Below are positions 1 to 64,000 of a DNA stretch of 64,000 bases, in pieces. The notes below the pieces were generated by a model that ran no database searches, was not told where the DNA came from, and was given only the letters and a program-made list of their open reading frames with translations. The stretch lies in assembly GCA_031291305.1 (NCBI GenBank), contig JARLJH010000067.1:43714-107713 (forward strand), in the 5' to 3' direction. Origin of the DNA: Rhodoferax sp. GTDB lineage: Bacteria; Pseudomonadota; Gammaproteobacteria; Burkholderiales; Burkholderiaceae_C. The number at the start of each line of letters is the position of its first letter. The first letter of the stretch is position 1. Made by a program: the position numbers and the translations under genes.

Positions 1-725
1 TGGCAGCCTTGGTGGAGCATCACCACTGGAATTTGTGGCTGGTCATTCCACTGGTGTTGCTGATGGGCACCGCGCTAGGGACCTTCATGGGCTGGCTGAT
101 TCAGCGCTTTCGGCTGCAGCCCTTCATCGTCACTCTGGCCGGAATGTTCCTGGCACGTGGTTTGTGCTACGTGATCAGCATTGACTCGATCAGCATCACG
201 GACGAGACCTACACGGCACTGGCGCAAATGCGTATCTCGTTGTGGCCAGGCGCTGCGGTGTCGTTGAGCGCGATGATGGCGGTTGTGGTGCTGCTGTTGG
301 CCATGTTTGTGGCGCAGGGAACCGAGTTCGGTCGCACTGTGTATGCCATTGGCGGTAACGCGCAGTCAGCCATGCTGATGGGATTGCCGGTGGCCCGCAC
401 TACCGTGATGGTGTATGGCTTGAGCGGTTTCTGCTCAGCACTTGGTGGTGTGGTATTTACTTTCTACATGCTGTCGGGTTACGGACTGCATGCTGTTGGC
501 CTGGAAATGGACGCCATTGCGGCCGTGGTGATTGGCGGCACGCTGCTCAGCGGTGGGGTCGGCTACGTGGTGGGAACCCTGTTTGGGGTGCTTGCCTTGG
601 GCATGATTCAGACCCTCATCATGTTCGATGGATCACTGAGTTCATGGTGGACCCGCATCGTCATCGGCGCGCTTTTGCTGGTGTTCTGCGTGCTGCAAAG
701 GGTGTTTGAGGTTGGCAAGAAATAA
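1..725 (+). CDS. sugar ABC transporter permease, YjfF-like (5' end outside window)
   Basis: This is the C-terminal part of an inner-membrane permease of the ribose/galactofuranose type (BPD_transp_2 fold), which carries a sugar across the membrane with a binding protein and an ATPase. The reading frame is open to base 1, so the first possible start (TTG at 9) is not the real start. About 240 residues are visible against roughly 330 in YjfF relatives. The sequence is a run of hydrophobic helices. It contains the family signature around GRTVYAIGGN and, near the end, AAVVIGGTLLSGGVG, the conserved stretch of this permease family. It is the last gene of an operon that lies upstream. YjfF identity rests on remembered family resemblance; the general permease call is firm. 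Confidence 0.85.
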   Translation, partial: AALVEHHHWNLWLVIPLVLLMGTALGTFMGWLIQRFRLQPFIVTLAGMFLARGLCYVISIDSISITDETYTALAQMRISLWPGAAVSLSAMMAVVVLLLAMFVAQGTEFGRTVYAIGGNAQSAMLMGLPVARTTVMVYGLSGFCSALGGVVFTFYMLSGYGLHAVGLEMDAIAAVVIGGTLLSGGVGYVVGTLFGVLALGMIQTLIMFDGSLSSWWTRIVIGALLLVFCVLQRVFEVGKK

Positions 726-778
726 CCAATCTTCACTAAAAAAAGTGACCGTAGCCCTTATAAACAGACGGAAGCTTG

Positions 779-1371
779 CTATACATAGTGAATTACAAAT
801 ACTGACACCCCATCTTTCCCACACCTGCGTGTGGATTTCTGAGCGTATCCGCCGGGGTGCAGCACCCGCAACCCCGGAATCCCCGGCATATGAAATGCGT
901 CGATGGGGTGGGTCACGGGCTCGAAACAAAAAACAGGCACGGTCGGTGGACGGTAGAGCAGGCACAAGCCGTCGTGCTGTCCACGGTTCAGGATGTCTGG
1001 AGCTCGCATCGTCAAGGCCATCTGGCGCTCCGGCCAGGAAATGCGGGCCTCACCTGACTAGTCGGCATAGACGTTGTCGATCAGAGTTCCCTTGACGTCC
1101 ACGCCGCTACGCGAGTCCCAGCTTGGCGGGAATCCTGCGGCATGTGCCGTTGGCAGAGGATCATCGCCACTGAGCCAGACACCTTGCACCGATGTCGTCG
1201 GCCGGGGGCTGACCAGTCCATAGGGCATGGGTTGGGTGCCACGGGGTAAAAGACGCCGTCGTACTCAAAACCACCAGCCCAAGGGCGCCACCAATCCACT
1301 TTGCCGTCGGCGTGGTCCAACTGCCAGGCGGCGCCACCACCCAGCGAATGGGGGTGTGCGGGGTAAGTCAC
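779..1371 (-). pseudogene. aldose 1-epimerase (galM-like) remnant
   Basis: The minus strand of this otherwise gene-free stretch reads as a broken mutarotase. The C-terminal third is clear: VFCFEPVTHPIDAFHMPG followed by GLRVLHPGG matches the usual end of aldose 1-epimerases. Before it, in the same frame, comes GVWLSGDDPLPT and then SWDSRSGVDVKGTLIDN, also typical of the family. That frame is interrupted by an in-frame TAG at 1058-1060, where a tryptophan would fit. The segment from 1371 to about 1250 is in another frame; one extra base at the GGGG run (1243-1246) would join the two. Even repaired it gives about 195 residues against about 300 in intact enzymes, so an internal part also appears lost. 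The enzyme would interconvert sugar anomers, fitting the neighbouring galactose/arabinose genes. Confidence 0.75.
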
Positions 1372-1547
1372 GGTGAATGATGTTCAAAAAATAGGAGCCA
1401 GTCAAACTCAAAAACGCGGACTTCCGTGAATCGATTCAGCTTCTTTTCAATCAGATTGCGAACAATTCGTGCAAGGACCATAAGATCAATTATTTAGTGT
1501 CTAACATACACAAATTGCAATACTTGCCTGGTGAAACAGGAATCGAC

Positions 1548-2324
1548 ATGTTGACTCAAAGATCTTTGGCCGTTTATCCCAGTCTTCGGGGGCAGCGCGT
1601 GTTCATCACTGGAGGTGCGACGTCGGTCGGTGCCGCGATCGTCAGTGCCTTCGCCGCGCAGGGTGCGAAGGTTGCCTTTATTGATATTGCCGACCAAGAG
1701 AGCATTCAACTGGTCGCCGATATCCAGGAGCGTGGCCACGGATCGGTATGGTGGCGCCATTGCGATGTCTGTGATGTTGCGGCCCTGCAGGCGGCAATGA
1801 CCCAGGCTGAGCAAGAACTTGGGCCTTTTTCCACGTTGGTCAACAATGTGGCCAGCGATGACCGCCATACGATGGAATCGGTCACACCCGCTTACTGGGA
1901 TGAGCGCATGGCCGTGAATCAACGTCCCGCTTTTTTTGCCATTCAGGCGGTTGTGCCCGGTATGCGCAGCTTGGGCGGGGGATCGATCATCAACCTGGGT
2001 TCCACTGGCTGGCAACAAAAAAGCAGTGGATACCCTTGTTATGCCATCGCCAAATCTTCCGTGAACGGCTTGACCCGAGGCTTGGCTGACACCTTGGGAG
2101 CAGACCGCATCCGCATCAACAGCGTGTCACCAGGCTGGGTCATGACACCGCGCCAGCTCTCCAAGTGGCTCGATGATGAAGCGTTGAGCAGCATTCGTAA
2201 GAGCCAATGCCTGCCGGACATGATTCAGGCATCGGATGTGGCGCGGATGGTGCTTTTTCTGGCTTCGGACGAAGCCGCGATGTGCACCGCGCAAGAGTTC
2301 AAGGTGGATGCCGGCTGGAATTAG
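1548..2324 (+). CDS. SDR-family sugar 1-dehydrogenase (xylose/arabinose/galactose dehydrogenase-like)
   Basis: This is a classical short-chain dehydrogenase of about 258 residues. It has an N-terminal nucleotide-binding TGGATSVG motif, the NNVA segment and the catalytic serine (INLGSTG) followed by YAIAK (YxxxK). The pattern YPSLRGQRVFITGG at the start, DDRHTMESVTPAYWDER in the middle and the DAGWN ending resemble Caulobacter-type D-xylose and related L-arabinose/D-galactose 1-dehydrogenases, which oxidise the sugar to its lactone with NAD(P)+. A GTG at 1497 in frame would add 17 residues; the ATG at 1548 is preferred because AGGA precedes it. The stop (TAG 2322-2324) overlaps the stop of the convergent regulator. 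It suggests an oxidative route beside the isomerase pathway downstream; the exact substrate cannot be read from sequence. Confidence 0.8.
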   Translation: MLTQRSLAVYPSLRGQRVFITGGATSVGAAIVSAFAAQGAKVAFIDIADQESIQLVADIQERGHGSVWWRHCDVCDVAALQAAMTQAEQELGPFSTLVNNVASDDRHTMESVTPAYWDERMAVNQRPAFFAIQAVVPGMRSLGGGSIINLGSTGWQQKSSGYPCYAIAKSSVNGLTRGLADTLGADRIRINSVSPGWVMTPRQLSKWLDDEALSSIRKSQCLPDMIQASDVARMVLFLASDEAAMCTAQEFKVDAGWN

Positions 2325-3286
2325 GGAACTGGAACATCAAACTGCTTGCCATAGACAGTCAGTGCGGACACCTTCAAGGCAGATAAAAGAACTTCTGTCG
2401 CAGGGGACAGTGGCTTGTCACGCCGGGTAATGAAACCAAAGGGCTCCATTTCGCATGGCAAAACTACCGGAAGAATGCGCAGCATGCCATGGTCTGAATA
2501 ATAGCGGGCCACGTCTACTGCCATGATGCTCACCATGTCACTTTGCAGCATCATCTTAGTCAGAAAGAGCAGGGAACTGGTTTCAACTCGGTTGGTGAGC
2601 TGTTGCAGATCAAACTCCTGAAACATGAGATCGAATTTGTGCCGCATCACACTGCCGACTGGTGGAACAATCCAACAATAGTTCAGTAAATCGGTAAGAA
2701 CCAGTGGGTTGACTGCAAACAATGGATGCCCAGGCCGGGCGACAGCGCACACTGGTTCATCGGCAATAGTTTCGTAGCGTAGATCAGCGGTATCGTGCTG
2801 CTCCGACAGCCGTCCGATCATCAGATCCAGGGTCCCTCTGTAGAGCTGTTCAATGAGGACGTTGCTTGAGTCGATGTGTATTGTTATCCGCAAGTTGGGG
2901 TGAGCCTCTTTGACGAGCGCAATGGTGGGCGGCAAGAGCACCACCCCAGGTGCGGTGATGGCGCCCAGATTGACCTGCCCAAATTGACCATTTTTGGCAG
3001 CTTGCAGCTCATCGTTTGCTTGATTCAGACTGTTGAGGGCAGCCCGAGCGTGACGGATCATGGTTTCGCCATACCAAGTGGGTCGCATGCCTCGGGGTAA
3101 TCGCTCGAACAGCTGTACGCCCAAAACATCCTCCAAATCTTTGAGAAGCTTGGAAGCAGCAGGCTGGGTCATACTAAGCACTTGCGAAGCTCGGTGGATA
3201 TTGCCTTCTTCAGCCAGCGCCACGATCAACAATAGTTGCCGGGTCTTCAGGCGGGCACGGATGAGCCAATGGGTGTAATTAGTCAT
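2321..3286 (-). CDS. gbpR: LysR-family regulator, GbpR-like
   Basis: This is a LysR-type transcription factor of 321 residues. The N-terminal helix-turn-helix covers about residues 15-75 (TRQLLLIVALAEEGNIHRAS, then MTQPAASKLLKDLE and GVQLFERLPRG). The rest is the periplasmic-binding-like effector domain. Proteins with this opening (gbpR of Agrobacterium and relatives) control the divergent chvE sugar-binding protein gene in response to sugars such as galactose and arabinose. The same arrangement exists here: the gene starts at 3286 and chvE starts at 3437 in the opposite direction, leaving a 150-bp shared promoter region with an inverted repeat. The symbol rests on sequence resemblance plus this context. 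Confidence 0.85.
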   Translation of the reverse strand: MTNYTHWLIRARLKTRQLLLIVALAEEGNIHRASQVLSMTQPAASKLLKDLEDVLGVQLFERLPRGMRPTWYGETMIRHARAALNSLNQANDELQAAKNGQFGQVNLGAITAPGVVLLPPTIALVKEAHPNLRITIHIDSSNVLIEQLYRGTLDLMIGRLSEQHDTADLRYETIADEPVCAVARPGHPLFAVNPLVLTDLLNYCWIVPPVGSVMRHKFDLMFQEFDLQQLTNRVETSSLLFLTKMMLQSDMVSIMAVDVARYYSDHGMLRILPVVLPCEMEPFGFITRRDKPLSPATEVLLSALKVSALTVYGKQFDVPVP

Positions 3287-3299
3287 GTCAGGGTTTGTA

Positions 3300-3321
3300 C
3301 TGATCTGTTTTTATGTATCAG
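3300..3321. promoter_or_regulatory. candidate operator between gbpR and chvE
   Basis: An inverted repeat CTGAT-N12-ATCAG lies in the 150-bp divergent promoter region, close to the gbpR start. Its spacing fits a LysR-type site, which is generally an imperfect dyad upstream of the regulated gene and often overlaps the regulator's own promoter. This is inference from position and symmetry only; no promoter boxes could be fixed with confidence. Confidence 0.4.
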
Positions 3322-3436
3322 ACAGGGTGCAAAATGAATTGGAACACAGCGCTCATTGTCCCTATGATGTAGCCCATCCGAGCCGACTGGGCAAGGACAG
3401 GACAATAAATCGCAGATCATTTACAGGAGTCCCATT

Positions 3437-4513
3437 TTGAAAGCTCGCAGAACAACATTGAAAGCATTGGCCGCCGCACTGGTAGTGGGTTTTGCCTTCA
3501 CAACACCGTTTGCACAAGCCCAGGACAAAGGTACCGTTGGTATCGCCATGCCCACCAAGAGCTCAACACGATGGATCAACGATGGCAACAGCATGGTTGC
3601 CGCCTTGCAAGCCAAAGGCTACAAGACCGACTTGCAGTACGCAGATGACGATATCCCTAACCAGTTGGCTCAGATCGAAAACATGATCACAAAAGGGGTC
3701 AAAGTACTGGTGATCGCGGCGATTGACGGCACCACCTTGTCGAATGCATTGCAAAAAGCGGCCGACAAAGGCGTCAAAATCCTCTCTTATGACCGCTTGA
3801 TCGTCGGCAGCAAGAATGTGGACTACTACGCGACGTTCGATAACTTTCAGGTTGGCGTGCTGCAGGCGCAGTCCCTGGAAAAGGCCTTGGGCCTGAAAGA
3901 GGGTAAAGGCCCATTCAATATCGAGCTTTTCGGTGGCTCCCCAGACGATAACAACGCGTTCTTCTTCTACAACGGCGCCATGTCTGTGCTGCAGCCCTAC
4001 ATCGACAAAGGCAAGTTGGTGGTGCAAAGCAAGCAAATGGGGATGAACAAAGTTTCGACGCTGCGGTGGGACGGTGCGGTGGCGCAGGCGCGCATGGAAA
4101 ATCTGCTGAGCGCGTACTATGGCAAGGTCAAACTGAACGCGGTGCTGTCACCCTATGACGGCTTGAGCATCGGGATTTTGTCGGCCCTCAAAGGTGTCGG
4201 TTACGGCAGCGGCGGTGTGCCAATGCCATTTGTCAGCGGCCAGGATGCTGAAGTGCCTTCTGTGAAGTCCATCATTCGCGGTGAGCAGTATTCCACTGTA
4301 TTCAAAGACACCCGCGAACTGGCCAAGGTTGCGGCGAACATGGTTGACGAAATGCTGAGCGGCAAGAAAGTCGAGGTCAATGATACCAAGACCTACAATA
4401 ACAAGATCAAGATCGTGCCGTCTTATCTGTTGAAACCGGTTAGCGTGGACAAGTCCAACTACAAGCAGGTGCTGGTAGACAGTGGATACATCAAAGAAGA
4501 GCAATTAAAGTAA
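3437..4513 (+). CDS. chvE: periplasmic multiple sugar-binding protein ChvE
   Basis: This is the substrate-binding subunit of a sugar ABC transporter, 358 residues. It begins with TTG at 3437, supported by AGGAG eight bases upstream. A signal peptide is obvious: basic MKARR, a hydrophobic core, and likely cleavage after PFAQA before QDKGTVG. The mature protein is of the ribose/xylose-binding class I type ([17 protein letters not shown], and [14 protein letters not shown] in the C-terminal lobe). ChvE family proteins bind arabinose, galactose, glucose and related sugars, which matches the catabolic genes around it. The ATPase and permease genes follow on the same strand after a terminator-like hairpin, so this subunit is probably made in excess. 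Confidence 0.9.
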
Positions 4514-4532
4514 TTTATTGAGCTAGGGTAGA

Positions 4533-4564
4533 GGGCCCTGTGCAGAAAAGCGCAGGGCCCTTTT
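4533..4564 (+). terminator. attenuating terminator between chvE and gguA
   Basis: An 11-bp GC-rich stem (GGGCCCTGTGC at 4533-4543 paired with GCGCAGGGCCC at 4550-4560, one G-T pair) encloses a six-base loop and is followed by TTTT. It has the shape of an intrinsic terminator. It sits 20 bases after the binding-protein stop and just before the ribosome-binding site of the ATPase gene. The short U tract suggests partial readthrough, giving more binding protein than membrane components. Confidence 0.75.
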
Positions 4565-4581
4565 ACATTTTCAGAGGCGAT

Positions 4582-6114
4582 ATGGCTGATCCCATTCTTG
4601 AAATGCGCGGAATCATCAAAGAATTCCGCGGTGTACGTGCGTTGAGCAACGTCAATCTGACGGTGCAAGCTGGTCAAATCCACGCCATAGTGGGCGAAAA
4701 CGGGGCCGGTAAATCCACGCTGATGAAAGTTCTCAGTGGCGTGTATCCCCATGGGGAGTACGAAGGTGACATCCGGTTCATGAATCAGGAGTGCCAGTTC
4801 AAAGGCATTGCCGACAGCGAGCATCGGGGCATCATCATCATCCACCAGGAGTTGGCCTTGGTTCCCCTGTTGTCTATTGCCGAGAACATTTTCCTCGGCA
4901 ATGAACCTTCGCACTACGGCGTCATTGACTGGAACGTGGCGCACGTCAAAACGCAGGCGCTGTTGACCAAAGTGGGGTTGAAGGAATCGCCCAACACCTT
5001 GATTACAAACATGGGCGTGGGCAAACAGCAGTTGGTTGAAATCGCCAAGGCCTTGTCCAAGGAAGTCAAGCTTTTGATTCTGGACGAACCCACTGCCAGT
5101 TTGAACGAAACTGATAGCGACGCTCTTCTCGAATTGCTGCTGGAACTTAAGCGCCAAGGCATTGCCTGCATCCTGATTTCACACAAGCTCAACGAAGTGT
5201 CCAAGGTGGCTGATGCCATCACCATTTTGCGTGATGGGGCTACCGTGGCAACGCTGGACGCCAGCGGTGACAAGATCAGTGAAGACTTGGTCATCAAGCA
5301 CATGGTGGGGCGCGAAATGGCTGATCGATATCCCAAGCGAACACCGCACATCGGCGAAACAGTGTTTGAAATAAAAAACTGGCACGTCCACCACGAGGAA
5401 CACGCCGACCGCGAAGTCATTAAAGGTATCAACCTGCATGTGAATCGTGGCGAAATTGTCGGCATTGCCGGTTTGATGGGCGCAGGTCGAACCGAATTGG
5501 CCATGAGTATTTTTGGCCACACCTATGGCCGCAACATCACCGGCGAGGTGCTGATGCACGGCAAATCAATAGATACCAGCACGGTGCAAAAGTCCATCGA
5601 CAACGGCATAGCCTATGTCACGGAAGACCGTAAGGGCTATGGACTGGTGCTGGAAGAGACCATCGCTTGGAATACTACGCTGGCCAACCTAGATGCGGTA
5701 TCACAGCACTCGGTCATTGATGAGGGACAGGAATATACGGTGGCCGAGGACTATCGTACCAAGCTCAATATCCGCAGCCCCAATGTGTTTGCCAGCACGG
5801 CCAATTTGTCGGGAGGTAACCAGCAAAAAGTAGTGCTAAGTAAATGGCTCTTCTCAGACCCGGAAGTACTGATTCTGGATGAGCCGACCCGAGGCATCGA
5901 CGTCGGTGCCAAGTATGAGATATACACCATCATTGCGCAGCTGGCCGAGCAGGGGAAGTGCGTGTTGATGATTTCGTCGGAAATGCCTGAGTTGTTGGGC
6001 ATGTGTGACCGAATATGTGTACTTAACGAAGGCGCCTTTGTGGCGGAATTCACCGCCGAAGAAGCGACGCAGGAAAAAATCATGCGATCCATCGTGACAT
6101 CAGGAGCAAATTGA
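4582..6114 (+). CDS. gguA: sugar ABC transporter ATP-binding protein (GguA/MmsA/XylG type)
   Basis: This is the cytoplasmic ATPase of the transporter, 510 residues, with two tandem ABC domains as in all carbohydrate-uptake-2 importers. The first has Walker [10 protein letters not shown] and Walker [12 protein letters not shown]. The second has the signature [15 protein letters not shown] and Walker [15 protein letters not shown], with a shortened second P-loop ([10 protein letters not shown]), normal for this family. An in-frame GTG at 4540 lies inside the terminator hairpin and is not credible; ATG 4582 is preceded by AGAGG. The stop is followed one base later by the permease ATG, so the two are translated together. 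Confidence 0.92.
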
Positions 6115-6115
6115 C

Positions 6116-7312
6116 ATGGCTATCGTTCCCTCAAACGCCACCCCAACCGTAACAGTTCCCAAAAAAATGGGATCTATGAAAAATAACCTGCGCGAGTATG
6201 GCTTGCTAATGGCGCTGGTGGTCATCATGGCCTTCTTTCAGGTGATGACTAACGGCACCTTGTTTGAACCTCTGAACCTGACCAATCTGATATTGCAGAA
6301 CAGCTACATCGTCGTGATGGCCTTGGGCATGCTGCTGGTCATCGTTGCGGGACACATTGATCTTTCCGTCGGATCTGTCAGTGGGTTTGTGGGTGCCGTC
6401 GCTGCGGTGCTGATGGTGGAACACAACCTGAACTTTTTGTTGACAGCCATCATCTGCTTAGTATTGGGTGGTGCGATCGGAGCTGCGCAAGGCTATTGGG
6501 TCGCTTTTTACAAAATTCCCGCCTTTATCGTGACCCTGGCTGGTATGCTGGTGTTCAGGGGCTTGTCCCTGGTCGTTCTGGGCGGGTCTTCTGTCGGCCC
6601 ATTCCCACCTGAATTCCAGTTGCTCAGCACGGGCTTTATTCCTGACCCATTTGGTGGTGAGCATCTGAAAATCCTGTCACTGGTTCTCGGCTTGGCCATG
6701 GCTTTGATTCTGATGTTCTCCAAGGTGAAAGGGCGGGCGGCACGCGCCAAGCATGGGATGGAGAATGAGCCTTATGCACTTTTCTGGGTGAAGAACCTGG
6801 TATTCGCCGCCATGATTGCTGCATTCAGCTATCTGTTGGCCTCCTACCGCGGGTTGCCCAACGTGCTGATCGTGATGCTGGTATTGATGCTGATTTACGA
6901 TTTTGTCACCTCAAAAACGACTGTCGGGCGGCGCATTTATGCGCTGGGTGGCAACGAAAAGGCTGCCCGCCTGTCCGGGATCAGCACTGAGCGACTGACC
7001 TTTTACACCTTCATCAACATGGGCGTGCTCGCTGCCGTGGCAGGCCTGATCTTTGCAGCGCGTTTGAACACCGCTACGCCCAAAGCCGGTCTGGGCTTTG
7101 AATTGGACGTGATTGCCGCCTGCTTTATCGGCGGTGCTTCGGCCTCGGGTGGTGTTGGCAAAGTGCTGGGCGCCGTGATCGGGGCCTTCATCATGGGGGT
7201 CATGAACAACGGCATGTCGATCATGGGTATCGGCATCGACTGGCAGCAAGTCATCAAAGGGCTGGTGCTGTTGGCCGCCGTGTTTTTTGATGTGTACAAC
7301 AAGAAGAAATAG
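6116..7312 (+). CDS. gguB: sugar ABC transporter permease (GguB/MmsB/XylH type)
   Basis: This is the inner-membrane channel subunit, 398 residues with about ten or more hydrophobic segments. Characteristic stretches are AGHIDLSVGSVSGFVGA in the first third, KIPAFIVTLAGMLVFRGL in the middle, GRRIYALGGNEKAARLSGI and DVIAACFIGGASASGGVG near the end. These are hallmark sequences of the XylH/MmsB/GguB branch, which is longer than RbsC. It starts one base after the ATPase stop. Together with the ChvE-like binding protein and the ATPase it forms one importer for arabinose, galactose, xylose or glucose. Confidence 0.92.
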   Translation: MAIVPSNATPTVTVPKKMGSMKNNLREYGLLMALVVIMAFFQVMTNGTLFEPLNLTNLILQNSYIVVMALGMLLVIVAGHIDLSVGSVSGFVGAVAAVLMVEHNLNFLLTAIICLVLGGAIGAAQGYWVAFYKIPAFIVTLAGMLVFRGLSLVVLGGSSVGPFPPEFQLLSTGFIPDPFGGEHLKILSLVLGLAMALILMFSKVKGRAARAKHGMENEPYALFWVKNLVFAAMIAAFSYLLASYRGLPNVLIVMLVLMLIYDFVTSKTTVGRRIYALGGNEKAARLSGISTERLTFYTFINMGVLAAVAGLIFAARLNTATPKAGLGFELDVIAACFIGGASASGGVGKVLGAVIGAFIMGVMNNGMSIMGIGIDWQQVIKGLVLLAAVFFDVYNKKK

Positions 7313-7317
7313 CCGTC

Positions 7318-8478
7318 ATGCCGGACAACACGGTCCTCAGACTGCTGGGACGACGTTTGCGGTTGGCTGTGATTGGCGGTGGTCCAGGGTCCTTCATCGG
7401 GGCTATGCACCGTCAGGCAGCGCGGCTGGATGACCGTTACGAGTTGGTTGCTTGCGCCTTATCGTCTGACCCTGAGCGCGCCCTCAGCGCGGGTCTGGGC
7501 ATTGGCGTAGTACCCGACCGCTGTTATCCCAGTGGCCAGTCCCTAATCGAGGCCGAGGCGCAGCGCGCCGATGGCGCCGAGGTGGTGGCCATCATGACGC
7601 CCAATGACAGCCATTTCGGCTTTGCGATGTCGGCGCTCAGTCATGGTATGGACGTGATTTGCGACAAACCCATGACCAATACGCTGGAGGAGGCGCAGGC
7701 TCTGTACCAACGGGTGCAAGACACCGGCTTGGTGTTTTGCCTGACCCACAACTACACCGGCTATCCGCTGGTGCGCCAAGCAAGAGCTATGGTGACCGAT
7801 GGACAACTGGGTCAGATCCGGTTGGTGCAGGTGGAATATGTGCAGGGTGGTCGAGCCAAAGCTGGGCCGGGGCGTAGGGCATGGAAAGAAGACCCCATCC
7901 GTGGCGGTCCATCGCTGGTGCTGGCAGACATCGGGACCCACGCCCACAACTTGCTGCGGTTTATGACCGCGCTGGAAGTGAATCAGGTTGCTGCCGAGGT
8001 CGGTAGTATCGTGCCTGATCGGCTCACCCATGATTACGCAGGTGCCATGCTTCGCCTGAGCGATGGCGCGCGCGGCAGTTTCTGGGTCACCCAGGCCGCA
8101 GCCGGCGTGGAAAACGGTTTGCGCATCCGCGTCAGTGGCTCGCTGGGTAGTCTGGAATGGCAACAGGAGCACCCGCAGGTACTGCATTTCAAACCGTTGG
8201 ATGCGCCCGTACAGGTGCGCACCCCGAACGGCCCCGGCACCTTGCCACTGGCCGCGCGAGCCTCGCGCATCGTGGCTGGACATCCCGAGGGTTTTCATGA
8301 GGCTTTTGCAAACCTCTACACAGATGCTGCAGACACGGTGGCGGCCCGACGCGGTGGACAAACGGCTGATCCGCTGTCGCTGCAATTTCCCAATGCCTAC
8401 GATGGCTTGCAGGGCATTCGCTTTGTCACTGCAGCAGTCACTTCCAGCAACAACCAGGGTGCCTGGACGCACCTTTAA
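7318..8478 (+). CDS. Gfo/Idh/MocA-family oxidoreductase
   Basis: This is a 386-residue NAD(P)-dependent oxidoreductase. The N-terminal Rossmann fold shows [16 protein letters not shown] at about residues 16-31. The conserved CDKPMTNT follows at about residue 118, equivalent to the EKP motif carrying the catalytic lysine. The C-terminal alpha/beta domain has [13 protein letters not shown], where the histidines would contact the sugar substrate. Members act on sugars, inositols and sugar acids; the substrate is not readable here. It starts six bases after the permease stop and is probably co-transcribed with the transporter, which favours a role in oxidising an imported sugar. Confidence 0.82.
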
Positions 8479-8491
8479 GGCCAACAAACGC

Positions 8492-9532
8492 ATGTTCGAC
8501 CCTAGTGAGCACTCACATCGCCGCTTCAACCCTCTCAACGGACAATGGGTACTGGTGTCACCACATCGAGCTAAACGACCCTGGCAGGGGCAACAGGAGT
8601 TACCTGACCGCAGCGAGCGGCCCAGCCACGACCCGCAATGTTATTTGTGTGCGGGCAACTTGCGTGTGACGGGAGAGCGCAATCCCGACTATCAACACAC
8701 CTACGTCTTTACCAATGATTTTGCGGCCATGATGGCCGACACGCCCGACACCATCCAGGAAACTGACGATTTGTTTCAGGTGACGAGCGCCCGTGGTACC
8801 AGTCGGGTGATCTGTTTCTCACCAGACCATAGTCTGTCGTTGCCAGAACTTTCATTGACAGCCATTGGTCAGGTCATTCAAACCTGGATCAGTGAGACCA
8901 CCGAATTAGGCTTGACCTATGCTGGCGTCCAGATTTTCGAGAACAAGGGTGCCATGATGGGTTGCTCCAACCCGCACCCGCATGGACAAATTTGGGCCAC
9001 CAGCTATGTCCCCACCGAAGTCCAGCACGAGGATGAGCATCAACGCGCTTACTTTGCCAAACACCAGCGCCCGCTGCTGCTGAGTTATGCCGAACGCGAG
9101 ACCAAAAACGGCACGCGGGTGGTCGTCAAGACGGAGCATTGGCTCGCGGTGGTTCCCTTTTGGGCCACCTGGCCGTTCGAGGTGCTGCTGCTGCCCCGTT
9201 TTTCCATCCAGCGGATCACTCAGTTGAATGCCGTGCAGCAGGCGGATTTGGCGGTGGCGCTGAAGAAGCTGACTAGCCGTTACGACAACCTGTTCCAGTG
9301 TTCCTTCCCGTACTCGATGGGCTGGCACGGCGCGCCCTTCGATGATCGCACCACAGACGGCTGGCAGTTGCATGCCCACTTCTACCCACCCTTGCTGCGA
9401 TCAGCCAGCGTGCGTAAGTTCATGGTCGGCTTCGAGATGCTGGCGGAAGCCCAACGTGACCTCACGCCTGAGCAAGCCGCCGAGCGCCTGCGCTCGGTCC
9501 CGGACGTGCATTACCGGGAGGCGCAAAAATGA
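8492..9532 (+). CDS. galT: galactose-1-phosphate uridylyltransferase
   Basis: This Leloir-pathway enzyme of 346 residues exchanges UMP between UDP-glucose and galactose 1-phosphate. The frame is open well upstream, but ATG 8492 starts the recognisable protein ([20 protein letters not shown]). The zinc-binding CYLCAGN, the active-site [12 protein letters not shown] with the nucleotidylated histidine of the HPH motif, and SMGWHGAPF in the C-terminal half are all present. The stop overlaps the galK start by four bases (ATGA), which indicates translational coupling. No galE is in the window. Confidence 0.93.
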
Positions 9533-10689
9533 GCCTGACCTTGAATCAAGTGGTCACTTTGGCATTCAAAACTGCCTTTGGTGAAACGCCGCAACACCTA
9601 GTGCAGGCACCGGGCCGGGTCAACCTGATTGGTGAACACACGGATTACAACGACGGCTTTGTCCTGCCCTGTGCCATCAATTTCGGCACTTTGATTGCCG
9701 CCAGTGCACGCCCCGACCCTGTAGTGCGGGTGGTGGCTGCCGATTACCACGACGAAATAGATGAATTCCGCCTCGACCAACCAATCCTGCCCTTGACCGA
9801 TGGCGCCTGGCCAAATTACGTCCGCGGTGTGGTCAAGTATTTGCAAGAGCATGGGCTGCCGCTGCAGGGTGCGAATCTGGCGCTCACGGGCGATGTGCCG
9901 CAAGGGGCGGGGTTATCGTCCTCCGCGTCGCTGGAAGTGGCAGTCACCCAAGCCTTCAAAACGCTTCAGGGTTTCGACGATTTGAGTCCTACTGACATGG
10001 CCCTGATTGCCCAGCGTGCCGAAAACCGCTTTGTCGGCTGCAACTGCGGGATCATGGATCAGTTGGTTTCTGCGCGCGGGGAAGCAGGCAGCGCCTTGCT
10101 GATTGACTGCCGCTCACACGAAACGCGTGCCGTCCCCATGCCGCCTGAAGTGGCGGTGATGATTGTTCACTCACGGGTGCGTCGAGGTCTGGTGGGTAGC
10201 GAATACAACACCCGTCGCAAGCAATGTGAAGCGGCGGCGCGCCATTACGGTGTCCAGGCCTTGCGCGATCTGAGTCTGGACCGATTGGAAGCCGAGGCGG
10301 GTGATCTGGATGCCACCGTGCTGCGCCGTGCCCGCCACATCGTCACTGAGAATCAGCGTACGCTGGATGCAGCTGAGGCCTTGGTTGCTGGTGATCTGCG
10401 TCGCATGGGTGAGCTGATGGCAGCCTCGCACAACTCGATGCGTGATGACTTCGAGATCACCGCGCCGGCGGTGGATCAGTTGGTGGAGATCTTGCAGAGC
10501 GCCATCGGCGCTGTTGGCGGTGCCCGCATGACGGGTGGTGGTTTTGGTGGCTGCGCCGTGGCGCTTCTGCCGTTGAACCAGATCGAGTCAGTGCGCCAGG
10601 CCGTGGCCCAGCACTATCGCGCCCCCACTGGCGAGGCTGGCACAGTCTATGTTTGCCAAGCCTCGGCAGGTGCCGGACCGCTGACTTGA
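9529..10689 (+). CDS. galK: galactokinase
   Basis: This 386-residue GHMP-family kinase phosphorylates D-galactose at C1 with ATP. All three family motifs are visible: the substrate signature [16 protein letters not shown] near residue 28, the phosphate loop [17 protein letters not shown] near residue 124 and the C-terminal [15 protein letters not shown]. Length is normal for bacterial GalK. It overlaps galT by four bases. With GalT it converts imported galactose to UDP-galactose. The following 257 bp to araB are non-coding; no firm promoter or terminator could be fixed there. Confidence 0.94.
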
Positions 10690-10946
10690 AACACCCCTGA
10701 GACCACGCTGGCGCATGGCGGGCAAGGGATGTGTTTATTGATATCGATAGTCTCCTAATCTCTATTGGATGAACATGAGTTCGCTCGGTATCATCCGCTG
10801 GACCTTCAGCATTTGACCGGCTCTACATGCCGTTGACCAAAGGCCGAAGGTCGTTTTTCGTGAGCGAACCCCGTGGCTACAGTGCGGGATGCCAGATCCG
10901 GCAGCCTTATCAGGGCTCATGGTTTTAATTTATTCCTGGGTGTTTT

Positions 10947-12614
10947 ATGACCTCTTATGCATTGGGCCTGGATTACGGCAGTGATTCGGTCAGGGCGCTG
11001 CTGGTGAATGCCCTGACGGGCGACGAGGTGGCCAGCTCCGTCGTGTACTACCCGCGCTGGAGCCAAGGCCTTTTTTGTGCTCCAGCCAAAGACCAGTTTC
11101 GCCAGCATCCGCTGGACTACACCGACAGCCTGGTGCAAGCCGTTCAGAGTCTCTGGAAAATGGTGCCCGCGGGTGTGGCCCAACAAGTCGTGGGCTTGAG
11201 TTTTGACACCACGGGTTCCACACCTGTGGCTTTGAACCGCGAAGGTGTGGCACTGGCCTTGCTGCCCGAATTTGCGAACAACCCCAACGCCATGTTTGTT
11301 CTCTGGAAGGACCACACGGCGGTCAAGGAGGCACAGGAGATCACTTCCGCAGCCCAATCTGCTGAAGAAAACTATCTGAAATACGAAGGCGGTATCTACT
11401 CCTCGGAATGGTATTGGGCCAAGGCGCTGCATGTGATGCGGGCCGACCCGGCTGTGGCTCGGGCGACCTATATGTGGGTCGAGCACTGCGACTGGATCTC
11501 GGCCGTTGTCACCGGCACTACCCAACCAACGCAGCTACGCATGGGACGCTGCGCCACCGGTCACAAATTGATGTGGCATGCGAGTTGGGGCGGTTATCCG
11601 CCCGACGCCTTCTTTGCGGGCATTGACCCCCTGTTGGGTGGCTTGCGCAACCGTCTGCCCGCAGAAACCTTTGCCGCAGACCAGTTATGTGGCCGACTCA
11701 CCAATGAATGGGCGGGCAAGCTCGGGTTACCTGTTGGGACACCGGTCGGTTTCGGGGCGTTTGATGCCCATATGGGCGCGGTGGCCGCCAACGTCAAGCC
11801 CGGCGTGTTGACCAAAATCATGGGCACCTCCACGTGCGACATCACCGTGGCCAGTTATGCCGATATTGGTGACAAGACGGTACGTGGCATCTGTGGCCAG
11901 GTGGATGGCTCAGTCATGCCAGGCTTGGTGGGGTTGGAGGCCGGACAGTCGGCCTTTGGCGACCTGTATGCCTGGTTTCGTAACCTCGTCAACTGGCCGG
12001 TAGCACACCTGCTACAGCGCAGCGCCTTGATTGACGAGGCAACCAAGCAGCGTCTCATTCAGGAAGTTGAAGATCAGACGCTGTTTGCCTTAGGTGTCGA
12101 GGCCGCCAAACTAACGGTGGGTGAGGCCGGGATCACCGCGCTGGACTGGGTCAATGGTCGGCGCACGCCCGACGCCGACCAGACCGTGGCCATGGCGATT
12201 GCGGGACTGAAAATGGGTAGTCAGGCCCCGCAGGTTTTTCGTGCCCTCGTCGAGGCCACTGCCTTCGGTGCCCGCGCCATCATTGAGCGCTTCAAGGCAG
12301 AGGGAGTTGCCATCAATGCCGTGGTGGTGATTGGCGGCATCTCCAAGAAATCCGACTTTGTCATGCAGGTCTGCGCCGATGTCTGGAATTGCCCGATTGA
12401 TGTGCTGGAAAGTGAACAAAGTTGCGCCCTGGGTGCTGCCATTTTTGCCGCCACGGTGGGTGGCGTGCATGCCAACGTGGCCAGTGCCCAGGCGGTCATG
12501 GCCTCACCCGTCTGCAAAACCTATACGCCAAACGCTCAGGCGGCGCAGGCCTATGAACAGCTGTACCTCCGCTACCAACATCTTGGTGCGTATGTGAACG
12601 GGAGAATGCCATGA
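10947..12614 (+). CDS. araB: ribulokinase
   Basis: This is an FGGY-family kinase of 555 residues that phosphorylates L-ribulose to L-ribulose 5-phosphate. It opens with ALGLDYGSDSVRALLVN, the typical AraB nucleotide-binding start. It contains GTSTCDITVA and DWVNGRRTPDADQ, and ends with the ATP-site region VVIGGISKKSDFVMQ. Length agrees with AraB rather than xylulokinase (about 490). The stop overlaps the araD start by four bases. It is preceded by a 257-bp gap, so it may start its own transcription unit within the sugar region. Confidence 0.93.
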   Translation: MTSYALGLDYGSDSVRALLVNALTGDEVASSVVYYPRWSQGLFCAPAKDQFRQHPLDYTDSLVQAVQSLWKMVPAGVAQQVVGLSFDTTGSTPVALNREGVALALLPEFANNPNAMFVLWKDHTAVKEAQEITSAAQSAEENYLKYEGGIYSSEWYWAKALHVMRADPAVARATYMWVEHCDWISAVVTGTTQPTQLRMGRCATGHKLMWHASWGGYPPDAFFAGIDPLLGGLRNRLPAETFAADQLCGRLTNEWAGKLGLPVGTPVGFGAFDAHMGAVAANVKPGVLTKIMGTSTCDITVASYADIGDKTVRGICGQVDGSVMPGLVGLEAGQSAFGDLYAWFRNLVNWPVAHLLQRSALIDEATKQRLIQEVEDQTLFALGVEAAKLTVGEAGITALDWVNGRRTPDADQTVAMAIAGLKMGSQAPQVFRALVEATAFGARAIIERFKAEGVAINAVVVIGGISKKSDFVMQVCADVWNCPIDVLESEQSCALGAAIFAATVGGVHANVASAQAVMASPVCKTYTPNAQAAQAYEQLYLRYQHLGAYVNGRMP

Positions 12615-13303
12615 GTTACACCGAACTCAAACGCGCGGCCTATGAGTCCAATATGGAGCTGGACCGACGCAAGCTGGTGGTTTACAACTTTGGCAATGTG
12701 TCGGAAATTGACCGTGCCAAAGGCGTGATCGCCATCAAGCCCAGTGGCGTGCCGTATGCTGACCTGAGCCCTGAAGACATGGTGATCGTCGATCTGGACA
12801 ACGTCGTGGTCGAGGGGCGCCTCAAACCTTCATCCGACACCCGGACCCACACGCACTTATACCGGCATTTCAACAGCATTGGCGGGGTGACCCATACCCA
12901 CTCCACCTTTGCCACGGCCTGGGCACAGACCCAGATGGACATTCCGTGTCTGGGCACCACCCATGCTGATTTTGTTTATGGCGATATTCCGTGCACAGCA
13001 GTCATGACTGACGCACAGATCCAGCGCGACTACGAAGAAGAAACCGGCGTGCAGATTACCGACTGTTTCAAGCAGCGCAGCCCCGACGAGTCCCCGATGG
13101 TCATTGTGGCTGGCCACGGCCCCTTCACCTGGGGCAAAGACGCCGCCAAAGCCGTCTACCACGCGGTGATTCTGGAAGAGGTCGCGCACATGGCCTATCT
13201 GACCCGAACCCTGCGACCCGGCATTGGATCATTGAAGCAAGCCATCATAGACAAGCACTTCTTGCGCAAGCACGGCAAGAGCGCTTATTACGGACAAACT
13301 TAG
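12611..13303 (+). CDS. araD: L-ribulose-5-phosphate 4-epimerase
   Basis: This class II aldolase-type zinc enzyme of 230 residues (E. coli AraD has 231) converts L-ribulose 5-phosphate to D-xylulose 5-phosphate. The metal-binding histidines are in [15 protein letters not shown], with the third in [10 protein letters not shown]; the substrate loop [10 protein letters not shown] is near residue 40. It is coupled to araB by a four-base overlap and followed 38 bases later by araA, completing the arabinose isomerase pathway. Confidence 0.94.
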
Positions 13304-13341
13304 TCAACTGTGACTCAGTTGTCCTCTTTCAGGAGCACCCC

Positions 13342-14844
13342 ATGAAGATTTTTGAAAACAAAGAAGTCTGGCTGATCACCGGTTCGCAACACTTGTACGG
13401 GCCCGGCGTGCTGGCGCAGGTGGCTGAAAATAGCCAGATCATTGCCAGCAGTTTGACGGCATCCGAGGCCATTTCGATCAAGATCGTGGCCAAAGACACC
13501 GTGACCTCACCGGGCGACATCCTGACGGTTTGCCAAGCGGCCAACAGCGCCCCCGACTGTGTGGGTGTGATCCTGTGGATGCACACTTTTTCACCCGCCA
13601 AGATGTGGATCGCTGGTCTGAAAGCCCTGAACAAGCCCTACATGCATCTGCACACCCAGTTCAACGCCGCGCTGCCGTTCGCCGACATTGACATGCACTT
13701 CATGAACCTGAACCAAAGCGCTCACGGTGATCGCGAGTTCGGCCACATTTGCACCCGTCTGCGTCAAGACCGCAAGGTGGTTGTCGGGCATTGGGCCAAT
13801 GCCCAGGTTCAGGCTGACATTGACAGCTGGTGCCGGGTCGCCATGGGTTGGGCCGAGAGCCAGAGCCTGAAAGTGGCTCGTTTCGGTGACAACATGCGTC
13901 AGGTGGCCGTGACCGAAGGCGACAAGGTGTCGGCACAGATCCAGTTTGGCTACGAAGTGCACGCGTTCGGCCTGGGTGATCTGCAGGAGGTGGTCGATGC
14001 CGTCACTGATGCTGAGGTAGCCAGCCAGATCGAGATCTACAAGGCAGACTACGAGGTGTCACCCGCCCTGCTGGCCGATGCGCACCAGTTTCAGATGCTG
14101 CAAAACGAGGCACGTCTTGAGCTGGGTATGCACAAGTTTTTGACGGAGGGCGGTTTTGGCGCCTTCACCAATTGCTTCGAGAATCTGACCGGCATGACCA
14201 ACCTGCCAGGCTTGGCCACCCAACGTCTGATGAGTCAGGGCTTTGGTTATGGCGGTGAGGGGGACTGGAAAACGGCGGCCATGGTACGTATTGCCAAGGT
14301 CATGTCCAAGGGCCGTCCTGGTGGCACCTCGTTCATGGAGGATTACACCTACAACTTCGGTGTTGTCGGCCAGGTCTTGGGTGCGCACATGCTCGAAGTC
14401 TGCCCGTCGATTGCCGCCGCCAAACCCAGATTGGAAGTGCACCTGCACACCATTGGTTGCCGCAAAGACATTGCACGCCTGCTGTTCACTGGCAAGGCCG
14501 GTCCCGCCATCAATATCTCGGTGATCGATATGGGCACACGTTTCCGCATGATCGTCAACGAGGTGGACACCGTCACACCGGCGCAAGAGCTACCCAACCT
14601 GCCAGTGGCCAAGGCTCTGTGGGAGCCGCGTCCCAGTCTGGCGGTTGCCGCTGCGGCGTGGATTCATGCCGGTGGCGCGCACCACAGCGCCTACACCCAG
14701 GGCATTACTGCCGATGAAGCGGTCGATTTGGCAGAAATGGCAGGCATTGAAGCCGTGGTGATCGGTTCCGACACCACCGTGCGTGGATTGAAAACCGAAC
14801 TGCGCCACAATGCGGCTTATTACCATTTGAACCAGGGACTCTGA
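13342..14844 (+). CDS. araA: L-arabinose isomerase
   Basis: This 500-residue enzyme isomerises L-arabinose to L-ribulose, the first step of the pathway completed by AraB and AraD. The start is well defined: ATG at 13342 after CAGGAG. The sequence [13 protein letters not shown] at the N-terminus, [24 protein letters not shown] and the [10 protein letters not shown] stretch with the late active-site histidine are typical, and length is standard. The gene order araB-araD-araA differs from the enteric araBAD. Confidence 0.95.
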
Positions 14845-14871
14845 CATCAGGGTTTTCTGCCTGAAGCCCTT

Positions 14872-15474
14872 ATGTATGATGACTATGTAGCTCTTATTTT
14901 TGACATGGATGGCACACTGGTCGACAGCGGCCAGTTGCACGAATTCAGTTGGACTGCGACGCTCAACAAGTACGGCATTCCCATCGATGGTCCGCTGATG
15001 CGGTCTTTGGCCGGGGTGCCAACCAAGGAAACGCTGGAGCTACTGATCCGAAAGTTCAACTGCCAAGTGCAGGCGAGCGTGCATGAGATGAATGAGTTCA
15101 AGGAGCAGTGTGTACGTGACAACCTGCACCGCTTTGTCCAGCCCACTGCCTTGATTGACGTGGTGAAAAAATACCACGGCATCAAGCCAATGGCCATTGG
15201 CACCGGCGCCAACACGCCGGAGGCGCTGTTGGTCTTGAAGCAATGCGGTCTCGACCAGTATCTTGACGTGGTGGTTGGGGCCGATCAGGTCCAGAACCCC
15301 AAACCAGCGCCAGACACTTTTTTGCGTTGTGCTGAATTACTGGGTGTCGATGCCCGGCAGTGCGTGGTTTTCGAGGATTCCAAACTGGGGCTCGAAGCCG
15401 CTGCACGCGCCGGCATGGTGGGGATTGATGTGTTGCTCATGCACCAGATTCACAACGACTACTATTTGAGGTAG
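14872..15474 (+). CDS. HAD-superfamily sugar phosphatase/mutase-like protein
   Basis: This is a 200-residue HAD hydrolase of the beta-phosphoglucomutase/YqaB subgroup. Motif I is IFDMDGTLVDSG with the nucleophile and acid aspartates. Motif II corresponds to AIGTGANT, motif III lysine is in NPKPAPDTF and motif IV is VVFEDSKLGLEAA. Members dephosphorylate small sugar phosphates. It lies 27 bases after araA, so it is probably in the arabinose operon and may clear toxic phosphorylated pentose intermediates; that role is inference. Downstream is a short convergent gap. Confidence 0.85.
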   Translation: MYDDYVALIFDMDGTLVDSGQLHEFSWTATLNKYGIPIDGPLMRSLAGVPTKETLELLIRKFNCQVQASVHEMNEFKEQCVRDNLHRFVQPTALIDVVKKYHGIKPMAIGTGANTPEALLVLKQCGLDQYLDVVVGADQVQNPKPAPDTFLRCAELLGVDARQCVVFEDSKLGLEAAARAGMVGIDVLLMHQIHNDYYLR

Positions 15475-15524
15475 CGCCCCAGATTCGGGGAGAAGCTCGC
15501 TATCTTCAGGTGACTGCCAGCAGC

Positions 15525-16331
15525 TCAACTTTGGCTGGGCGCCTCATCGTAGGGCAACAAAGCTTTCGCAGCCTCAATGCGCAGGCGTAGTTCGATGGCT
15601 GGGTCGTTCATCACTGAAAGCAGAAAGCGCCTGGGATCAGGGGCTTCTTGGGCGGTTCCGAGGGTTGCATCCTGCCGGATGTTGTTGTCGCCAGTCCTGT
15701 CAGCGGGGGGTGACTTTGAATCATGAGCGACCGCTGCTCGCGCTGGCTGCAACCGTTCTTGTGCTTGTCGAAGCCGAGTGGGTTGGATGCTTTCGACATT
15801 CGACAGTAGTTTGGCCTGAGCCTCAGAGCTGGGTGGCAGGTCCAACCAGGGTTCTTCTGCGAACATGCTGACCAGGCCCGGCGCAATGAAGGCCGACCAA
15901 TGACCCGTCTCGGCCTGCAAGGCGGGTACCAACCGCGCGTGTCGAGCCTGTGCTGATGCCCAAGCGTCAACCATCGGCATCAAGACAAGGTGCCGTGGGG
16001 CGACTTCGGCCAGATAGCGCAGCCGCAGTGATTCAAGAAAATCGACCGCTTGAGTGATCAACACCGGCTCCTGCAGGGAAAACCAGACCTGGTAGCCGTC
16101 AATGCCGGAAACTGCGATCGCAGGGGAAGGCAGACCAAGCTCATTCTGAACGCCTTGCCATAACGCCGCGACGCCGCTCCAACCCGCCAACTGTGACACC
16201 TGCACAACCATTGCTCGGACGCGTCCGTTGGCGTCAATCAAATGACATTCAGCATCCGCCAGGTTCTGACCTTCGCCCAGCAAGTTGTGCGGCAGATAAA
16301 GGCGTTGCAGCTCCGCTTGTAGTTGGTTCAT
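15525..16331 (-). CDS. uncharacterised protein
   Basis: I do not recognise a family with confidence. The frame is open to 16574, but the upstream part is irregular and rich in arginine, so ATG 16331 (MNQLQAELQRLYLPHNLL) is preferred, giving about 268 residues. It contains an alpha/beta-looking region (IAVSGIDGYQVWFSLQEPV), a proline- and glutamine-rich linker and a conserved-looking helical C-terminus (FLLSVMNDPAIELRLRIEAAKALLPY). That end resembles small helical repeat domains found in some terminase small-subunit-like proteins; this is only a resemblance. It converges with the HAD gene. Confidence 0.6.
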   Translation of the reverse strand: MNQLQAELQRLYLPHNLLGEGQNLADAECHLIDANGRVRAMVVQVSQLAGWSGVAALWQGVQNELGLPSPAIAVSGIDGYQVWFSLQEPVLITQAVDFLESLRLRYLAEVAPRHLVLMPMVDAWASAQARHARLVPALQAETGHWSAFIAPGLVSMFAEEPWLDLPPSSEAQAKLLSNVESIQPTRLRQAQERLQPARAAVAHDSKSPPADRTGDNNIRQDATLGTAQEAPDPRRFLLSVMNDPAIELRLRIEAAKALLPYDEAPSQS

Positions 16332-16646
16332 TTCTGAATGGGGTGTTGGCTTGTTGCGCAAATCAGGCCGTGTGGACTCTACCCGATAAAAGGTGACGGT
16401 CGACCACATAAATCGCGTCGGCCATAGCGCGCTTGAAATGCGCACCATGACCATTTGAAATCTCCAGGGCAACTGAAGAAGATATCTAGGTGTTCGCCTA
16501 ATCAGGCGAACTGAAAATTGCTCAATTTCCAATGGCAAGAGTGTTTTTGTCACGCGCCGCGAACATTCAGCCACTGGCCTTTATTTGAACGATGTCTTAT
16601 GTGAGGCACTGAACGAAAAAGGGCTGATTGTGTTAAACCCTTTACC

Positions 16647-17309
16647 ATGACTACCCCCATCAAAATAGATTTTGTCTCGGATGTTTCCTGCCCATGGTGC
16701 GCCATCGGACTCAAGTCGCTGCAAATTGCGCTGAAGCGCCTGCACGACGAAATACAGGCAGAGATTCACTTCCAGCCATTTGAACTTAACCCGGATATGC
16801 CCGCCGAAGGCCAGGAAATCAATGAACACCTGAGCCAGAAATATGGCTCTACGCCAGAGCAATTGCAACAGGCCCGTGAGGCCATTCGGCAGCGCGGTGC
16901 CGCATTGGGTTTTGAGTTTGGCATAGGTAAACGCGACCGCATCTACAACACCTTTGACGCACATCGTCTGTTGCATTGGGCTGGCCGTGAAGGTCCGCCG
17001 GGTTCTCAACAGGCACTGAAGACGGCCTTGTTTTCAGCCTACTTCACCGAGGGCCTGAGTCCGGCCTCGCATGAGGTGTTGCTGCAAAAATCCAGGGAAG
17101 TGGGGCTTGACCCGGTGCGCGGTGCGGCGGTATTGGACGGTGACACCTTTGCCGACGAGGTGCGTCAGACGGAAAATTTCTACACCAGCCACGGCATCCA
17201 CTCGATACCAGCCGTCATTCTCAATGGCCAGCACCTGATTTCTGGCGGCCAGCCGCCAGAAGTGTTTGAACAGGCGCTACGGCAACTGGCCTCAAAGCCG
17301 GTCTTGTGA
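16647..17309 (+). CDS. DsbA-family oxidoreductase, FrnE-like
   Basis: This is a cytoplasmic thioredoxin-fold protein of 220 residues with no signal peptide. It opens with IKIDFVSDVSCPWCAIG, so the active site is CPWC at about residues 15-18. A helical insertion follows, then the C-terminal cis-proline region GIHSIPAVILNGQHLISGGQ, typical of the FrnE/polyketide-biosynthesis dithiol-disulfide isomerase group. Substrates in this group are mostly unknown; a redox or stress role is plausible. It starts 73 bp from the preceding divergent region and stands alone on its strand. Confidence 0.88.
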   Translation: MTTPIKIDFVSDVSCPWCAIGLKSLQIALKRLHDEIQAEIHFQPFELNPDMPAEGQEINEHLSQKYGSTPEQLQQAREAIRQRGAALGFEFGIGKRDRIYNTFDAHRLLHWAGREGPPGSQQALKTALFSAYFTEGLSPASHEVLLQKSREVGLDPVRGAAVLDGDTFADEVRQTENFYTSHGIHSIPAVILNGQHLISGGQPPEVFEQALRQLASKPVL

Positions 17310-17360
17310 GCAGCGGGGTTGACTCAAATTTTCCAGCGCCACAGCGCATAAGTCCTGGAT

Positions 17361-18260
17361 TTACCACGAGGATCCAAGACTGACAAAGTGGGCCGCCAAA
17401 AACTCGATCAACGCCCGGACTTTTGCTGAAAGATGTTTGCGCGTCGGGTAAACCGCGTAGACGCCCATCTCACCCGACCTATAAGCGGGCATCAACTCCA
17501 CCAAAGTACCGTCCGACAAATCACGTCCGACCAGAAAGCACGGCTGCAAGATGATGCCCTGATGGCTCAATGCAGCCGCCCGGCAGGTATCGCCATTATT
17601 GGTATGCATATGGGAGTGGATATTGACACTCACCGGGCCGTCAGGCCCCTCAAAACGCCATTCGTCTTTGCCCAAGCGATAGCTGTATGAAATCACCGCG
17701 TGTTGCGCGAGTTCTGAAGGATGGATAGGCGTGCCATGGGAGACCAGGTACTGCGGCGAGGCGCAAAGCACGATTCGCGTGGTCGCCAGTCGTCTGCTCA
17801 CCAGCGAGGAGCTTTTCAACGCGGCAATGCGAATCGCCAGGTCGAATCCCTCTTCAACCAGGTCAACCTGACGGTCAGCCAAAGTCACGTCGAGACTGAC
17901 CTTGGGGTGTTCTGCCATGAACTTGCCCCAAATCGGCGCCAGATGAAGGATGCCAAAAGTGACCGGGGCGTTGATTCGCAAAAGGCCACTGGCAGCGTTG
18001 CTGTGCGACGTGACTTCGTCTTCAGCCTCCTGCAATTCCACCAGAAGCTCTTTGCTGCGCGCATAAAAGACTTGCCCCTCATCGGTCAATGACAAGCGGC
18101 GCGTGGTGCGATGCAGCAGACGCACGCCCAATCGCCCCTCCATGTCCACCACATAGCGCGACACCGCAGCTTTGGACATTTTCAATGCATCAGCCGCCTT
18201 GACGAAGCTGCCAGCGTCAACCACAGCATTAAAGGTCTGCATCTCAAGAAAGCGATCCAC
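17361..18260 (-). CDS. LysR-family transcriptional regulator
   Basis: This is a LysR regulator of about 299 residues. The GTG at 18260 is chosen because GGAGAG precedes it by five bases; a TTG at 18290 is also in frame. The N-terminal helix-turn-helix reads FLEMQTFNAVVDAGSFVKAADALKMSKAAVSRYV, then RLGVRLLHRTTRRLSLTDEG. The remainder is a substrate-binding domain of the CrgA/AaeR-like type. It is divergent from the small reductase gene at 18410 (149-bp spacer) and probably controls that gene and the DoxX and LigB-type genes behind it. Confidence 0.9.
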   Translation of the reverse strand: MDRFLEMQTFNAVVDAGSFVKAADALKMSKAAVSRYVVDMEGRLGVRLLHRTTRRLSLTDEGQVFYARSKELLVELQEAEDEVTSHSNAASGLLRINAPVTFGILHLAPIWGKFMAEHPKVSLDVTLADRQVDLVEEGFDLAIRIAALKSSSLVSRRLATTRIVLCASPQYLVSHGTPIHPSELAQHAVISYSYRLGKDEWRFEGPDGPVSVNIHSHMHTNNGDTCRAAALSHQGIILQPCFLVGRDLSDGTLVELMPAYRSGEMGVYAVYPTRKHLSAKVRALIEFLAAHFVSLGSSW

Positions 18261-18409
18261 TATCTCTCCAGGCGAAACAATAAAACACAATTTTAGTTAT
18301 TTATCTTCTCCTTTCAATTCAATACAGTTCATCCCATGCATCGCCGACCATCAAGTCGTGTCGATGCAGTGTCCGCAAACAGACGAATTCAACCACCTAA
18401 GGAAATACC

Positions 18410-19042
18410 ATGAAAGTTACAGTTATCGGCGCAGGCAACATGGGCGCAGCCTTTGTCAAACAACTGAGCGCCGCTGGCCATCAGGTCAACGTCACCGCAC
18501 GCCATCTGGAAAAGGCGCAAGCACTGGCTGAAGCCAACGCAGGGGTGAGCACCGTGGCCGTTGAGAGTGCCGCAGCCACTGCCGATGTATTTGTCTTGGC
18601 AACCGCCTATGGCGACGCCATCGCGGCCCTGAAGAGCTTGGGTGACTTGACCGGCAAGGTGGTGATCGACATCACCAATCCATTGACACCCGACTACATG
18701 GGCTTGACCCTGGGGCACATCACATCGGCGGCGGAAGAAATCGCCTCAGCCATTCCCGGCGCTGAAGTCGTCAAAGCATTCAACACCGTCTTTGCACAAA
18801 TACTGGCTGAAGGTGCGGACTTCGGCCATGGCCAGGCCGTACCGGTGTTTGTCGCCAGTGACAGTGAGCGGGCCAAGCAAACCGCCATTGCGTTGGCGCA
18901 GAGCATGGGGTTTGCCATCATGGATGCGGGCAGCCTGAAGAACGCACGCTATCTGGAGCCACTCGCTGGCCTGAACATTTACTTTGGCTATGGCGCCGGG
19001 TTGGGGACTTCCATCGCCCCCGCCTGGATCCAGCGCGCATAA
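18410..19042 (+). CDS. NADPH-dependent F420 reductase-like / NAD(P)-binding protein
   Basis: This is a 210-residue Rossmann-fold protein. The N-terminus MKVTVIGAGNMGAAFVKQL carries the GxGxxG dinucleotide site, followed by an alternating alpha/beta domain with VVIDITNPLTPDYMG and VVKAFNTVFAQ, characteristic of the NPD-F420 oxidoreductase family. In bacteria lacking F420 these proteins act as small NAD(P)H-dependent reductases of unknown substrate. The gene is first in a three-gene plus-strand set beside a divergent LysR regulator. Confidence 0.82.
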   Translation: MKVTVIGAGNMGAAFVKQLSAAGHQVNVTARHLEKAQALAEANAGVSTVAVESAAATADVFVLATAYGDAIAALKSLGDLTGKVVIDITNPLTPDYMGLTLGHITSAAEEIASAIPGAEVVKAFNTVFAQILAEGADFGHGQAVPVFVASDSERAKQTAIALAQSMGFAIMDAGSLKNARYLEPLAGLNIYFGYGAGLGTSIAPAWIQRA

Positions 19043-19088
19043 GCCAGTCCCGTTTCTCCGTTCATTCCTATTGAAGAAAGTCATCATC

Positions 19089-19499
19089 ATGTCCAAGCCC
19101 ATTCAAAACAGCCTGATCCTTGTTTCCCGCCTTCTGTTTGTGATCTTTTTTCTGCCAGCGGGCATCGGCAAAGTCACAGGCTTCGCCGGGACCGTCGGCT
19201 ACATCTCATCAGTCGGCTTACCGCTGCCAACCTTGGGTGCCATCCTGGCTCTGAGTGTCGAAATTCTCGGGAGTCTGGCGCTTCTCGCAGGCTTGGGTAC
19301 GCGCATTGCAGCGCTTGTTTTAGCGGCATTCACCCTCGTGGCTTCATTCTTCTTTCACGCTTATTGGGCCGTTCCCGCCGATCAGGCCTTCGTCACGCAA
19401 CTGCTGTTCTTCAAGAACATCGCGGTTGTTGGCGGTTTGCTGGCACTGGCAGCTCACGGTGCTGGAGCCTGGAGCCTGGATGCACGCCAAGAACGTTGA
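19089..19499 (+). CDS. DoxX-family membrane protein
   Basis: This is a 136-residue integral membrane protein with four hydrophobic helices (SLILVSRLLFVIFFLPAGI, LGAILALSVEILGSLALLAG, AALVLAAFTLVASFFFH and a last one near NIAVVGGLLALAAHG). The arrangement is that of DoxX proteins, often linked to thiol/quinone redox stress. The frame is open upstream into the previous gene, but ATG 19089 gives the standard DoxX start. It lies between the small reductase and a LigB-type dioxygenase gene, so a shared detoxification role is plausible but unproven. Confidence 0.87.
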   Translation: MSKPIQNSLILVSRLLFVIFFLPAGIGKVTGFAGTVGYISSVGLPLPTLGAILALSVEILGSLALLAGLGTRIAALVLAAFTLVASFFFHAYWAVPADQAFVTQLLFFKNIAVVGGLLALAAHGAGAWSLDARQER

Positions 19500-19514
19500 T
19501 CAAAGGGAAACTCC

Positions 19515-20321
19515 ATGACATCCAGCAGCAAAGCGCCTGTATTGTTCATCTCCCATGGCGCACCCACTTTTGCGATAGAGCCAGGGATACTAGGGCCCGC
19601 CCTGCAGCAACTGGGGCAACAACTGCCCTCGCTCAAAGCCGTTCTGATTGTGTCGCCTCATTGGCAGACCAATCGGGTGACGGTGATGAGCACCGTCACG
19701 CCTGAAACGGTGCACGACTTTGGTGGTTTTCCTGCCAGCTTGTATCGCTTGCAGTACCCGGCTGCGGGACATCCGGACCTGGCCGAGGAAGCCGCTGCGT
19801 TGCTGACGGCTTCTGGCCTTGCGACACAACTCGATGAGCGTCGTGGGCTTGATCACGGTGCCTGGGTGCCACTCATGCATTTGCTGCCTCAAGCCAACTT
19901 GCCAGTGTTCCAGGTTTCCATGCCGTTCAACCTAACCACCCATCAGGCGCTTCAAATGGGACAGGCTTTAGCACCATTGCGGGAACAGGGCGTGCTCATC
20001 GTGGCCTCGGGCAGCATGACGCACAACCTGTATGAAGTGCGACAGCCTGCCAGCGCTGCGCTGGCATATGCCCAGGAATTTGCTAGCTGGATCAAGACGG
20101 CTGTGCTGGCCAATGCAGTGAGTGCACTGATTGATTACCGCAGCGAAGCGCCCCATGCTGAACGGGCGCATCCCACACAGGAGCATTTCCTACCATTGCT
20201 GGTGGCCTTGGGTGCCCAAGGTGATGGTGATGCTATCCAGTTTCTGGAGGGTGGCATCACACATGGCGTGTTGTCCATGGATTCTTATGCATGGGGCATG
20301 CCTCTTCACACATCACAATGA
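19515..20321 (+). CDS. extradiol ring-cleavage dioxygenase, LigB/DODA (YgiD-like)
   Basis: This is a 268-residue class III extradiol dioxygenase-like protein of the YgiD/4,5-DOPA dioxygenase branch. Metal-ligand regions are visible: VLFISHGAPTFAI at the N-terminus, IVSPHWQT near residue 45, VHDFGGFP near 68 and LDHGAWVPLMHL near 116. YgiD-type enzymes bind zinc or iron and open catechol rings; the physiological substrate in bacteria is uncertain. Start ATG 19515 follows GGGAAACTCC. It sits 15 bp after the DoxX gene and is probably co-transcribed with it. Confidence 0.87.
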   Translation: MTSSSKAPVLFISHGAPTFAIEPGILGPALQQLGQQLPSLKAVLIVSPHWQTNRVTVMSTVTPETVHDFGGFPASLYRLQYPAAGHPDLAEEAAALLTASGLATQLDERRGLDHGAWVPLMHLLPQANLPVFQVSMPFNLTTHQALQMGQALAPLREQGVLIVASGSMTHNLYEVRQPASAALAYAQEFASWIKTAVLANAVSALIDYRSEAPHAERAHPTQEHFLPLLVALGAQGDGDAIQFLEGGITHGVLSMDSYAWGMPLHTSQ

Positions 20322-20398
20322 AATTGTGGATATGGCTGACAACGCGCATCTGGAACAAATTAACAGTGAACAATCAGTCATTTTTTATGAGGGCTTCT

Positions 20399-21031
20399 AT
20401 GAATCGTCGGGACTTTGCCATTGGAATAGCACTTACACCGCTGTCTGCCACCTGGGTCCATGCCACCGTCCAACTGGAGGCGGGTACAGACTACCAAGCG
20501 CTTCAGACACCATTGCCTGTTTCGGTGCCAGGCAAGATTGAAGTGATCGAGTTCTTTGGCTATTGGTGCCCGCACTGCAATGCGTTTGAGCCCAGACTGG
20601 AGCCTTGGGCGAAAGCCTTGCCGAAGGATGTCGTCTTCAGGCGCATTCCTGTGGCGTGGCAGGAAGGACAGGTCCCCTACCAACGGCTTTTCTACGCACT
20701 GGAAGCCATGGGCGTAAGCAATGACATTCATTCAAAGGTGTTCAAAGCCATTCATGAACAGCATTTGCGCCTGGACAGTGATGCCAACATGGCGACCTTT
20801 GCCGCAGCGATTGGCGTTGACAAGACCAAACTGGTGGACGCGATGAAAGGATTTTCTGTGGATGCCTGGATGCGTACTGCCAACCAACTGGCCAAGAGTT
20901 ACCAGATTGAAGGCGTACCGACGTTGGCGGTCAACGGCATGTATGTCACATCCCCTGAAATGGCCAAAGGGGAAGTCCAGTCACTCAATGTTGTTGATGC
21001 ACTCATCAAGAAGGCCAGAACGCGTCGTTGA
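20399..21031 (+). CDS. dsbA: periplasmic thiol:disulfide interchange protein DsbA
   Basis: This is an oxidase that introduces disulfide bonds into exported proteins, about 210 residues. It starts at ATG 20399, with GAGGG seven bases upstream; open frame continues to 20291 without a convincing start. A short signal peptide covers MNRRDFAIGIALTPLSATWVHA. The active site is FFGYWCPHCNAFEP (CPHC, as in E. coli DsbA) and the cis-proline loop is EGVPTLAVNG. It differs from the FrnE-like protein at 16647 in having an export signal. It converges with the lipoprotein gene, with only a 15-bp gap. Confidence 0.9.
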   Translation: MNRRDFAIGIALTPLSATWVHATVQLEAGTDYQALQTPLPVSVPGKIEVIEFFGYWCPHCNAFEPRLEPWAKALPKDVVFRRIPVAWQEGQVPYQRLFYALEAMGVSNDIHSKVFKAIHEQHLRLDSDANMATFAAAIGVDKTKLVDAMKGFSVDAWMRTANQLAKSYQIEGVPTLAVNGMYVTSPEMAKGEVQSLNVVDALIKKARTRR

Positions 21032-21046
21032 AACAGCAGATTCTGA

Positions 21047-21541
21047 TCACGGAATGACGAAGATGTTGTCTCGTCTATTGCATTCCGGCGGCTCACCATA
21101 GCCGGTAGAGCGAACCTTCCCGTCCTGTGCAATCTCCACTTGAAACCACTGACAGAACTGGTTTTCATAGCGATAGCTCCATACCACGCCACGCGAACGG
21201 CCCAATCCTTGGGTTTCACTGGGGCGGCCTAGCCGCTGACGCACCTCGTCCTGAGTCATACCGGGGGCGATGTGCGTGAAATTCGGCTCAGTCAACACCT
21301 GTTCGGCGTGCGTGGCGTGCCCGGTCGCGTCCAGATCAACAAACCAAGTGTGATGGCCCATCGGCCCCCGAGGAAATTCCAGGCGGCTGCCCGTGGCCGT
21401 CTGGCGCACCATGTCAGGAGGTCCCATCTGGGCAAGCAAATCGTCACGACTGATACCAGTCAAATTGGCAGGCGGCGCGTAACTGCTGCAAGCCGTCAAC
21501 ATCGACAGACCTATCAAACTCAAAGTAGCAATGCGTATCAC
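21047..21541 (-). CDS. outer-membrane lipoprotein with BamE/SmpA-like domain
   Basis: GTG 21541, preceded by AGGAG six bases upstream, gives a 164-residue protein. A lipoprotein signal is clear: hydrophobic IATLSLIGLSM then the lipobox LTAC with the lipidated cysteine. Two BamE-like helical turns follow: LTGISRDDLLAQMGPPD and APGMTQDEVRQRLGRPSE. Before the transposon arrived, this gene stood 91 bp downstream of gyrB on the same strand (the TGA of the left target duplication is at 21633-21635), so any gyrB readthrough into it is now broken. BamE family membership is by motif only; the protein is not BamE itself by length. Confidence 0.78.
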   Translation of the reverse strand: MIRIATLSLIGLSMLTACSSYAPPANLTGISRDDLLAQMGPPDMVRQTATGSRLEFPRGPMGHHTWFVDLDATGHATHAEQVLTEPNFTHIAPGMTQDEVRQRLGRPSETQGLGRSRGVVWSYRYENQFCQWFQVEIAQDGKVRSTGYGEPPECNRRDNIFVIP

Positions 21542-21630
21542 GGCAGCTCCTGAACAAATCTGAGGCAGTAAAGATGCAGAGAGTAGCAAAGATTTGTCAA
21601 TCTATATCCAAACGCCCAATAACGACTACA

Positions 21631-21635
21631 GGTCA
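21631..21635. repeat. left copy of 5-bp target-site duplication
   Basis: GGTCA immediately precedes the left terminal repeat and is repeated exactly after the right terminal repeat at 43894-43898. Five-base duplications are the rule for Tn7-like and Mu-like DDE transposition. The reverse complement TGACC contains the TGA that terminates gyrB. Confidence 0.9.
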
Positions 21636-21770
21636 TGTCGGATGACACAGAAAGTGAAAAATTGGACATTGATTTCAAAAGGTTTTTCCAATTTCTATGG
21701 CACCGTTCAATGGAGTAATGTCATAGAAAGTGAAAAATTCTGGAGTCTGCGTCACATTAACTGAAAAAAT
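21636..21770. repeat. left transposon end with spaced TnsB-type repeats
   Basis: The terminal inverted repeat at 21636-21660 is followed by further copies of the same motif. Copy 1 is GACACAGAAAGTGAAAAATT at 21644-21663, copy 2 (GTCATAGAAAGTGAAAAATT) at 21720-21739 and a weaker copy 3 (ending CTGAAAAAAT) at 21751-21770. All are in one orientation. In Tn7 the left end has three separated TnsB sites; the same layout here supports the assignment. Confidence 0.85.
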
Positions 21771-21779
21771 CCTTCGTGT

Positions 21780-21926
21780 TTACATGCGATGTATGGCTAC
21801 AAACGCTACAGCTCCGACGACGGAGATCACCGAAAAGATCATACGTCGAAGTCTGCGGTTTGTTACGCCTTCCCAGCGTAGCGCACCATTGCCTTTATCT
21901 AAATCTGCTTCCAGAAAAATTTTCAT
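21780..21926 (-). CDS. 48-residue single-pass membrane microprotein
   Basis: This small gene starts at ATG 21924-21926, overlapping the stop of the upstream gene as ATGA, with GAGGAG a few bases before it inside that gene. It encodes 48 residues: a charged N-terminal half (MKIFLEADLDKGNGALRWEG, then NRRLRR) and one hydrophobic segment (MIFSVISVVGAVAFVAIH), ending at TAA 21780-21782. I recognise no family. The coupling and the good ribosome-binding site argue that it is translated. It would place a short basic cytoplasmic tail beside one transmembrane helix; a role together with the 340-residue protein is inference. Confidence 0.6.
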   Translation of the reverse strand: MKIFLEADLDKGNGALRWEGVTNRRLRRMIFSVISVVGAVAFVAIHRM

Positions 21927-22945
21927 AGTTTGACTCCTCTTTCTTGCAGCAGTTTTTCAAAGTACTTAAAAGTTTCCGCGTAGTCTGGGCTAGCAACAAT
22001 ACCTGCCCATTCTCCCGGTGCCTTTGCCACTGCCGATTCTGGAAGTACATAGTCGTCAGGGTGCCACGCAATTACTTTGGGATTGCGCTGCAAGATAGTT
22101 ACAGGAAGTGCACCCCCATTGAGTAGAAGGTCGTAATCTTGTGCTGTGAGCCGCTTGCCGGTTACGTGAACGCCCAATCGATGGGCAAAATACACAACCA
22201 GCTTGATGTGTTCACGGCAGCGCCAATAAGACCAACGGCCCTCGTCCCAAGTTTCATACGTTTCAAGATCTTCACCTCCTGGCAATGCCTTGTTGCGCCT
22301 AAGTACCGGAATAAAGTGAGGCAAGCGCTTCCAATCCTGTTCGTCATCGGTCATCGCGAGATCCGTATCCATTTTGACAAACAAGATGAGCTCTACGTCT
22401 TCGTACAGCCGTTTGGCATCAGATAGCGTGTTCGCTGCAACATCCATCGCCTTGTACCAACAGTGCGGAGTGGGTTCGCAAACTTGATCGCTTTTCCCTG
22501 CAAGCCAGTCGTATCTGACATAAAACCGATCGGCAATACTGCGAATAACAGAAGAAGACAACTTGAGCAGTAACGCATCCACGGATGCAAAATCCGCTAA
22601 TGTGAAGCCAAGATCCGATAGCGCCTCGACCGCAGCAGGAAAAGACAGTTGATGCTCTTGGATGAGCACATTGAAGCGCTCAGTAACTCCCCGCAACGCC
22701 GCTACGCCTCCATCCCGTCCCTGAGTGGACATGGCGACGCCATCCAGAATAGCTCCGGCAATTCCTGCTATTGAGCCGCCCAAATAGTTCGCTTGCGCTT
22801 CAAGAAAGGCTCTTGTTTCAGGTCTAACAACGACGGGAAAACGTCCTGGATTCGCCGAAACAGGCTGCTTCAATGAGTCATCTGTCGCAGCTCCGACCAG
22901 CCGATATAGGATTTCTTGAAGCGTAGGGACAAAACGGGTTGCCAT
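21923..22945 (-). CDS. uncharacterised protein, possible DNA-binding N-terminal half
   Basis: A 340-residue protein that I cannot assign to a named family. Residues about 32-75 (GRFPVVVRPETRAFLEAQAN, then GGSIAGIAGAILDGVAM) have the strand-helix-helix pattern of ribbon-helix-helix regulators. Residues about 100-155 (LGFTLADFASVDALLLKLSS, then SIADRFYVRYDWLAGKSD) resemble a helix-turn-helix region ending in the WL-G motif common in phage-type repressors. The C-terminal half is acidic and aromatic without clear motifs. Ten bases upstream of its ATG lies a large palindrome, a likely autoregulatory operator. The stop overlaps the 48-residue membrane protein. The gene is the outermost on the left side of the transposon and is separated from the tns operon by about 200 bp. 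Confidence 0.75.
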   Translation of the reverse strand: MATRFVPTLQEILYRLVGAATDDSLKQPVSANPGRFPVVVRPETRAFLEAQANYLGGSIAGIAGAILDGVAMSTQGRDGGVAALRGVTERFNVLIQEHQLSFPAAVEALSDLGFTLADFASVDALLLKLSSSVIRSIADRFYVRYDWLAGKSDQVCEPTPHCWYKAMDVAANTLSDAKRLYEDVELILFVKMDTDLAMTDDEQDWKRLPHFIPVLRRNKALPGGEDLETYETWDEGRWSYWRCREHIKLVVYFAHRLGVHVTGKRLTAQDYDLLLNGGALPVTILQRNPKVIAWHPDDYVLPESAVAKAPGEWAGIVASPDYAETFKYFEKLLQERGVKL

Positions 22946-22954
22946 GGGTAAATT

Positions 22955-23009
22955 TTTCGTGATTCAATTTGATTCAACAAATTATAGTGAATCAAATTGA
23001 ATCACGAAA
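22955..23009. promoter_or_regulatory. 22-bp-arm perfect palindrome with GATTCA repeats (candidate operator)
   Basis: Arms at 22955-22976 and 22988-23009 are perfectly complementary, separated by an 11-bp AT-rich spacer. Each arm contains two direct copies of GATTCA ten bases apart, so the site presents four hexamers. It begins ten bases upstream of the start of the 340-residue gene, overlapping its likely promoter. There is no U tract, which argues against a terminator. Repeated short half-sites suit a ribbon-helix-helix regulator, which that gene may encode. Confidence 0.6.
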
Positions 23010-23147
23010 CAGTATTTGAACTATTTTTCCCTCAAGTGGGTTTATGGCGAGTCTTAAACACACTGTTGTCGTACGTGATTGACAGCGCTGACCTTCAAAC
23101 CTAACGGCTGCAATGAAAACGTGGACTTGCAAAGCAGCGGTTGCAAG

Positions 23148-23585
23148 TCAGTCCGTTTCCGATGATTCGTCATCAAGTCTTCCAGCGTTCCCTGGTGAAG
23201 TTACATGAACATTTCGGTTGGTGAAAATTGTCTTTAGTGTTGCCGATTCAACCTTATGACTCGTCCTGCGACTCACAATTTCAAGATTAATTTCTATATG
23301 TAGAAATTGAAAGTAGTCCCACAACTCTTCAAGTGACATGGTCACCGCGGGGCCTTGAGTCCTGCTTTTCAGAATATGAAGAATAAGTGCCAACGGCGCC
23401 GCCGCATGGGTCCCCGCCGCGCCATCGATATCGCAGTCGTATGCCATCGCTTCATTCAGATCGCGCGCAATCATGTCCAACCAATGATCAGACAAATTGC
23501 ATGGCAGTGCGAAAATTGCTGGGCGTTCCAGAACTTCACTTCTGAGTTGCGCAAGATCAGATTTTTGGGGGAGTTGCTTGATCAT
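23148..23585 (-). CDS. small unknown protein, last gene of the tns operon
   Basis: A 145-residue protein, unrecognised. It is mostly helical by appearance, with a hydrophobic stretch in the centre (APLALILHILKSR), an aromatic EELWDYFQFLHIEINLEI segment and a polar, acidic tail. It overlaps the preceding small gene by four bases (ATGA), so it is translationally coupled into the operon that carries tnsABC and two tniQ genes. Its retention there suggests a role in transposition, target choice or immunity, but nothing in the sequence proves it. Confidence 0.72.
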   Translation of the reverse strand: MIKQLPQKSDLAQLRSEVLERPAIFALPCNLSDHWLDMIARDLNEAMAYDCDIDGAAGTHAAAPLALILHILKSRTQGPAVTMSLEELWDYFQFLHIEINLEIVSRRTSHKVESATLKTIFTNRNVHVTSPGNAGRLDDESSETD

Positions 23586-23911
23586 ATTTTCTCACTGGGG
23601 TTGATGCTGCTTCGCGCAGCCGTTTGTGAGCGAATGAGGGCGCCATATTCCGACCGAATACGGGCAATGATTTCGTGATTGAAAACGTGTAAATCGCGCC
23701 TTTCGTGCGCCAGGCGTGTTCGTTCCGTGATCAAAGTGGAAACAAGCTTTTCGTCATAGTCAGGCGTGGCTCGTTCCCTATCTATTCTTTCCGTATGCAG
23801 TGCGATCAAATGCCCAATGCATTCAATGGCTGCCTCATAGGCGATAGCCTCATCCTGATTCCACTTGGGTAACGGGTCGGGTGTTGTATTCGTTGGAACT
23901 GGCATATTCAA
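23582..23911 (-). CDS. small helical/coiled-coil protein in the tns operon
   Basis: A 109-residue protein, unrecognised. A long charged helix is likely from about residue 20 to 95 (EAAIECIGHLIALHTERIDRE, and STLITERTRLAHERRDLHVF), with heptad-like spacing of leucines and isoleucines. It overlaps both neighbours by four bases, linking the long TniQ/TnsD-like gene to the 145-residue gene. The tight coupling suggests that it acts with the transposition proteins, perhaps as a small adaptor; this is inference. Confidence 0.72.
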   Translation of the reverse strand: MNMPVPTNTTPDPLPKWNQDEAIAYEAAIECIGHLIALHTERIDRERATPDYDEKLVSTLITERTRLAHERRDLHVFNHEIIARIRSEYGALIRSQTAARSSINPSEKI

Positions 23912-25761
23912 AACTCGTTGGTAATCGTCGGTCGGTGAATTTCATACTTGTCGCGCAAATGCACGTCGCTTTTACCGCAGACATCCGACCTGCGGTAAAA
24001 ATACTGTCTTGTTCCATCAATGGTGGGGCCGCAGACCGGCGTCACGGTGAGTTCGCGTAATAAGGCCCGAGGGGAACGATGCATTGCGCGGGCATGGTCG
24101 GCAGCAGAGATATAGGTTGCTTGGAACCGTTCTATGTGAGCCGTAGAAATCCGATGCCCGAGCGTTTCGTGCAGCGTGGTGGTCAATAGGCCCAACCGTA
24201 CGAGGTCGTATGCCACCTGCTGCTTGATGCCCATGGCCTGCGCAGCCTGATCAATCGACAATCCATCCTCATGCGCTTCGCGGCAAGAATCCAGCCATCT
24301 TTTTGTTTCGGCAAGGTTCAAGATTGCCATGCCCAGCGGTACGGCATGGCTACTTTCTCCCTGCGAAATTAATTCCTGTGCAAGGACTGCCTTGATTAAC
24401 CCGGTGCCTTCCGTGTCACGAAGTCGCCAGTATTTCAGTACATCGCGGACGGAAATTCCGGCGTCGGTCGCTGGAACGCTGGGCCATACATGGAGTCGAT
24501 CAATTTCAGATTTTGGGATGAGCCAGGCAGCGGCATGCTGGTTCTTGTGACGGGAGATAAGCGGCGTCACAACGCCGCAGGCAATCAGCTCTCTAAGCCG
24601 TCGTTCTGGCAATGCAACAAGCTGTGCCGCTTGTTGCATTGAAACAGAACCATTGGTGGCCCCCTGGATATATGCCAGATCACTGGTATGGAGCGTGTTG
24701 GATTTACGCCCAGACGGCAAGGATGCAGTGGTTGCAAAGACCAGCTCGGCTTGTACCAGGTGGCGAACCACCGACTGGGAAACACCGGCAGCAGCCGCCA
24801 TTTGCGGCAAGCTAAGACGAGGGTGGTCGGAAATGGTTTGGCGCTTTAGAAGTTTGTTGCGCTGGCACACCAACCCCCACCAGTGCTCACGCAGGTAGTT
24901 TTCAAATGCATCCCGCAGAAACTGGAAGCCAGAATCAGAAAGATCCTCATACAAAACTCGGTACAACGGAGAAAACGTCCGGCGGACGCTTGGACTTGCG
25001 GGGGCCGACGCCTGCAATGCAGCCATCAGGACGTGAAGCCTCGAAGGCCATGTATCCAATAGATCGGCAGTGCCCACGATGAGCGCCTGGGCTGTCGGCA
25101 TTCGATGCGAATCAGCGACTTGCCCTGGATGCGCTGGTCGTATTTGAGAGGCAAATAATCCAAGGTAACGGACTAAACGATGTACTTCTGGTGGCAACAA
25201 GCCAGAAAACTCACTCACTGGCACGCCATCGCGATCACCACAAAGTAGCCGGGTGATTGTCAAAGCGGTTTGACTGGCTTGTTCGGTGATGGCCTGCGCC
25301 AGTGACGCGCCACATTCACAATGCCGCTGATCAACAGCGGACCATTGGGTCACCCTGGTGCACTGCGGGCAAATGTCTTGGAGCCAAGTTCCATGCACAG
25401 TGCATGCGCAGGTTAACTTCAAACTCCAACATCCCTGCAAGATGCCGCCTTCCTTCAAACACGCAGGGCACCAGCGTCTGCACATGTGGTTGAAGTCGGA
25501 AATGTGAAGTCCCAATGGCATCGCGTCCAGACCCCATTGGCGAGGCAATGCGCCAAATAGGTAGCTCCGCTCCTGGTCCGTCAGACACAGGCGTTCGCAC
25601 AGCTCCTCAAATGCCGGTCGCATCCGTACCCGCAATGAGCTGAAAAGTTGGGGCACAGAGACGAAACCATTCGCCGCGGCTACACGCATCAAGAATCCCG
25701 GTATAGCCTCGCCGGGCACCGGTCGCGGCCGAACAGCATAGGCAACAGCGGCCCTATTCAC
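23908..25761 (-). CDS. TniQ/TnsD-like target-selection protein with multiple HTH-like units
   Basis: A 617-residue protein starting at GTG 25761 (AGGAG nine bases upstream; overlaps the previous stop by eight bases). An open frame to 25905 lies inside the previous gene and is discounted. The N-terminus (RPRPVPGEAIPGFLMRVAAANG, residues 11-32) is the TniQ opening. Residues 98-151 hold a zinc cluster: CPAC, CAC..H, CPQC and CECG. The C-terminal half contains repeated helix-turn-helix-like units at about 316-340 (LSLPQMAAAAGVSQSVVRHL), 372-399, 499-524 (LSIDQAAQAMGIKQQVAYDL) and 550-571. In Tn7, TnsD reads the chromosomal attachment site; this protein is the best candidate for recognising the end of gyrB. 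It is the second and longer of two TniQ proteins in the operon. Confidence 0.87.
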   Translation of the reverse strand: MNRAAVAYAVRPRPVPGEAIPGFLMRVAAANGFVSVPQLFSSLRVRMRPAFEELCERLCLTDQERSYLFGALPRQWGLDAMPLGLHISDFNHMCRRWCPACLKEGGILQGCWSLKLTCACTVHGTWLQDICPQCTRVTQWSAVDQRHCECGASLAQAITEQASQTALTITRLLCGDRDGVPVSEFSGLLPPEVHRLVRYLGLFASQIRPAHPGQVADSHRMPTAQALIVGTADLLDTWPSRLHVLMAALQASAPASPSVRRTFSPLYRVLYEDLSDSGFQFLRDAFENYLREHWWGLVCQRNKLLKRQTISDHPRLSLPQMAAAAGVSQSVVRHLVQAELVFATTASLPSGRKSNTLHTSDLAYIQGATNGSVSMQQAAQLVALPERRLRELIACGVVTPLISRHKNQHAAAWLIPKSEIDRLHVWPSVPATDAGISVRDVLKYWRLRDTEGTGLIKAVLAQELISQGESSHAVPLGMAILNLAETKRWLDSCREAHEDGLSIDQAAQAMGIKQQVAYDLVRLGLLTTTLHETLGHRISTAHIERFQATYISAADHARAMHRSPRALLRELTVTPVCGPTIDGTRQYFYRRSDVCGKSDVHLRDKYEIHRPTITNEF

Positions 25762-27169
25762 AGCGTCCCGCTCCTGGTCGTTGTGCCGCCTGTTTGGCAA
25801 GGTCGTGATGGACCAGCGCGTGGACGAATTCCATTTCGCTCTTGTGCAAGCAAGAAAGGTGTTGCCCGACTTCGAGCAATACATCCTTTGGGTCGCGCAA
25901 CTCAACAGGCAGGTGCCAGCGTCTCATCACTGATCCCAACACCGATGGATGCCATTTCTTGTGCGCAGCCTTAAAGAAGATGTTGAGGAGTGCTGTGGCA
26001 GCTGCCGGGTTTCCATCCATCCAGTAGCCGGGCTGGTTTGCGGAATTGCTTCGGCAGCTAAATCCATCCGCAGGGTCCAGTGCCGAAACGTTTATCGCGA
26101 AGGATCGCCACCAACGCGCCAGTTCTTCACCGTGGCTCTGGCGTTGGGTTTGGCTTAGGCGAGGATGGAAACATACCTGTTTTTGATGGACGATTCCGGC
26201 GCTGTGGGCCGCGAATGCTTGCTGTACCGCCTCCCGCACCAGCACGGCCAACGGATTGACTTGTCCCTCAAGCTCTGCCACTAAGGTGCGAATCCGCCGA
26301 TAGCATTCCAAGTCCTGCAGATCTACCAGTACGGAGGATTGCGAGCGGAAGCACCGCTGCAACAGCCAGTTCGCCTTGGTGAGCCATGTTCTGTGCGGTG
26401 GTTCTGCAGTCAAGCTGACTTCCCAGGCTCCTGGCACCATCCGCGCGCCCTGTCGCTGGACGATTGGCCAGGATGCGGGGCGCAGATAGCTGCGCCCCTC
26501 TGTCAACGCGCGGCGGAGTTTCAGGGACCACCACAACATGGCATAGACATCTCGGGTCTGATACGCCGTCACACTCGACGACACCCTGGTACAGGCATCC
26601 CGCACGGCATCCGAAACTTGGGCGTCGGCAGCTTTCGCAAGCATGCGGGCCAAGTCAATTGCCCAATGCGGCGTGCGCACGACAGGTCTCTCGCTGACCT
26701 TGGCGTCGCAGGCACACCGCCATCCGGAGCGCAAGGTTCTCCATGTGTACCTGAGGCCGCAGGCATGGCAATCTTCTGCCAGCAGGCAGGCATGCAGAGG
26801 GCAGGCAGTCACAAGTGGCAAGTCCCACAATAGACAGTGGTAGCCGGAGCTACCAACGCACACCGGGCACAGGCGAGGCGCCAAGGACCACGTATGCCAC
26901 TTCACAACGCATTTTTGATCCCATCGTTCGGTGAGTCTGTATTCCCTTGTTCGCAGGGTCTCCAGTACATTGGCTCCCAACACGTGCCTTAGAACCTGGT
27001 CCGCGTTAAGTTCCTGGGCCGCTTTGCTACCTTTCAAAGCTGAACGCACGTCCTGTGGAAAATCATGACCGTTTGCCATATAGATCCGCCAGCACCAGCC
27101 TGCCAGGCTTTCGCCCAGACGCAGCTGGGGTCGCACGGGGAAGTCAGCGAGCGTCGGGTGGGCATTCAC
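25754..27169 (-). CDS. tniQ: TniQ family transposition protein
   Basis: A 471-residue TniQ-type protein. The GTG at 27169 is chosen because AGGAGG precedes it by five bases within the end of tnsC. The N-terminus has FPVRPQLRLGESLAGWCWRI, the classic TniQ start. A zinc-binding region follows at about residues 100-150: LCPVCVGSSGYH, ACPLHACLLAEDCHACG and CAC. TniQ proteins bridge the target DNA and the AAA+ regulator TnsC/TniB. It overlaps both tnsC and the longer TniQ gene. Having two TniQ proteins suggests two target pathways or a division between core complex and site reader. Confidence 0.88.
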   Translation of the reverse strand: MNAHPTLADFPVRPQLRLGESLAGWCWRIYMANGHDFPQDVRSALKGSKAAQELNADQVLRHVLGANVLETLRTREYRLTERWDQKCVVKWHTWSLAPRLCPVCVGSSGYHCLLWDLPLVTACPLHACLLAEDCHACGLRYTWRTLRSGWRCACDAKVSERPVVRTPHWAIDLARMLAKAADAQVSDAVRDACTRVSSSVTAYQTRDVYAMLWWSLKLRRALTEGRSYLRPASWPIVQRQGARMVPGAWEVSLTAEPPHRTWLTKANWLLQRCFRSQSSVLVDLQDLECYRRIRTLVAELEGQVNPLAVLVREAVQQAFAAHSAGIVHQKQVCFHPRLSQTQRQSHGEELARWWRSFAINVSALDPADGFSCRSNSANQPGYWMDGNPAAATALLNIFFKAAHKKWHPSVLGSVMRRWHLPVELRDPKDVLLEVGQHLSCLHKSEMEFVHALVHHDLAKQAAQRPGAGRCE

Positions 27170-28131
27170 ATTGACCTCCTACGCACGGCTGAATGGGCTG
27201 CCTGGAAGGGCTCTCCTCCCCGGTCCAGGCGTCGGAACTCGAAGTGAGGATTGAACGCATTCAGCTTGCCAATCCCTTCCCACCAGATTTCTTCGGTAAA
27301 TGCCTTCTCCAGCATCGTCGCATCGATGATCTCCATGTCCTGCTCAAGCGCATGGCGCAATGCTGCGGCTAACAGCTTTTTGATGTACGCCACGCGGCCA
27401 TCACTTGCGAAATACAAACGTTGACCCATTTCCTGTGCGCTGTAGGGAGTCGAAGTAACCGATACGTTGATCAGCGAGACCAGCGACAGGAACAACTGCA
27501 GGCACTCTGTTTCGATGTTGACGGTATCACTTTGCCCCATGGCAAGGCGTAGCCGACTGGAGAATCGACGACGCAGCTGGTCATTGATTTGCAGTATCTG
27601 TTCAACCCGAGGCAGTCCCACTAAACCGGTGGGAACGCCGACTTCGTCAATAAGACTCTTGAACCAGTCACCCACCATGTAGTGCGTTCGAGTGTCGCCC
27701 CGATCATGCAGGTGCTGCGCCTCATCAAACAGCATCAGCTCGACACCGCACTCTTTGCAAAGCTTTGAGATGCGGAACATTTTGCCGCTGATGGTGCCCT
27801 TGTAATGCCAGGGGTCCCCAAGGGCAGTGAGCATGGCATCGATGACGCCAGCCACGGTCGCTGCGGGTGGAACTGTGGCGATCAAAACTTCGACCTTATT
27901 GCGATCAAGCAAGCGCCGGGGTGGATGTTGGTGTGCCAGCCACCGGCATAAGCTGCTTTTTCCGGTACCGGCCTCGCCAGTGACCAATACGTGCTTGGCG
28001 ATCCCGGTTTCCCGAAACAGTTTCAGATTGGCTTCGATGGCGTTCATTGCCGCCACAAAAGGCGGGAAGGGGATGTACTGCGCGTCAAAGCTCTTGAGCT
28101 GGGCATACATGTCAGAGCATTCCATCTTCAC
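27166..28131 (-). CDS. tnsC: TnsC/TniB-like AAA+ transposition regulator
   Basis: A 321-residue AAA+ ATPase. Walker A is GEAGTGKSS at about residues 52-60 and Walker B is VELMLFDEAQHL near residues 130-141; an arginine-rich LRRRFSSRLRL follows at the sensor/arginine-finger region. TnsC polymerises on target DNA with ATP, receives the target signal from TniQ and activates the transposase, and it also takes part in target immunity. It overlaps tnsB by 20 bases. GTG 28131 and ATG 28125 or 28110 are alternative starts; none has a strong ribosome-binding site, so the first residues are uncertain. Confidence 0.9.
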   Translation of the reverse strand: MKMECSDMYAQLKSFDAQYIPFPPFVAAMNAIEANLKLFRETGIAKHVLVTGEAGTGKSSLCRWLAHQHPPRRLLDRNKVEVLIATVPPAATVAGVIDAMLTALGDPWHYKGTISGKMFRISKLCKECGVELMLFDEAQHLHDRGDTRTHYMVGDWFKSLIDEVGVPTGLVGLPRVEQILQINDQLRRRFSSRLRLAMGQSDTVNIETECLQLFLSLVSLINVSVTSTPYSAQEMGQRLYFASDGRVAYIKKLLAAALRHALEQDMEIIDATMLEKAFTEEIWWEGIGKLNAFNPHFEFRRLDRGGEPFQAAHSAVRRRSM

Positions 28132-30115
28132 CCGTCCGTATCGGTTGCATTTGGAAGCTGGTCAATATTTTTGGAATGTCGAACGTTATTGGCACGATGT
28201 TCTCGGACTCTTTCGGGGGTGCCTTTGGGTTCGGCTTAAGAACCTCTGGTGCAGGCGGTATGCCACCACCTTGCGGTTTACTGCCGGTAATGCCGCGTAT
28301 GGACGCGGAGCGTTGACGGGCCTTTTGCTTGCGACTGGTCATCAATTCAGCAACCGACTGCGCGATATCGTCGCGCGCGCGTTGCAGTGCCACAGGATCT
28401 TCGGCATTGGCACCGTCCTCACGCATCAGTTGGCGGATCAAGGTGTTTTGCGTGAATGTCAGTCCACGTGCATAGTCCAGATTTAAGGCTTGGACGAGGA
28501 TGGGGTCAGATTCGTCTGGTCCCCACACATGGACCTCGACGAGATCCTCAGGATCGAAGACCACGCGAATGGCCACGCCTTCGCCGTACTGCCTCAAAAT
28601 GGGACCCAGACCATCACCGTTGTATCGAATGCCATTGAGTTCAAAGCCGTCCCGACGCAGCTTTCTGGAGGCACTTTGCCCTATGCGTTGTTGAAACGTG
28701 GACAAGTCTTTTGGCAATTGAGGTTCATGGGCGGCGAGGCCCTCGTTCCAGCGCTTGAACGGTGTTGTGTCAAGACTGCGATGCTTGGTCTGCGCGTAGA
28801 TGTCAACCACCCATTTTTCAAACAGATGCTTGAATTCAGCCAGTGTCAGAAGCGCACATTTTTGTGGGTCATAGTCGCCACGCAGATGGAAGCGGGCAAA
28901 ACTCACACCAGGCAACTGATGTGCGAAGAAATAGTTGATGGTTTTGAGGTAGCGCTCAATAGAGCCCTTGAATCGCGGCTGGCGTTTGGGGCAGAACACG
29001 ATTGCGAAGCCGAGGTCAAACGCAATACTGTCCAGGTCGATCCCGTGGAATTCAAGGCCGTTGTCAGCGACCAATACTTCAGGAATGCCATAGCTGGGCC
29101 ATCGGTTTTCGACAGGAAGGTTTGGAATGGCAGAAATAGTTGGTGGTTTCGGTAAAACGGCGTGCCTTAACGCGCCGACCACCGCTGCGGCAGAGGGACT
29201 GCCGTAAGTCAGGTAGTAGCCCAGCGGAAGTCGACTGTAGTGGTCGATGGCCACCGTCAGTGTGGGGCGGCCAAGCGGTAGCCATGTTCGCTCGTCCACC
29301 AAAAACAAATCCAATGGCGTATGGTCTATTTCGACCCGCTCCAAGATACGGGTCGTTTGGGTTCCCGCCTTGCCCACCCGGAAGCGGCGATCCGCACTGG
29401 CCCTGCCCTCCTTGAGCGCAACCATTTCATATTGATTCGTTCCCGCCAGCAAACGGTACGTGGTGCGTTCGCTCGGGGCAACCAGTGGCGTGTTCGTCAA
29501 AGACTGGCGATTCTCGGTATCAACCTTGGCCAAAAGGCGTGAATAGATATTCTTACCGGTCGCCAACGGCGTCGTATTGAAGGCCTCGGTCATCGCGGCT
29601 GCCAATAGTTCCAGCAAGCGTGGACTTTGCTGGCTGTCTTTTCTCCCGCGAAGGTCATAGCGAGGGATCAAAGAGCGCGTGTCACGCCCTTGAATGAGCC
29701 GACGGTGCCAACGATATACGGTGGTTACGCCAGGAGGCGTAGGGTCTTCAATCTCCACGGACACCCGTTTGATGATGGGCTGCAGGAACGCGGGGGTGAA
29801 CACCGGTGTTCCGTCTGCTGTGATTGCTTCAAGGTATTGACGCCGACGCTTGACCTCTTTTTGTGCTTCCTGGGACAGCTCATCCAGTGGTCTCGAATAG
29901 GTCACCGGTAGTTTGCCACCAGGGGACGCTTTTGATGATTCAGAAATGAGGCCTTTTGCAAAGTCGTCAAGCAGTTGCTGACGGGTTACCAGCGCCAGGG
30001 CGCCGCCATCCATTGATTCGATCAGCACCTCGCCATTGGGTTGTAGCCGCTCGATGCGGAAGGCGCCTCCTTTCCATTCAAAAACCATGTTCTTGTGCAA
30101 TCCAAAACCAGCCAT
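28112..30115 (-). CDS. tnsB: TnsB/TniA-like DDE transposase
   Basis: A 667-residue transposase of the Mu/Tn7/retroviral integrase group that joins the 3' ends of the element to the target. N-terminal DNA-binding regions precede the catalytic core. The core has RVEIDHTPLDLFLVDE with the first aspartate at about 264, EVLVADNGLEFHG with the second at about 351 and RFKGSIERYLKTIN with the glutamate at about 387. A beta-barrel Mu-type C-terminal domain and a basic, proline-rich tail likely to contact TnsC follow. It should bind the GTGAAAA-core repeats at both element ends. It overlaps tnsA by 38 bases. Confidence 0.93.
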   Translation of the reverse strand: MAGFGLHKNMVFEWKGGAFRIERLQPNGEVLIESMDGGALALVTRQQLLDDFAKGLISESSKASPGGKLPVTYSRPLDELSQEAQKEVKRRRQYLEAITADGTPVFTPAFLQPIIKRVSVEIEDPTPPGVTTVYRWHRRLIQGRDTRSLIPRYDLRGRKDSQQSPRLLELLAAAMTEAFNTTPLATGKNIYSRLLAKVDTENRQSLTNTPLVAPSERTTYRLLAGTNQYEMVALKEGRASADRRFRVGKAGTQTTRILERVEIDHTPLDLFLVDERTWLPLGRPTLTVAIDHYSRLPLGYYLTYGSPSAAAVVGALRHAVLPKPPTISAIPNLPVENRWPSYGIPEVLVADNGLEFHGIDLDSIAFDLGFAIVFCPKRQPRFKGSIERYLKTINYFFAHQLPGVSFARFHLRGDYDPQKCALLTLAEFKHLFEKWVVDIYAQTKHRSLDTTPFKRWNEGLAAHEPQLPKDLSTFQQRIGQSASRKLRRDGFELNGIRYNGDGLGPILRQYGEGVAIRVVFDPEDLVEVHVWGPDESDPILVQALNLDYARGLTFTQNTLIRQLMREDGANAEDPVALQRARDDIAQSVAELMTSRKQKARQRSASIRGITGSKPQGGGIPPAPEVLKPNPKAPPKESENIVPITFDIPKILTSFQMQPIRTGEDGML

Positions 30116-30800
30116 CGTCGGCCTCCTTTGCAGATTTCAATTGGGTATCGGGTGACAGCGGCTGGTCCAAGTCGCATCGGAGTAGCCCGGCCATCAGCAA
30201 GCTGTAGGGTTCCACAGCGTGGCACGCCAACAGCTGCGTTGTGAGAGTCAGGGTCGTTGGTAGTTCGGCAGCGCACCGGGCCATGACCATTCGGCTCAGA
30301 TCTGCATTGGGACGTACCCGTGCAGCGCGGTGGCAAATCGTTCGCACATTGGATTGCCGAGGTTCTTGTCTCAATACTTCTTCAGTCAGAATGACAAACG
30401 CCTGATTGCTTCTCTTCAGGTGTGCGGAAATGCAATCCAATTTGTGTTTAATTTCGTCCTTTTGCAGGAAGCGGGCAGGCTTGACCTCAATCCAGATTAC
30501 TTTGCCGTTGCTCAGTCTTACCTCCAAGTCCGGCGTGTACCTGCGAATGCGCTCGCCATCGGGGTAAGTGATGGTCGTCGGCTGCTCTCGGTATCTGGCC
30601 ACTTGCGGCGACGCCTCCAGCAGGTAAATCGCGTCGAGTTCAAGCAGACCCTCGTGGTGGACCATTCGCCCGTTTTTTCTGCTGGGGAATTTGCCACGCA
30701 TGATCCCGCCCGATGGGCTGATCACATTTCTGGCACGCTGGTGGCTGTCGCCCAAAGGCTCGCGCCCCTTCCAGCGACCGCTCCACAAATTGGTGTTCAT
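30078..30800 (-). CDS. tnsA: TnsA-like endonuclease
   Basis: A 240-residue protein that would cut the 5' ends of the transposon, allowing cut-and-paste movement with TnsB. ATG 30800 is preferred, with AGGAGG nine bases upstream; the frame is open to 30893. The restriction-like fold is visible: EGLLELDAIYLLEASPQV with the first acidic residue near 50, then RRYTPDLEVRL (aspartate near 91) and VIWIEVKPAR (ExK at about 105-107). The C-terminal half is the TnsA helix-turn-helix-like region. A TnsA gene separates true Tn7-like elements from Tn5053-type ones, which copy themselves replicatively. Confidence 0.9.
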   Translation of the reverse strand: MNTNLWSGRWKGREPLGDSHQRARNVISPSGGIMRGKFPSRKNGRMVHHEGLLELDAIYLLEASPQVARYREQPTTITYPDGERIRRYTPDLEVRLSNGKVIWIEVKPARFLQKDEIKHKLDCISAHLKRSNQAFVILTEEVLRQEPRQSNVRTICHRAARVRPNADLSRMVMARCAAELPTTLTLTTQLLACHAVEPYSLLMAGLLRCDLDQPLSPDTQLKSAKEADDGWFWIAQEHGF

Positions 30801-31006
30801 GAATGTTCTCCTCCTTGGCGTGGGTAGCACTTCGCCCGCCGCCATGGTCATGACAGTTGGATATACCTGTTTTTGGGCGTACGAACGCCCCAACCGGGTT
30901 ATTTAAGCCAGTTAAAACAGGGTGTTTGGATGGGCGGTCTTGACGCTGGGAGGTGCGTCCGCGATACTGATGGTGCAACCCGAGGTATCAACAGATGCTT
31001 CACCCA

Positions 31007-31040
31007 ACGGGGCAAGCCGCAAGGTTTGTCCCGTTTTTTT
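31007..31040 (+). terminator. plus-strand intrinsic terminator with no upstream gene
   Basis: A 9-bp stem (ACGGGGCAA at 31007-31015 with TTGTCCCGT at 31026-31034, one G-T pair) is followed by seven T. It would stop transcription on the plus strand just before the convergent XRE gene ends. No plus-strand gene lies within the preceding 200 bp, which is the tnsA promoter region, so it may end a small antisense or regulatory RNA. It could also fold in the XRE transcript, but without a U tract on that strand. Confidence 0.5.
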
Positions 31041-31458
31041 ACATGGTGGCCTCCTCTTTTCGTTTGCGCCTCAGACGGCGGATAGGTTCGCGCTGCTCAT
31101 GTTTGGCACCGCGCAGGGCAAGCACATCGCGAATAAGTCGTACCTGGGCAGAGGTAAGGTGCTGGACCTCATCACGCAGGTCATGCAGAAGCCAGTAAAT
31201 GTCTGGCGGCGCGTCTGGGTCGATTACCAACTTGCGTTGAGACGCGATTGCTGCCGAACAGAGTTCTTCGTGTTCTTTAGAAGTCAGTGATAGCGCGGCT
31301 GAAAAGCGTTCCACGAATTCATCGGTAGGTGGTCCTTTCAGGCCAACTTCCAGCGCCGATATGTAGCTTTGCTCGTAGCCAACACGTTCAGCCAAGTCAG
31401 CCTGGCGTAGGCCATAGCGAACGCGCAGGTCATGCAAAAGATGGGAAAACGGGCTCAT
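31039..31458 (-). CDS. XRE-family transcriptional regulator
   Basis: A 139-residue protein with an N-terminal Cro/CI-type helix-turn-helix (LLHDLRVRYGLRQADLAERV, then YEQSYISALEVGLKG) in the first 60 residues. A helical region follows with LLHDLRDEVQHLTSAQVRLIRD and a basic end (RRLRRKRKEEATM). It lies upstream of tnsA on the same strand, 238 bp away, and probably controls the transposition operon or itself. A short dyad GGGCGT-ACGA-ACGCCC at 30875-30890 in that gap is a possible binding site. Confidence 0.85.
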   Translation of the reverse strand: MSPFSHLLHDLRVRYGLRQADLAERVGYEQSYISALEVGLKGPPTDEFVERFSAALSLTSKEHEELCSAAIASQRKLVIDPDAPPDIYWLLHDLRDEVQHLTSAQVRLIRDVLALRGAKHEQREPIRRLRRKRKEEATM

Positions 31459-31920
31459 GATGACCCGAGATTCTGCCCTTTATTTCCAGACTCGTAAATG
31501 AACAAAATTCATATAAATCAATATGTTATGTCTTGCACTGGCAAAATGCAATGGTTTGACTAGGCAAAATTCACACGCCATGCAAAGAAAGTCTTCACAT
31601 TGCTTATGGGTGAGTTTTGGCAGTCAAGTCACGCACGCAATTGAGTGCGGCATAGTCCAGTCCCGGTTGCCCATCTATTCCATTGAACCTTAACCAGCCC
31701 GACCGGTGTTGTGATCAATAAATTGTCTTGTTTCATAAGCGGTCAGACTCACAATTTGACAAAATTCTGAATGAGTTGCTGGTGACGTAAGATCAGCTGG
31801 CAACCTTTCCAAAGCGGTTTTGTGATCACTATGCTTTCAATGAGCACAGCCGCCAATGATTGTTGACTGCCACTATACGAAGTTCCATTTCGACGCTTCT
31901 CGATGATAGATATTTAGCTA
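31459..31920. other. 462-bp non-coding stretch between XRE gene and orphan cargo gene
   Basis: No convincing reading frame was found in either direction. The stretch is AT-rich and must hold the divergent promoters of the XRE regulator (minus) and the 363-residue gene (plus). TTGACT near 31863 could be a -35 element for the latter, but no matching -10 box is clear. No sizeable repeat was recognised. Confidence 0.5.
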
Positions 31921-33012
31921 ATGAAAATGACAAGCTTCCCTCCCTTGCCAAGGCGACTAGGTATTGCCGCCGACATGACTTTCATCGTTGAGTCACCCAT
32001 CGGATTTATAGCGGATTGCCTTCTGATTTACGATCAAATCGTAATCCCGGGTGATCCTCTTTCCTTGGCGAACCTATATGGACTGTTTGGAACTGAACAA
32101 ATGCAGAGGATGTTCGACAAAGGCCGTCTTTGCTTCTGTCCAGCAATGTCTAGGCTGCTGGGGAACGAGCACGAAGAGAGCGAATTCTCAAGGTCAAAAT
32201 ACATTTCTCTGATCGAGAAAAGCAATATTGCGCGACATCATTATGATGATCCAAAGAAAATACTCGCTCAGGTTGATAGCCATTTACTAGTTGGCTCAAA
32301 TCCAGACTACAAGACTTGGAAGTTAGTCAAAGATAAAGCTGTGTTTGCTTTCAATGAGCTTGCCTCTCGGCCTGAGTATGAGTTCTTGATGCCATTAGGC
32401 CGATATGGCGTACCAAATTTGGACAGACTTGTTGGACTCGAAACCGGAATGGCTAGGCTAAATGACTTGGCCGCAGCCGGTGTTCTGGATATCGAGATGG
32501 ATGCAGAGCTACCATGGTTGCTCAACGCTTGTTTTCCCGGTAGTTCGTCGATGCCAATAGTTAACAAAGATAGGTCAATTGCTGATGCTGTATCTACCGT
32601 TGAAAAATTGCATGGTGTTAGAAACCTGCCATCCCTCGGACAAATGGCTTCTATAGATTCATGGACTGCTAGCCAGATGTTGGATATTGCAATGAGTGAT
32701 GACGCTGACGAGCTTCGCGATTGGTTACGGAACAACCTGACCCCAGGACTAGATGTACGTGACGCATACATTCGAGCCACTGAAACTCTTCCCTCAAAAA
32801 TGCCTTGGACTGGCTGGCTCCGTTTCGGTGCAATCAATACTGTTACAACGACCATCGGCGCGATGGTTGGAAATCCAATCCTTGGGGCGGGTATCGGATT
32901 GGCCTTGAGCGCAGCCGACCAGCAATTTGGCCCTAAATTAGCCGCTGCTGTCGCCGATCCCTATCATCCTGGGAAATGGCTCTCATTGGCTGGACGCGGA
33001 TACATTGCTTAA
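31921..33012 (+). CDS. uncharacterised cargo protein
   Basis: A 363-residue protein that I cannot assign. The gene is visibly more AT-rich than the operons around it, suggesting a different origin. Most of the sequence looks mixed alpha/beta (VESPIGFIADCLLIYDQIVI near the N-terminus). The C-terminal part has a glycine-rich hydrophobic stretch (TTTIGAMVGNPILGAGIGLAL) that could insert in a membrane, followed by WLSLAGRGYIA. ATG 31921 or ATG 31927 could start it; neither has a strong ribosome-binding site. Its place among defence-like cargo in a transposon makes an anti-phage or toxin role possible, but no motif supports it. Confidence 0.65.
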   Translation: MKMTSFPPLPRRLGIAADMTFIVESPIGFIADCLLIYDQIVIPGDPLSLANLYGLFGTEQMQRMFDKGRLCFCPAMSRLLGNEHEESEFSRSKYISLIEKSNIARHHYDDPKKILAQVDSHLLVGSNPDYKTWKLVKDKAVFAFNELASRPEYEFLMPLGRYGVPNLDRLVGLETGMARLNDLAAAGVLDIEMDAELPWLLNACFPGSSSMPIVNKDRSIADAVSTVEKLHGVRNLPSLGQMASIDSWTASQMLDIAMSDDADELRDWLRNNLTPGLDVRDAYIRATETLPSKMPWTGWLRFGAINTVTTTIGAMVGNPILGAGIGLALSAADQQFGPKLAAAVADPYHPGKWLSLAGRGYIA

Positions 33013-33223
33013 TGTACGCATCCTCTTTAAACATTGGCACAAATAGACCGTCCGCCCAAATCAGACAGCTGCATGGAAGGCCGTTGAGATGGTCTTATCA
33101 CACGCCGACCTCTGCGTAGCGTCGTTGGATCCGGTTGACTCGTATCAAGAATAGTCAGCATGACCCTGCGCGAAGCCCTGATCGATGAGAGAGGAACACC
33201 GGATGCCCGAATGAACCACCTGT

Positions 33224-33586
33224 TTGGTCGATAGGTCAGTGCGCATGAATCTGGTCATCTTGGACGAGCTAGGCTATTTGCCGTTCAGCCAGGCAGGTGG
33301 TGCATTGCTGTTTCACCTGCCCTCCAAGCTGTACGAGCACACCAGCGTGGTGATCACCACCAATCTGAGTTTCTCGGAGTGGTCCAGCGTGTTCATTGAT
33401 GCCAAGATGACCACGGCACAATTGGACCAGCTCACACACCATTGCCACATCGTAGAGACGGTCAACGAGTCGTATCGCTTCAGGCACAACAGCATGGTCG
33501 CCATGTCGCGCATTAAGGCCAAGGAGAGTGAGCGCAAGGACAGCGAAGCGGCATCAGAAACACCAGAACCTGACGAACCGTTCTAA
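33224..33586 (+). pseudogene. istB: IS21-family IstB helper ATPase, C-terminal fragment
   Basis: About 115 residues match the second half of IstB: Walker [19 protein letters not shown], then [17 protein letters not shown] with the sensor region, and [11 protein letters not shown] near the end. The N-terminal half with the P-loop is missing and no istA is found nearby, so the element is dead. Intact IstB is about 250 residues. Sequence from 33013 to 33223 upstream does not read as istA or istB and marks the break point. Confidence 0.8.
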
Positions 33587-33915
33587 GGGTGCGCAAAGGG
33601 AAAACCAAAGTCAAGGGGGCAGCAATAACCAGAACTCAGTACACTTATCCACAGTTGCTGGTTGAGAAATCAGCAACCCACCCTGGGTCAATATTCAATC
33701 GGCGCTGACAACCAGCAGCGCAAATGATCTTTTACTGTTCCGTCAATGATTTAAGCTATTGATTTAAAACAACTATTGACCATCAACAGTTTAAAGCAAG
33801 GGACTTTCGCGCGCGAAAAAATGTGTATTCCGGGTTAGACCTATGCCCAGTACCTACGTCCCTAAGATACCATCTAGATACGAATTCGTACGCTACACCG
33901 CCTGCAGAGCTCCCA
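33587..33915. other. gap with IS21 right end and promoter region of the cargo operon
   Basis: This stretch holds the sequence behind the istB fragment. CAATCGGCGCTGACA at 33696-33710 ends in CA, as IS21-family ends do, and is probably the surviving right terminus; this is from memory of the family and is not certain. A small dyad TTGCTG-N10-CAGCAA precedes it. From 33711 on the DNA is AT-rich and should carry the promoter of the operon starting at 33916, including the 14-bp palindrome listed separately. Confidence 0.5.
33805..33818. promoter_or_regulatory. perfect 14-bp palindrome upstream of the cargo operon
   Basis: TTTCGCGCGCGAAA is fully self-complementary and lies about 100 bp before the first gene of the operon, in otherwise AT-rich DNA. 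It is a likely operator. The first gene encodes an AbrB-like protein, and such proteins usually bind their own promoter, so autoregulation is plausible. Confidence 0.5.
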
Positions 33916-34131
33916 ATGAAAGTACTGTTTGAGACTAAAAAGCTCCAGAAAACGGGGCGAATTGCTCTGAATGAGCAGTTGTTGCGCAATGCGGGGCTGC
34001 ACGAAGGCGATCCGGTCGAAATTTACTTTGATGCTTCTACGCGGAACATCATTCTCCAGCGCGCCACATCTTCCGCAGGTGCGGACACGATGCAGACAAA
34101 ACAGGCCGCGAATTTAGAAAAGAGAAAGTAA
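33916..34131 (+). CDS. SpoVT/AbrB-like DNA-binding protein
   Basis: A 71-residue protein from ATG 33916; the frame is open upstream to 33823 but those residues do not fit the fold. The segment FETKKLQKTGRIALNEQLLR, then AGLHEGDPVEIYFDASTRNI, has the swapped-hairpin AbrB pattern (strand, RI-L, helix start, GD-V-I). Such proteins are transition-state regulators or antitoxins of MazE type. It is first in the operon, two bases before the DUF4007 gene, and likely acts as its autoregulator. An antitoxin role is possible but no toxin is adjacent. Confidence 0.68.
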   Translation: MKVLFETKKLQKTGRIALNEQLLRNAGLHEGDPVEIYFDASTRNIILQRATSSAGADTMQTKQAANLEKRK

Positions 34132-34133
34132 CA

Positions 34134-35039
34134 ATGACAGACCAACTACAAGATCGGTTTTCAGGTCACGAGTCCTTTATCTGTCGATATGGGTGGCTTT
34201 CCAAGGTGCATCGCGCTGCTTTGGAAGATCCAGGCATCCTGCACAACGAGTTGAAGTCGATGCACACCTTGGGCATCGGCCGAAATATGGTGAAGTCCGT
34301 CCTGTTTTGGGGTGTTGCCGCTGGAGTTATCCAGCTTGAAGATACGGGAGAGTACAGATCCGGCCCATTAGGGCGGCGTCTCTTGGGTCCCGATGGATGG
34401 GATAAATACTTGGAGTCGCTTGAGTCGATGTGGCTCATCCACTGGTGGCTTGTATCGAACGCCAAGCTCGCGGCCTGGTCTGAGGTCTTCGGCGATGGTC
34501 GTCTACGTCGCTTTGATCGCAAGGCCTTGGTTGATCGATTGAGTGTTCGAGGACGCGACAAGGCCCGCCCGCTTGCCTCCTCAACGCTTGAACAGCACGC
34601 TGGCATTTTGATGCAGAGCTATTTGAAGGACGAGCGCAACAATGACGACACCTCGTGGTGCCCCCTGCAGGACTTGTCATTGCTCATGCAGACGGTAACT
34701 GACGATGGGCGTGTTGCCTTCAACGTCTCGAACCGGCAGCCGCTCGGCCTGACCGAACGTGCCTTTGCAGTCTGCCTGCTCGACTACGTTCGCCGACGCG
34801 GCGCTGACCAATCCAATTTGTCACTTGCGGATGTGTCGCGGGGCGACTACTCGCCAGGGGCAGTTTTGTGCCTGGATGAACTGACGGTGCGACGATACCT
34901 TGACGAGCTAGCCAGAGGGTTGCTCGCACGGTGCTTGCGCTTCAACGATACGGCTGACACGCAAACTGTAGTCATCAATCTAAACAACGCGCCAGATGAT
35001 CTCATTTTGGCCACCGAAGCAGAGGTTTTGAATGCCTAA
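34134..35039 (+). CDS. DUF4007-family protein
   Basis: A 301-residue protein with the characteristic DUF4007 opening: RFSGHESFICRYGWLSKVHR at residues 8-27, then LKSMHTLGIGRNMVKSVLFWGVAAGVI. The rest is helical with a winged-helix look. The function is unknown. As far as I recall, this family occurs beside PAPS-reductase/DndC-like genes, which is also the case here (38464). It overlaps the ATPase gene by eight bases, so the two proteins are probably made together and may form a complex. Confidence 0.82.
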   Translation: MTDQLQDRFSGHESFICRYGWLSKVHRAALEDPGILHNELKSMHTLGIGRNMVKSVLFWGVAAGVIQLEDTGEYRSGPLGRRLLGPDGWDKYLESLESMWLIHWWLVSNAKLAAWSEVFGDGRLRRFDRKALVDRLSVRGRDKARPLASSTLEQHAGILMQSYLKDERNNDDTSWCPLQDLSLLMQTVTDDGRVAFNVSNRQPLGLTERAFAVCLLDYVRRRGADQSNLSLADVSRGDYSPGAVLCLDELTVRRYLDELARGLLARCLRFNDTADTQTVVINLNNAPDDLILATEAEVLNA

Positions 35040-38000
35040 CTTCATCATCGGCGAATTGGGCCTTGGAGCCGGCTCGGTGCGGTCCATTTCCTTGGAGCGG
35101 GATCTGTATGACCCAGAGGCGCTGAATGCCTACATGGTGACGCCTGCGGTTGTTGGCGCACTGGGGCAGTTGGGCCGCGCCCTGAGTTCGGACTCACCTC
35201 AGCGCGCTTGGAAAGTGGTTGGGCCCTATGGCAGCGGCAAATCCGCATTGGGAGTCGCCGCCGGTCAGTTGTTGGCTGGTGCCCGGCACTTTTCTTTTAT
35301 CGCAGACGCGCTCAAAGCGCAGTCCAAGCAGGCGCATTCTCTGTTTGCGGAATCGAAGCGATACCCCGTTGCGCTGGTCGGATCCAGGGTGTCACTCGGT
35401 ACTGCTTTGGCTAGGGCATTGCTGCGTGCTGTCGAGTCCTGGGAAAAGAGTAAATCTGCCAACCTGTTCAAAAAGCGGCTGGATCTCGCCAGCGGTACCT
35501 ACGACGGCGTTGAGCTAAATGCTGCGGTGGCCGCCATGGTCCGCGACTTTGCGGATACTGCGGCGGCTAACGGTTTCAGCGGCGTGGTTGTCCTGGTCGA
35601 CGAGTTGGGTAAGTTTGTTGAACACGCCGCTCTTTACCCAGCCGAGGGCGACCTGATGGCCCTTCAACAACTCGCGGAAAGTGCGTGTGGCCGAGAGGAT
35701 ACTCGACTCGCGGTCGTTGCCTTCCTCCATCAGCACATCTCGGCCTATGCCGACGGGTTGGGTAAGGGGTTGTCCGATGACTGGGAAAAGGTCGCCTCGC
35801 GCTTTGAGGAAATCCCGTTTGATGAGCCAGTGGAGCGATACGCCCACTTCGCAGCTCATGCACTGGCCGTATCTGAACGCGGCCGCATGCAACACGGACT
35901 TGCCGCCAAGGCAAGAGCCCTCTATCAAACCTCGGTCGACCTGGGATTGCTCAAGCCCCAAGGCCCTGCCGACTTCGCTTTGCTCGCAAAGGCCGAGCGG
36001 CTCTATCCGCTGCATCCGGCTGTCGTCGCAGCGATGGCGGTCATTGCCAAGCGCATGGGGCAGAGCGAGCGGTCGTTCCATGCCTTCTTGAACGGTGATG
36101 AGCCCAACGCTTTGCGGGACTATGCCAATCGCACCGCACACGATGCGAGTCATTGGTATCGCCTCGACAATTTGTGGGACCATCTAGCCGGTTCCCATGT
36201 TCTTAGATTCCGCGAACGTAATGCGGAGCGTCGTTGGGTCTATGCAGCCACCTGCGTGGCCCGAGAGGGCGCGTCGCGTCTCCAGGCCAGCGTCCTCAAG
36301 GCCATTGCTGTTCTGGAATTGGTCGAGCGTGGTCTTCGTCAGCATGTGTCGACCGTCTTGATTCAGCACGTACTTGACGAAGTAAAGCCATTGGATGTGG
36401 TGACAGCGATCGAGGAACTTGCTCGAAAGGGCGCTATTCAGGTCAGGCGGGGTGGTGACCAAGTAATGATCGCAGTGCCAGAGCTGGCAAACATCGATGG
36501 GCTACTAGAAGAAGCTGCGAGGGAGGGAGAGGCCGTGCTGGTAACTCGGGCACTCAGTTCCGCGTTGTCGACGCGCCCTGTCGTTGCCCACAGGCACTAT
36601 GACCGTACCGGGACACTGAGAACCTTGGGTGTCCTTGTCGGCACACCTGATAACTGGCCGGAAACCCCTAAGTTCGGTGCAGATGACATCAAGCCCGACG
36701 GGTGGCTGAAGGTTCTCGTGGTGGAGTCGTCCAACCGGGAGCTGAAGTCGGCAACGACCCGCTGCGGGCAGCAGTTCCAACCGTTGGAGCTACACGTTTG
36801 TTTGCAACCGAGCGCCGGCGCGCGCAGTGCACTGGTGCAATTTGCGACCTGGCTCACGGTCTCTCAACAGCTCAGAGCGAAACAGTTGGACCCTTGGGCG
36901 ACACAGTACGTAGACCGCCAACTCGCAACCGCCCGCGAAGAGGTCGACCAAGTTATCGCGTCTCTGCTGGCCTCGAAAGGCAAGGAGAGCAGTGCCCTGA
37001 CCTTCTGGCATAGCGGGAAAGAGGTGCCGAACGGTGCCGCCCTAAACCTCAGTCAGCTAGCCTCATGGTTGTTTGACAACCAGTTCCATCTGGCACCTCG
37101 CATCGTCAACGAACTCATCAACAAGGACAAACCGGCGTCGCCTATCGTGCTTGCTCGTCAGCGAATGTTTGAGGTGCTCTTCTCTGGCGACCACACCAAG
37201 CCGATCTGCGGCCCAGCAGAGTTCCCTCCAGAGCGTCTGATCCATCACACACTACTGGTCGACAGTGGCATTTGGTCGGAACGTGAAGGCCGCTGGTCGT
37301 TGAAGGTGCCGACTGCGGGGTCGGCAGTTGATGTCGTCCCGGTCTGGAGCTGCATCGCAGAGCTTCTATCTGATGGCGGGGTGAAGACCTTCGCCGAAGT
37401 GCTCGATGCCCTAGCAGCTCCCCCCTGGGGGTCCGTGCTGGCCCGGCTGGTATCTGGGCGGCGCTTTATCTGCTGGTGAATCGTGGCACCTGTGGCATAT
37501 TCGAACGTGGAACCTTGGTTCTTGAACTGACTGTCGAACACCTGCAGCGGATGTACAAAACGCCCGTCCAGTTCGAAATCAAGGAACTGCCAGCAAGTGC
37601 GGCCAGCCGTACGCTATTGGAGGACTATCGAGCAGCACTGGCAACTGTAGGTTGCCAGGTTGATGGTGAGTTGACGGCATTGGAGGTTGCACGGTCAACC
37701 TATCGCTGGCTGGCAAGACTTCCGTCGTACTCCCTCCAAAGTGGTCGTGTGTCGAAGGACACAGCCCTGTTCAGGGCTCGCCTCGAACGTTCTCGGGATC
37801 ACATCGACCTTTTGTTCAAGGCGGTTCCCCAACTCCATAAGGACAGCAAGTCAAAGCAGGCCTTCCGAGCTTGGTTGTCGAACGTGCTTATCGACCTTGG
37901 CGCAACCTATAAACGGCTGCAGGACGAGGTTGGCGGTGTGCTCAGCACGTCTTTCGATATTGCTGGCACTTTGCCCCGCGTACGCCAGCAACTTCAGAAA

Positions 38001-38486
38001 GAGTGCAGTTCGGCGACGACTGACGTTGCCGAGGTAAACCTGAGATCGTTTGTCCTGCGGTGTGCAGACCCAACGCTTTCGGATGACCGCTGGCTTGACT
38101 CAATTGCCAGCCTGATCGTTCACAAACCTTTGGATTCTTGGACGGATGCAACGCTCACCCAATTTGAGGGGGCCGTCATAGAGCTGTGCGCGCAGTACAA
38201 ACGGTGGGTAAGGCTGTTGAGCCACCGAGCGCATCACCCGGCAATTGGAGAGCGCTACGTGTCACTGACCATGACCCTGCCATCAGGCCATGAGTCAGCG
38301 GTGTTCGTTGCGGCTGACCCGGTAGCCAAGAAGATGGCCGCTGAGATGTTGGAGAGTCTGGATCGCACCAGTGGTGGCAACCGTGATCGGATGCTTGCAG
38401 TACTGGGGCAAGCGCTGGTGACGCTTCAGGCCGCCGAGACACCGATTAGGGAGAAGCTAGAAAATGACAACCAAAAAGCCAGTTAG
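35032..38486 (+). pseudogene. large P-loop ATPase (about 1,150 residues), one-base frameshift near 37,420-37,431
   Basis: The first part (35032-37479) has Walker A GPYGSGKS at residues 64-71 and Walker B VVVLVDELGK at about 185-194, followed by a long helical region. It ends abruptly at TGA 37479. The second part is open in the +1-shifted frame from before 37430 to 38486: it reads RAGPAGIWAALYLLVNRG and continues with coding character. One missing base in the C6-T-G5 tract (37420-37431) explains the break; restoring it gives a continuous protein of about 1,151 residues. The size and P-loop layout recall BrxC/PglY-type ATPases of defence systems, but no pglZ, brxL or methyltransferase accompanies it. 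It overlaps DUF4007 upstream and the PAPS-reductase gene downstream. It may be a sequencing error rather than a true inactivation. Confidence 0.78.
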
Positions 38487-39291
38487 ACACATACTCAGCC
38501 TTTCAGGTGGGAAGGATAGCGCTGCGCTGGCCATCTACCTGCGTGATCGGGTCCCCGATATGGAGTACATCTTTAGCGACACCCTCAAGGAGTTGCCAGA
38601 GACGTATGAGTACTTGGAGCGGATTTCGAGCTACTTGGGGAAGCAGGTCATTCATCTGAACGCTGACCTGGGCTTTGACCACTGGTACCACATGTACGGT
38701 GGGATGATTCCCTCCAACCATCGTCGCTGGTGCACCCGGGCGCTCAAGCTCAAGCCGTTTGAGCAGCACTGTGACGAAGATGAAGTCATCAACTACGTCG
38801 GCCTACGTGCAGACGAAGAGCGCAGTGGCTACATCAGCCACAAACCGAACATCAAAGCTGTTTATCCGTTCAAGGAAGACGGCTTGGTGCTGCGCGATAT
38901 CGAAGGAATTCTGAAGTCCTCGGGTGTCGGCATGCCGCCGTATACCAAGTGGGGGCGCACTAGGTCTGGCTGCTACTTCTGTTTCTACCAGCAAAAGATT
39001 GAATGGGTTCGACTCAAGGAAACCTACCCGGATCTCTACGCGAAGGCTAAGGAGTACGAGCGTCCATTTGAAAAGACCGGCAATTTCTTCACATGGAGTC
39101 GCGGGGAAAGCCTTGAAGAGATGGAGCAACCTGAACGCGTTGAGCAAATCAAGCGTGAGCATGTCATCCGAATCCAGAGGAACGCTGCGCGCCGCGAGAA
39201 CGCTACCTTGATGGAAGTCTTCGCGAGTGCCGAGACGGCGGACGAGCCGGAAGATGATGATGACCAGGGCTGCTTGGTCTGCTCTTTATGA
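38464..39291 (+). CDS. PAPS reductase/DndC-like ATP-pyrophosphatase
   Basis: A 275-residue PP-loop protein. The ATP-pyrophosphatase loop is LSLSGGKDSAALA (SGGKDS at 14-19). RRWCTRALKLKP follows with Cys90, then GCYFCFYQQ with Cys170 and Cys173, and a C-terminal CLVC (Cys270, Cys273). Several spaced cysteines suggest an iron-sulfur cluster, as in DndC, which activates sulfur for DNA phosphorothioation; metabolic CysH also belongs to the superfamily, but no cysteine-biosynthesis genes are near. It overlaps the ATPase gene by 23 bases and precedes the GHKL gene by six. The likely role is adenylation/sulfur transfer to a nucleic acid, which is inference. Confidence 0.85.
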   Translation: MTTKKPVRHILSLSGGKDSAALAIYLRDRVPDMEYIFSDTLKELPETYEYLERISSYLGKQVIHLNADLGFDHWYHMYGGMIPSNHRRWCTRALKLKPFEQHCDEDEVINYVGLRADEERSGYISHKPNIKAVYPFKEDGLVLRDIEGILKSSGVGMPPYTKWGRTRSGCYFCFYQQKIEWVRLKETYPDLYAKAKEYERPFEKTGNFFTWSRGESLEEMEQPERVEQIKREHVIRIQRNAARRENATLMEVFASAETADEPEDDDDQGCLVCSL

Positions 39292-39297
39292 TGCGCT

Positions 39298-41723
39298 ATG
39301 GCTTTTAAAGTTAAAGCAAGAGTTCTCCTGGAGCTTGGGGCTGAATTGATCAGTTCGGACGGCATTGCGCTGTACGAGTTAATCAAGAATTCTGTCGACG
39401 CGGGCAGCGAGAGTGTCGAAATTCGGGTCAACGTGGCGCTGATGGCCTCAGGTTATCGCGTACTGCAATCGAAACTAGCAGCGCTACCGACGGGTACACG
39501 ATTGCGACGCGATTGGCTCGAAGCGACCGTCCGGCAATGCTTCGAGGCTACCGCCTCTGAAGACCTTCGCACAGAATTTGTCCGCCGCCTGGAAGGTTTG
39601 GGTTTGCAACGCGCAGCAACCGTCGCGGAGGGGTTTTACCGCGAATTCTCTTTCATTGAAGTGGAGGATTGGGGCTGCGGCATGTCCATGGACGATCTGC
39701 GAACTAAATTTCTGACGGTTGGCACGCCCAATCGCCATCTGGATCGGCAGCGCTTGGGTACAGCGAGTAAGTTGCTGGGTGAGAAAGGCATTGGGCGTCT
39801 CTCTGCCATGCGCTTGGGACTGTTCACTGGTGTGATCAGCGGCATGGAGGGTGAACGTCACTGGAACACCTTGGATATCGACTGGTCAACTCTTCGTGAC
39901 GCTCCGGACATGGATCTCGATGAGTTCTCGCCCGAGCCGGAAAGGGGGGGGAGAAAAAGGCCAGTGACTTGGGCACGCTTATCCGAATCAGCGACTTGCA
40001 AAGTGACTGGTCGCTCGCCCGGGTTGCGGCCCTCGCGCGAGCCGAGTTCTCGAAACTGCAAGATCCATTCGAAACGTCTGGCGCGGTCCTGGATATCGAT
40101 CTCTCGTTTAACGGGAAGGAGGTCACGGCAGTCGAGGAGATTGAGACTGAATGGCTCAATAAGTGGCATGGCCACTTCAAAATGACGTTTGGCTACAAAA
40201 GGGTTAATCCCGACGACGAAGAGGATTTTCGTGAGTCTCCTGTGCTCAGCGGCACGGCAAAGTTTCGACTCCCCAAGCCGCCGGATGCTCCAGAGCCACT
40301 GGATGTGATTGACCAGAAGGACATTGCTGCTACAGGAGATGGCCTTTACAGCCTTCTTGCAACCAGTGGATATGCAGTGTCTGGAGGCGGAACCACGATT
40401 AATGATGCGCCGCGGTTTGCGGGAATCGAAACCCTCGGTCCTTTCACGGCAGAGGGCTTCTGGTTCAACCGGCAGCGGGCTCAGCAGGAGTTCGGCGACA
40501 ACTACATTAAATTCAAGACGTGGCTTGAGCAGTGGGCAGGTGGTCTGCTCGTCTACCGCGACGGCTATCGCGTATATCCCTATGCTGCTCCCGATGACGA
40601 CTGGCTTGAGCTGGATCAGAGGGCACTTCGCCGAAAGTCGTTCAAGCTGAACCGCGGTCAGTTCGTGGGATATGTACGTATCACGTCGCTCAGGAATCGA
40701 GAACTACGCGATCAGACCAATCGCCAAGGGCTAGTCGACACGCCCGAGAAGCGGGCGCTAGTCCAGTGCTTGCAGTACGTCATCTGGAAGGAACTAGGTT
40801 CGCTAGTAACCCAGCACGAAGAGCGAATGGCAACCAAGTCGCTTACCACCGTGCGCGAAATCGAGAAGCAGGTCACCGAGCATGCGAAGGACGCGAAGGT
40901 TACGCTGCGAGAACTAGCCAAGCGGGTACCTGACGAACACCAGACCGTCGCCAATCTTCGCGGCTACGTTGAGGAGTTGGAGGCAGCCTGGGCCGCTGCA
41001 AAGAAGACCCTAAAGAGGCAGGCCAATCAGGCTGACCTCTATTTGCATCTAGCGGGCGTAGGCATATTGCTGGAGTTCGTGATCCATGAACTGAATCGGG
41101 TCACCGGCGCCACTTTGCAGGATTTGCAGAAGATGAGCGACAGCGCATTGCCGCCAGGTCTGAAGTCCCTCGCGCGGCAGCTTCAGACGTTGGACAAGCG
41201 TCTGCGGATCTTGGACCCGGTGAGCACACCGGGGCGCCAGCGGAAGGAGGACACGGACGTCGTCGAAGTGCTGGAGACGCTTCTGGATGCGCATGAGCAG
41301 CAGTTTGAAAGGCATCACATTAAAGTGAACCTCAAGCTCACTCCAGAGGGAGCACGTCTAGTGTCCAACGTGATCGTGGGCCAGATGTACCAGATCTTCG
41401 AGAACCTGATCGTCAATTCCGTCTACTGGTTGAGCCATCACCGGGCGATGAGGCGCTTGGAAGGTAATGAAGATTTCGAGGCGGCGATCGAGATCGAAGT
41501 TGATGCCAACACGAACTCGATAACGTTCCGGGATAACGGGGCCGGTATCGAGTGGGCGGACCGCGAGAAGATCTTTGAGCCGTTCTTCAGCAAGAAGCCC
41601 TCGGGCCGCGGCATAGGCCTATACATCGTCAGAAGTCTGTGCAAGGAAAATGCGATCACTCTGTCGCTGCTTGAGAGAATGGCGGCAGGAACGATTCCTG
41701 GATTCAAGTTCGAGATGCCATAA
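39298..41723 (+). pseudogene. double-GHKL histidine-kinase-like ATPase, frameshift at a G8 tract
   Basis: Two frames join into one protein of about 808 residues if one G is added to GGGGGGGG at 39944-39951. The N-terminal part is an Hsp90/MutL-type ATPase: N-box ELIKNSVDAGS (Glu27, Asn31, Asp34), EDWGCGM (Asp124) and GEKGIGRLSAM (161-171). The C-terminal part looks like a histidine kinase: a coiled-coil, an H-box-like FVIHELNRVTG (His near 597), N-box ENLIVNSVYW, DNGAGI, FEPFFSKK and GRGIGLYIV. So it has two ATP sites and a possible phosphoacceptor histidine. The next gene has receiver-like features, suggesting a signalling pair. As read, the first frame ends at 40185 in nonsense sequence. 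Phase variation, decay and sequencing error are all possible. Confidence 0.78.
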
Positions 41724-41742
41724 GGCGCATAAGGGGGGAACA

Positions 41743-43704
41743 ATGGATGTCGAGGCAGTGGCCGAAGCGGTGCCCCGCAAGGCGGTTCTGATTGATGATG
41801 CGTACCTTCGTCCGTCACCAGAGGACGTGAGGAAAAGCCTTCCCCCGCTGAGAAGGTTCCTGAGGAACGCCCCTGCGGCCAAGGCGTGGTTCGACGCGAC
41901 CTTTGGACTTAGTGGTAGCGCGGCAGACCGTGGTTATTTCGAGCCTTTGCTCGCTGACCCTTTGCGTACGCTTGAGCTTTGGAATCGAAGGGCAGAGTGC
42001 CCGGAGAGCCAGCGGCTTTTGGAGGAAGGGCTTGCGGATGTCGTTGCTGATGTCGGTCCGCTGAGACTCCCGCTTGTGCAAATCGAGACGACGCTGGTCG
42101 CGCAGGGTTGGGAACTTGTCCGTTTTGGCGCGCTGCCCGGACTGGATGTGGTTCCCGCAAATGAGAGCCTCGTGGTTATTGACTATGTGCTCACTTCGGA
42201 GACGCCGGAGGACATGGCAGCGAAGGTCGATGAGAGTACCCAGTTCCTGCAGAGTCTGGTCCAACGCGCGCTTGCATCCGAAAGAGGCTTGCCCTTGATC
42301 GTGCTGGTTTCTAGCCGCCCAGGCGTCGCGAAGGGAGAAGCGGAAGCATTCCGCAAGGCCGTCGGCCTGCATGGAGGCTACTTCCACTTCATCCGCAAGA
42401 TGAATGTTTTGCAAGAGCTTGGGCAACGTATCGACGGGTTCACTGCGGAGGTTGCTGAACTCGAAAGCTACCGACGGGTTCACCTGGCGCTGAAGGACGC
42501 TCTTCAGACGGCCTGCGCAGTGCTGAAGGCAGACATCGACGGCATGGAGCTACAAGACCTCGCAGCCCTGCATGTCGGGCATCTCATTCACGAAGGCGAG
42601 CCGCTTAGTGACTATGTCGGTTGGATGCTTGGACAGGCCCTTACCGTCAAGCTCCAGGAGAGTGTGACGCTGGCTGACGCATCTGCCGGGTTGCCCCCGG
42701 AGAATCATCGCGTGCTGCTCGGACACTTGGAGCCCACTCAAGGCATTCCAAAGCTCTTCAGCGAAGCCTCGACTGTTCGAACTGCCTCCAGTCAGCACCA
42801 CAAGCAGAGGACTGGCTCGCGAGAACTCCGTTTCGGAGACATCTTTGTTGGCAAACTCACCGGGAAAGGTAAGAAGGTTGATCTGACTCAATTTCGGCTG
42901 GTTCTCAGTCAGACCTGTGACCTCTTGCAGAAAAAGATTACTAACGGCCAGGTCCTGTGCGCAGAGGGTCAAGGCACGGAAGTGCCGAACACGGAAGTCG
43001 AATTGATGCGAGCCACCTTGCGTCAACTTGAAGACAAGGGGAGTACCCTCATCCGTTTAGAAGATGGTGCGTACTACCAAGTCCTTTGGAACGAGGTGAA
43101 TTTAGTCACTATCGAACAGACAAAGTTAAAGAAGGAACAAGGCTTCAGCTACATTGGTCGGTTGAACGAGATTTATGCGCTTGAAGTTCAACACAATGCG
43201 CTTAACAAGCTTGGTCGAATTGGTGTCCCCGTCAAGCCAGGCTACAGCTTGGTCTTTGGTGCAGTTCGTCTCCGTGTTTGGGGTACCAAGGGAGAGCACG
43301 CGGCACTCGCGAAATCGCGCGACAACAAAACGGTGACGGCCGTGCTCAGGCCTACGCCCAAAAAGCAGATCGCGATTTTGCTGTCGTCGGATATCAAGCA
43401 GTGGTTGGTTGAGCAACTCGGCCACTTGCAGGATCAGCTTCCTAAGGAGCTGACTGACGTCTCCAAGGAATTAAAGGCCTTGATGGAGTCGGATGGCGAC
43501 TTCCGCTTCTTCTGCAAACAAGTGGCCAGCGGGGCGCTGCAGCTTGGAATGAATCAGGAGAAAGATAAGAATGGCCAGAAGGAAAAGGACTTGGTTTGGC
43601 AGAGCAAACTGTGGGTTGAACTCGGCGCTGCGACGGTCTTCCCCAAACCCATTGCGCCTGCTCAAGGAGCTAGGCTGCAAATTGAATTTGATCCGATTTC
43701 ATGA
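41743..43704 (+). CDS. large protein with receiver-like N-terminal region
   Basis: A 653-residue protein starting at ATG 41743 after AAGGGGGGA; the frame is open to 41650. I know no named family. The first 230 residues have response-regulator landmarks: AVLIDDAYL (Asp18, Asp19), VVIDYVLTS (Asp147 as a possible phosphoacceptor), IVLVSSRPG (Ser190/191) and FIRKMN (Lys219). The spacing is longer than in normal receivers because of an insertion between the first strand and the phosphoacceptor. The C-terminal 400 residues look alpha/beta, with lysine-rich stretches. The gene follows the GHKL kinase-like gene by 19 bases and probably acts as its partner. It is the last gene of the operon and ends 67 bp before a strong terminator. 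Confidence 0.7.
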   Translation: MDVEAVAEAVPRKAVLIDDAYLRPSPEDVRKSLPPLRRFLRNAPAAKAWFDATFGLSGSAADRGYFEPLLADPLRTLELWNRRAECPESQRLLEEGLADVVADVGPLRLPLVQIETTLVAQGWELVRFGALPGLDVVPANESLVVIDYVLTSETPEDMAAKVDESTQFLQSLVQRALASERGLPLIVLVSSRPGVAKGEAEAFRKAVGLHGGYFHFIRKMNVLQELGQRIDGFTAEVAELESYRRVHLALKDALQTACAVLKADIDGMELQDLAALHVGHLIHEGEPLSDYVGWMLGQALTVKLQESVTLADASAGLPPENHRVLLGHLEPTQGIPKLFSEASTVRTASSQHHKQRTGSRELRFGDIFVGKLTGKGKKVDLTQFRLVLSQTCDLLQKKITNGQVLCAEGQGTEVPNTEVELMRATLRQLEDKGSTLIRLEDGAYYQVLWNEVNLVTIEQTKLKKEQGFSYIGRLNEIYALEVQHNALNKLGRIGVPVKPGYSLVFGAVRLRVWGTKGEHAALAKSRDNKTVTAVLRPTPKKQIAILLSSDIKQWLVEQLGHLQDQLPKELTDVSKELKALMESDGDFRFFCKQVASGALQLGMNQEKDKNGQKEKDLVWQSKLWVELGAATVFPKPIAPAQGARLQIEFDPIS

Positions 43705-43770
43705 TCGCTGAGGCGTGTAGGCGGCCAATATGGCCGCACATCTAAGCAGCAAGATGACACATGCCTGAAC

Positions 43771-43804
43771 AAAAGGCCAGCAGGTTTACCTCTGCTGGCC
43801 TTTT
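43771..43804. terminator. strong bidirectional terminator at the end of the cargo operon
   Basis: A perfect 13-bp stem (AAAAGGCCAGCAG at 43771-43783 with CTGCTGGCCTTTT at 43792-43804) encloses an 8-base loop. T tracts occur on both strands, so it can stop the cargo operon on the plus strand and also transcripts entering from gyrB on the minus strand. It lies just inside the right transposon end and would insulate the cargo from gyrB. Confidence 0.88.
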
Positions 43805-43824
43805 GACTTGATCAAACTCCGGAA

Positions 43825-43893
43825 ATTTTCATTAACTACGTCAATGAATTTTCACTAACCTGTCAAGATTTTCACGTTCTCTGTCAACCGACA
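43825..43893. repeat. right transposon end with close-packed TnsB-type repeats
   Basis: Three nearly adjacent copies of the motif with core ATTTTCA(C/T) (reverse complement GTGAAAAT) lie at 43825-43842, 43848-43864 and 43868-43885, each ending in GTC. The terminal inverted repeat is 43869-43893. The dense array at one end and a sparse one at the other mirror the right and left ends of Tn7. This end touches gyrB, as the Tn7 right end faces glmS. Confidence 0.88.
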
Positions 43894-43895
43894 GG

Positions 43896-46508
<2,613 letters not shown>

Positions 46509-46582
46509 TTAGGCAGGTTAGACAGGCATTTTGAAAAGGCCGTGTCGCAAAAAATCATAAATCTGGGGAAGTCTGGAAACAT

Positions 46583-46619
46583 CAAACCCGCAAAGAACAG
46601 CTTGCTCATCGCGGGTTTG
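46583..46619 (-). terminator. hairpin between dnaN and gyrB
   Basis: Perfect 9-bp arms CAAACCCGC (46583-46591) and GCGGGTTTG (46611-46619) enclose 19 bases in the 148-bp dnaN-gyrB gap. In the dnaN-gyrB direction there is no clear U tract, so it is a weak terminator or attenuator at best. It may set gyrB readthrough or stabilise the dnaN transcript. Confidence 0.45.
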
Positions 46620-46647
46620 GTGAGGGTGCACGCTCGCAGCACGCCAC

Positions 46648-47754
46648 CTAGATGCGCATCGGCATCACCACATATTTGAACTGGGCGTTTTCGGGAATGG
46701 TCAGCAGGGCGGAACTGTTTCCGTCAGAAAGTTCAATCTTGACCATCTCTTGCGTCATGTTGCTTAAAGCGTCAATCAGGTAAGTTACGTTGAAGCCTAT
46801 CTCGATGCTGTCTCCGCTGTAGTCAATATCCAACTCGTCCACCGCCTCTTCCTGCTCGGCATTGTTGGCCGCCACACGCAGGGTGCCGGGATCAATGTTT
46901 AGCCGCACGCCTTTGAACTTGTCGCTGGTCAGAATGGCGGTACGTTGCAGGGTGGATAACAACGCGGCGCGACCGAGGATGATGCTGTTGTGGTGGTTGC
47001 GCGGGATGACGCGGTTGTAGTCGGGAAACTTGCCCTCTACCAGCTTGGTGACGAATTCCATGCCACCAAAGCTGAACTTGGCCTGGTTGTTGGCAAACTG
47101 CATGTCGATGGCACCTTCGGCGTCGGACAGCAGGCGCTGCAATTCCAGCACGGTCTTGCGTGGCAGGATCACCTCTTGCTTGGGAACTTCCACGTCGAGT
47201 GTGGCTGACGCAAACGCCAGGCGGTGACCGTCGGTAGACACTAGGCTAAGCTGCTGACCCTCTGCCACAAACAGGATGCCATTGAGGTAGTAGCGAATGT
47301 CATGCACCGCCATGGCAAATGACACTTGGCTCAACAAATCCTTCAGCGTTTTTTGCGGCACACTGAATACTGGCCCAAAGTTGGCCGACTCCTGCACCAG
47401 CGGAAAATCCTCGGCAGCCATGGTTTGCAGCGTGAATTTGCTCTTTCCGCCCTTGAGGATGAGTTTGGCTGCACTAGATTCGAGCGACACGACTTGGTCA
47501 CTGGGCATGCTGCGCAGGATGTCGATGAGTTTGCGTGCGCCTACTGTGGTGGTGAAATCACCTGCGTCGCCCCCCAGATCGGCCGTGGTACGAATCTGGA
47601 TTTCGAGGTCGCTAGTGGTAAGTTGCACGCTGGGCCCGGTTTTGCGGATTAAGACGTTGGCCAGAATCGGCAGGGTGTGCCGCCGCTCCACAATGCCCGA
47701 GACCGCTTGGAGTACGGAAAGCACTTTGCTTTGGGTGTCTTTGATCACAATCAT
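46648..47754 (-). CDS. dnaN: DNA polymerase III sliding clamp (beta subunit)
   Basis: The ring-shaped processivity clamp, 368 residues. It has the typical opening MIVIKDTQSKVLSVLQAVSGIVERRHTLPILANVL, a central region with YYLNGILFVAEG and VSTDGHRLAFA, and the C-terminal end FKYVVMPMRI (consensus VVMPMRL/I). Three equivalent clamp domains fit the length. It lies 70 bp after dnaA and 148 bp before gyrB, all on the minus strand. Confidence 0.97.
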   Translation of the reverse strand: MIVIKDTQSKVLSVLQAVSGIVERRHTLPILANVLIRKTGPSVQLTTSDLEIQIRTTADLGGDAGDFTTTVGARKLIDILRSMPSDQVVSLESSAAKLILKGGKSKFTLQTMAAEDFPLVQESANFGPVFSVPQKTLKDLLSQVSFAMAVHDIRYYLNGILFVAEGQQLSLVSTDGHRLAFASATLDVEVPKQEVILPRKTVLELQRLLSDAEGAIDMQFANNQAKFSFGGMEFVTKLVEGKFPDYNRVIPRNHHNSIILGRAALLSTLQRTAILTSDKFKGVRLNIDPGTLRVAANNAEQEEAVDELDIDYSGDSIEIGFNVTYLIDALSNMTQEMVKIELSDGNSSALLTIPENAQFKYVVMPMRI

Positions 47755-47824
47755 GTTGTATTCTTCCGGTCACTGGTCAATGAATTAGTCGGTACGGCGA
47801 AGGCTATTTTCCCACTCATTTGCC

Positions 47825-49231
47825 TTAGCCTTTAAGGGTTTGTTCAAGCACGTGCAACTGTTGATTGAGTTCTGCCAACTGCTGACGCTCTCCACCGATT
47901 TTTCTCACCGCATGCAGCACCGTGGTGTGGTCGCGTCCACCAAAAAGTTCGCCAATCTCGGGCAAACTTTTCTGCGTCAACTCTTTTGCCAGATACATGG
48001 CAATCTGGCGTGGACGCGCGATGCTGGCCGGGCGCTTCTTGGAATACATGTCGGCGATCTTGATCTTGTAGTAGTCAGCCACCGTTTTCTGGATGTTTTC
48101 CACGGAGATTTGCCGGTTCTGGATCGACAGCAGGTCGCGCAGCGCCTCGCGTGCCAGCGCAATCGATATCTCTTTTTGATTGAAGCGAGAGTAAGCCAGT
48201 ATCTTGCGCAGCGCGCCTTCGAGTTCACGCACATTCGAGCGGACATTTTTGGCCACAAAAAAAGCGACTTCTTCAGGCATCACGATGCCCTCTGCATGCG
48301 CCTTGTTGATCAAAATGGCGACGCGCATCTCCAGTTCAGGTGGCTCGATAGCCACCGTCAGGCCCGAGTCAAAGCGCGACACGAGGCGTTCGTGGATGTC
48401 GGCCAGGCCCTTGGGATAGGTATCGCTGGTCATCACGATGTGCGACTTGCGCGCCAAAAGAGCCTCAAACGCGTTGAAGAACTCTTCTTGCGTGCGCTCC
48501 TTGTTGGCGAAAAATTGCACATCGTCGATCAGTAACAGATCCAGCGAGTGATAACGCTCCTTGAATTCATCAAAGGTTTTGCGCTGATAAGCCTTGACCA
48601 CATCGGTCACAAATTGCTCAGCATGGATGTACAGCACGTTGGCGTTGGGGCGGTCACTGATCAACTGGTTACCCACAGCGTGCATCAGGTGTGTCTTGCC
48701 CAGACCGACGCCACCGTAAATGAACAGTGGGTTGTACAGATGGCCCGGCATGCCTGCGACGTGCATGGCAGCTGCGCGTGCCATGCGGTTGGCACTGCCT
48801 TCCACCAATGCGTCAAAGGTCAACGCAGCGTTGAGCCGGTTTCTGAGTGGCTCATTGGTCGATGTTTCATGGGTTGGTGTACTCGCCGAGATTGATGGGC
48901 TGGCAGATTTTGTGATCGACGGTACTCTGGGGGTGGGTTCGCGCACAGCCAGCGCCAGCTCAATGGACACCGGCTGTCCAGTGAGGCGCTCCATCAATCC
49001 AGACAGGCGGGCGCTGTATTGCGCGCGGATCCAGTCCAACTTGAAGCGATTAGCGACAAAAATGGTGACTTTGCTGAAGTCGTCAGAGACCTGTGCAGAC
49101 AGCGGCTTGATCCAGGTCTGAAACTGCTGCTCGGGCAGTTCCTGCGCCAGTTGATCGATGCATGTCTGCCAAAAATCGGGGCTTGCCAAAATCTCCGGGG
49201 CGTTGTTTCGGGGGGGGTATCCCTGCGTCAT
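47825..49231 (-). CDS. dnaA: chromosomal replication initiator DnaA
   Basis: The AAA+ initiator that opens oriC, 468 residues. Domain I is [22 protein letters not shown]; a variable linker with serine/proline/threonine follows. Domain III contains Walker [19 protein letters not shown] and Walker [22 protein letters not shown]. Domain IV has the DNA-binding signature [19 protein letters not shown], which reads the 9-base DnaA boxes. It starts at ATG 49231 and is divergent from rpmH, with the probable origin in between. Confidence 0.97.
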
Positions 49232-49504
49232 GTCATGTCAGCTTTGTGTGGATAGTTTTAAATTGCTGTGCCCTGCATTCTAATTTATCAAAACCTTATC
49301 CACACCCCGCAGGAACCCGCAATTCGCGGGACTTTTGAGCGCTTGCGGTGACGCGCGAAAGTCATTCTGAAATGCCAGTCACAAAAATTTGCGATAATCT
49401 ACGGTTCCCTGAACACTTTCAGGAGAAAACCGAACGTCGGCTGATTTGGTGTGGGTTCTAACCCACCATGCAATCAGCCGCTTTAGCTTCTTAGGATTTC
49501 CAAA
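49232..49504. other. probable chromosomal origin region (oriC) and dnaA/rpmH promoters
   Basis: This 273-bp divergent gap lies between dnaA and rpmH, the usual place of the origin in this group. It has a perfect DnaA box TTATCCACA at 49296-49304 and a near match TGTGGATAG in the opposite orientation at 49247-49255. The DNA between them is AT-rich and could serve as an unwinding element. Only two clear boxes were found, so additional origin sequence may lie in or beyond dnaA. A GATAAT at about 49393 may be the rpmH -10 box. Confidence 0.6.
49438..49480 (+). promoter_or_regulatory. leader hairpin upstream of rpmH
   Basis: Outer arms CGGCTGATT (49438-49446) and AATCAGCCG (49472-49480) pair perfectly, and inner arms GTGGGTT (49451-49457) and AACCCAC (49460-49466) pair too. 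The structure ends 24 bases before the rpmH start codon and lacks a U tract, so it is a leader element, perhaps for RNA stability or translational control, rather than a terminator. Confidence 0.5.
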
Positions 49505-49639
49505 ATGAAACGCACATACCAACCGTCCAAAATTCGTCGCGCTCGCACCCACGGCTTTTTGGTCCGCATGAAAACCCGTGGCGGCCGCGCTGTGATCAAC
49601 GCTCGCCGCGCCAAGGGTCGCAAGCGTCTGGCTGTCTAA
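49505..49639 (+). CDS. rpmH: 50S ribosomal protein L34
   Basis: A 44-residue basic protein of the large ribosomal subunit, beginning [19 protein letters not shown] and ending [11 protein letters not shown], which is the L34 sequence almost unchanged across bacteria. It is too short for most gene lists but is certain. It precedes rnpA by 51 bp and starts the origin-proximal plus-strand operon. Confidence 0.97.
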
Positions 49640-49690
49640 ATCGTTGAAGACGGGCCAGCGGCTGCTCCGCCCTCTTTCATTGGCCTGACT

Positions 49691-50107
49691 TTGCAGCGTC
49701 TTAAGAGCCGTCCACAGTTTCAGGCAGTGTTGGCGGGCTCAGTCTTGGCGCGCACTTCTCACTTTGCCCTGCATTGCGTGGCTTTGCATGCCAATCAAGC
49801 ACAAGAAGATCGTCAGGCGTTGTTTGGCGTCGATGATGTGTGGCTGGGTGCCATGGTTCCCAAGCGTTGGGCCAAGCGCGCGGTGACCCGAAATACCATC
49901 AAGCGTCAGGTTTATGCTGTGAGTCAAGAGTTTGCGCTTTCCCTGTCTCAGGCCGCCCATGTGGTGCGCTTGCGTAGCAGCTTTGATCGGCAGCACTTTG
50001 TCAGTGCGACTTCGGACGCCCTGAAAGCGGCAGTGAGACTTGAGTTACAGCAGTTGTTTGCTAAAGCGACAGGCCAGAGCCTGGGTGTAAGGCTGCGGCA
50101 ACCATGA
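49691..50107 (+). CDS. rnpA: ribonuclease P protein component
   Basis: The protein cofactor of RNase P, 138 residues, which helps the RNA subunit cut tRNA precursors. TTG 49691 is used as start because it gives the familiar MQRLKSRPQFQAVLAG opening; no ATG or GTG exists upstream before the rpmH stop. The RNA-binding signature is AKRAVTRNTIKRQVYAV (basic RNR-like motif). It overlaps yidD by four bases. Confidence 0.93.
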   Translation: MQRLKSRPQFQAVLAGSVLARTSHFALHCVALHANQAQEDRQALFGVDDVWLGAMVPKRWAKRAVTRNTIKRQVYAVSQEFALSLSQAAHVVRLRSSFDRQHFVSATSDALKAAVRLELQQLFAKATGQSLGVRLRQP

Positions 50108-50388
50108 TCGCGCGTCTGCTGATCAGCGTAGTCAGAGGCTACCGTCTGTTTTTGAGTCCAGCGCTGGGCTCGTCGTGCCGTTTTGAGCCGACCTGTTCTG
50201 CTTATGCATTAGAGGCTTTACAGAACCATGGCGCAGGCAAGGGCAGTTATTTGACATTAAAACGTCTGGGGCGTTGCCATCCTTGGTGCGAGGGTGGTCT
50301 TGATCCGGTTCCGCCACCTCCGTCAGCAGTTGAAGGCGGCATGTTTTCCCGGTTGATCTCAACTTTCTCTGAAAAGAAATCTTCATGA
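50104..50388 (+). CDS. yidD: membrane protein insertion efficiency factor YidD
   Basis: A 94-residue membrane-associated protein that assists YidC-dependent insertion. It has the hallmark GYRLFLSPALGSSCRFEPTCSAYALEAL and GRCHPWCEGGLDPVP motifs with conserved cysteines. It overlaps rnpA and yidC by four bases at each end (ATGA), so the three proteins are translated together. Confidence 0.95.
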   Translation: MIARLLISVVRGYRLFLSPALGSSCRFEPTCSAYALEALQNHGAGKGSYLTLKRLGRCHPWCEGGLDPVPPPPSAVEGGMFSRLISTFSEKKSS

Positions 50389-52097
50389 ACGATATTCGTC
50401 GCACGATGCTGTGGGTTGTCTTTGGCCTGTCTCTGGTCATGTTGTGGGATCAATGGCAGGTCTACAACGGACGCAAGACAACTTTTTTCCCCCGTTCAGC
50501 ACCTGTGGTTGCCCAGTCGGGCGGTGTGGCGCCCCCCAGCAGCGTTCCAGCCGCAGTGCCAATTGCTACAAATGGTGCAGCAAACACTGTAGGCGTGGCG
50601 GCGGCAACAGGCCCTTCTGATGCCCAAACGATCGCCCCGATCAAGCACGAGCAAATCGTTGCTCAGACGGACGTTGTCAAGGTGACTTTTGACACTGAAG
50701 GTGGTTCGGTGGTGCGCACCGAGTTCCTCAAAGAAGTCGACAAGTTTGACAAATCGCGTAACTTTGTGCTGCTTGATGACAGTAAAGAACGCTTCTACGA
50801 GGCCCAGTCTGGCTTGATCGCGTCAGCGGGTGGTGCTGCCTTGCCGACCCACAAGACGCTGATGACGCTGGCGCCGGGTGATCTTTCCCTGAAGGACGGC
50901 AGCCAGACGCTGGAACTGCGCTTCGAGTCGGCTGAGGTGGGCGGTGTCAAGCTGATCAAGACCTATACGTTGACACGCGGCAGTTACGCCATGGATGTCA
51001 AGTTTGAAGTTATCAACGTTGGCGCTACGCCAGTGGCACCCCAGTTGTACATGCAACTGGTTCGCGATGGCAACAAACCACCGGGCGAATCAAAGTTCTA
51101 CTCCACCTTCACCGGACCGGCCATATACACCGAAGCCAAAAAGTACCAAAAAGTTACCTTTGAAAACATCGACAAGAACAAGGTCGATGTGGAGAAGTCG
51201 GCTTCCAATGGTTACGTGGCCATGGTTCAGCATTACTTTGCCAGTGCTTGGCTGCTGGGCGATGGCATTGCGCGCGACTTATTCTTGCGCAAGGTTGACA
51301 CCAATCTGTACTCGGTGGGCATGATCACACCGCTGCAGGAGATTGCCCCGGGCGGGCACAAGACGCTGGACGCCAGATTCTTCGCTGGCCCCCAGGAAGA
51401 AAAGAAATTGGAAGCCTTGGCACCCGGCCTGGAACTGGTCAAGGACTACGGTTGGTTGACCATTCTGGCAAAACCGCTGTATTGGTTGCTGGATCAATTG
51501 CATGGTTTTATCGGTAACTGGGGCTGGTCAATCGTGGCGCTGGTGGTGTTGCTCAAGGCCACTTTCTATTGGCTCAACGCCAAGGCGTATGCCAGCATGG
51601 CCAAGATGAAGGCGATCAATCCGAAGATCACGGCGATGCGCGAGCAACTCAAAGACAACCCGCAGAAGATGCAGACGGAGATGATGCGTATCTACCGCGA
51701 GGAAAAAGTCAACCCGATGGGCGGCTGCTTGCCCATCATGGTGCAAATCCCGGTCTTCATTGCGCTGTACTGGGTGCTGCTGTCCAGCGTAGAGATGCGC
51801 AATGCACCCTGGTTGGGATGGATTCATGATCTGTCCTCGCCCGACCCGTTTTACATCTTGCCCATTGTCATGACCCTGACCACGGTGCTGCAAACCTCGC
51901 TCAACCCGGCCCCGCCAGACCCCATGCAGGCTAAGATGATGTGGTTCATGCCACTGGCTTTCAGCGTCATGTTCTTCTTCTTCCCTGCGGGTCTGGTGAT
52001 GTACTGGATCACCAACAACACGTTGTCCATCATTCAGCAGTGGGTCATCAACACTCGGATGGGCGTGCCACCGAAGTTTCATTTGCCGAAGTTCTGA
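50385..52097 (+). CDS. yidC: membrane protein insertase YidC
   Basis: An inner-membrane insertase of 570 residues for membrane proteins, working alone or with SecYEG. An N-terminal transmembrane helix (MLWVVFGLSLVMLWDQW) is followed by a large periplasmic beta domain to about residue 350. The conserved five-helix core follows (WGWSIVALVVLLKATFYWLNAKAY, MGGCLPIMVQIPVFIALYWVL, and ending WITNNTLSIIQQWVI). The KMKAINPKI region is the cytoplasmic hairpin. Length and layout are standard for Gram-negative YidC. Confidence 0.97.
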   Translation: MNDIRRTMLWVVFGLSLVMLWDQWQVYNGRKTTFFPRSAPVVAQSGGVAPPSSVPAAVPIATNGAANTVGVAAATGPSDAQTIAPIKHEQIVAQTDVVKVTFDTEGGSVVRTEFLKEVDKFDKSRNFVLLDDSKERFYEAQSGLIASAGGAALPTHKTLMTLAPGDLSLKDGSQTLELRFESAEVGGVKLIKTYTLTRGSYAMDVKFEVINVGATPVAPQLYMQLVRDGNKPPGESKFYSTFTGPAIYTEAKKYQKVTFENIDKNKVDVEKSASNGYVAMVQHYFASAWLLGDGIARDLFLRKVDTNLYSVGMITPLQEIAPGGHKTLDARFFAGPQEEKKLEALAPGLELVKDYGWLTILAKPLYWLLDQLHGFIGNWGWSIVALVVLLKATFYWLNAKAYASMAKMKAINPKITAMREQLKDNPQKMQTEMMRIYREEKVNPMGGCLPIMVQIPVFIALYWVLLSSVEMRNAPWLGWIHDLSSPDPFYILPIVMTLTTVLQTSLNPAPPDPMQAKMMWFMPLAFSVMFFFFPAGLVMYWITNNTLSIIQQWVINTRMGVPPKFHLPKF

Positions 52098-52341
52098 GGC
52101 TTTCGCTTCCGCAAGGAATTGGCTTGCCCTTCTCTTCCCGCCATTTCACCCGTCGAGGTGGACATGGTGGGTGAGTGAGCAAGGAGAAAATACCTTCCGA
52201 TTCAATAGGTAGCCGCTCTCAATAGTGCAGCTACTTGCCCTTATAAATCCTGCGCTAGAGTGTCAAAAGCCATATAAAAACTACACTCCTGCCCAGATCA
52301 ACCGGTCAAACAATCATCCCAAGCAAAAACAGAAAGCTCCC

Positions 52342-53748
52342 GTGACCTTGCCGCGCCACCAGGACCCCATTGCCGCTGTTGCCACCGCCCCAGGGCGCGG
52401 CGCGGTTGGCATCGTCAGGGTGAGTGGACAGGGTTTGCAGGCACTCATACAAGCGCTTTGCGGCAAGGCATTGCAGCCGCGCGAGGCTACCTACACCGGT
52501 TTTTTGGATGCCCAAGGGGTCGCCATTGATCATGGGCTGGCGCTCTACTTTCCAGCGCCGCATTCGTTCACTGGCGAAGACGTGCTGGAGCTCCAGGCGC
52601 ACGGTGGGCCGGTGGTGTTGCAGTTGCTACTGGCGCGCTGCCTAGAAGCTGCGACGCAGCCCATGGTCAACGGCCAGCCGACCCTGGCATCTCTGCGTCT
52701 GGCCTTGCCGGGTGAATTTTCTGAACGGGCGTATTTGAATGACAAGATCGACCTGGCGCAGGCTGAGGCAATTGCTGATCTGATTGATGCGAGTACCGAG
52801 GCCGCCGCACGCAGTGCCAGTCGATCTCTGTCCGGCGCGTTTTCTCATGAAATTCACCAGCTACGTGACGCACTCATCCACTTGCGCATGCTGGTAGAAG
52901 CTACGCTTGACTTCCCGGAGGAAGAAATTGATTTCCTGCGCAAATCGGACGCGCAGGGGCAACTCATCAACCTGCAACAACGTGTCAGCCATGTGCTGTC
53001 AAAAGCGCGCCAGGGCGCGTTGTTGCGAGAAGGCATCAAAGTGGTGATTGCCGGGCAACCGAATGCAGGCAAGTCGTCACTGCTCAACGCACTGGCAGGT
53101 GCCGAGCTGGCCATCGTCACCTCCGTGCCGGGCACTACGCGCGACAAAGTGCAACAGACGATCCAGATTGAAGGCGTGCCGCTGCATGTGATTGACACCG
53201 CTGGCCTGCGCGACAGTGATGACGAGGTGGAAAAAATTGGCATCGAACGCGCCTGGAGTGCCATAGGCGAGGCAGATGCAGTACTCTTCCTGCATGATTT
53301 GACGCGCAGTTACGCTACTAAATACCAAGCAGCAGATGCAGATATAGCAAGGGCTATGACGCAAAAACTACCATTACATGTGCCCGTGATCGATGTCTGG
53401 AACAAGTCCGATACCGCACCAGCAGAAACATATGGGCAAGGTATCAGGTTGTCAGCCAAAACCGGGGCTGGTCTGGACGTGCTACGCCATCAACTGTTGA
53501 AGCTGGCCGGTTGGCAGCCGGGTGCAGAAGGCGTCTTCACCGCCCGAACGCGCCATGTTCAGGCCCTGCAGCAGGCGCAAAGCCACTTGAACATGTGCGC
53601 AGAGCATCTGTTACAACAAACGCAGGCGCTGGATTTACTGGCTGAAGAGTTGCGTCTGGCGCAAAATGCGGTGAGCGAGATCACTGGCGAATTCACGTCG
53701 GACGATCTGTTGGGTGTTATTTTTTCGAGTTTTTGTATTGGTAAGTAA
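52342..53748 (+). CDS. mnmE: tRNA modification GTPase MnmE
   Basis: A GTPase of 468 residues that with MnmG modifies U34 of certain tRNAs. The protein starts naturally at GTG 52342 ([28 protein letters not shown]); the frame is open to 52225 but those residues do not fit. The N-terminal tetrahydrofolate-binding domain is followed by the G domain with [23 protein letters not shown] and NKSD. The C-terminus FCIGK is the conserved C-x-GK with the essential cysteine. The 244-bp gap upstream was searched and shows no gene. Confidence 0.94.
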
Positions 53749-53821
53749 GCGTGTTAATGTGTGCGACTCCGGTCTGACAGAAGTGTTCCGTCACAGTGTT
53801 CCAGCTGTTTGAGAGGTTGAT

Positions 53822-54559
53822 ATGTCCTTATTTAGTTGGTTGTTCTCCAAGCCTGCTCCCCTACCCCCTTCCAGCTCGTCAGCTGATCCGGTCAAGAGCA
53901 CACCACCCAGACCTGCGCCTAGCCCGGCACCGATTGATCCACTGACCGATCTCAAACAGCAACGCCATGAACGTCGTGAGCACCTGTATGACGTGGTGCG
54001 CAGTGTCATGCTGCGTAGCGAGGTATTGGCATCACGCTATAAGTTCAAGGTGCTGTCGCTCGATGCGCGTGGCCGCCAGTTTCTGGTGATGATCGATTTG
54101 CTGGGTGACGAGGTGCTGGCGCCGACGCGCTGGCCAGCCGTGGAGCAACTGATGTCAATGACCGCTGCCCAACGCCATGACCTGCAGATCAAGTCGGTTT
54201 ATTGGCGGCTAGCCCCTCCCGCCACTGGGACCATGCCGGCAAGTACCGCAGTGCCGCGCACACCAGTGAACGCAGCAGTGCCCGCTGTCGCAACGGCAGC
54301 CATCGCTACGCCAACCAGTGAACCGGAGACGAGTCGTCGGCATGCTTATGACCCAATTGAGCAAGAGGAGGTGATGGCGTTTAAGAAAGCCATCTCCGCG
54401 TCCACCCCATCAGAGGCATTACTCCCAGAGAATGGCCAGATGGTGACATCGGGGCCACGCAAACCCGCACCACCGCCGGGCTATGAAGACACCCAGTTGT
54501 TGGAGCCTGATGATGCTGGCTCACCGTTGAGCCGTACGCAGTTTGGCGGGCTCGACTGA
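53822..54559 (+). CDS. uncharacterised proline-rich protein
   Basis: A 245-residue protein with a hydrophobic start (MSLFSWLFSKPAP) and long proline/serine/alanine-rich low-complexity stretches at about residues 11-40 and 135-170. The central region (HLYDVVRSVMLRSEVLASRYKFKVLSLDARGRQFLVMIDLLGD) looks folded and alpha/beta. I do not recognise the family; proteins of this shape are common near mnmE in this group, to my recollection. The start ATG 53822 follows GAGAGG. It converges with apt. Confidence 0.65.
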   Translation: MSLFSWLFSKPAPLPPSSSSADPVKSTPPRPAPSPAPIDPLTDLKQQRHERREHLYDVVRSVMLRSEVLASRYKFKVLSLDARGRQFLVMIDLLGDEVLAPTRWPAVEQLMSMTAAQRHDLQIKSVYWRLAPPATGTMPASTAVPRTPVNAAVPAVATAAIATPTSEPETSRRHAYDPIEQEEVMAFKKAISASTPSEALLPENGQMVTSGPRKPAPPPGYEDTQLLEPDDAGSPLSRTQFGGLD

Positions 54560-54574
54560 CCTCTGCGAGGTGTT

Positions 54575-55129
54575 TTAATCGCCCTCGAAATCCACCAAGG
54601 TGAATAGGGGCAGGCCTGTGGCGCGCAATTTCGCCGAGCCACCCAGTTCCGGCAGATCAACGATGGCGCAGCCCTCCATCACCTCGGCCCCGAGTTTTTC
54701 CAGCAGCTTCTTGCCCGCCATCATGGTGCCGCCCGTGGCGATCAGGTCGTCAATCAGTAGCACGCGATTACCCTTCTTGACAGCATCCACGTGAAGCTCC
54801 ACCGTGGCGCTACCGTATTCAAGCTCATAGGTTTCTTCTACGGTTGTAAAGGGCAGCTTGCCCTTTTTGCGGATTGGCACAAAGCCAACCCCCAACTCAT
54901 AGGCGATGACTGAGCCAATGATGAAGCCTCGCGCATCCAGACCGGCGACCACATCGGGGCGTAGCGAAGGGTCCATGTAGCGGTGAACAAAAGCATCAAT
55001 CAGCACCCGGAACACCTTGGCATCCTGCAGCAAGGGCGTGATGTCGCGAAACTGTACACCGGGGGTCGGCCAGTCCGGCACGGTGCGAATGTGGTCACGA
55101 AGGTATTGGTTAACGCTGGTGTTGTACAT
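54575..55129 (-). CDS. apt: adenine phosphoribosyltransferase
   Basis: A purine-salvage enzyme that joins adenine and PRPP to make AMP, about 184 residues. ATG 55129 is chosen, giving the usual short N-terminus before [18 protein letters not shown]; an ATG at 55168 would add 13 residues and neither has a good ribosome-binding site. The PRPP-binding motif [14 protein letters not shown] is present, as is [18 protein letters not shown]. It lies 29 bp or more from the antiporter gene on the same strand. Confidence 0.92.
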
Positions 55130-55196
55130 AAAGTGACGGTGTGAAGAGGGCCAATCCCTATTGTGCATGGCGGTGGGGCAGGCCGATTGGAGGGAA

Positions 55197-57182
55197 TCAA
55201 CCTTTAAGCAGTCTTAACTCTGTCTGACTAATAGCATCGGCCTTGCCGGAAATCACCAACGTGTCGCCCGCCATCAGTACCAGGGAATCGGTCAAGGGCA
55301 TGATTTGCCCGAACTGGCGGCGAAGGCTGACCAGATGAGTCTCCATCAGGTCCAAGCCCAGCTCGTTGATTGACTCACCAATGGCTTTGGCGTGCGCGGG
55401 CAACTGGATGGTTTGCAGGCGCTCCATGTGTACCTCATCCGCATCGCCATCATCTGCACCGCGAAAGAACCCACGCAACAAACTGTAGCGCGCATCGCGT
55501 TGCTCCTGCACGATTCGGATCACCCGGCGCATTGGCACACCCACCAGTGCCAGCGCATGGCTGGCAAGCATCAGCGAGCCTTCAATGGCTTCCGGTACCA
55601 CCTCCGTGGCGCCGGCTTTTTGCAGCAATTCCAGGTCGTGATCGTCCTGGGTACGCACCACCACCGGCACCTGCGGTGCGTGCTCTTGAACGTGTGCCAG
55701 CACCTTGACCGTGCTGGCGGTTTCCAAATAGGTCACCACCACCGCACTGGCGCGAGCCAGGCCGGCAGCCATCAGCGCCTGAAGGCGTGCTGCATCACCA
55801 AACACCACGGAATCTCCAGCCGCCGCCGCCTGGCGAACCCGGTCCGGGTCCAGGTCAAGTGCCATGTAGGCGATGTTCTCCTTGTCAAGCATGCGCGCCA
55901 GGTTCTGGCCGCAACGCCCATAGCCACAGATGATGACGTGCTTGTTAGCGGCGATTGACTTGCTGGCAATGCGTGTCATCTGCACCGACTCCATCAGCCA
56001 TTCATTACTGACCAAGCGCAGTACGATGGAATTACTGTTCATGATGATGAACGGCGTGGCCAACATGGACAGCACCATGGCCGCCAGAATCGGGTTGAGT
56101 AGCTCCGGTGGCACCAGGCTGTGGGTTTGCGACAGCGATAGCAGCACAAAACCGAATTCACCGGCCTGCGCCAGATACAGCCCGGTGCGTAGCGACACGC
56201 CCATACTGGCACCCAGGCCACGCGTGATTAGCGTGACGGTCGCAGCCTTGAAAAGGACCGGCAATGTCACCAAAATCAGCACCAGCGGCCAGCGTTCCAG
56301 CACCAGCCGCCAATCCAGCATCATGCCGATGCTGATGAAAAAAAGACCCAGTAGCACGTCGTGAAAAGGCCGAATGTCGGTCTCCACCTGGTGCTTGTAC
56401 TGGGTCTCAGAAATCAGCATGCCTGCAATGAACGCACCCAGCGCCAGACTCAACCCAGCCAGCTCTGTCAACCACGCCAAACCCAAAGTGACCAGCAGCA
56501 AGTTCAGCACGAACAGTTCCTCGCTTTTACGGCGAGCCACCAGCGTCAGCCACCAGCGCATGATGCGTGGCCCACCCACCAGCAGCAGCGTGATCAGGGC
56601 TGCTGCTTTGAACAACGCCCACAACAGCGTGGAGGCCATTTGCTCTGGGGAGGCGCTCAGGGCAGGAATCAACACCAGCAGAGGCACCACAGCCAAGTCC
56701 TGAAACAGCAGAACACCCATGACACGCTTGCCGTGCTCGCTCTCCATTTCGATGCGCTCTGACATCAACTTAACCACAATGGCGGTGCTACTCATGGCCA
56801 TGGCTCCGGACAACGCCAGCGCTGTCTTCCAATCCATGCCCCATTTGGCTGGTGCCATGAGCGCAAACAGCATGCTGGCCGCAGTGGTGACCAGCATGGT
56901 GAGCGTGACCTGAAACAGCCCCAGTCCGAACACATGCTGGCGCATGGTGCGTAGCTTGGGCAGGTTGAACTCCAGCCCAATCACAAACATCAAAAACACC
57001 ACGCCGAACTCGCCGAGATGGCGCACGCCATCGGCATTTTGAGCCACCGCCAACGCGTTTGGTCCAATGACCACACCGACGGCCAGATAGCCCAGCATGG
57101 GAGGTAGTTTGAGGTATCTGCACACCACAACACCCAGCACTGCTGCCAGTAAATATATAAGTGTCAAATCAAGCGAATTCAT
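55197..57182 (-). CDS. CPA2 monovalent cation:proton antiporter with TrkA domains (KefB/YbaL-like)
   Basis: A 661-residue inner-membrane protein of the CPA2 family. About 12 hydrophobic segments fill the first 390 residues ([22 protein letters not shown], then [33 protein letters not shown] and so on). A TrkA-N/RCK domain follows with [18 protein letters not shown], a Rossmann GxGxxG site, and a TrkA-C domain near the C-terminus ([20 protein letters not shown]). Such proteins exchange K+ or Na+ for H+, often under glutathione or nucleotide control; KefB or YbaL cannot be told apart here. It is divergent from kdsD with a 57-bp gap. Confidence 0.9.
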
Positions 57183-57239
57183 CCCCGGATACTACCAAGG
57201 GCTTCGCAAGCGCTGTACCGCTCCCGATAAAATGCTGAC

Positions 57240-58241
57240 ATGAAACACATGACTTCCATAGCGCCCTCGCTGGACGCCGATCGCGTTCTGTCTTTGGCAC
57301 GGAACTCCCTGGAGGTCGAGGCAGCAGCAGTGCTCAGCCTTAGGCACCATCTCGGTGATGGCTTTGTGAAAGCGGTGCGCGTAATGCTGTCCAGCCAGGG
57401 CCGCGTGGTCGTGATGGGCATGGGGAAAAGTGGACATATTGGTCGCAAGATAGTGGCTACGCTGGCTTCCACCGGTACGCCAGCCATGTTTGTCCACCCG
57501 GCCGAGGCCAGCCATGGCGATCTGGGCATGATTCAGCCGGTCGATGTGGTGCTGGCCATCTCCAACAGCGGCGAGTCTGACGAACTCAACGTCATATTGC
57601 CGATGATCAAGCGCCTGGGTATCCCGCTGCTGGCCATGACCGGCAATCCAGCGTCCACGCTAGCGCGTCACGCAGATGTCTTCCTGAACAGTGGTGTAGA
57701 GAAAGAAGCCTGTCCGCTCAACCTGGCCCCCACTGCAAGCACCACAGCGCAACTGGCGCTGGGAGATGCACTGGCGGTTGCGCTGCTGGACGCGCGCGGT
57801 TTCAAAGCTGAAGACTTTGCCCGTTCGCACCCCGGTGGCGCGCTGGGGCGCAAATTGCTCACCCATGTGCATGACGTTATGCGCACGGGTGACCAGGTAC
57901 CCCAGGTGGGGCTGGCGGCGAGTTTCAGTGAGCTGATGCGCGAAATGAGTGCAAAAGGTCTAGGCGCGACCGCCGTGGTCGACGATACAAACCGCGTGTG
58001 TGGCATCTTTACCGATGGTGATTTGCGACGTTTGATCGAAAAAGGCGTGGATTTGCGCCAAGCCACGGCCAGTCAGGTGATGCACGCCAACCCTCAAACC
58101 ATTGGCTCAGATGCTTTGGCTGTGGAAGCCGCCGAACGGATGGAGCAGCGGCGGATAACCAGCGTACTGGTGGTGGATGCTGACGGCCATCTCTGCGGCG
58201 CACTGAACAGCAACGACCTGATGCGTGCCAAGGTCATCTGA
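57240..58241 (+). CDS. kdsD: D-arabinose-5-phosphate isomerase
   Basis: A 333-residue SIS-domain isomerase that turns ribulose 5-phosphate into arabinose 5-phosphate, the first step of Kdo synthesis for lipopolysaccharide. The SIS region has VVMGMGKSGHIGRKIVATLAS and HPAEASHGDLGMI; two CBS domains follow (VMRTGDQVPQV and ASQVMHANPQTIG). This enzyme concerns D-arabinose 5-phosphate and is unrelated to the L-arabinose genes at the start of the window. The stop overlaps the kdsC start by one base. Confidence 0.94.
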   Translation: MKHMTSIAPSLDADRVLSLARNSLEVEAAAVLSLRHHLGDGFVKAVRVMLSSQGRVVVMGMGKSGHIGRKIVATLASTGTPAMFVHPAEASHGDLGMIQPVDVVLAISNSGESDELNVILPMIKRLGIPLLAMTGNPASTLARHADVFLNSGVEKEACPLNLAPTASTTAQLALGDALAVALLDARGFKAEDFARSHPGGALGRKLLTHVHDVMRTGDQVPQVGLAASFSELMREMSAKGLGATAVVDDTNRVCGIFTDGDLRRLIEKGVDLRQATASQVMHANPQTIGSDALAVEAAERMEQRRITSVLVVDADGHLCGALNSNDLMRAKVI

Positions 58242-58786
58242 TGGTGCCCACTCTGAACTTTCCACCCGAACTGCTGCTCAAGGCACAGGGTATTCGCGTG
58301 GTGTTTTTGGATGTCGATGGGGTGTTGACCGACGGAGGTCTGTATTTTTCCGAGTCCGGAGAAACCATCAAGCGCTTCAACACGCTTGATGGCCATGGCC
58401 TGAAGCTGCTGCAGCGTGCCGACATTACCCCTGCGGTAATCACCGGGCGCGACTCGCAACCCTTGCGCCTGCGTCTGGCGGCGCTGGGCATTGTGCATGC
58501 CCATTTCGGCACCGAAGACAAGCGTCCGGCCGCCGAGAACACCCTGCGGGCTTTGGGTCTGGACTGGAGGCAAGCCGCTGCCATGGGGGACGATTGGCCC
58601 GATTTGCCGGTGATGACACGCTGTGCTCTAGCCTGTGCGCCGTTCAATGCCCAGGCCGAAGTCGCTGCAGCGGCGCATTTCGTCACGCAGCGACGCGGCG
58701 GAGAAGGTGCGGTGCGTGAGCTGTGTGACCTGCTACTGTTGGCCAGCGGGCGCTACGCGTCGCTTCTTCAAGAGACTTTGCAGTGA
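58241..58786 (+). CDS. kdsC: 3-deoxy-D-manno-octulosonate-8-phosphate phosphatase
   Basis: A 181-residue HAD phosphatase that releases phosphate from Kdo 8-phosphate. Motif I is VVFLDVDGVLTDGGLYFS, with the DVDGVLTDG signature of KdsC; the threonine motif II is PAVITGRDSQPLR and motif IV includes MGDDWPDLPVM. It lacks a cap domain, typical for tetrameric KdsC. It overlaps lptC by four bases. Confidence 0.94.
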   Translation: MVPTLNFPPELLLKAQGIRVVFLDVDGVLTDGGLYFSESGETIKRFNTLDGHGLKLLQRADITPAVITGRDSQPLRLRLAALGIVHAHFGTEDKRPAAENTLRALGLDWRQAAAMGDDWPDLPVMTRCALACAPFNAQAEVAAAAHFVTQRRGGEGAVRELCDLLLLASGRYASLLQETLQ

Positions 58787-59397
58787 ACCGCTTACGCTGG
58801 GCCTGGGAGCGGCTGACTCTGTATCTGCCGGTGCTGTTAATGGGCGTGCTGGCCATGGCTACCTACTGGCTGGTGCGCAGCACACCCATCACGGGCTCCC
58901 CAGCGGCAGTCCCCGCCGTGCATCACCAGCCTGACTACTTCATGCGCCAGTTTGCCGTGAAAACCTTCGGTGAACATGGACAACTCAAAAGCGAGGTTAA
59001 AGGTGGTGAGGCGCGCCACTTCCCAGACACCGACACGCTGGAAATTGACCGGGTGGTGATCCTCTCCTATGACAAAGATGGTCACCTTACAACTGCCACC
59101 GCACACAAGGCGCTGACCAACGGTGATGGCTCTGAAGTAACCTTGATGGGTGATGCCCTGGTACAGCGCGCAGCTACGATCAGTACAGCTGGCAAGGAGC
59201 AGCCTGCGCTGACATTCAAGGGCGAGCAATTGCACGCGTTCATCAACACCGAACAGGTCCACTCGAACCTGCCCGTGACCCTGACTCGCGGACAAGACCA
59301 ATTCACCGCTGACCGCATGGATTTTGACAACCGCAAGCAAGTCATTGCCCTAAACGGGCACGTCAAAGGCGTGCTGTTTCCCGACAGCAGACGCTGA
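58783..59397 (+). CDS. lptC: LPS export ABC transporter periplasmic protein LptC
   Basis: A 204-residue inner-membrane-anchored periplasmic protein that passes lipopolysaccharide from LptBFG to LptA. One transmembrane helix near the N-terminus (LTLYLPVLLMGVLAMATYWLV) precedes the beta-jellyroll (PDYFMRQFAVKTFGEHG, LKSEVKGGEARHFPDTDTLEID). The order kdsD-kdsC-lptC is the classical one in Proteobacteria; lptA and lptB, which often follow, are not directly next here. Confidence 0.92.
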   Translation: MNRLRWAWERLTLYLPVLLMGVLAMATYWLVRSTPITGSPAAVPAVHHQPDYFMRQFAVKTFGEHGQLKSEVKGGEARHFPDTDTLEIDRVVILSYDKDGHLTTATAHKALTNGDGSEVTLMGDALVQRAATISTAGKEQPALTFKGEQLHAFINTEQVHSNLPVTLTRGQDQFTADRMDFDNRKQVIALNGHVKGVLFPDSRR

Positions 59398-59415
59398 AAG
59401 GCCGAGGGCGCAACC

Positions 59416-60192
59416 ATGACCCGACTTGTCCTGATCACTGGAGCCTCCAGCGGCTTGGGCCAGGCGCTGGCTCTGCACTACATCAAACAAGGCTGGCGGC
59501 TGGCGTTGGTGGCACGCCGAGAAGATGCGATCAAATCATGGCTTGACCCAATAGATATAAGCATTGACAGATATCAAATCTATAGTGTTGATGTCGCCGA
59601 TGCACCGGCCTTGCAGCGCATGGCGCAAGACTGCATGGCGCGTCAAGGTGTGCCCGACGTGGTCATCGCCAACGCCGGTATCAGCATCGGGGTGGACACA
59701 TCCAGACCTGAAGACCTGACGGTGATGGCCCAAATTCTGAACACTAACGTGATGGGCGTGGCGGCCACGCTGAGCCCGTTTATTCATGCCATGGTGGCGC
59801 GCGGCTCTGGCACGCTGGTAGGTATGGGCAGCGTTGCAGGTATTCGGGGTTTACCCGGCCATGGCGCCTACTGCGCCAGCAAGGCGGCAGTGATCAGCTA
59901 TTGCGAGAGTTTGCGCGGCGAGTTGCGCAGCACTGGTGTCAAAGTGGTGACCCTTTGCCCAGGTTACATCGCCACGCCACTGACGCAAAACAACAGCTAC
60001 AACATGCCCTTTTTGATGCAGCCAGAGGTTTTTGCAGAAAAGGCCGCGCAAGTCATCCAGACAGGAAGCAGCTACCGGGTGATTCCCTGGCAGATGGGCG
60101 TGATAGCCAAATTACTGCGTCTGTTACCCAATGCCATGTTTGACAAGGTCTTTGCCGGACGCCCACGCAAGCCGCGCAGTACTGGCTCCTGA
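59416..60192 (+). CDS. SDR-family oxidoreductase
   Basis: A 258-residue short-chain dehydrogenase. LVLITGASSGLGQALALHY has the TGxxxGxG cofactor site, VIANAGIS the NAG motif, and the catalytic set is GMGSVAG with serine and GAYCASKAAVISY (YxxxK as YCASK). The substrate is unknown. In this bacterial group it commonly sits between lptC and other envelope genes, to my recollection. It is the last gene before a terminator and lies 18 bp after lptC, so it may be part of that operon. Confidence 0.88.
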   Translation: MTRLVLITGASSGLGQALALHYIKQGWRLALVARREDAIKSWLDPIDISIDRYQIYSVDVADAPALQRMAQDCMARQGVPDVVIANAGISIGVDTSRPEDLTVMAQILNTNVMGVAATLSPFIHAMVARGSGTLVGMGSVAGIRGLPGHGAYCASKAAVISYCESLRGELRSTGVKVVTLCPGYIATPLTQNNSYNMPFLMQPEVFAEKAAQVIQTGSSYRVIPWQMGVIAKLLRLLPNAMFDKVFAGRPRKPRSTGS

Positions 60193-60208
60193 GGAACCGT
60201 CGCAAAAA

Positions 60209-60236
60209 CAAAAAGGGTCCCAAGGGACCCTTTTTT
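60209..60236. terminator. bidirectional terminator between SDR and RNA-binding protein genes
   Basis: Self-complementary AAAAAGGGTCCC and GGGACCCTTTTT with a tiny loop, followed by six T on the plus strand and the same on the minus strand. It lies about 20 bases after the SDR stop and 36 before the end of the minus-strand RNA-binding protein gene, so it can serve both converging genes. Confidence 0.85.
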
Positions 60237-60271
60237 GCGTCAGGCCGGAGCCCGATTCAGATAGCAAGTGC

Positions 60272-60664
60272 TTAGTAGCTGCTACGGCCACCGCCGTAAC
60301 CGCCGCCACCACCACCGCCGTAACCACCACCGCCGCCGCCGCCAGAACGACCACCACCGTAACCGCCGCCACCACCGCCGCCGAAACCGCCGCCACCAGA
60401 GCGGGGGGGACGCGGTTCCATCGGACGGGCTTCGTTGACCACGAGGCCACGGCCACCGAATTGTTGGCCGTTCATGGCGTTGATCGCTGTTTGTGCTTCA
60501 GCGTCGTTACCCATTTCGACGAAACCGAAACCTTTGGAGCGGCCGGTGTCACGTTCCATCATGACTTTGGCGCTGGTGACGGTACCGTGAGCAGCGAATG
60601 CTTGTTGCAGATCGTCGTCACGGAAGGAATAAGGCAGATTGCCTACGTAAAGTTTGTTGCCCAT
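60272..60664 (-). CDS. glycine-rich RRM RNA-binding protein
   Basis: A 130-residue protein from ATG 60664 (AGGAG seven bases upstream; five further residues are open upstream). One RNA recognition motif occupies residues 1-80: RNP2 KLYVGNLPYSF and RNP1 SKGFGFVEM. The last 45 residues are almost pure glycine with tyrosine, serine and arginine (GGGGGYGGG type repeats). The layout equals the cold-inducible Rbp proteins of cyanobacteria and many proteobacteria, which bind RNA at low temperature. The long upstream leader is described separately. Confidence 0.93.
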   Translation of the reverse strand: MGNKLYVGNLPYSFRDDDLQQAFAAHGTVTSAKVMMERDTGRSKGFGFVEMGNDAEAQTAINAMNGQQFGGRGLVVNEARPMEPRPPRSGGGGFGGGGGGGYGGGRSGGGGGGGYGGGGGGGYGGGRSSY

Positions 60665-61165
60665 GAAAGGACTCCTCAAAATAACTCAAAACGCGATGGA
60701 GTCCATGACCGCTACAACCAAACCACTGAAGACTTAGAGAAGACGCGAAACTGGCATTCACCGCAAACCCATACCGCTTTCAAAAAAGCAATACAAAGTG
60801 AATCATACGTCAAGTTTCCGTTTTTCAATGCTTTTTTTGTTTTATGTCAGAAAAATCCACATTCTTCTCTCTCCAGCTTGCGCTGTCGCACTTTCAGGCA
60901 TAAGGCGAAATATCCCTAGGTAAGAGCCGCACTCCTTCATCACACAACCGCCAGATTAACGCACCTCATCTTTTGACCACGAGAGCTTTGCAGTCTCTTG
61001 CCCGCTCACCCTGCTCAGCACGCCTTCTATCTGGTTCTTGTCCATCGGCACATGATCTACGCTCCACGCTTCTTTCGCACATTCGGTCACCCTCATGCAG
61101 TTGCGTTTCACTTCGCTCACTGTGGTCAGCTTGCGGCAGGAGTTGCACCCACAGACTGACTTTTA
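60665..61165. other. 501-bp non-coding leader/intergenic stretch, with a small CsbD-like frame
   Basis: Upstream of the RRM gene lies an AT-rich leader of about 250 bp, which in cold-inducible genes often controls expression. Further left-to-right, on the minus strand at 60956-61045, a 29-residue frame begins MDKNQIEGVLSRVSGQ, resembling the start of CsbD stress proteins (which are about 60-70 residues). It stops early, so it would be a fragment; this is a weak call. No other gene or repeat was found. Confidence 0.35.
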
Positions 61166-64000
61166 TCAGTCGGTGAGCAGCTTGCCGTTTTGCAGCAAGT
61201 TCTGAATGATCGCTGCATCGTTCGAGGAACCCACCAAGTCGATGTTGCTCAACACGATGACCTGGTCCGGCCCAGCCTGGGACATGCCATGCGACTTCAC
61301 CTCCACGGTTGTGGCATGGGTTGTCGAGTCGTAGGTGAAGTGCAGGTAATCAGCGAGGTTGCCTGCATTTGTACCTGTATGCACTTCCCCTTGCAGCAGA
61401 TCACGCAGGTCCAGCTTGTCACCATTGGCTGTTTTGTCGAAATCGGTGATGGTATCGATCGCTGGATGGGCATCCGTTCCTTGATCTCCCAGTACCCACT
61501 TGAAGGTATCCGAACCACCGTTCCCCGTCATCGTGTCGTTTCCGTGACCGCCGAGGATCACATCGGAACCCGTACTGCCGGTGATGTGGTCATCCCCGGC
61601 CTGGCCATACAGGTCGCTGGCAACATTCGCCGACAGAGTGTCATTGCCCGTCGTCCCATTCACAAGGTTACCGGTGGAATCAACAATATCGGACGCGACC
61701 ACGGTTCCCGCGTGTGGCAGAACAAGCAGATCAATCGGCTCTACGACGGTATGGGCAACAGTGCCATTGCTTTCCGTCGTCGTTGCGGTCACGCTGAAAT
61801 CGAGATCACCGACGAAAGAACCATCGATGCGCAAAGTGGCCGACGACAGATCATCCCCCGAGATCACCACGACACCGTTAGTAACGCTGTATGTATTCGC
61901 ACCGACGATGATGTGCGCATCGCTCGGCAGGCCGCCTAAAGTCAGGCTAACAACCTCTCCCGCCGAATGATGGAGCAAGGCACTCGCGACATAGTTGCCC
62001 AATGCAATGTCGGTAGCGTTGCCGCCATCGGCATTCCCTGCAGTCACCCCCTGGTAGGCAACGAGTGAAATGTCGTCAATCATCGCCCCGCGCCCGGCAG
62101 TATCTGTAGCACTCGGGTCCGTCAGGATCGAAATAGTGTGGTTGCTGCCATCGCCCTGCAGTGTCAATTTCAGGTTCTGCCAGTCAAGCGCGTTCTGGTT
62201 ACTCGTGCTGTCCTTGGCATAGGTTGCGACTACGACGCCATCGACCAGAATGGCGATCTTGGTATAGTTTGCCGAGTAGCCCAGACGCCCAGCGTAATCG
62301 AGCGAAAGCTGGTAAACCATTCCTGCCTGGGTCGTCACTGTCCGCGAAACCCCAAGGGTTTGAGCCATGCTCTGACCCCCGCTAACGCCAGCATCGTTGA
62401 GTTCCAGCCAGTTGCTGCCATCGCCTGGTGCAGCGTAAACCGTCTTCAATGTACCGGCTGCATTTGACATATTGTCACCAGTGGTCCAGATTTCAAAACC
62501 GTTGGTCCCGCCCGATTGGATCGCCGCACCAGGTGCCGTCGAAGTGACATATGTCCATCCTTCCAGGGTTGTCGAAGTGACCGGATCTGACGTTGTAGAC
62601 CCATTGGGTGCAGACTCCCAACTGGTACTGAACATATGCGTGCCGCCATTCATCAACTCACCTGAACTAGCCGTTGCCGTGCTGGTCAGCGTGGTGCCGT
62701 CCGTCAGCGTTGCCGTATCCAACACCGTGGCTGTCGCCACGGCGGACACCGGTCCGTCGTAATTGGCTGGTACCGTCATGGTCAACCCGGTCACGGTCAC
62801 CGCATGCGTCACCGGATCGGTTGTTACCGTATAGCTGCTGTTGCTGGCAAGGCTCAGCGTCCAAGTGCCATCGGCGTTATGCACCCCATTCGACAAGCTT
62901 GCCCCAACGGGAATCGTCACCGTCAAAGCGGTCACTGTCTCGGAATGATCCGTGTCATTCGGAGTCGCGGTTATTGTCAGAGGAACGACAATTCCAGAGA
63001 CATAGGTCACGGAATGGATCAAATAGTCGCACTCCGTGCCTGGGGCGCTGAAGACGATTTGGCTGATCGTGGCACCGTTGTCAGCAACCACGGTGAAAGC
63101 TGGATCGATCTTGTCGGTCACACCCGTCACCGTCCCCTGCCCGATCTGATTACCATTTGCGTCGTAAAGGGTATACGTAGCCTTCTCAGAAGTAGACAGC
63201 CAGGACAACTGAATCGTCGCGCTGCTCGCGCCGGTCGCAAAGTCAATCGTGACCTTTTCCGACTTCCCGCCAGAGTATCCGATTTCTGCCGGATCTCCTG
63301 AAGACGCCTGCGCCGACCCAAAACCACTGTAAGCGCTGTTTGATACGGTACTAATGGTGCCTAGCGTGCCATCCAGGTTATACGCTTTAACCGTATAGCC
63401 ATTACCTGTGGCGGTAGCGTTTGTATAGTCGATCGTCACCGTGCTGGATGTTGCGGACGAGAGGCCCAATTCCAGGCTCACCGATGGCACGTCGGCCACC
63501 GGAGCGACGGTGATGGATACATTGGAGTTACTGGTGTTTCCCGCCGCGTCTGTGGTCGACATTGCCAAGGCGTCCGAGCCCGAATAGTCAGAGGTCGGCG
63601 TATATGTCAGGCTGCTTAGCGCCGCATTTATCCCTGCAGCGGTCCCAGAAAGCGTGAGCGAATGTCCGTCAGTGCTGACGCTTACTGTCACATCGCTCAG
63701 AGTACCACCCAGCAAGAGCGAGCCGTGTCCCACGCTCAACGTGGTCGTCAAATTACCACCACTGTTGTCCGCCACCGTAAGTGCATTGCCAGAAGCAAGG
63801 ACCAGGGAAGAGTCTTCGTTGATCAGCTGCGTTGTAGTCGGCACGGTGATCGCCGGGGGGGTGGTGTCCACCACGTTGCCCGCACCACCGTTGTTGTCCG
63901 TCGCTTGGGCGCTGTTGCCCGCCGGGTCTTTGACCGTGGCGGTGACGCTGTAGGTGCCGTCCGGCAGTGCATTGGGCACATCGGCGGCATAGGCGCCGCC
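61166..64000 (-). CDS. large type I-secreted Ca2+-binding repeat protein, C-terminal part (5' end outside window)
   Basis: The frame is open through the right edge, so about 945 residues are the C-terminal part of a longer protein. It starts in this window inside Ig-like repeats (LPDGTYSVTATVKDPAGN), followed by a cadherin/VCBS-type repeat (EDSSLVLASGNALTV, and DYSGSDALAMSTTDAAGN), a lectin-like region and RTX nonapeptides near the end (GQAGDDHITGSTGSDVILGG, and GHGNDTMTGNGGSDTF). The last 130 residues (DTITDFDKTANGDKLDLRDLL and so on) are the type I secretion C-terminal domain. It is probably a large adhesin or surface protein exported by an RTX-type ABC system; no transporter gene is in the window. 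Confidence 0.9.
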   Translation of the reverse strand, partial: GGAYAADVPNALPDGTYSVTATVKDPAGNSAQATDNNGGAGNVVDTTPPAITVPTTTQLINEDSSLVLASGNALTVADNSGGNLTTTLSVGHGSLLLGGTLSDVTVSVSTDGHSLTLSGTAAGINAALSSLTYTPTSDYSGSDALAMSTTDAAGNTSNSNVSITVAPVADVPSVSLELGLSSATSSTVTIDYTNATATGNGYTVKAYNLDGTLGTISTVSNSAYSGFGSAQASSGDPAEIGYSGGKSEKVTIDFATGASSATIQLSWLSTSEKATYTLYDANGNQIGQGTVTGVTDKIDPAFTVVADNGATISQIVFSAPGTECDYLIHSVTYVSGIVVPLTITATPNDTDHSETVTALTVTIPVGASLSNGVHNADGTWTLSLASNSSYTVTTDPVTHAVTVTGLTMTVPANYDGPVSAVATATVLDTATLTDGTTLTSTATASSGELMNGGTHMFSTSWESAPNGSTTSDPVTSTTLEGWTYVTSTAPGAAIQSGGTNGFEIWTTGDNMSNAAGTLKTVYAAPGDGSNWLELNDAGVSGGQSMAQTLGVSRTVTTQAGMVYQLSLDYAGRLGYSANYTKIAILVDGVVVATYAKDSTSNQNALDWQNLKLTLQGDGSNHTISILTDPSATDTAGRGAMIDDISLVAYQGVTAGNADGGNATDIALGNYVASALLHHSAGEVVSLTLGGLPSDAHIIVGANTYSVTNGVVVISGDDLSSATLRIDGSFVGDLDFSVTATTTESNGTVAHTVVEPIDLLVLPHAGTVVASDIVDSTGNLVNGTTGNDTLSANVASDLYGQAGDDHITGSTGSDVILGGHGNDTMTGNGGSDTFKWVLGDQGTDAHPAIDTITDFDKTANGDKLDLRDLLQGEVHTGTNAGNLADYLHFTYDSTTHATTVEVKSHGMSQAGPDQVIVLSNIDLVGSSNDAAIIQNLLQNGKLLTD

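Follow-up and report, generated by a model that had tools for sequence, protein, structure and literature searches.

The 64,000-nt stretch of Rhodoferax sp. DNA analyzed here (the window; GenBank assembly GCA_031291305.1, contig JARLJH010000067.1, positions 43,714 to 107,713 of the forward strand) carries a complete Tn7-like transposon, which very probably reached its position by homing to the gyrB 3′ end. The boundaries of the element, its target duplication and the adjacent gyrB gene are as follows:

21636–43893, no strand: whole Tn7-like transposon of 22,258 bp, bounded by inverted ends and flanked by a 5-bp duplication
21631–21635, no strand: target duplication GGTCA, left copy, read base by base
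43894–43898, no strand: target duplication GGTCA, right copy, containing the gyrB stop codon, read base by base
21636–21770, plus strand: left end with inverted repeat and three TnsB-site-like repeats, sparse (putative TnsB binding)
43823–43893, minus strand: right end with inverted repeat and three TnsB-site-like repeats, dense (putative TnsB binding)
43770–43805, no strand: perfect 14-bp inverted repeat ending in TTTTG between cargo and right end, a putative terminator
43896–46499, minus strand: gyrB, intact (TIGR01059, PF00204, PF00986; TGA stop at 43898–43896)

The 25-bp ends (left TGTCGGATGACACAGAAAGTGAAAA; right, on the reverse strand, TGTCGGTTGACAGAGAACGTGAAAA) agree at 22 of 25 positions. 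They are of the TGT...ACA type and carry several repeats that are denser on the right, as is characteristic of Tn7-like elements. A script requiring six identical first bases, at least 20 of 25 inverted matches, identical flanking 5-mers and a distance of 5–40 kb returned one pair in the window and none in ten mononucleotide shuffles. The left-end repeats (21642–21663, 21718–21739 and 21749–21770) are spaced by 76 and 31, the cores of the right-end repeats (minus strand; 43866–43887, 43846–43867 and 43823–43844) by 20 and 23 bp, which confirms the sparse-left and dense-right asymmetry noted in the initial annotation. Its three GTGAAAA-core repeats per end were recovered in part: two per end have this core, and the third reads CTGAAAA on the left and ATGAAAA on the right. 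As a stand-alone test the repeat motif was rejected. With up to three mismatches it occurs nine times in the window compared to 6.0 expected, and at least nine times in 19 of 100 shuffles, so the evidence rests on the placement at both ends and not on the count.

The gyrB gene was identified by a TIGR01059 score of 932.4 bits (cut-off 882.4). The right end of the transposon begins 2 bp past its TGA, which lies inside the right GGTCA copy as initially described, and the reading frame is whole. The 3′ end of this gene is the putative attachment site of the element.

The following genes and open reading frames were assigned to the transposition module and its surroundings:

30078–30893, minus strand: TnsA endonuclease, D122 and E136-x-K138 kept (PF08722, 7.2e-11; residues shared by 9 or more of the 10 sequences aligned)
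28112–30115, minus strand: TnsB DDE transposase, D264, D351 and E387 kept (PF09299, 8.3e-6; invariant in 9 sequences)
27166–28131, minus strand: TnsC AAA+ regulator, Walker A motif GEAGTGKS (PF05621, 3.5e-23)
25754–27169, minus strand: second, shorter TniQ-family protein of 471 aa (PF06527, 1.4e-9)
23908–25905, minus strand: TnsD, TniQ core followed by a C-terminal row of HTH modules (PF06527, PF12728)
23582–23911, minus strand: ORF of 109 aa after tnsD, without family
23148–23585, minus strand: ORF of 145 aa after tnsD, kept in three relatives (52, 34 and 33%) and likely part of the transposition module
21923–22945, minus strand: ORF of 340 aa adjoining the left end, without family and without a relative in the sister elements searched
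31039–31458, minus strand: HTH regulator (PF13560)

With TnsA, TnsB, TnsC, TniQ and TnsD genes all present between the inverted ends, the earlier description of a complete Tn7-like transposon holds, and it is borne out gene by gene by the catalytic residues of TnsA and TnsB (the triad D264/D351/E387 being the assignment of the present analysis), the Walker A motif of TnsC and the PF06527 domain in two proteins. The Tn5053/Tn402 family is not known to carry TnsA, whereas the window element has one with its catalytic residues. The true start of TnsD is probably near residue 50 of the ORF, because relatives align only from about residue 49–58. In a profile search against the PDB, the best matches were TniQ chains, with one TnsD chain at 6e-4. 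The predicted structure is weak (mean pLDDT 64, pTM 0.34; good only in parts of residues 361–640), and Foldseek returned a TniQ match with an E-value of 5.2e-5 at TM-scores of 0.2–0.3, so that the model would back the TniQ identity only loosely.

The proposal of gyrB as an attachment site originally rested on this one insertion. It now draws on 24 gyrB-linked elements including that of the window, in which the tns genes follow gyrB on its downstream side and point away from it; this also applies to the tns genes found in G088, where tnsA was not detected. Within the family of the window, 10 of 299 genomes are gyrB-linked, nine on one contig and one (G187) across two contigs joined by matching ends and the duplication GCCAG. 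In a draw of 399 genomes of the order, 18 genomes outside this family are TnsD-positive and 11 of these gyrB-linked, and three further named genomes complete the count. Contigs were searched with a TnsD profile from a two-sequence alignment, a broad TnsD alignment being too diverse; the TnsB survey is biased to the nine sequences behind its profile, and positions relative to gyrB were compared systematically for its best eleven hits.

Inverted ends and a 5-bp duplication, located 2–11 bp after the stop codon, delimit 12 of the 24 elements. The duplications vary by element (TGACC, TGAAT, AAGGG, GAGTC, GCTGC, GCCAG, GATGT, TAAGC, TGCTT, TGTAG, ATTTT and TCGAA). End finders requiring a duplication returned no far end for G285, G701, G114, G088, G280 and G269, nor for G845, G1020, G917, G715 and G843, while for G018 the best candidate was weak, with 9 of 30 bases matching and CTGTG as duplication; a search of seven of these 12 elements without the duplication requirement found none. 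The comparison of the 24 elements thus reveals site- and orientation-specific insertion beside a conserved gene. A single insertion could reflect chance or a non-specific, TnsE-like or untargeted pathway, with gyrB being no true attachment site, and some relatives do sit elsewhere. Since 24 elements, 12 of them delimited, occupy one spot a few bases wide in a single orientation, such a landing is hardly credible. In addition, each of the five close TnsD relatives has a link to gyrB: four share its contig, and in the fifth genome gyrB, on another contig, is followed by a right end that matches.

According to the initial annotation, elements of the same family at many unrelated sites would refute its reading. 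The near family supports the reading (5 of 5 relatives), and the wider TnsD type speaks partly against it: in 6 of the 18 TnsD-positive genomes it lies elsewhere (G1045 with two copies, G964, G836, G908, G977 and G759) and in one (G765) is undecided in its position relative to gyrB. Within the family of the window the same broad type was found away from gyrB in G034 and G028, and G715 holds a second copy away from gyrB. Full-length matches among these off-gyrB relatives are G034, G028, G1045, G964 and the second copy of G715; the far ends of these six elements (two in G1045) were searched for and not found. In the four genomes checked outside the order, TnsD and gyrB are on separate contigs.

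TnsD is likely the gyrB selector, since it is the only clear TniQ-family protein in seven of the 11 delimited elements scanned (G935 has an additional marginal TniQ-family match of 98 aa). In the proposed mechanism, the C-terminal HTH modules of TnsD would bind the conserved final stretch, some tens of bases long, of the gyrB coding sequence, and its TniQ core would recruit TnsC, which in turn would bring the TnsA–TnsB transposase to the target. The transposase would then insert the transposon a short distance (a few bases) beyond the stop codon, with a 5-bp duplication and in a single orientation with the right end facing gyrB, and gyrB would stay whole. Such an element could still be active today. 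Alternatively, the 471-aa TniQ protein or a guide RNA might recognize gyrB while TnsD aims at another target, given that two TniQ-family proteins are encoded in the window element and that CASTs can home by guide RNA (PMC11406308). This is improbable in view of the seven elements that have no clear TniQ-family protein besides TnsD. In the window element, moreover, no Cas family was found by Pfam among 19 main ORFs, no CRISPR-like array by repeat search and no match in Rfam, which does not fit a CAST. With TnsD as the selector, the 471-aa protein perhaps serves a second target pathway. Across 14 hosts, a nucleotide profile of the final 99 bases of gyrB revealed no segment conserved above the rest, so the TnsD binding site is not pinpointed, and the C-terminal motif of TnsD is not common to all TnsDs at gyrB, being missing in G218 and G088.

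The gyrB-linked elements fall into at least eight families (labels of the tool used) and several TnsD clades, and TnsDs at gyrB from other clades share 21–27% identity with that of the window. In a TniQ/TnsD tree of 22 proteins (10 of the 32 collected, shorter than 381 aa, were left out) the gyrB label requires three changes compared to a shuffled mean of 6.7, a value as low being reached in 2 of 500 shuffles, although near-copies favour this result. The tree is compatible with a single origin of gyrB reading and the linked hosts found are all from one order, as would follow if one ancestral element had settled at gyrB and been inherited with its hosts without repeated homing. The low TnsD identities, the differing ends and duplications and, within the genus of the window, a different end (G303) or a relic (G121) at the site make this very unlikely. 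Often very different elements of this kind occupy the spot in other bacteria, so the gyrB 3′ end seems to offer them a common, harmless landing site, possibly at no cost to the host.

A transposon-end-like motif directly 3′ of the gyrB stop was found in 12 of 47 near-relative genomes examined (about a quarter). In G302, about 14 bp past the stop match the joined window flanks, and the junction of gyrB with the lipoprotein gene was not seen there; in G121 a distance of 27.8 kb separates the two genes, and this interval contains a transposon end and a scrap of TnsB. An ancestral order of gyrB followed by the lipoprotein gene is therefore plausible but unproven. The shared GGTCA initially expected at empty sites is an unfair demand, because the bases following the gyrB stop differ among species, the duplications vary with the element, and Tn7 does not depend on a fixed sequence where it inserts (PMC2918618).

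In Tn7, the left end is sparse and the right end dense, the right end faces the attachment gene and the tns genes point away from it. The window element matches this asymmetry, orientation and tns direction. It also shares TnsA, TnsB, TnsC and TnsD, the 5-bp duplication and a conserved target gene left whole with Tn7 (TnsABC+D; PMC2918618). It differs in its target (gyrB instead of glmS), in the insertion point (2 bp instead of about 20 bp after the stop), in its second TniQ protein and in the cargo between right end and tnsA. No Pfam match to the TnsE family was found among the main ORFs scanned, several of which have no family at all.

For the type I-F3 CAST Tn7017 a TniQ-targeted parE site is described (PMC11406308). 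Compared by target gene, Tn7017 and, as proposed here, the window element use a TniQ-family protein to direct insertion to the gene of a type II topoisomerase B subunit, parE with CRISPR-Cas in Tn7017 and gyrB in the window element, where CRISPR-Cas was not found. Tn6022/AbaR likewise combines TnsABC and a TniQ protein with a fixed chromosomal gene; it uses TnsF and inactivates comM (PMC10293859 and PMC11406308), whereas the window element spares gyrB and has a large TnsD. As a TnsD/TniQ site, parE is already published, and gyrB apparently has not been named as one: no such report was found in the literature searched, whose supplementary tables, outside this search, may list gyrB. The term "gyr" is absent from the main texts of PMC10293859, PMC11406308 and PMC8649781, and in PMC12452197 gyrB appears as a host-tree marker.

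On balance we favor, with some reservation, the wider view that in this proteobacterial order the 3′ end of gyrB serves as a major attachment site for Tn7, for which several deep TnsD lineages compete at a spot of a few bases near the replication origin, with conjugative plasmids as carriers that may have spread the elements; by gene order, the site would adjoin the origin. With gyrB, an essential and nearly universal gene is added to the few safe sites listed for Tn7. The diverse TnsDs that seem to read this one target form a natural set for asking which region of TnsD recognizes DNA and how further sites are acquired, beside glmS and parE. A gyrB selector could also provide genome engineering with a new insertion site that is protein-guided and leaves the gene intact.

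The site is also a place to search for defence cargo. In the window element the cargo comprises:

34134–39291, plus strand: SspB, SspC and SspD of the DNA phosphorothioation defence system (PADLOC)
39298–43704, plus strand: two GHKL-type ATPase ORFs and a 684-aa ORF without family

SspC is split over two ORFs (35032–37479 and 37476–38486) that overlap by 4 bp.

The Tn7-like element of the window was found to be 22,258 bp long. The inverted ends proposed in the initial annotation were recovered, with 22 of 25 bases shared between them. The same holds for the three repeats per end with a core like GTGAAAA, spaced out at the left end and densely set at the right, and for the target duplication GGTCA on each side. 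Only one end pair with identical 5-mers on its flanks exists in the window, and ten mononucleotide shuffles yielded none.

Features of the element and its target gene
21636..43893, Tn7-like element
minus strand, consecutive run of TnsA, TnsB, TnsC, a 471-aa TniQ protein and the 665-aa TnsD (23908..25905)
43896..46499, minus strand, gyrB

Catalytic residues D264, D351 and E387 are retained in TnsB, D122 and E136-x-K138 in TnsA, and the Walker A motif in TnsC. A CRISPR-like array was not found in the element by repeat search, nor was any Rfam family. A 145-aa ORF (23148-23585) without any family has counterparts directly behind tnsD in three relatives (52, 34 and 33% identity) and may be part of transposition.

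The gene next to the element is a genuine gyrB according to NCBIfam, and the right end begins 2 bp past its TGA. As had been claimed, this stop codon lies within the duplicated 5 bp, and gyrB is therefore whole. Tn7 is oriented with its right end facing glmS and its tns genes reading away from it, a layout shared by the window element at gyrB. Insertion distance and duplication of Tn7 at glmS were taken from passages of PMC2918618. On the gyrB strand, the DNA past the left duplication (21600-21630) starts with TGTAG, as do numerous transposon right ends found at gyrB; this start could be either a chance match or a scar left by a previous occupant.

The initial annotation called for a search of other genomes for elements after gyrB, and 24 linked elements were identified in total, window included: 10 in the family, 11 in the order and three in named genomes (Variovorax boronicumulans PgBe293, Hydrogenophilales bacterium 16-61-112 and Zoogloea sp. 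LCSB751). These linked genomes span eight families as labelled by the tool (f1, f201, f205, f208, f212, f215, f218 and f231).

The TnsD search of 299 family genomes gave 25 matches, the window's own among them, and gyrB was then placed in the 24 other genomes. Eight of the ten full-length matches (window included) are located at gyrB and two off-site (G034 and G028), while two of the 15 partial matches are at gyrB (G269 and G280) and 13 elsewhere, on a different contig or more than 80 kb off. Nine genomes (window, G285, G114, G190, G018, G218, G088, G269 and G280) carry tns genes behind gyrB on a shared contig and strand; tnsA was not detected in the G088 element. The tenth linked genome, G187, is split across two contigs: gyrB is followed by GCCAG and a transposon end, and the tns contig carries the matching far end, then GCCAG. 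A TnsB profile matched 90 of the 299 genomes, the best eleven being nine linked genomes plus the off-site G028 and G034, a ranking biased by the profile's make-up from nine of the linked and related proteins. The gyrB gene was found in 279 of the 299 genomes, about 150 of the matches being listed.

A scan of named genomes yielded five loci with close TnsD relatives (PgBe293, Variovorax sp. DXTD-1, which is G285, 16-61-112, Zoogloea sp. STD2_9 and LCSB751). Four lie behind gyrB on one contig; the fifth TnsD contig is only 12.8 kb long, and gyrB stands on another contig, followed by a matching right end. The LCSB751 locus (L166) holds a complete Tn7-like element at gyrB with the duplication AAGGG. 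This strain is also the source of the comM-targeting Tsy element described in PMC10293859.

In the order survey, 22 of 399 genomes reached an E-value of 1e-20 or lower for the TnsD type: the window, three that the family count already includes, and 18 more. Eleven of the 18 are linked to gyrB (G959, G935, G845, G810, G1020, G917, G715, G803, G712, G843 and G1065), six are off gyrB (G1045, G964, G836, G908, G977 and G759) and one (G765) is assignable to neither group. All eleven show TnsA, TnsB, TnsC and TnsD matches behind gyrB and a transposon-like end directly after its stop, recognized in ten by a TGTnG test and in G712 by eye and end finding. No such end motif follows the stop in five of the seven remaining genomes. 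Behind gyrB, G836 (L210) and G977 (L209) carry a right end of the same type as in the window, and the 40 kb and 10 kb examined downstream, respectively, revealed no tns genes; these are either relics or elements exceeding the examined stretch. The class survey (369 genomes) gave four positives outside the order, with TnsD and gyrB on separate contigs.

Twelve of the 24 linked elements could be delimited by inverted ends and a 5-bp duplication, with insertion points 2-11 bp past the gyrB stop.

Duplications of the delimited elements
window, TGACC (reverse complement of GGTCA)
G702, TGAAT
G704, AAGGG
G190, GAGTC
G218, GCTGC
G187, GCCAG
G959, GATGT
G935, TAAGC
G810, TGCTT
G803, TGTAG
G712, ATTTT
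G1065, TCGAA

Traces at gyrB were analyzed in 48 near-relative loci from 47 genomes, the closest among the matches listed and not a random draw, one of which ends right after the stop. The first 13 bp past the stop contain TGTAG or TGTCG at 13 loci (12 genomes), compared with 1.8% of window 13-mers; several of the 13 have inner repeats in duplicate, as at a transposon end, and others do not, L035 being doubtful. In G121, from the window's genus, gyrB and the lipoprotein gene adjoining the window element are 27.8 kb apart, with a transposon end and a TnsB scrap between them.

The likely target selector is TnsD. Among 11 delimited elements scanned (all except G187), it is the only clear TniQ-family protein in seven (G1065, G218, G712, G803, G810, G935 and G959), with reading frames of 613-674 codons; an extra marginal 98-aa match occurs in G935. 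Two TniQ-family proteins are found in the other four (window, G702, G704 and G190). The model of the window TnsD contains a row of HTH modules (residues 361-640) at mostly fair to good confidence. In the structure comparison, individual modules look similar to Xis of phages and to MerR-type proteins, at poor E-values. The motif GPxIDGxRQ forms the C-terminal end of five gyrB TnsDs (window, G285, G114, G269 and G018), is partly retained in G187 and G190, and is absent from the off-site TnsDs of G034 and G028 and from those of G218 and G088 at gyrB. TnsD of Tn7 recognizes the final 36 bp of glmS as its binding site (PMC2918618), and by analogy the window TnsD is predicted to bind the 3′ end of gyrB.

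On a tree of 22 TniQ/TnsD proteins, those of the order survey being left out, the 14 gyrB TnsDs formed four groups. The first unites the window, Variovorax, Hydrogenophilales and Zoogloea (support 91/98, under the tool's star); the others are starred (G114, G187 and G190; G269 and G018; G218, G280 and G088). The deep branches are without resolution, so gyrB reading may have arisen once or more than once. TnsD matches were also found on four plasmid records. Two of these, at 28 and 27% identity, extend over the greater part of the protein and adjoin tnsA and tnsB on two conjugative Pseudomonas plasmids; the TnsD of pXWY retains a related C-terminal motif. This fits a plasmid-borne spread without being proof. 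The paralogue of gyrB, parE, is a published TniQ/TnsD site (PMC11406308); gyrB did not turn up as an insertion site for Tn7-like elements in a search of the open literature outside supplementary tables.

Cargo of the window element
34134-39291, SspB, SspC and SspD genes of a phosphorothioation defence system (PADLOC)
39298-43704, after sspD, two ORFs for GHKL-type ATPases and one of 684 aa with no family assigned

SspA, SspE and SspF-H were not recognized among ten ORFs put through PADLOC. The ATPase ORFs and the 684-aa ORF are possibly a novel effector module of the Ssp system. SspC is split over two ORFs in different frames with a 4-bp overlap, either a natural split or a frameshift. The cargo also contains part of an IstB gene (IS21 helper) at 33224-33586.
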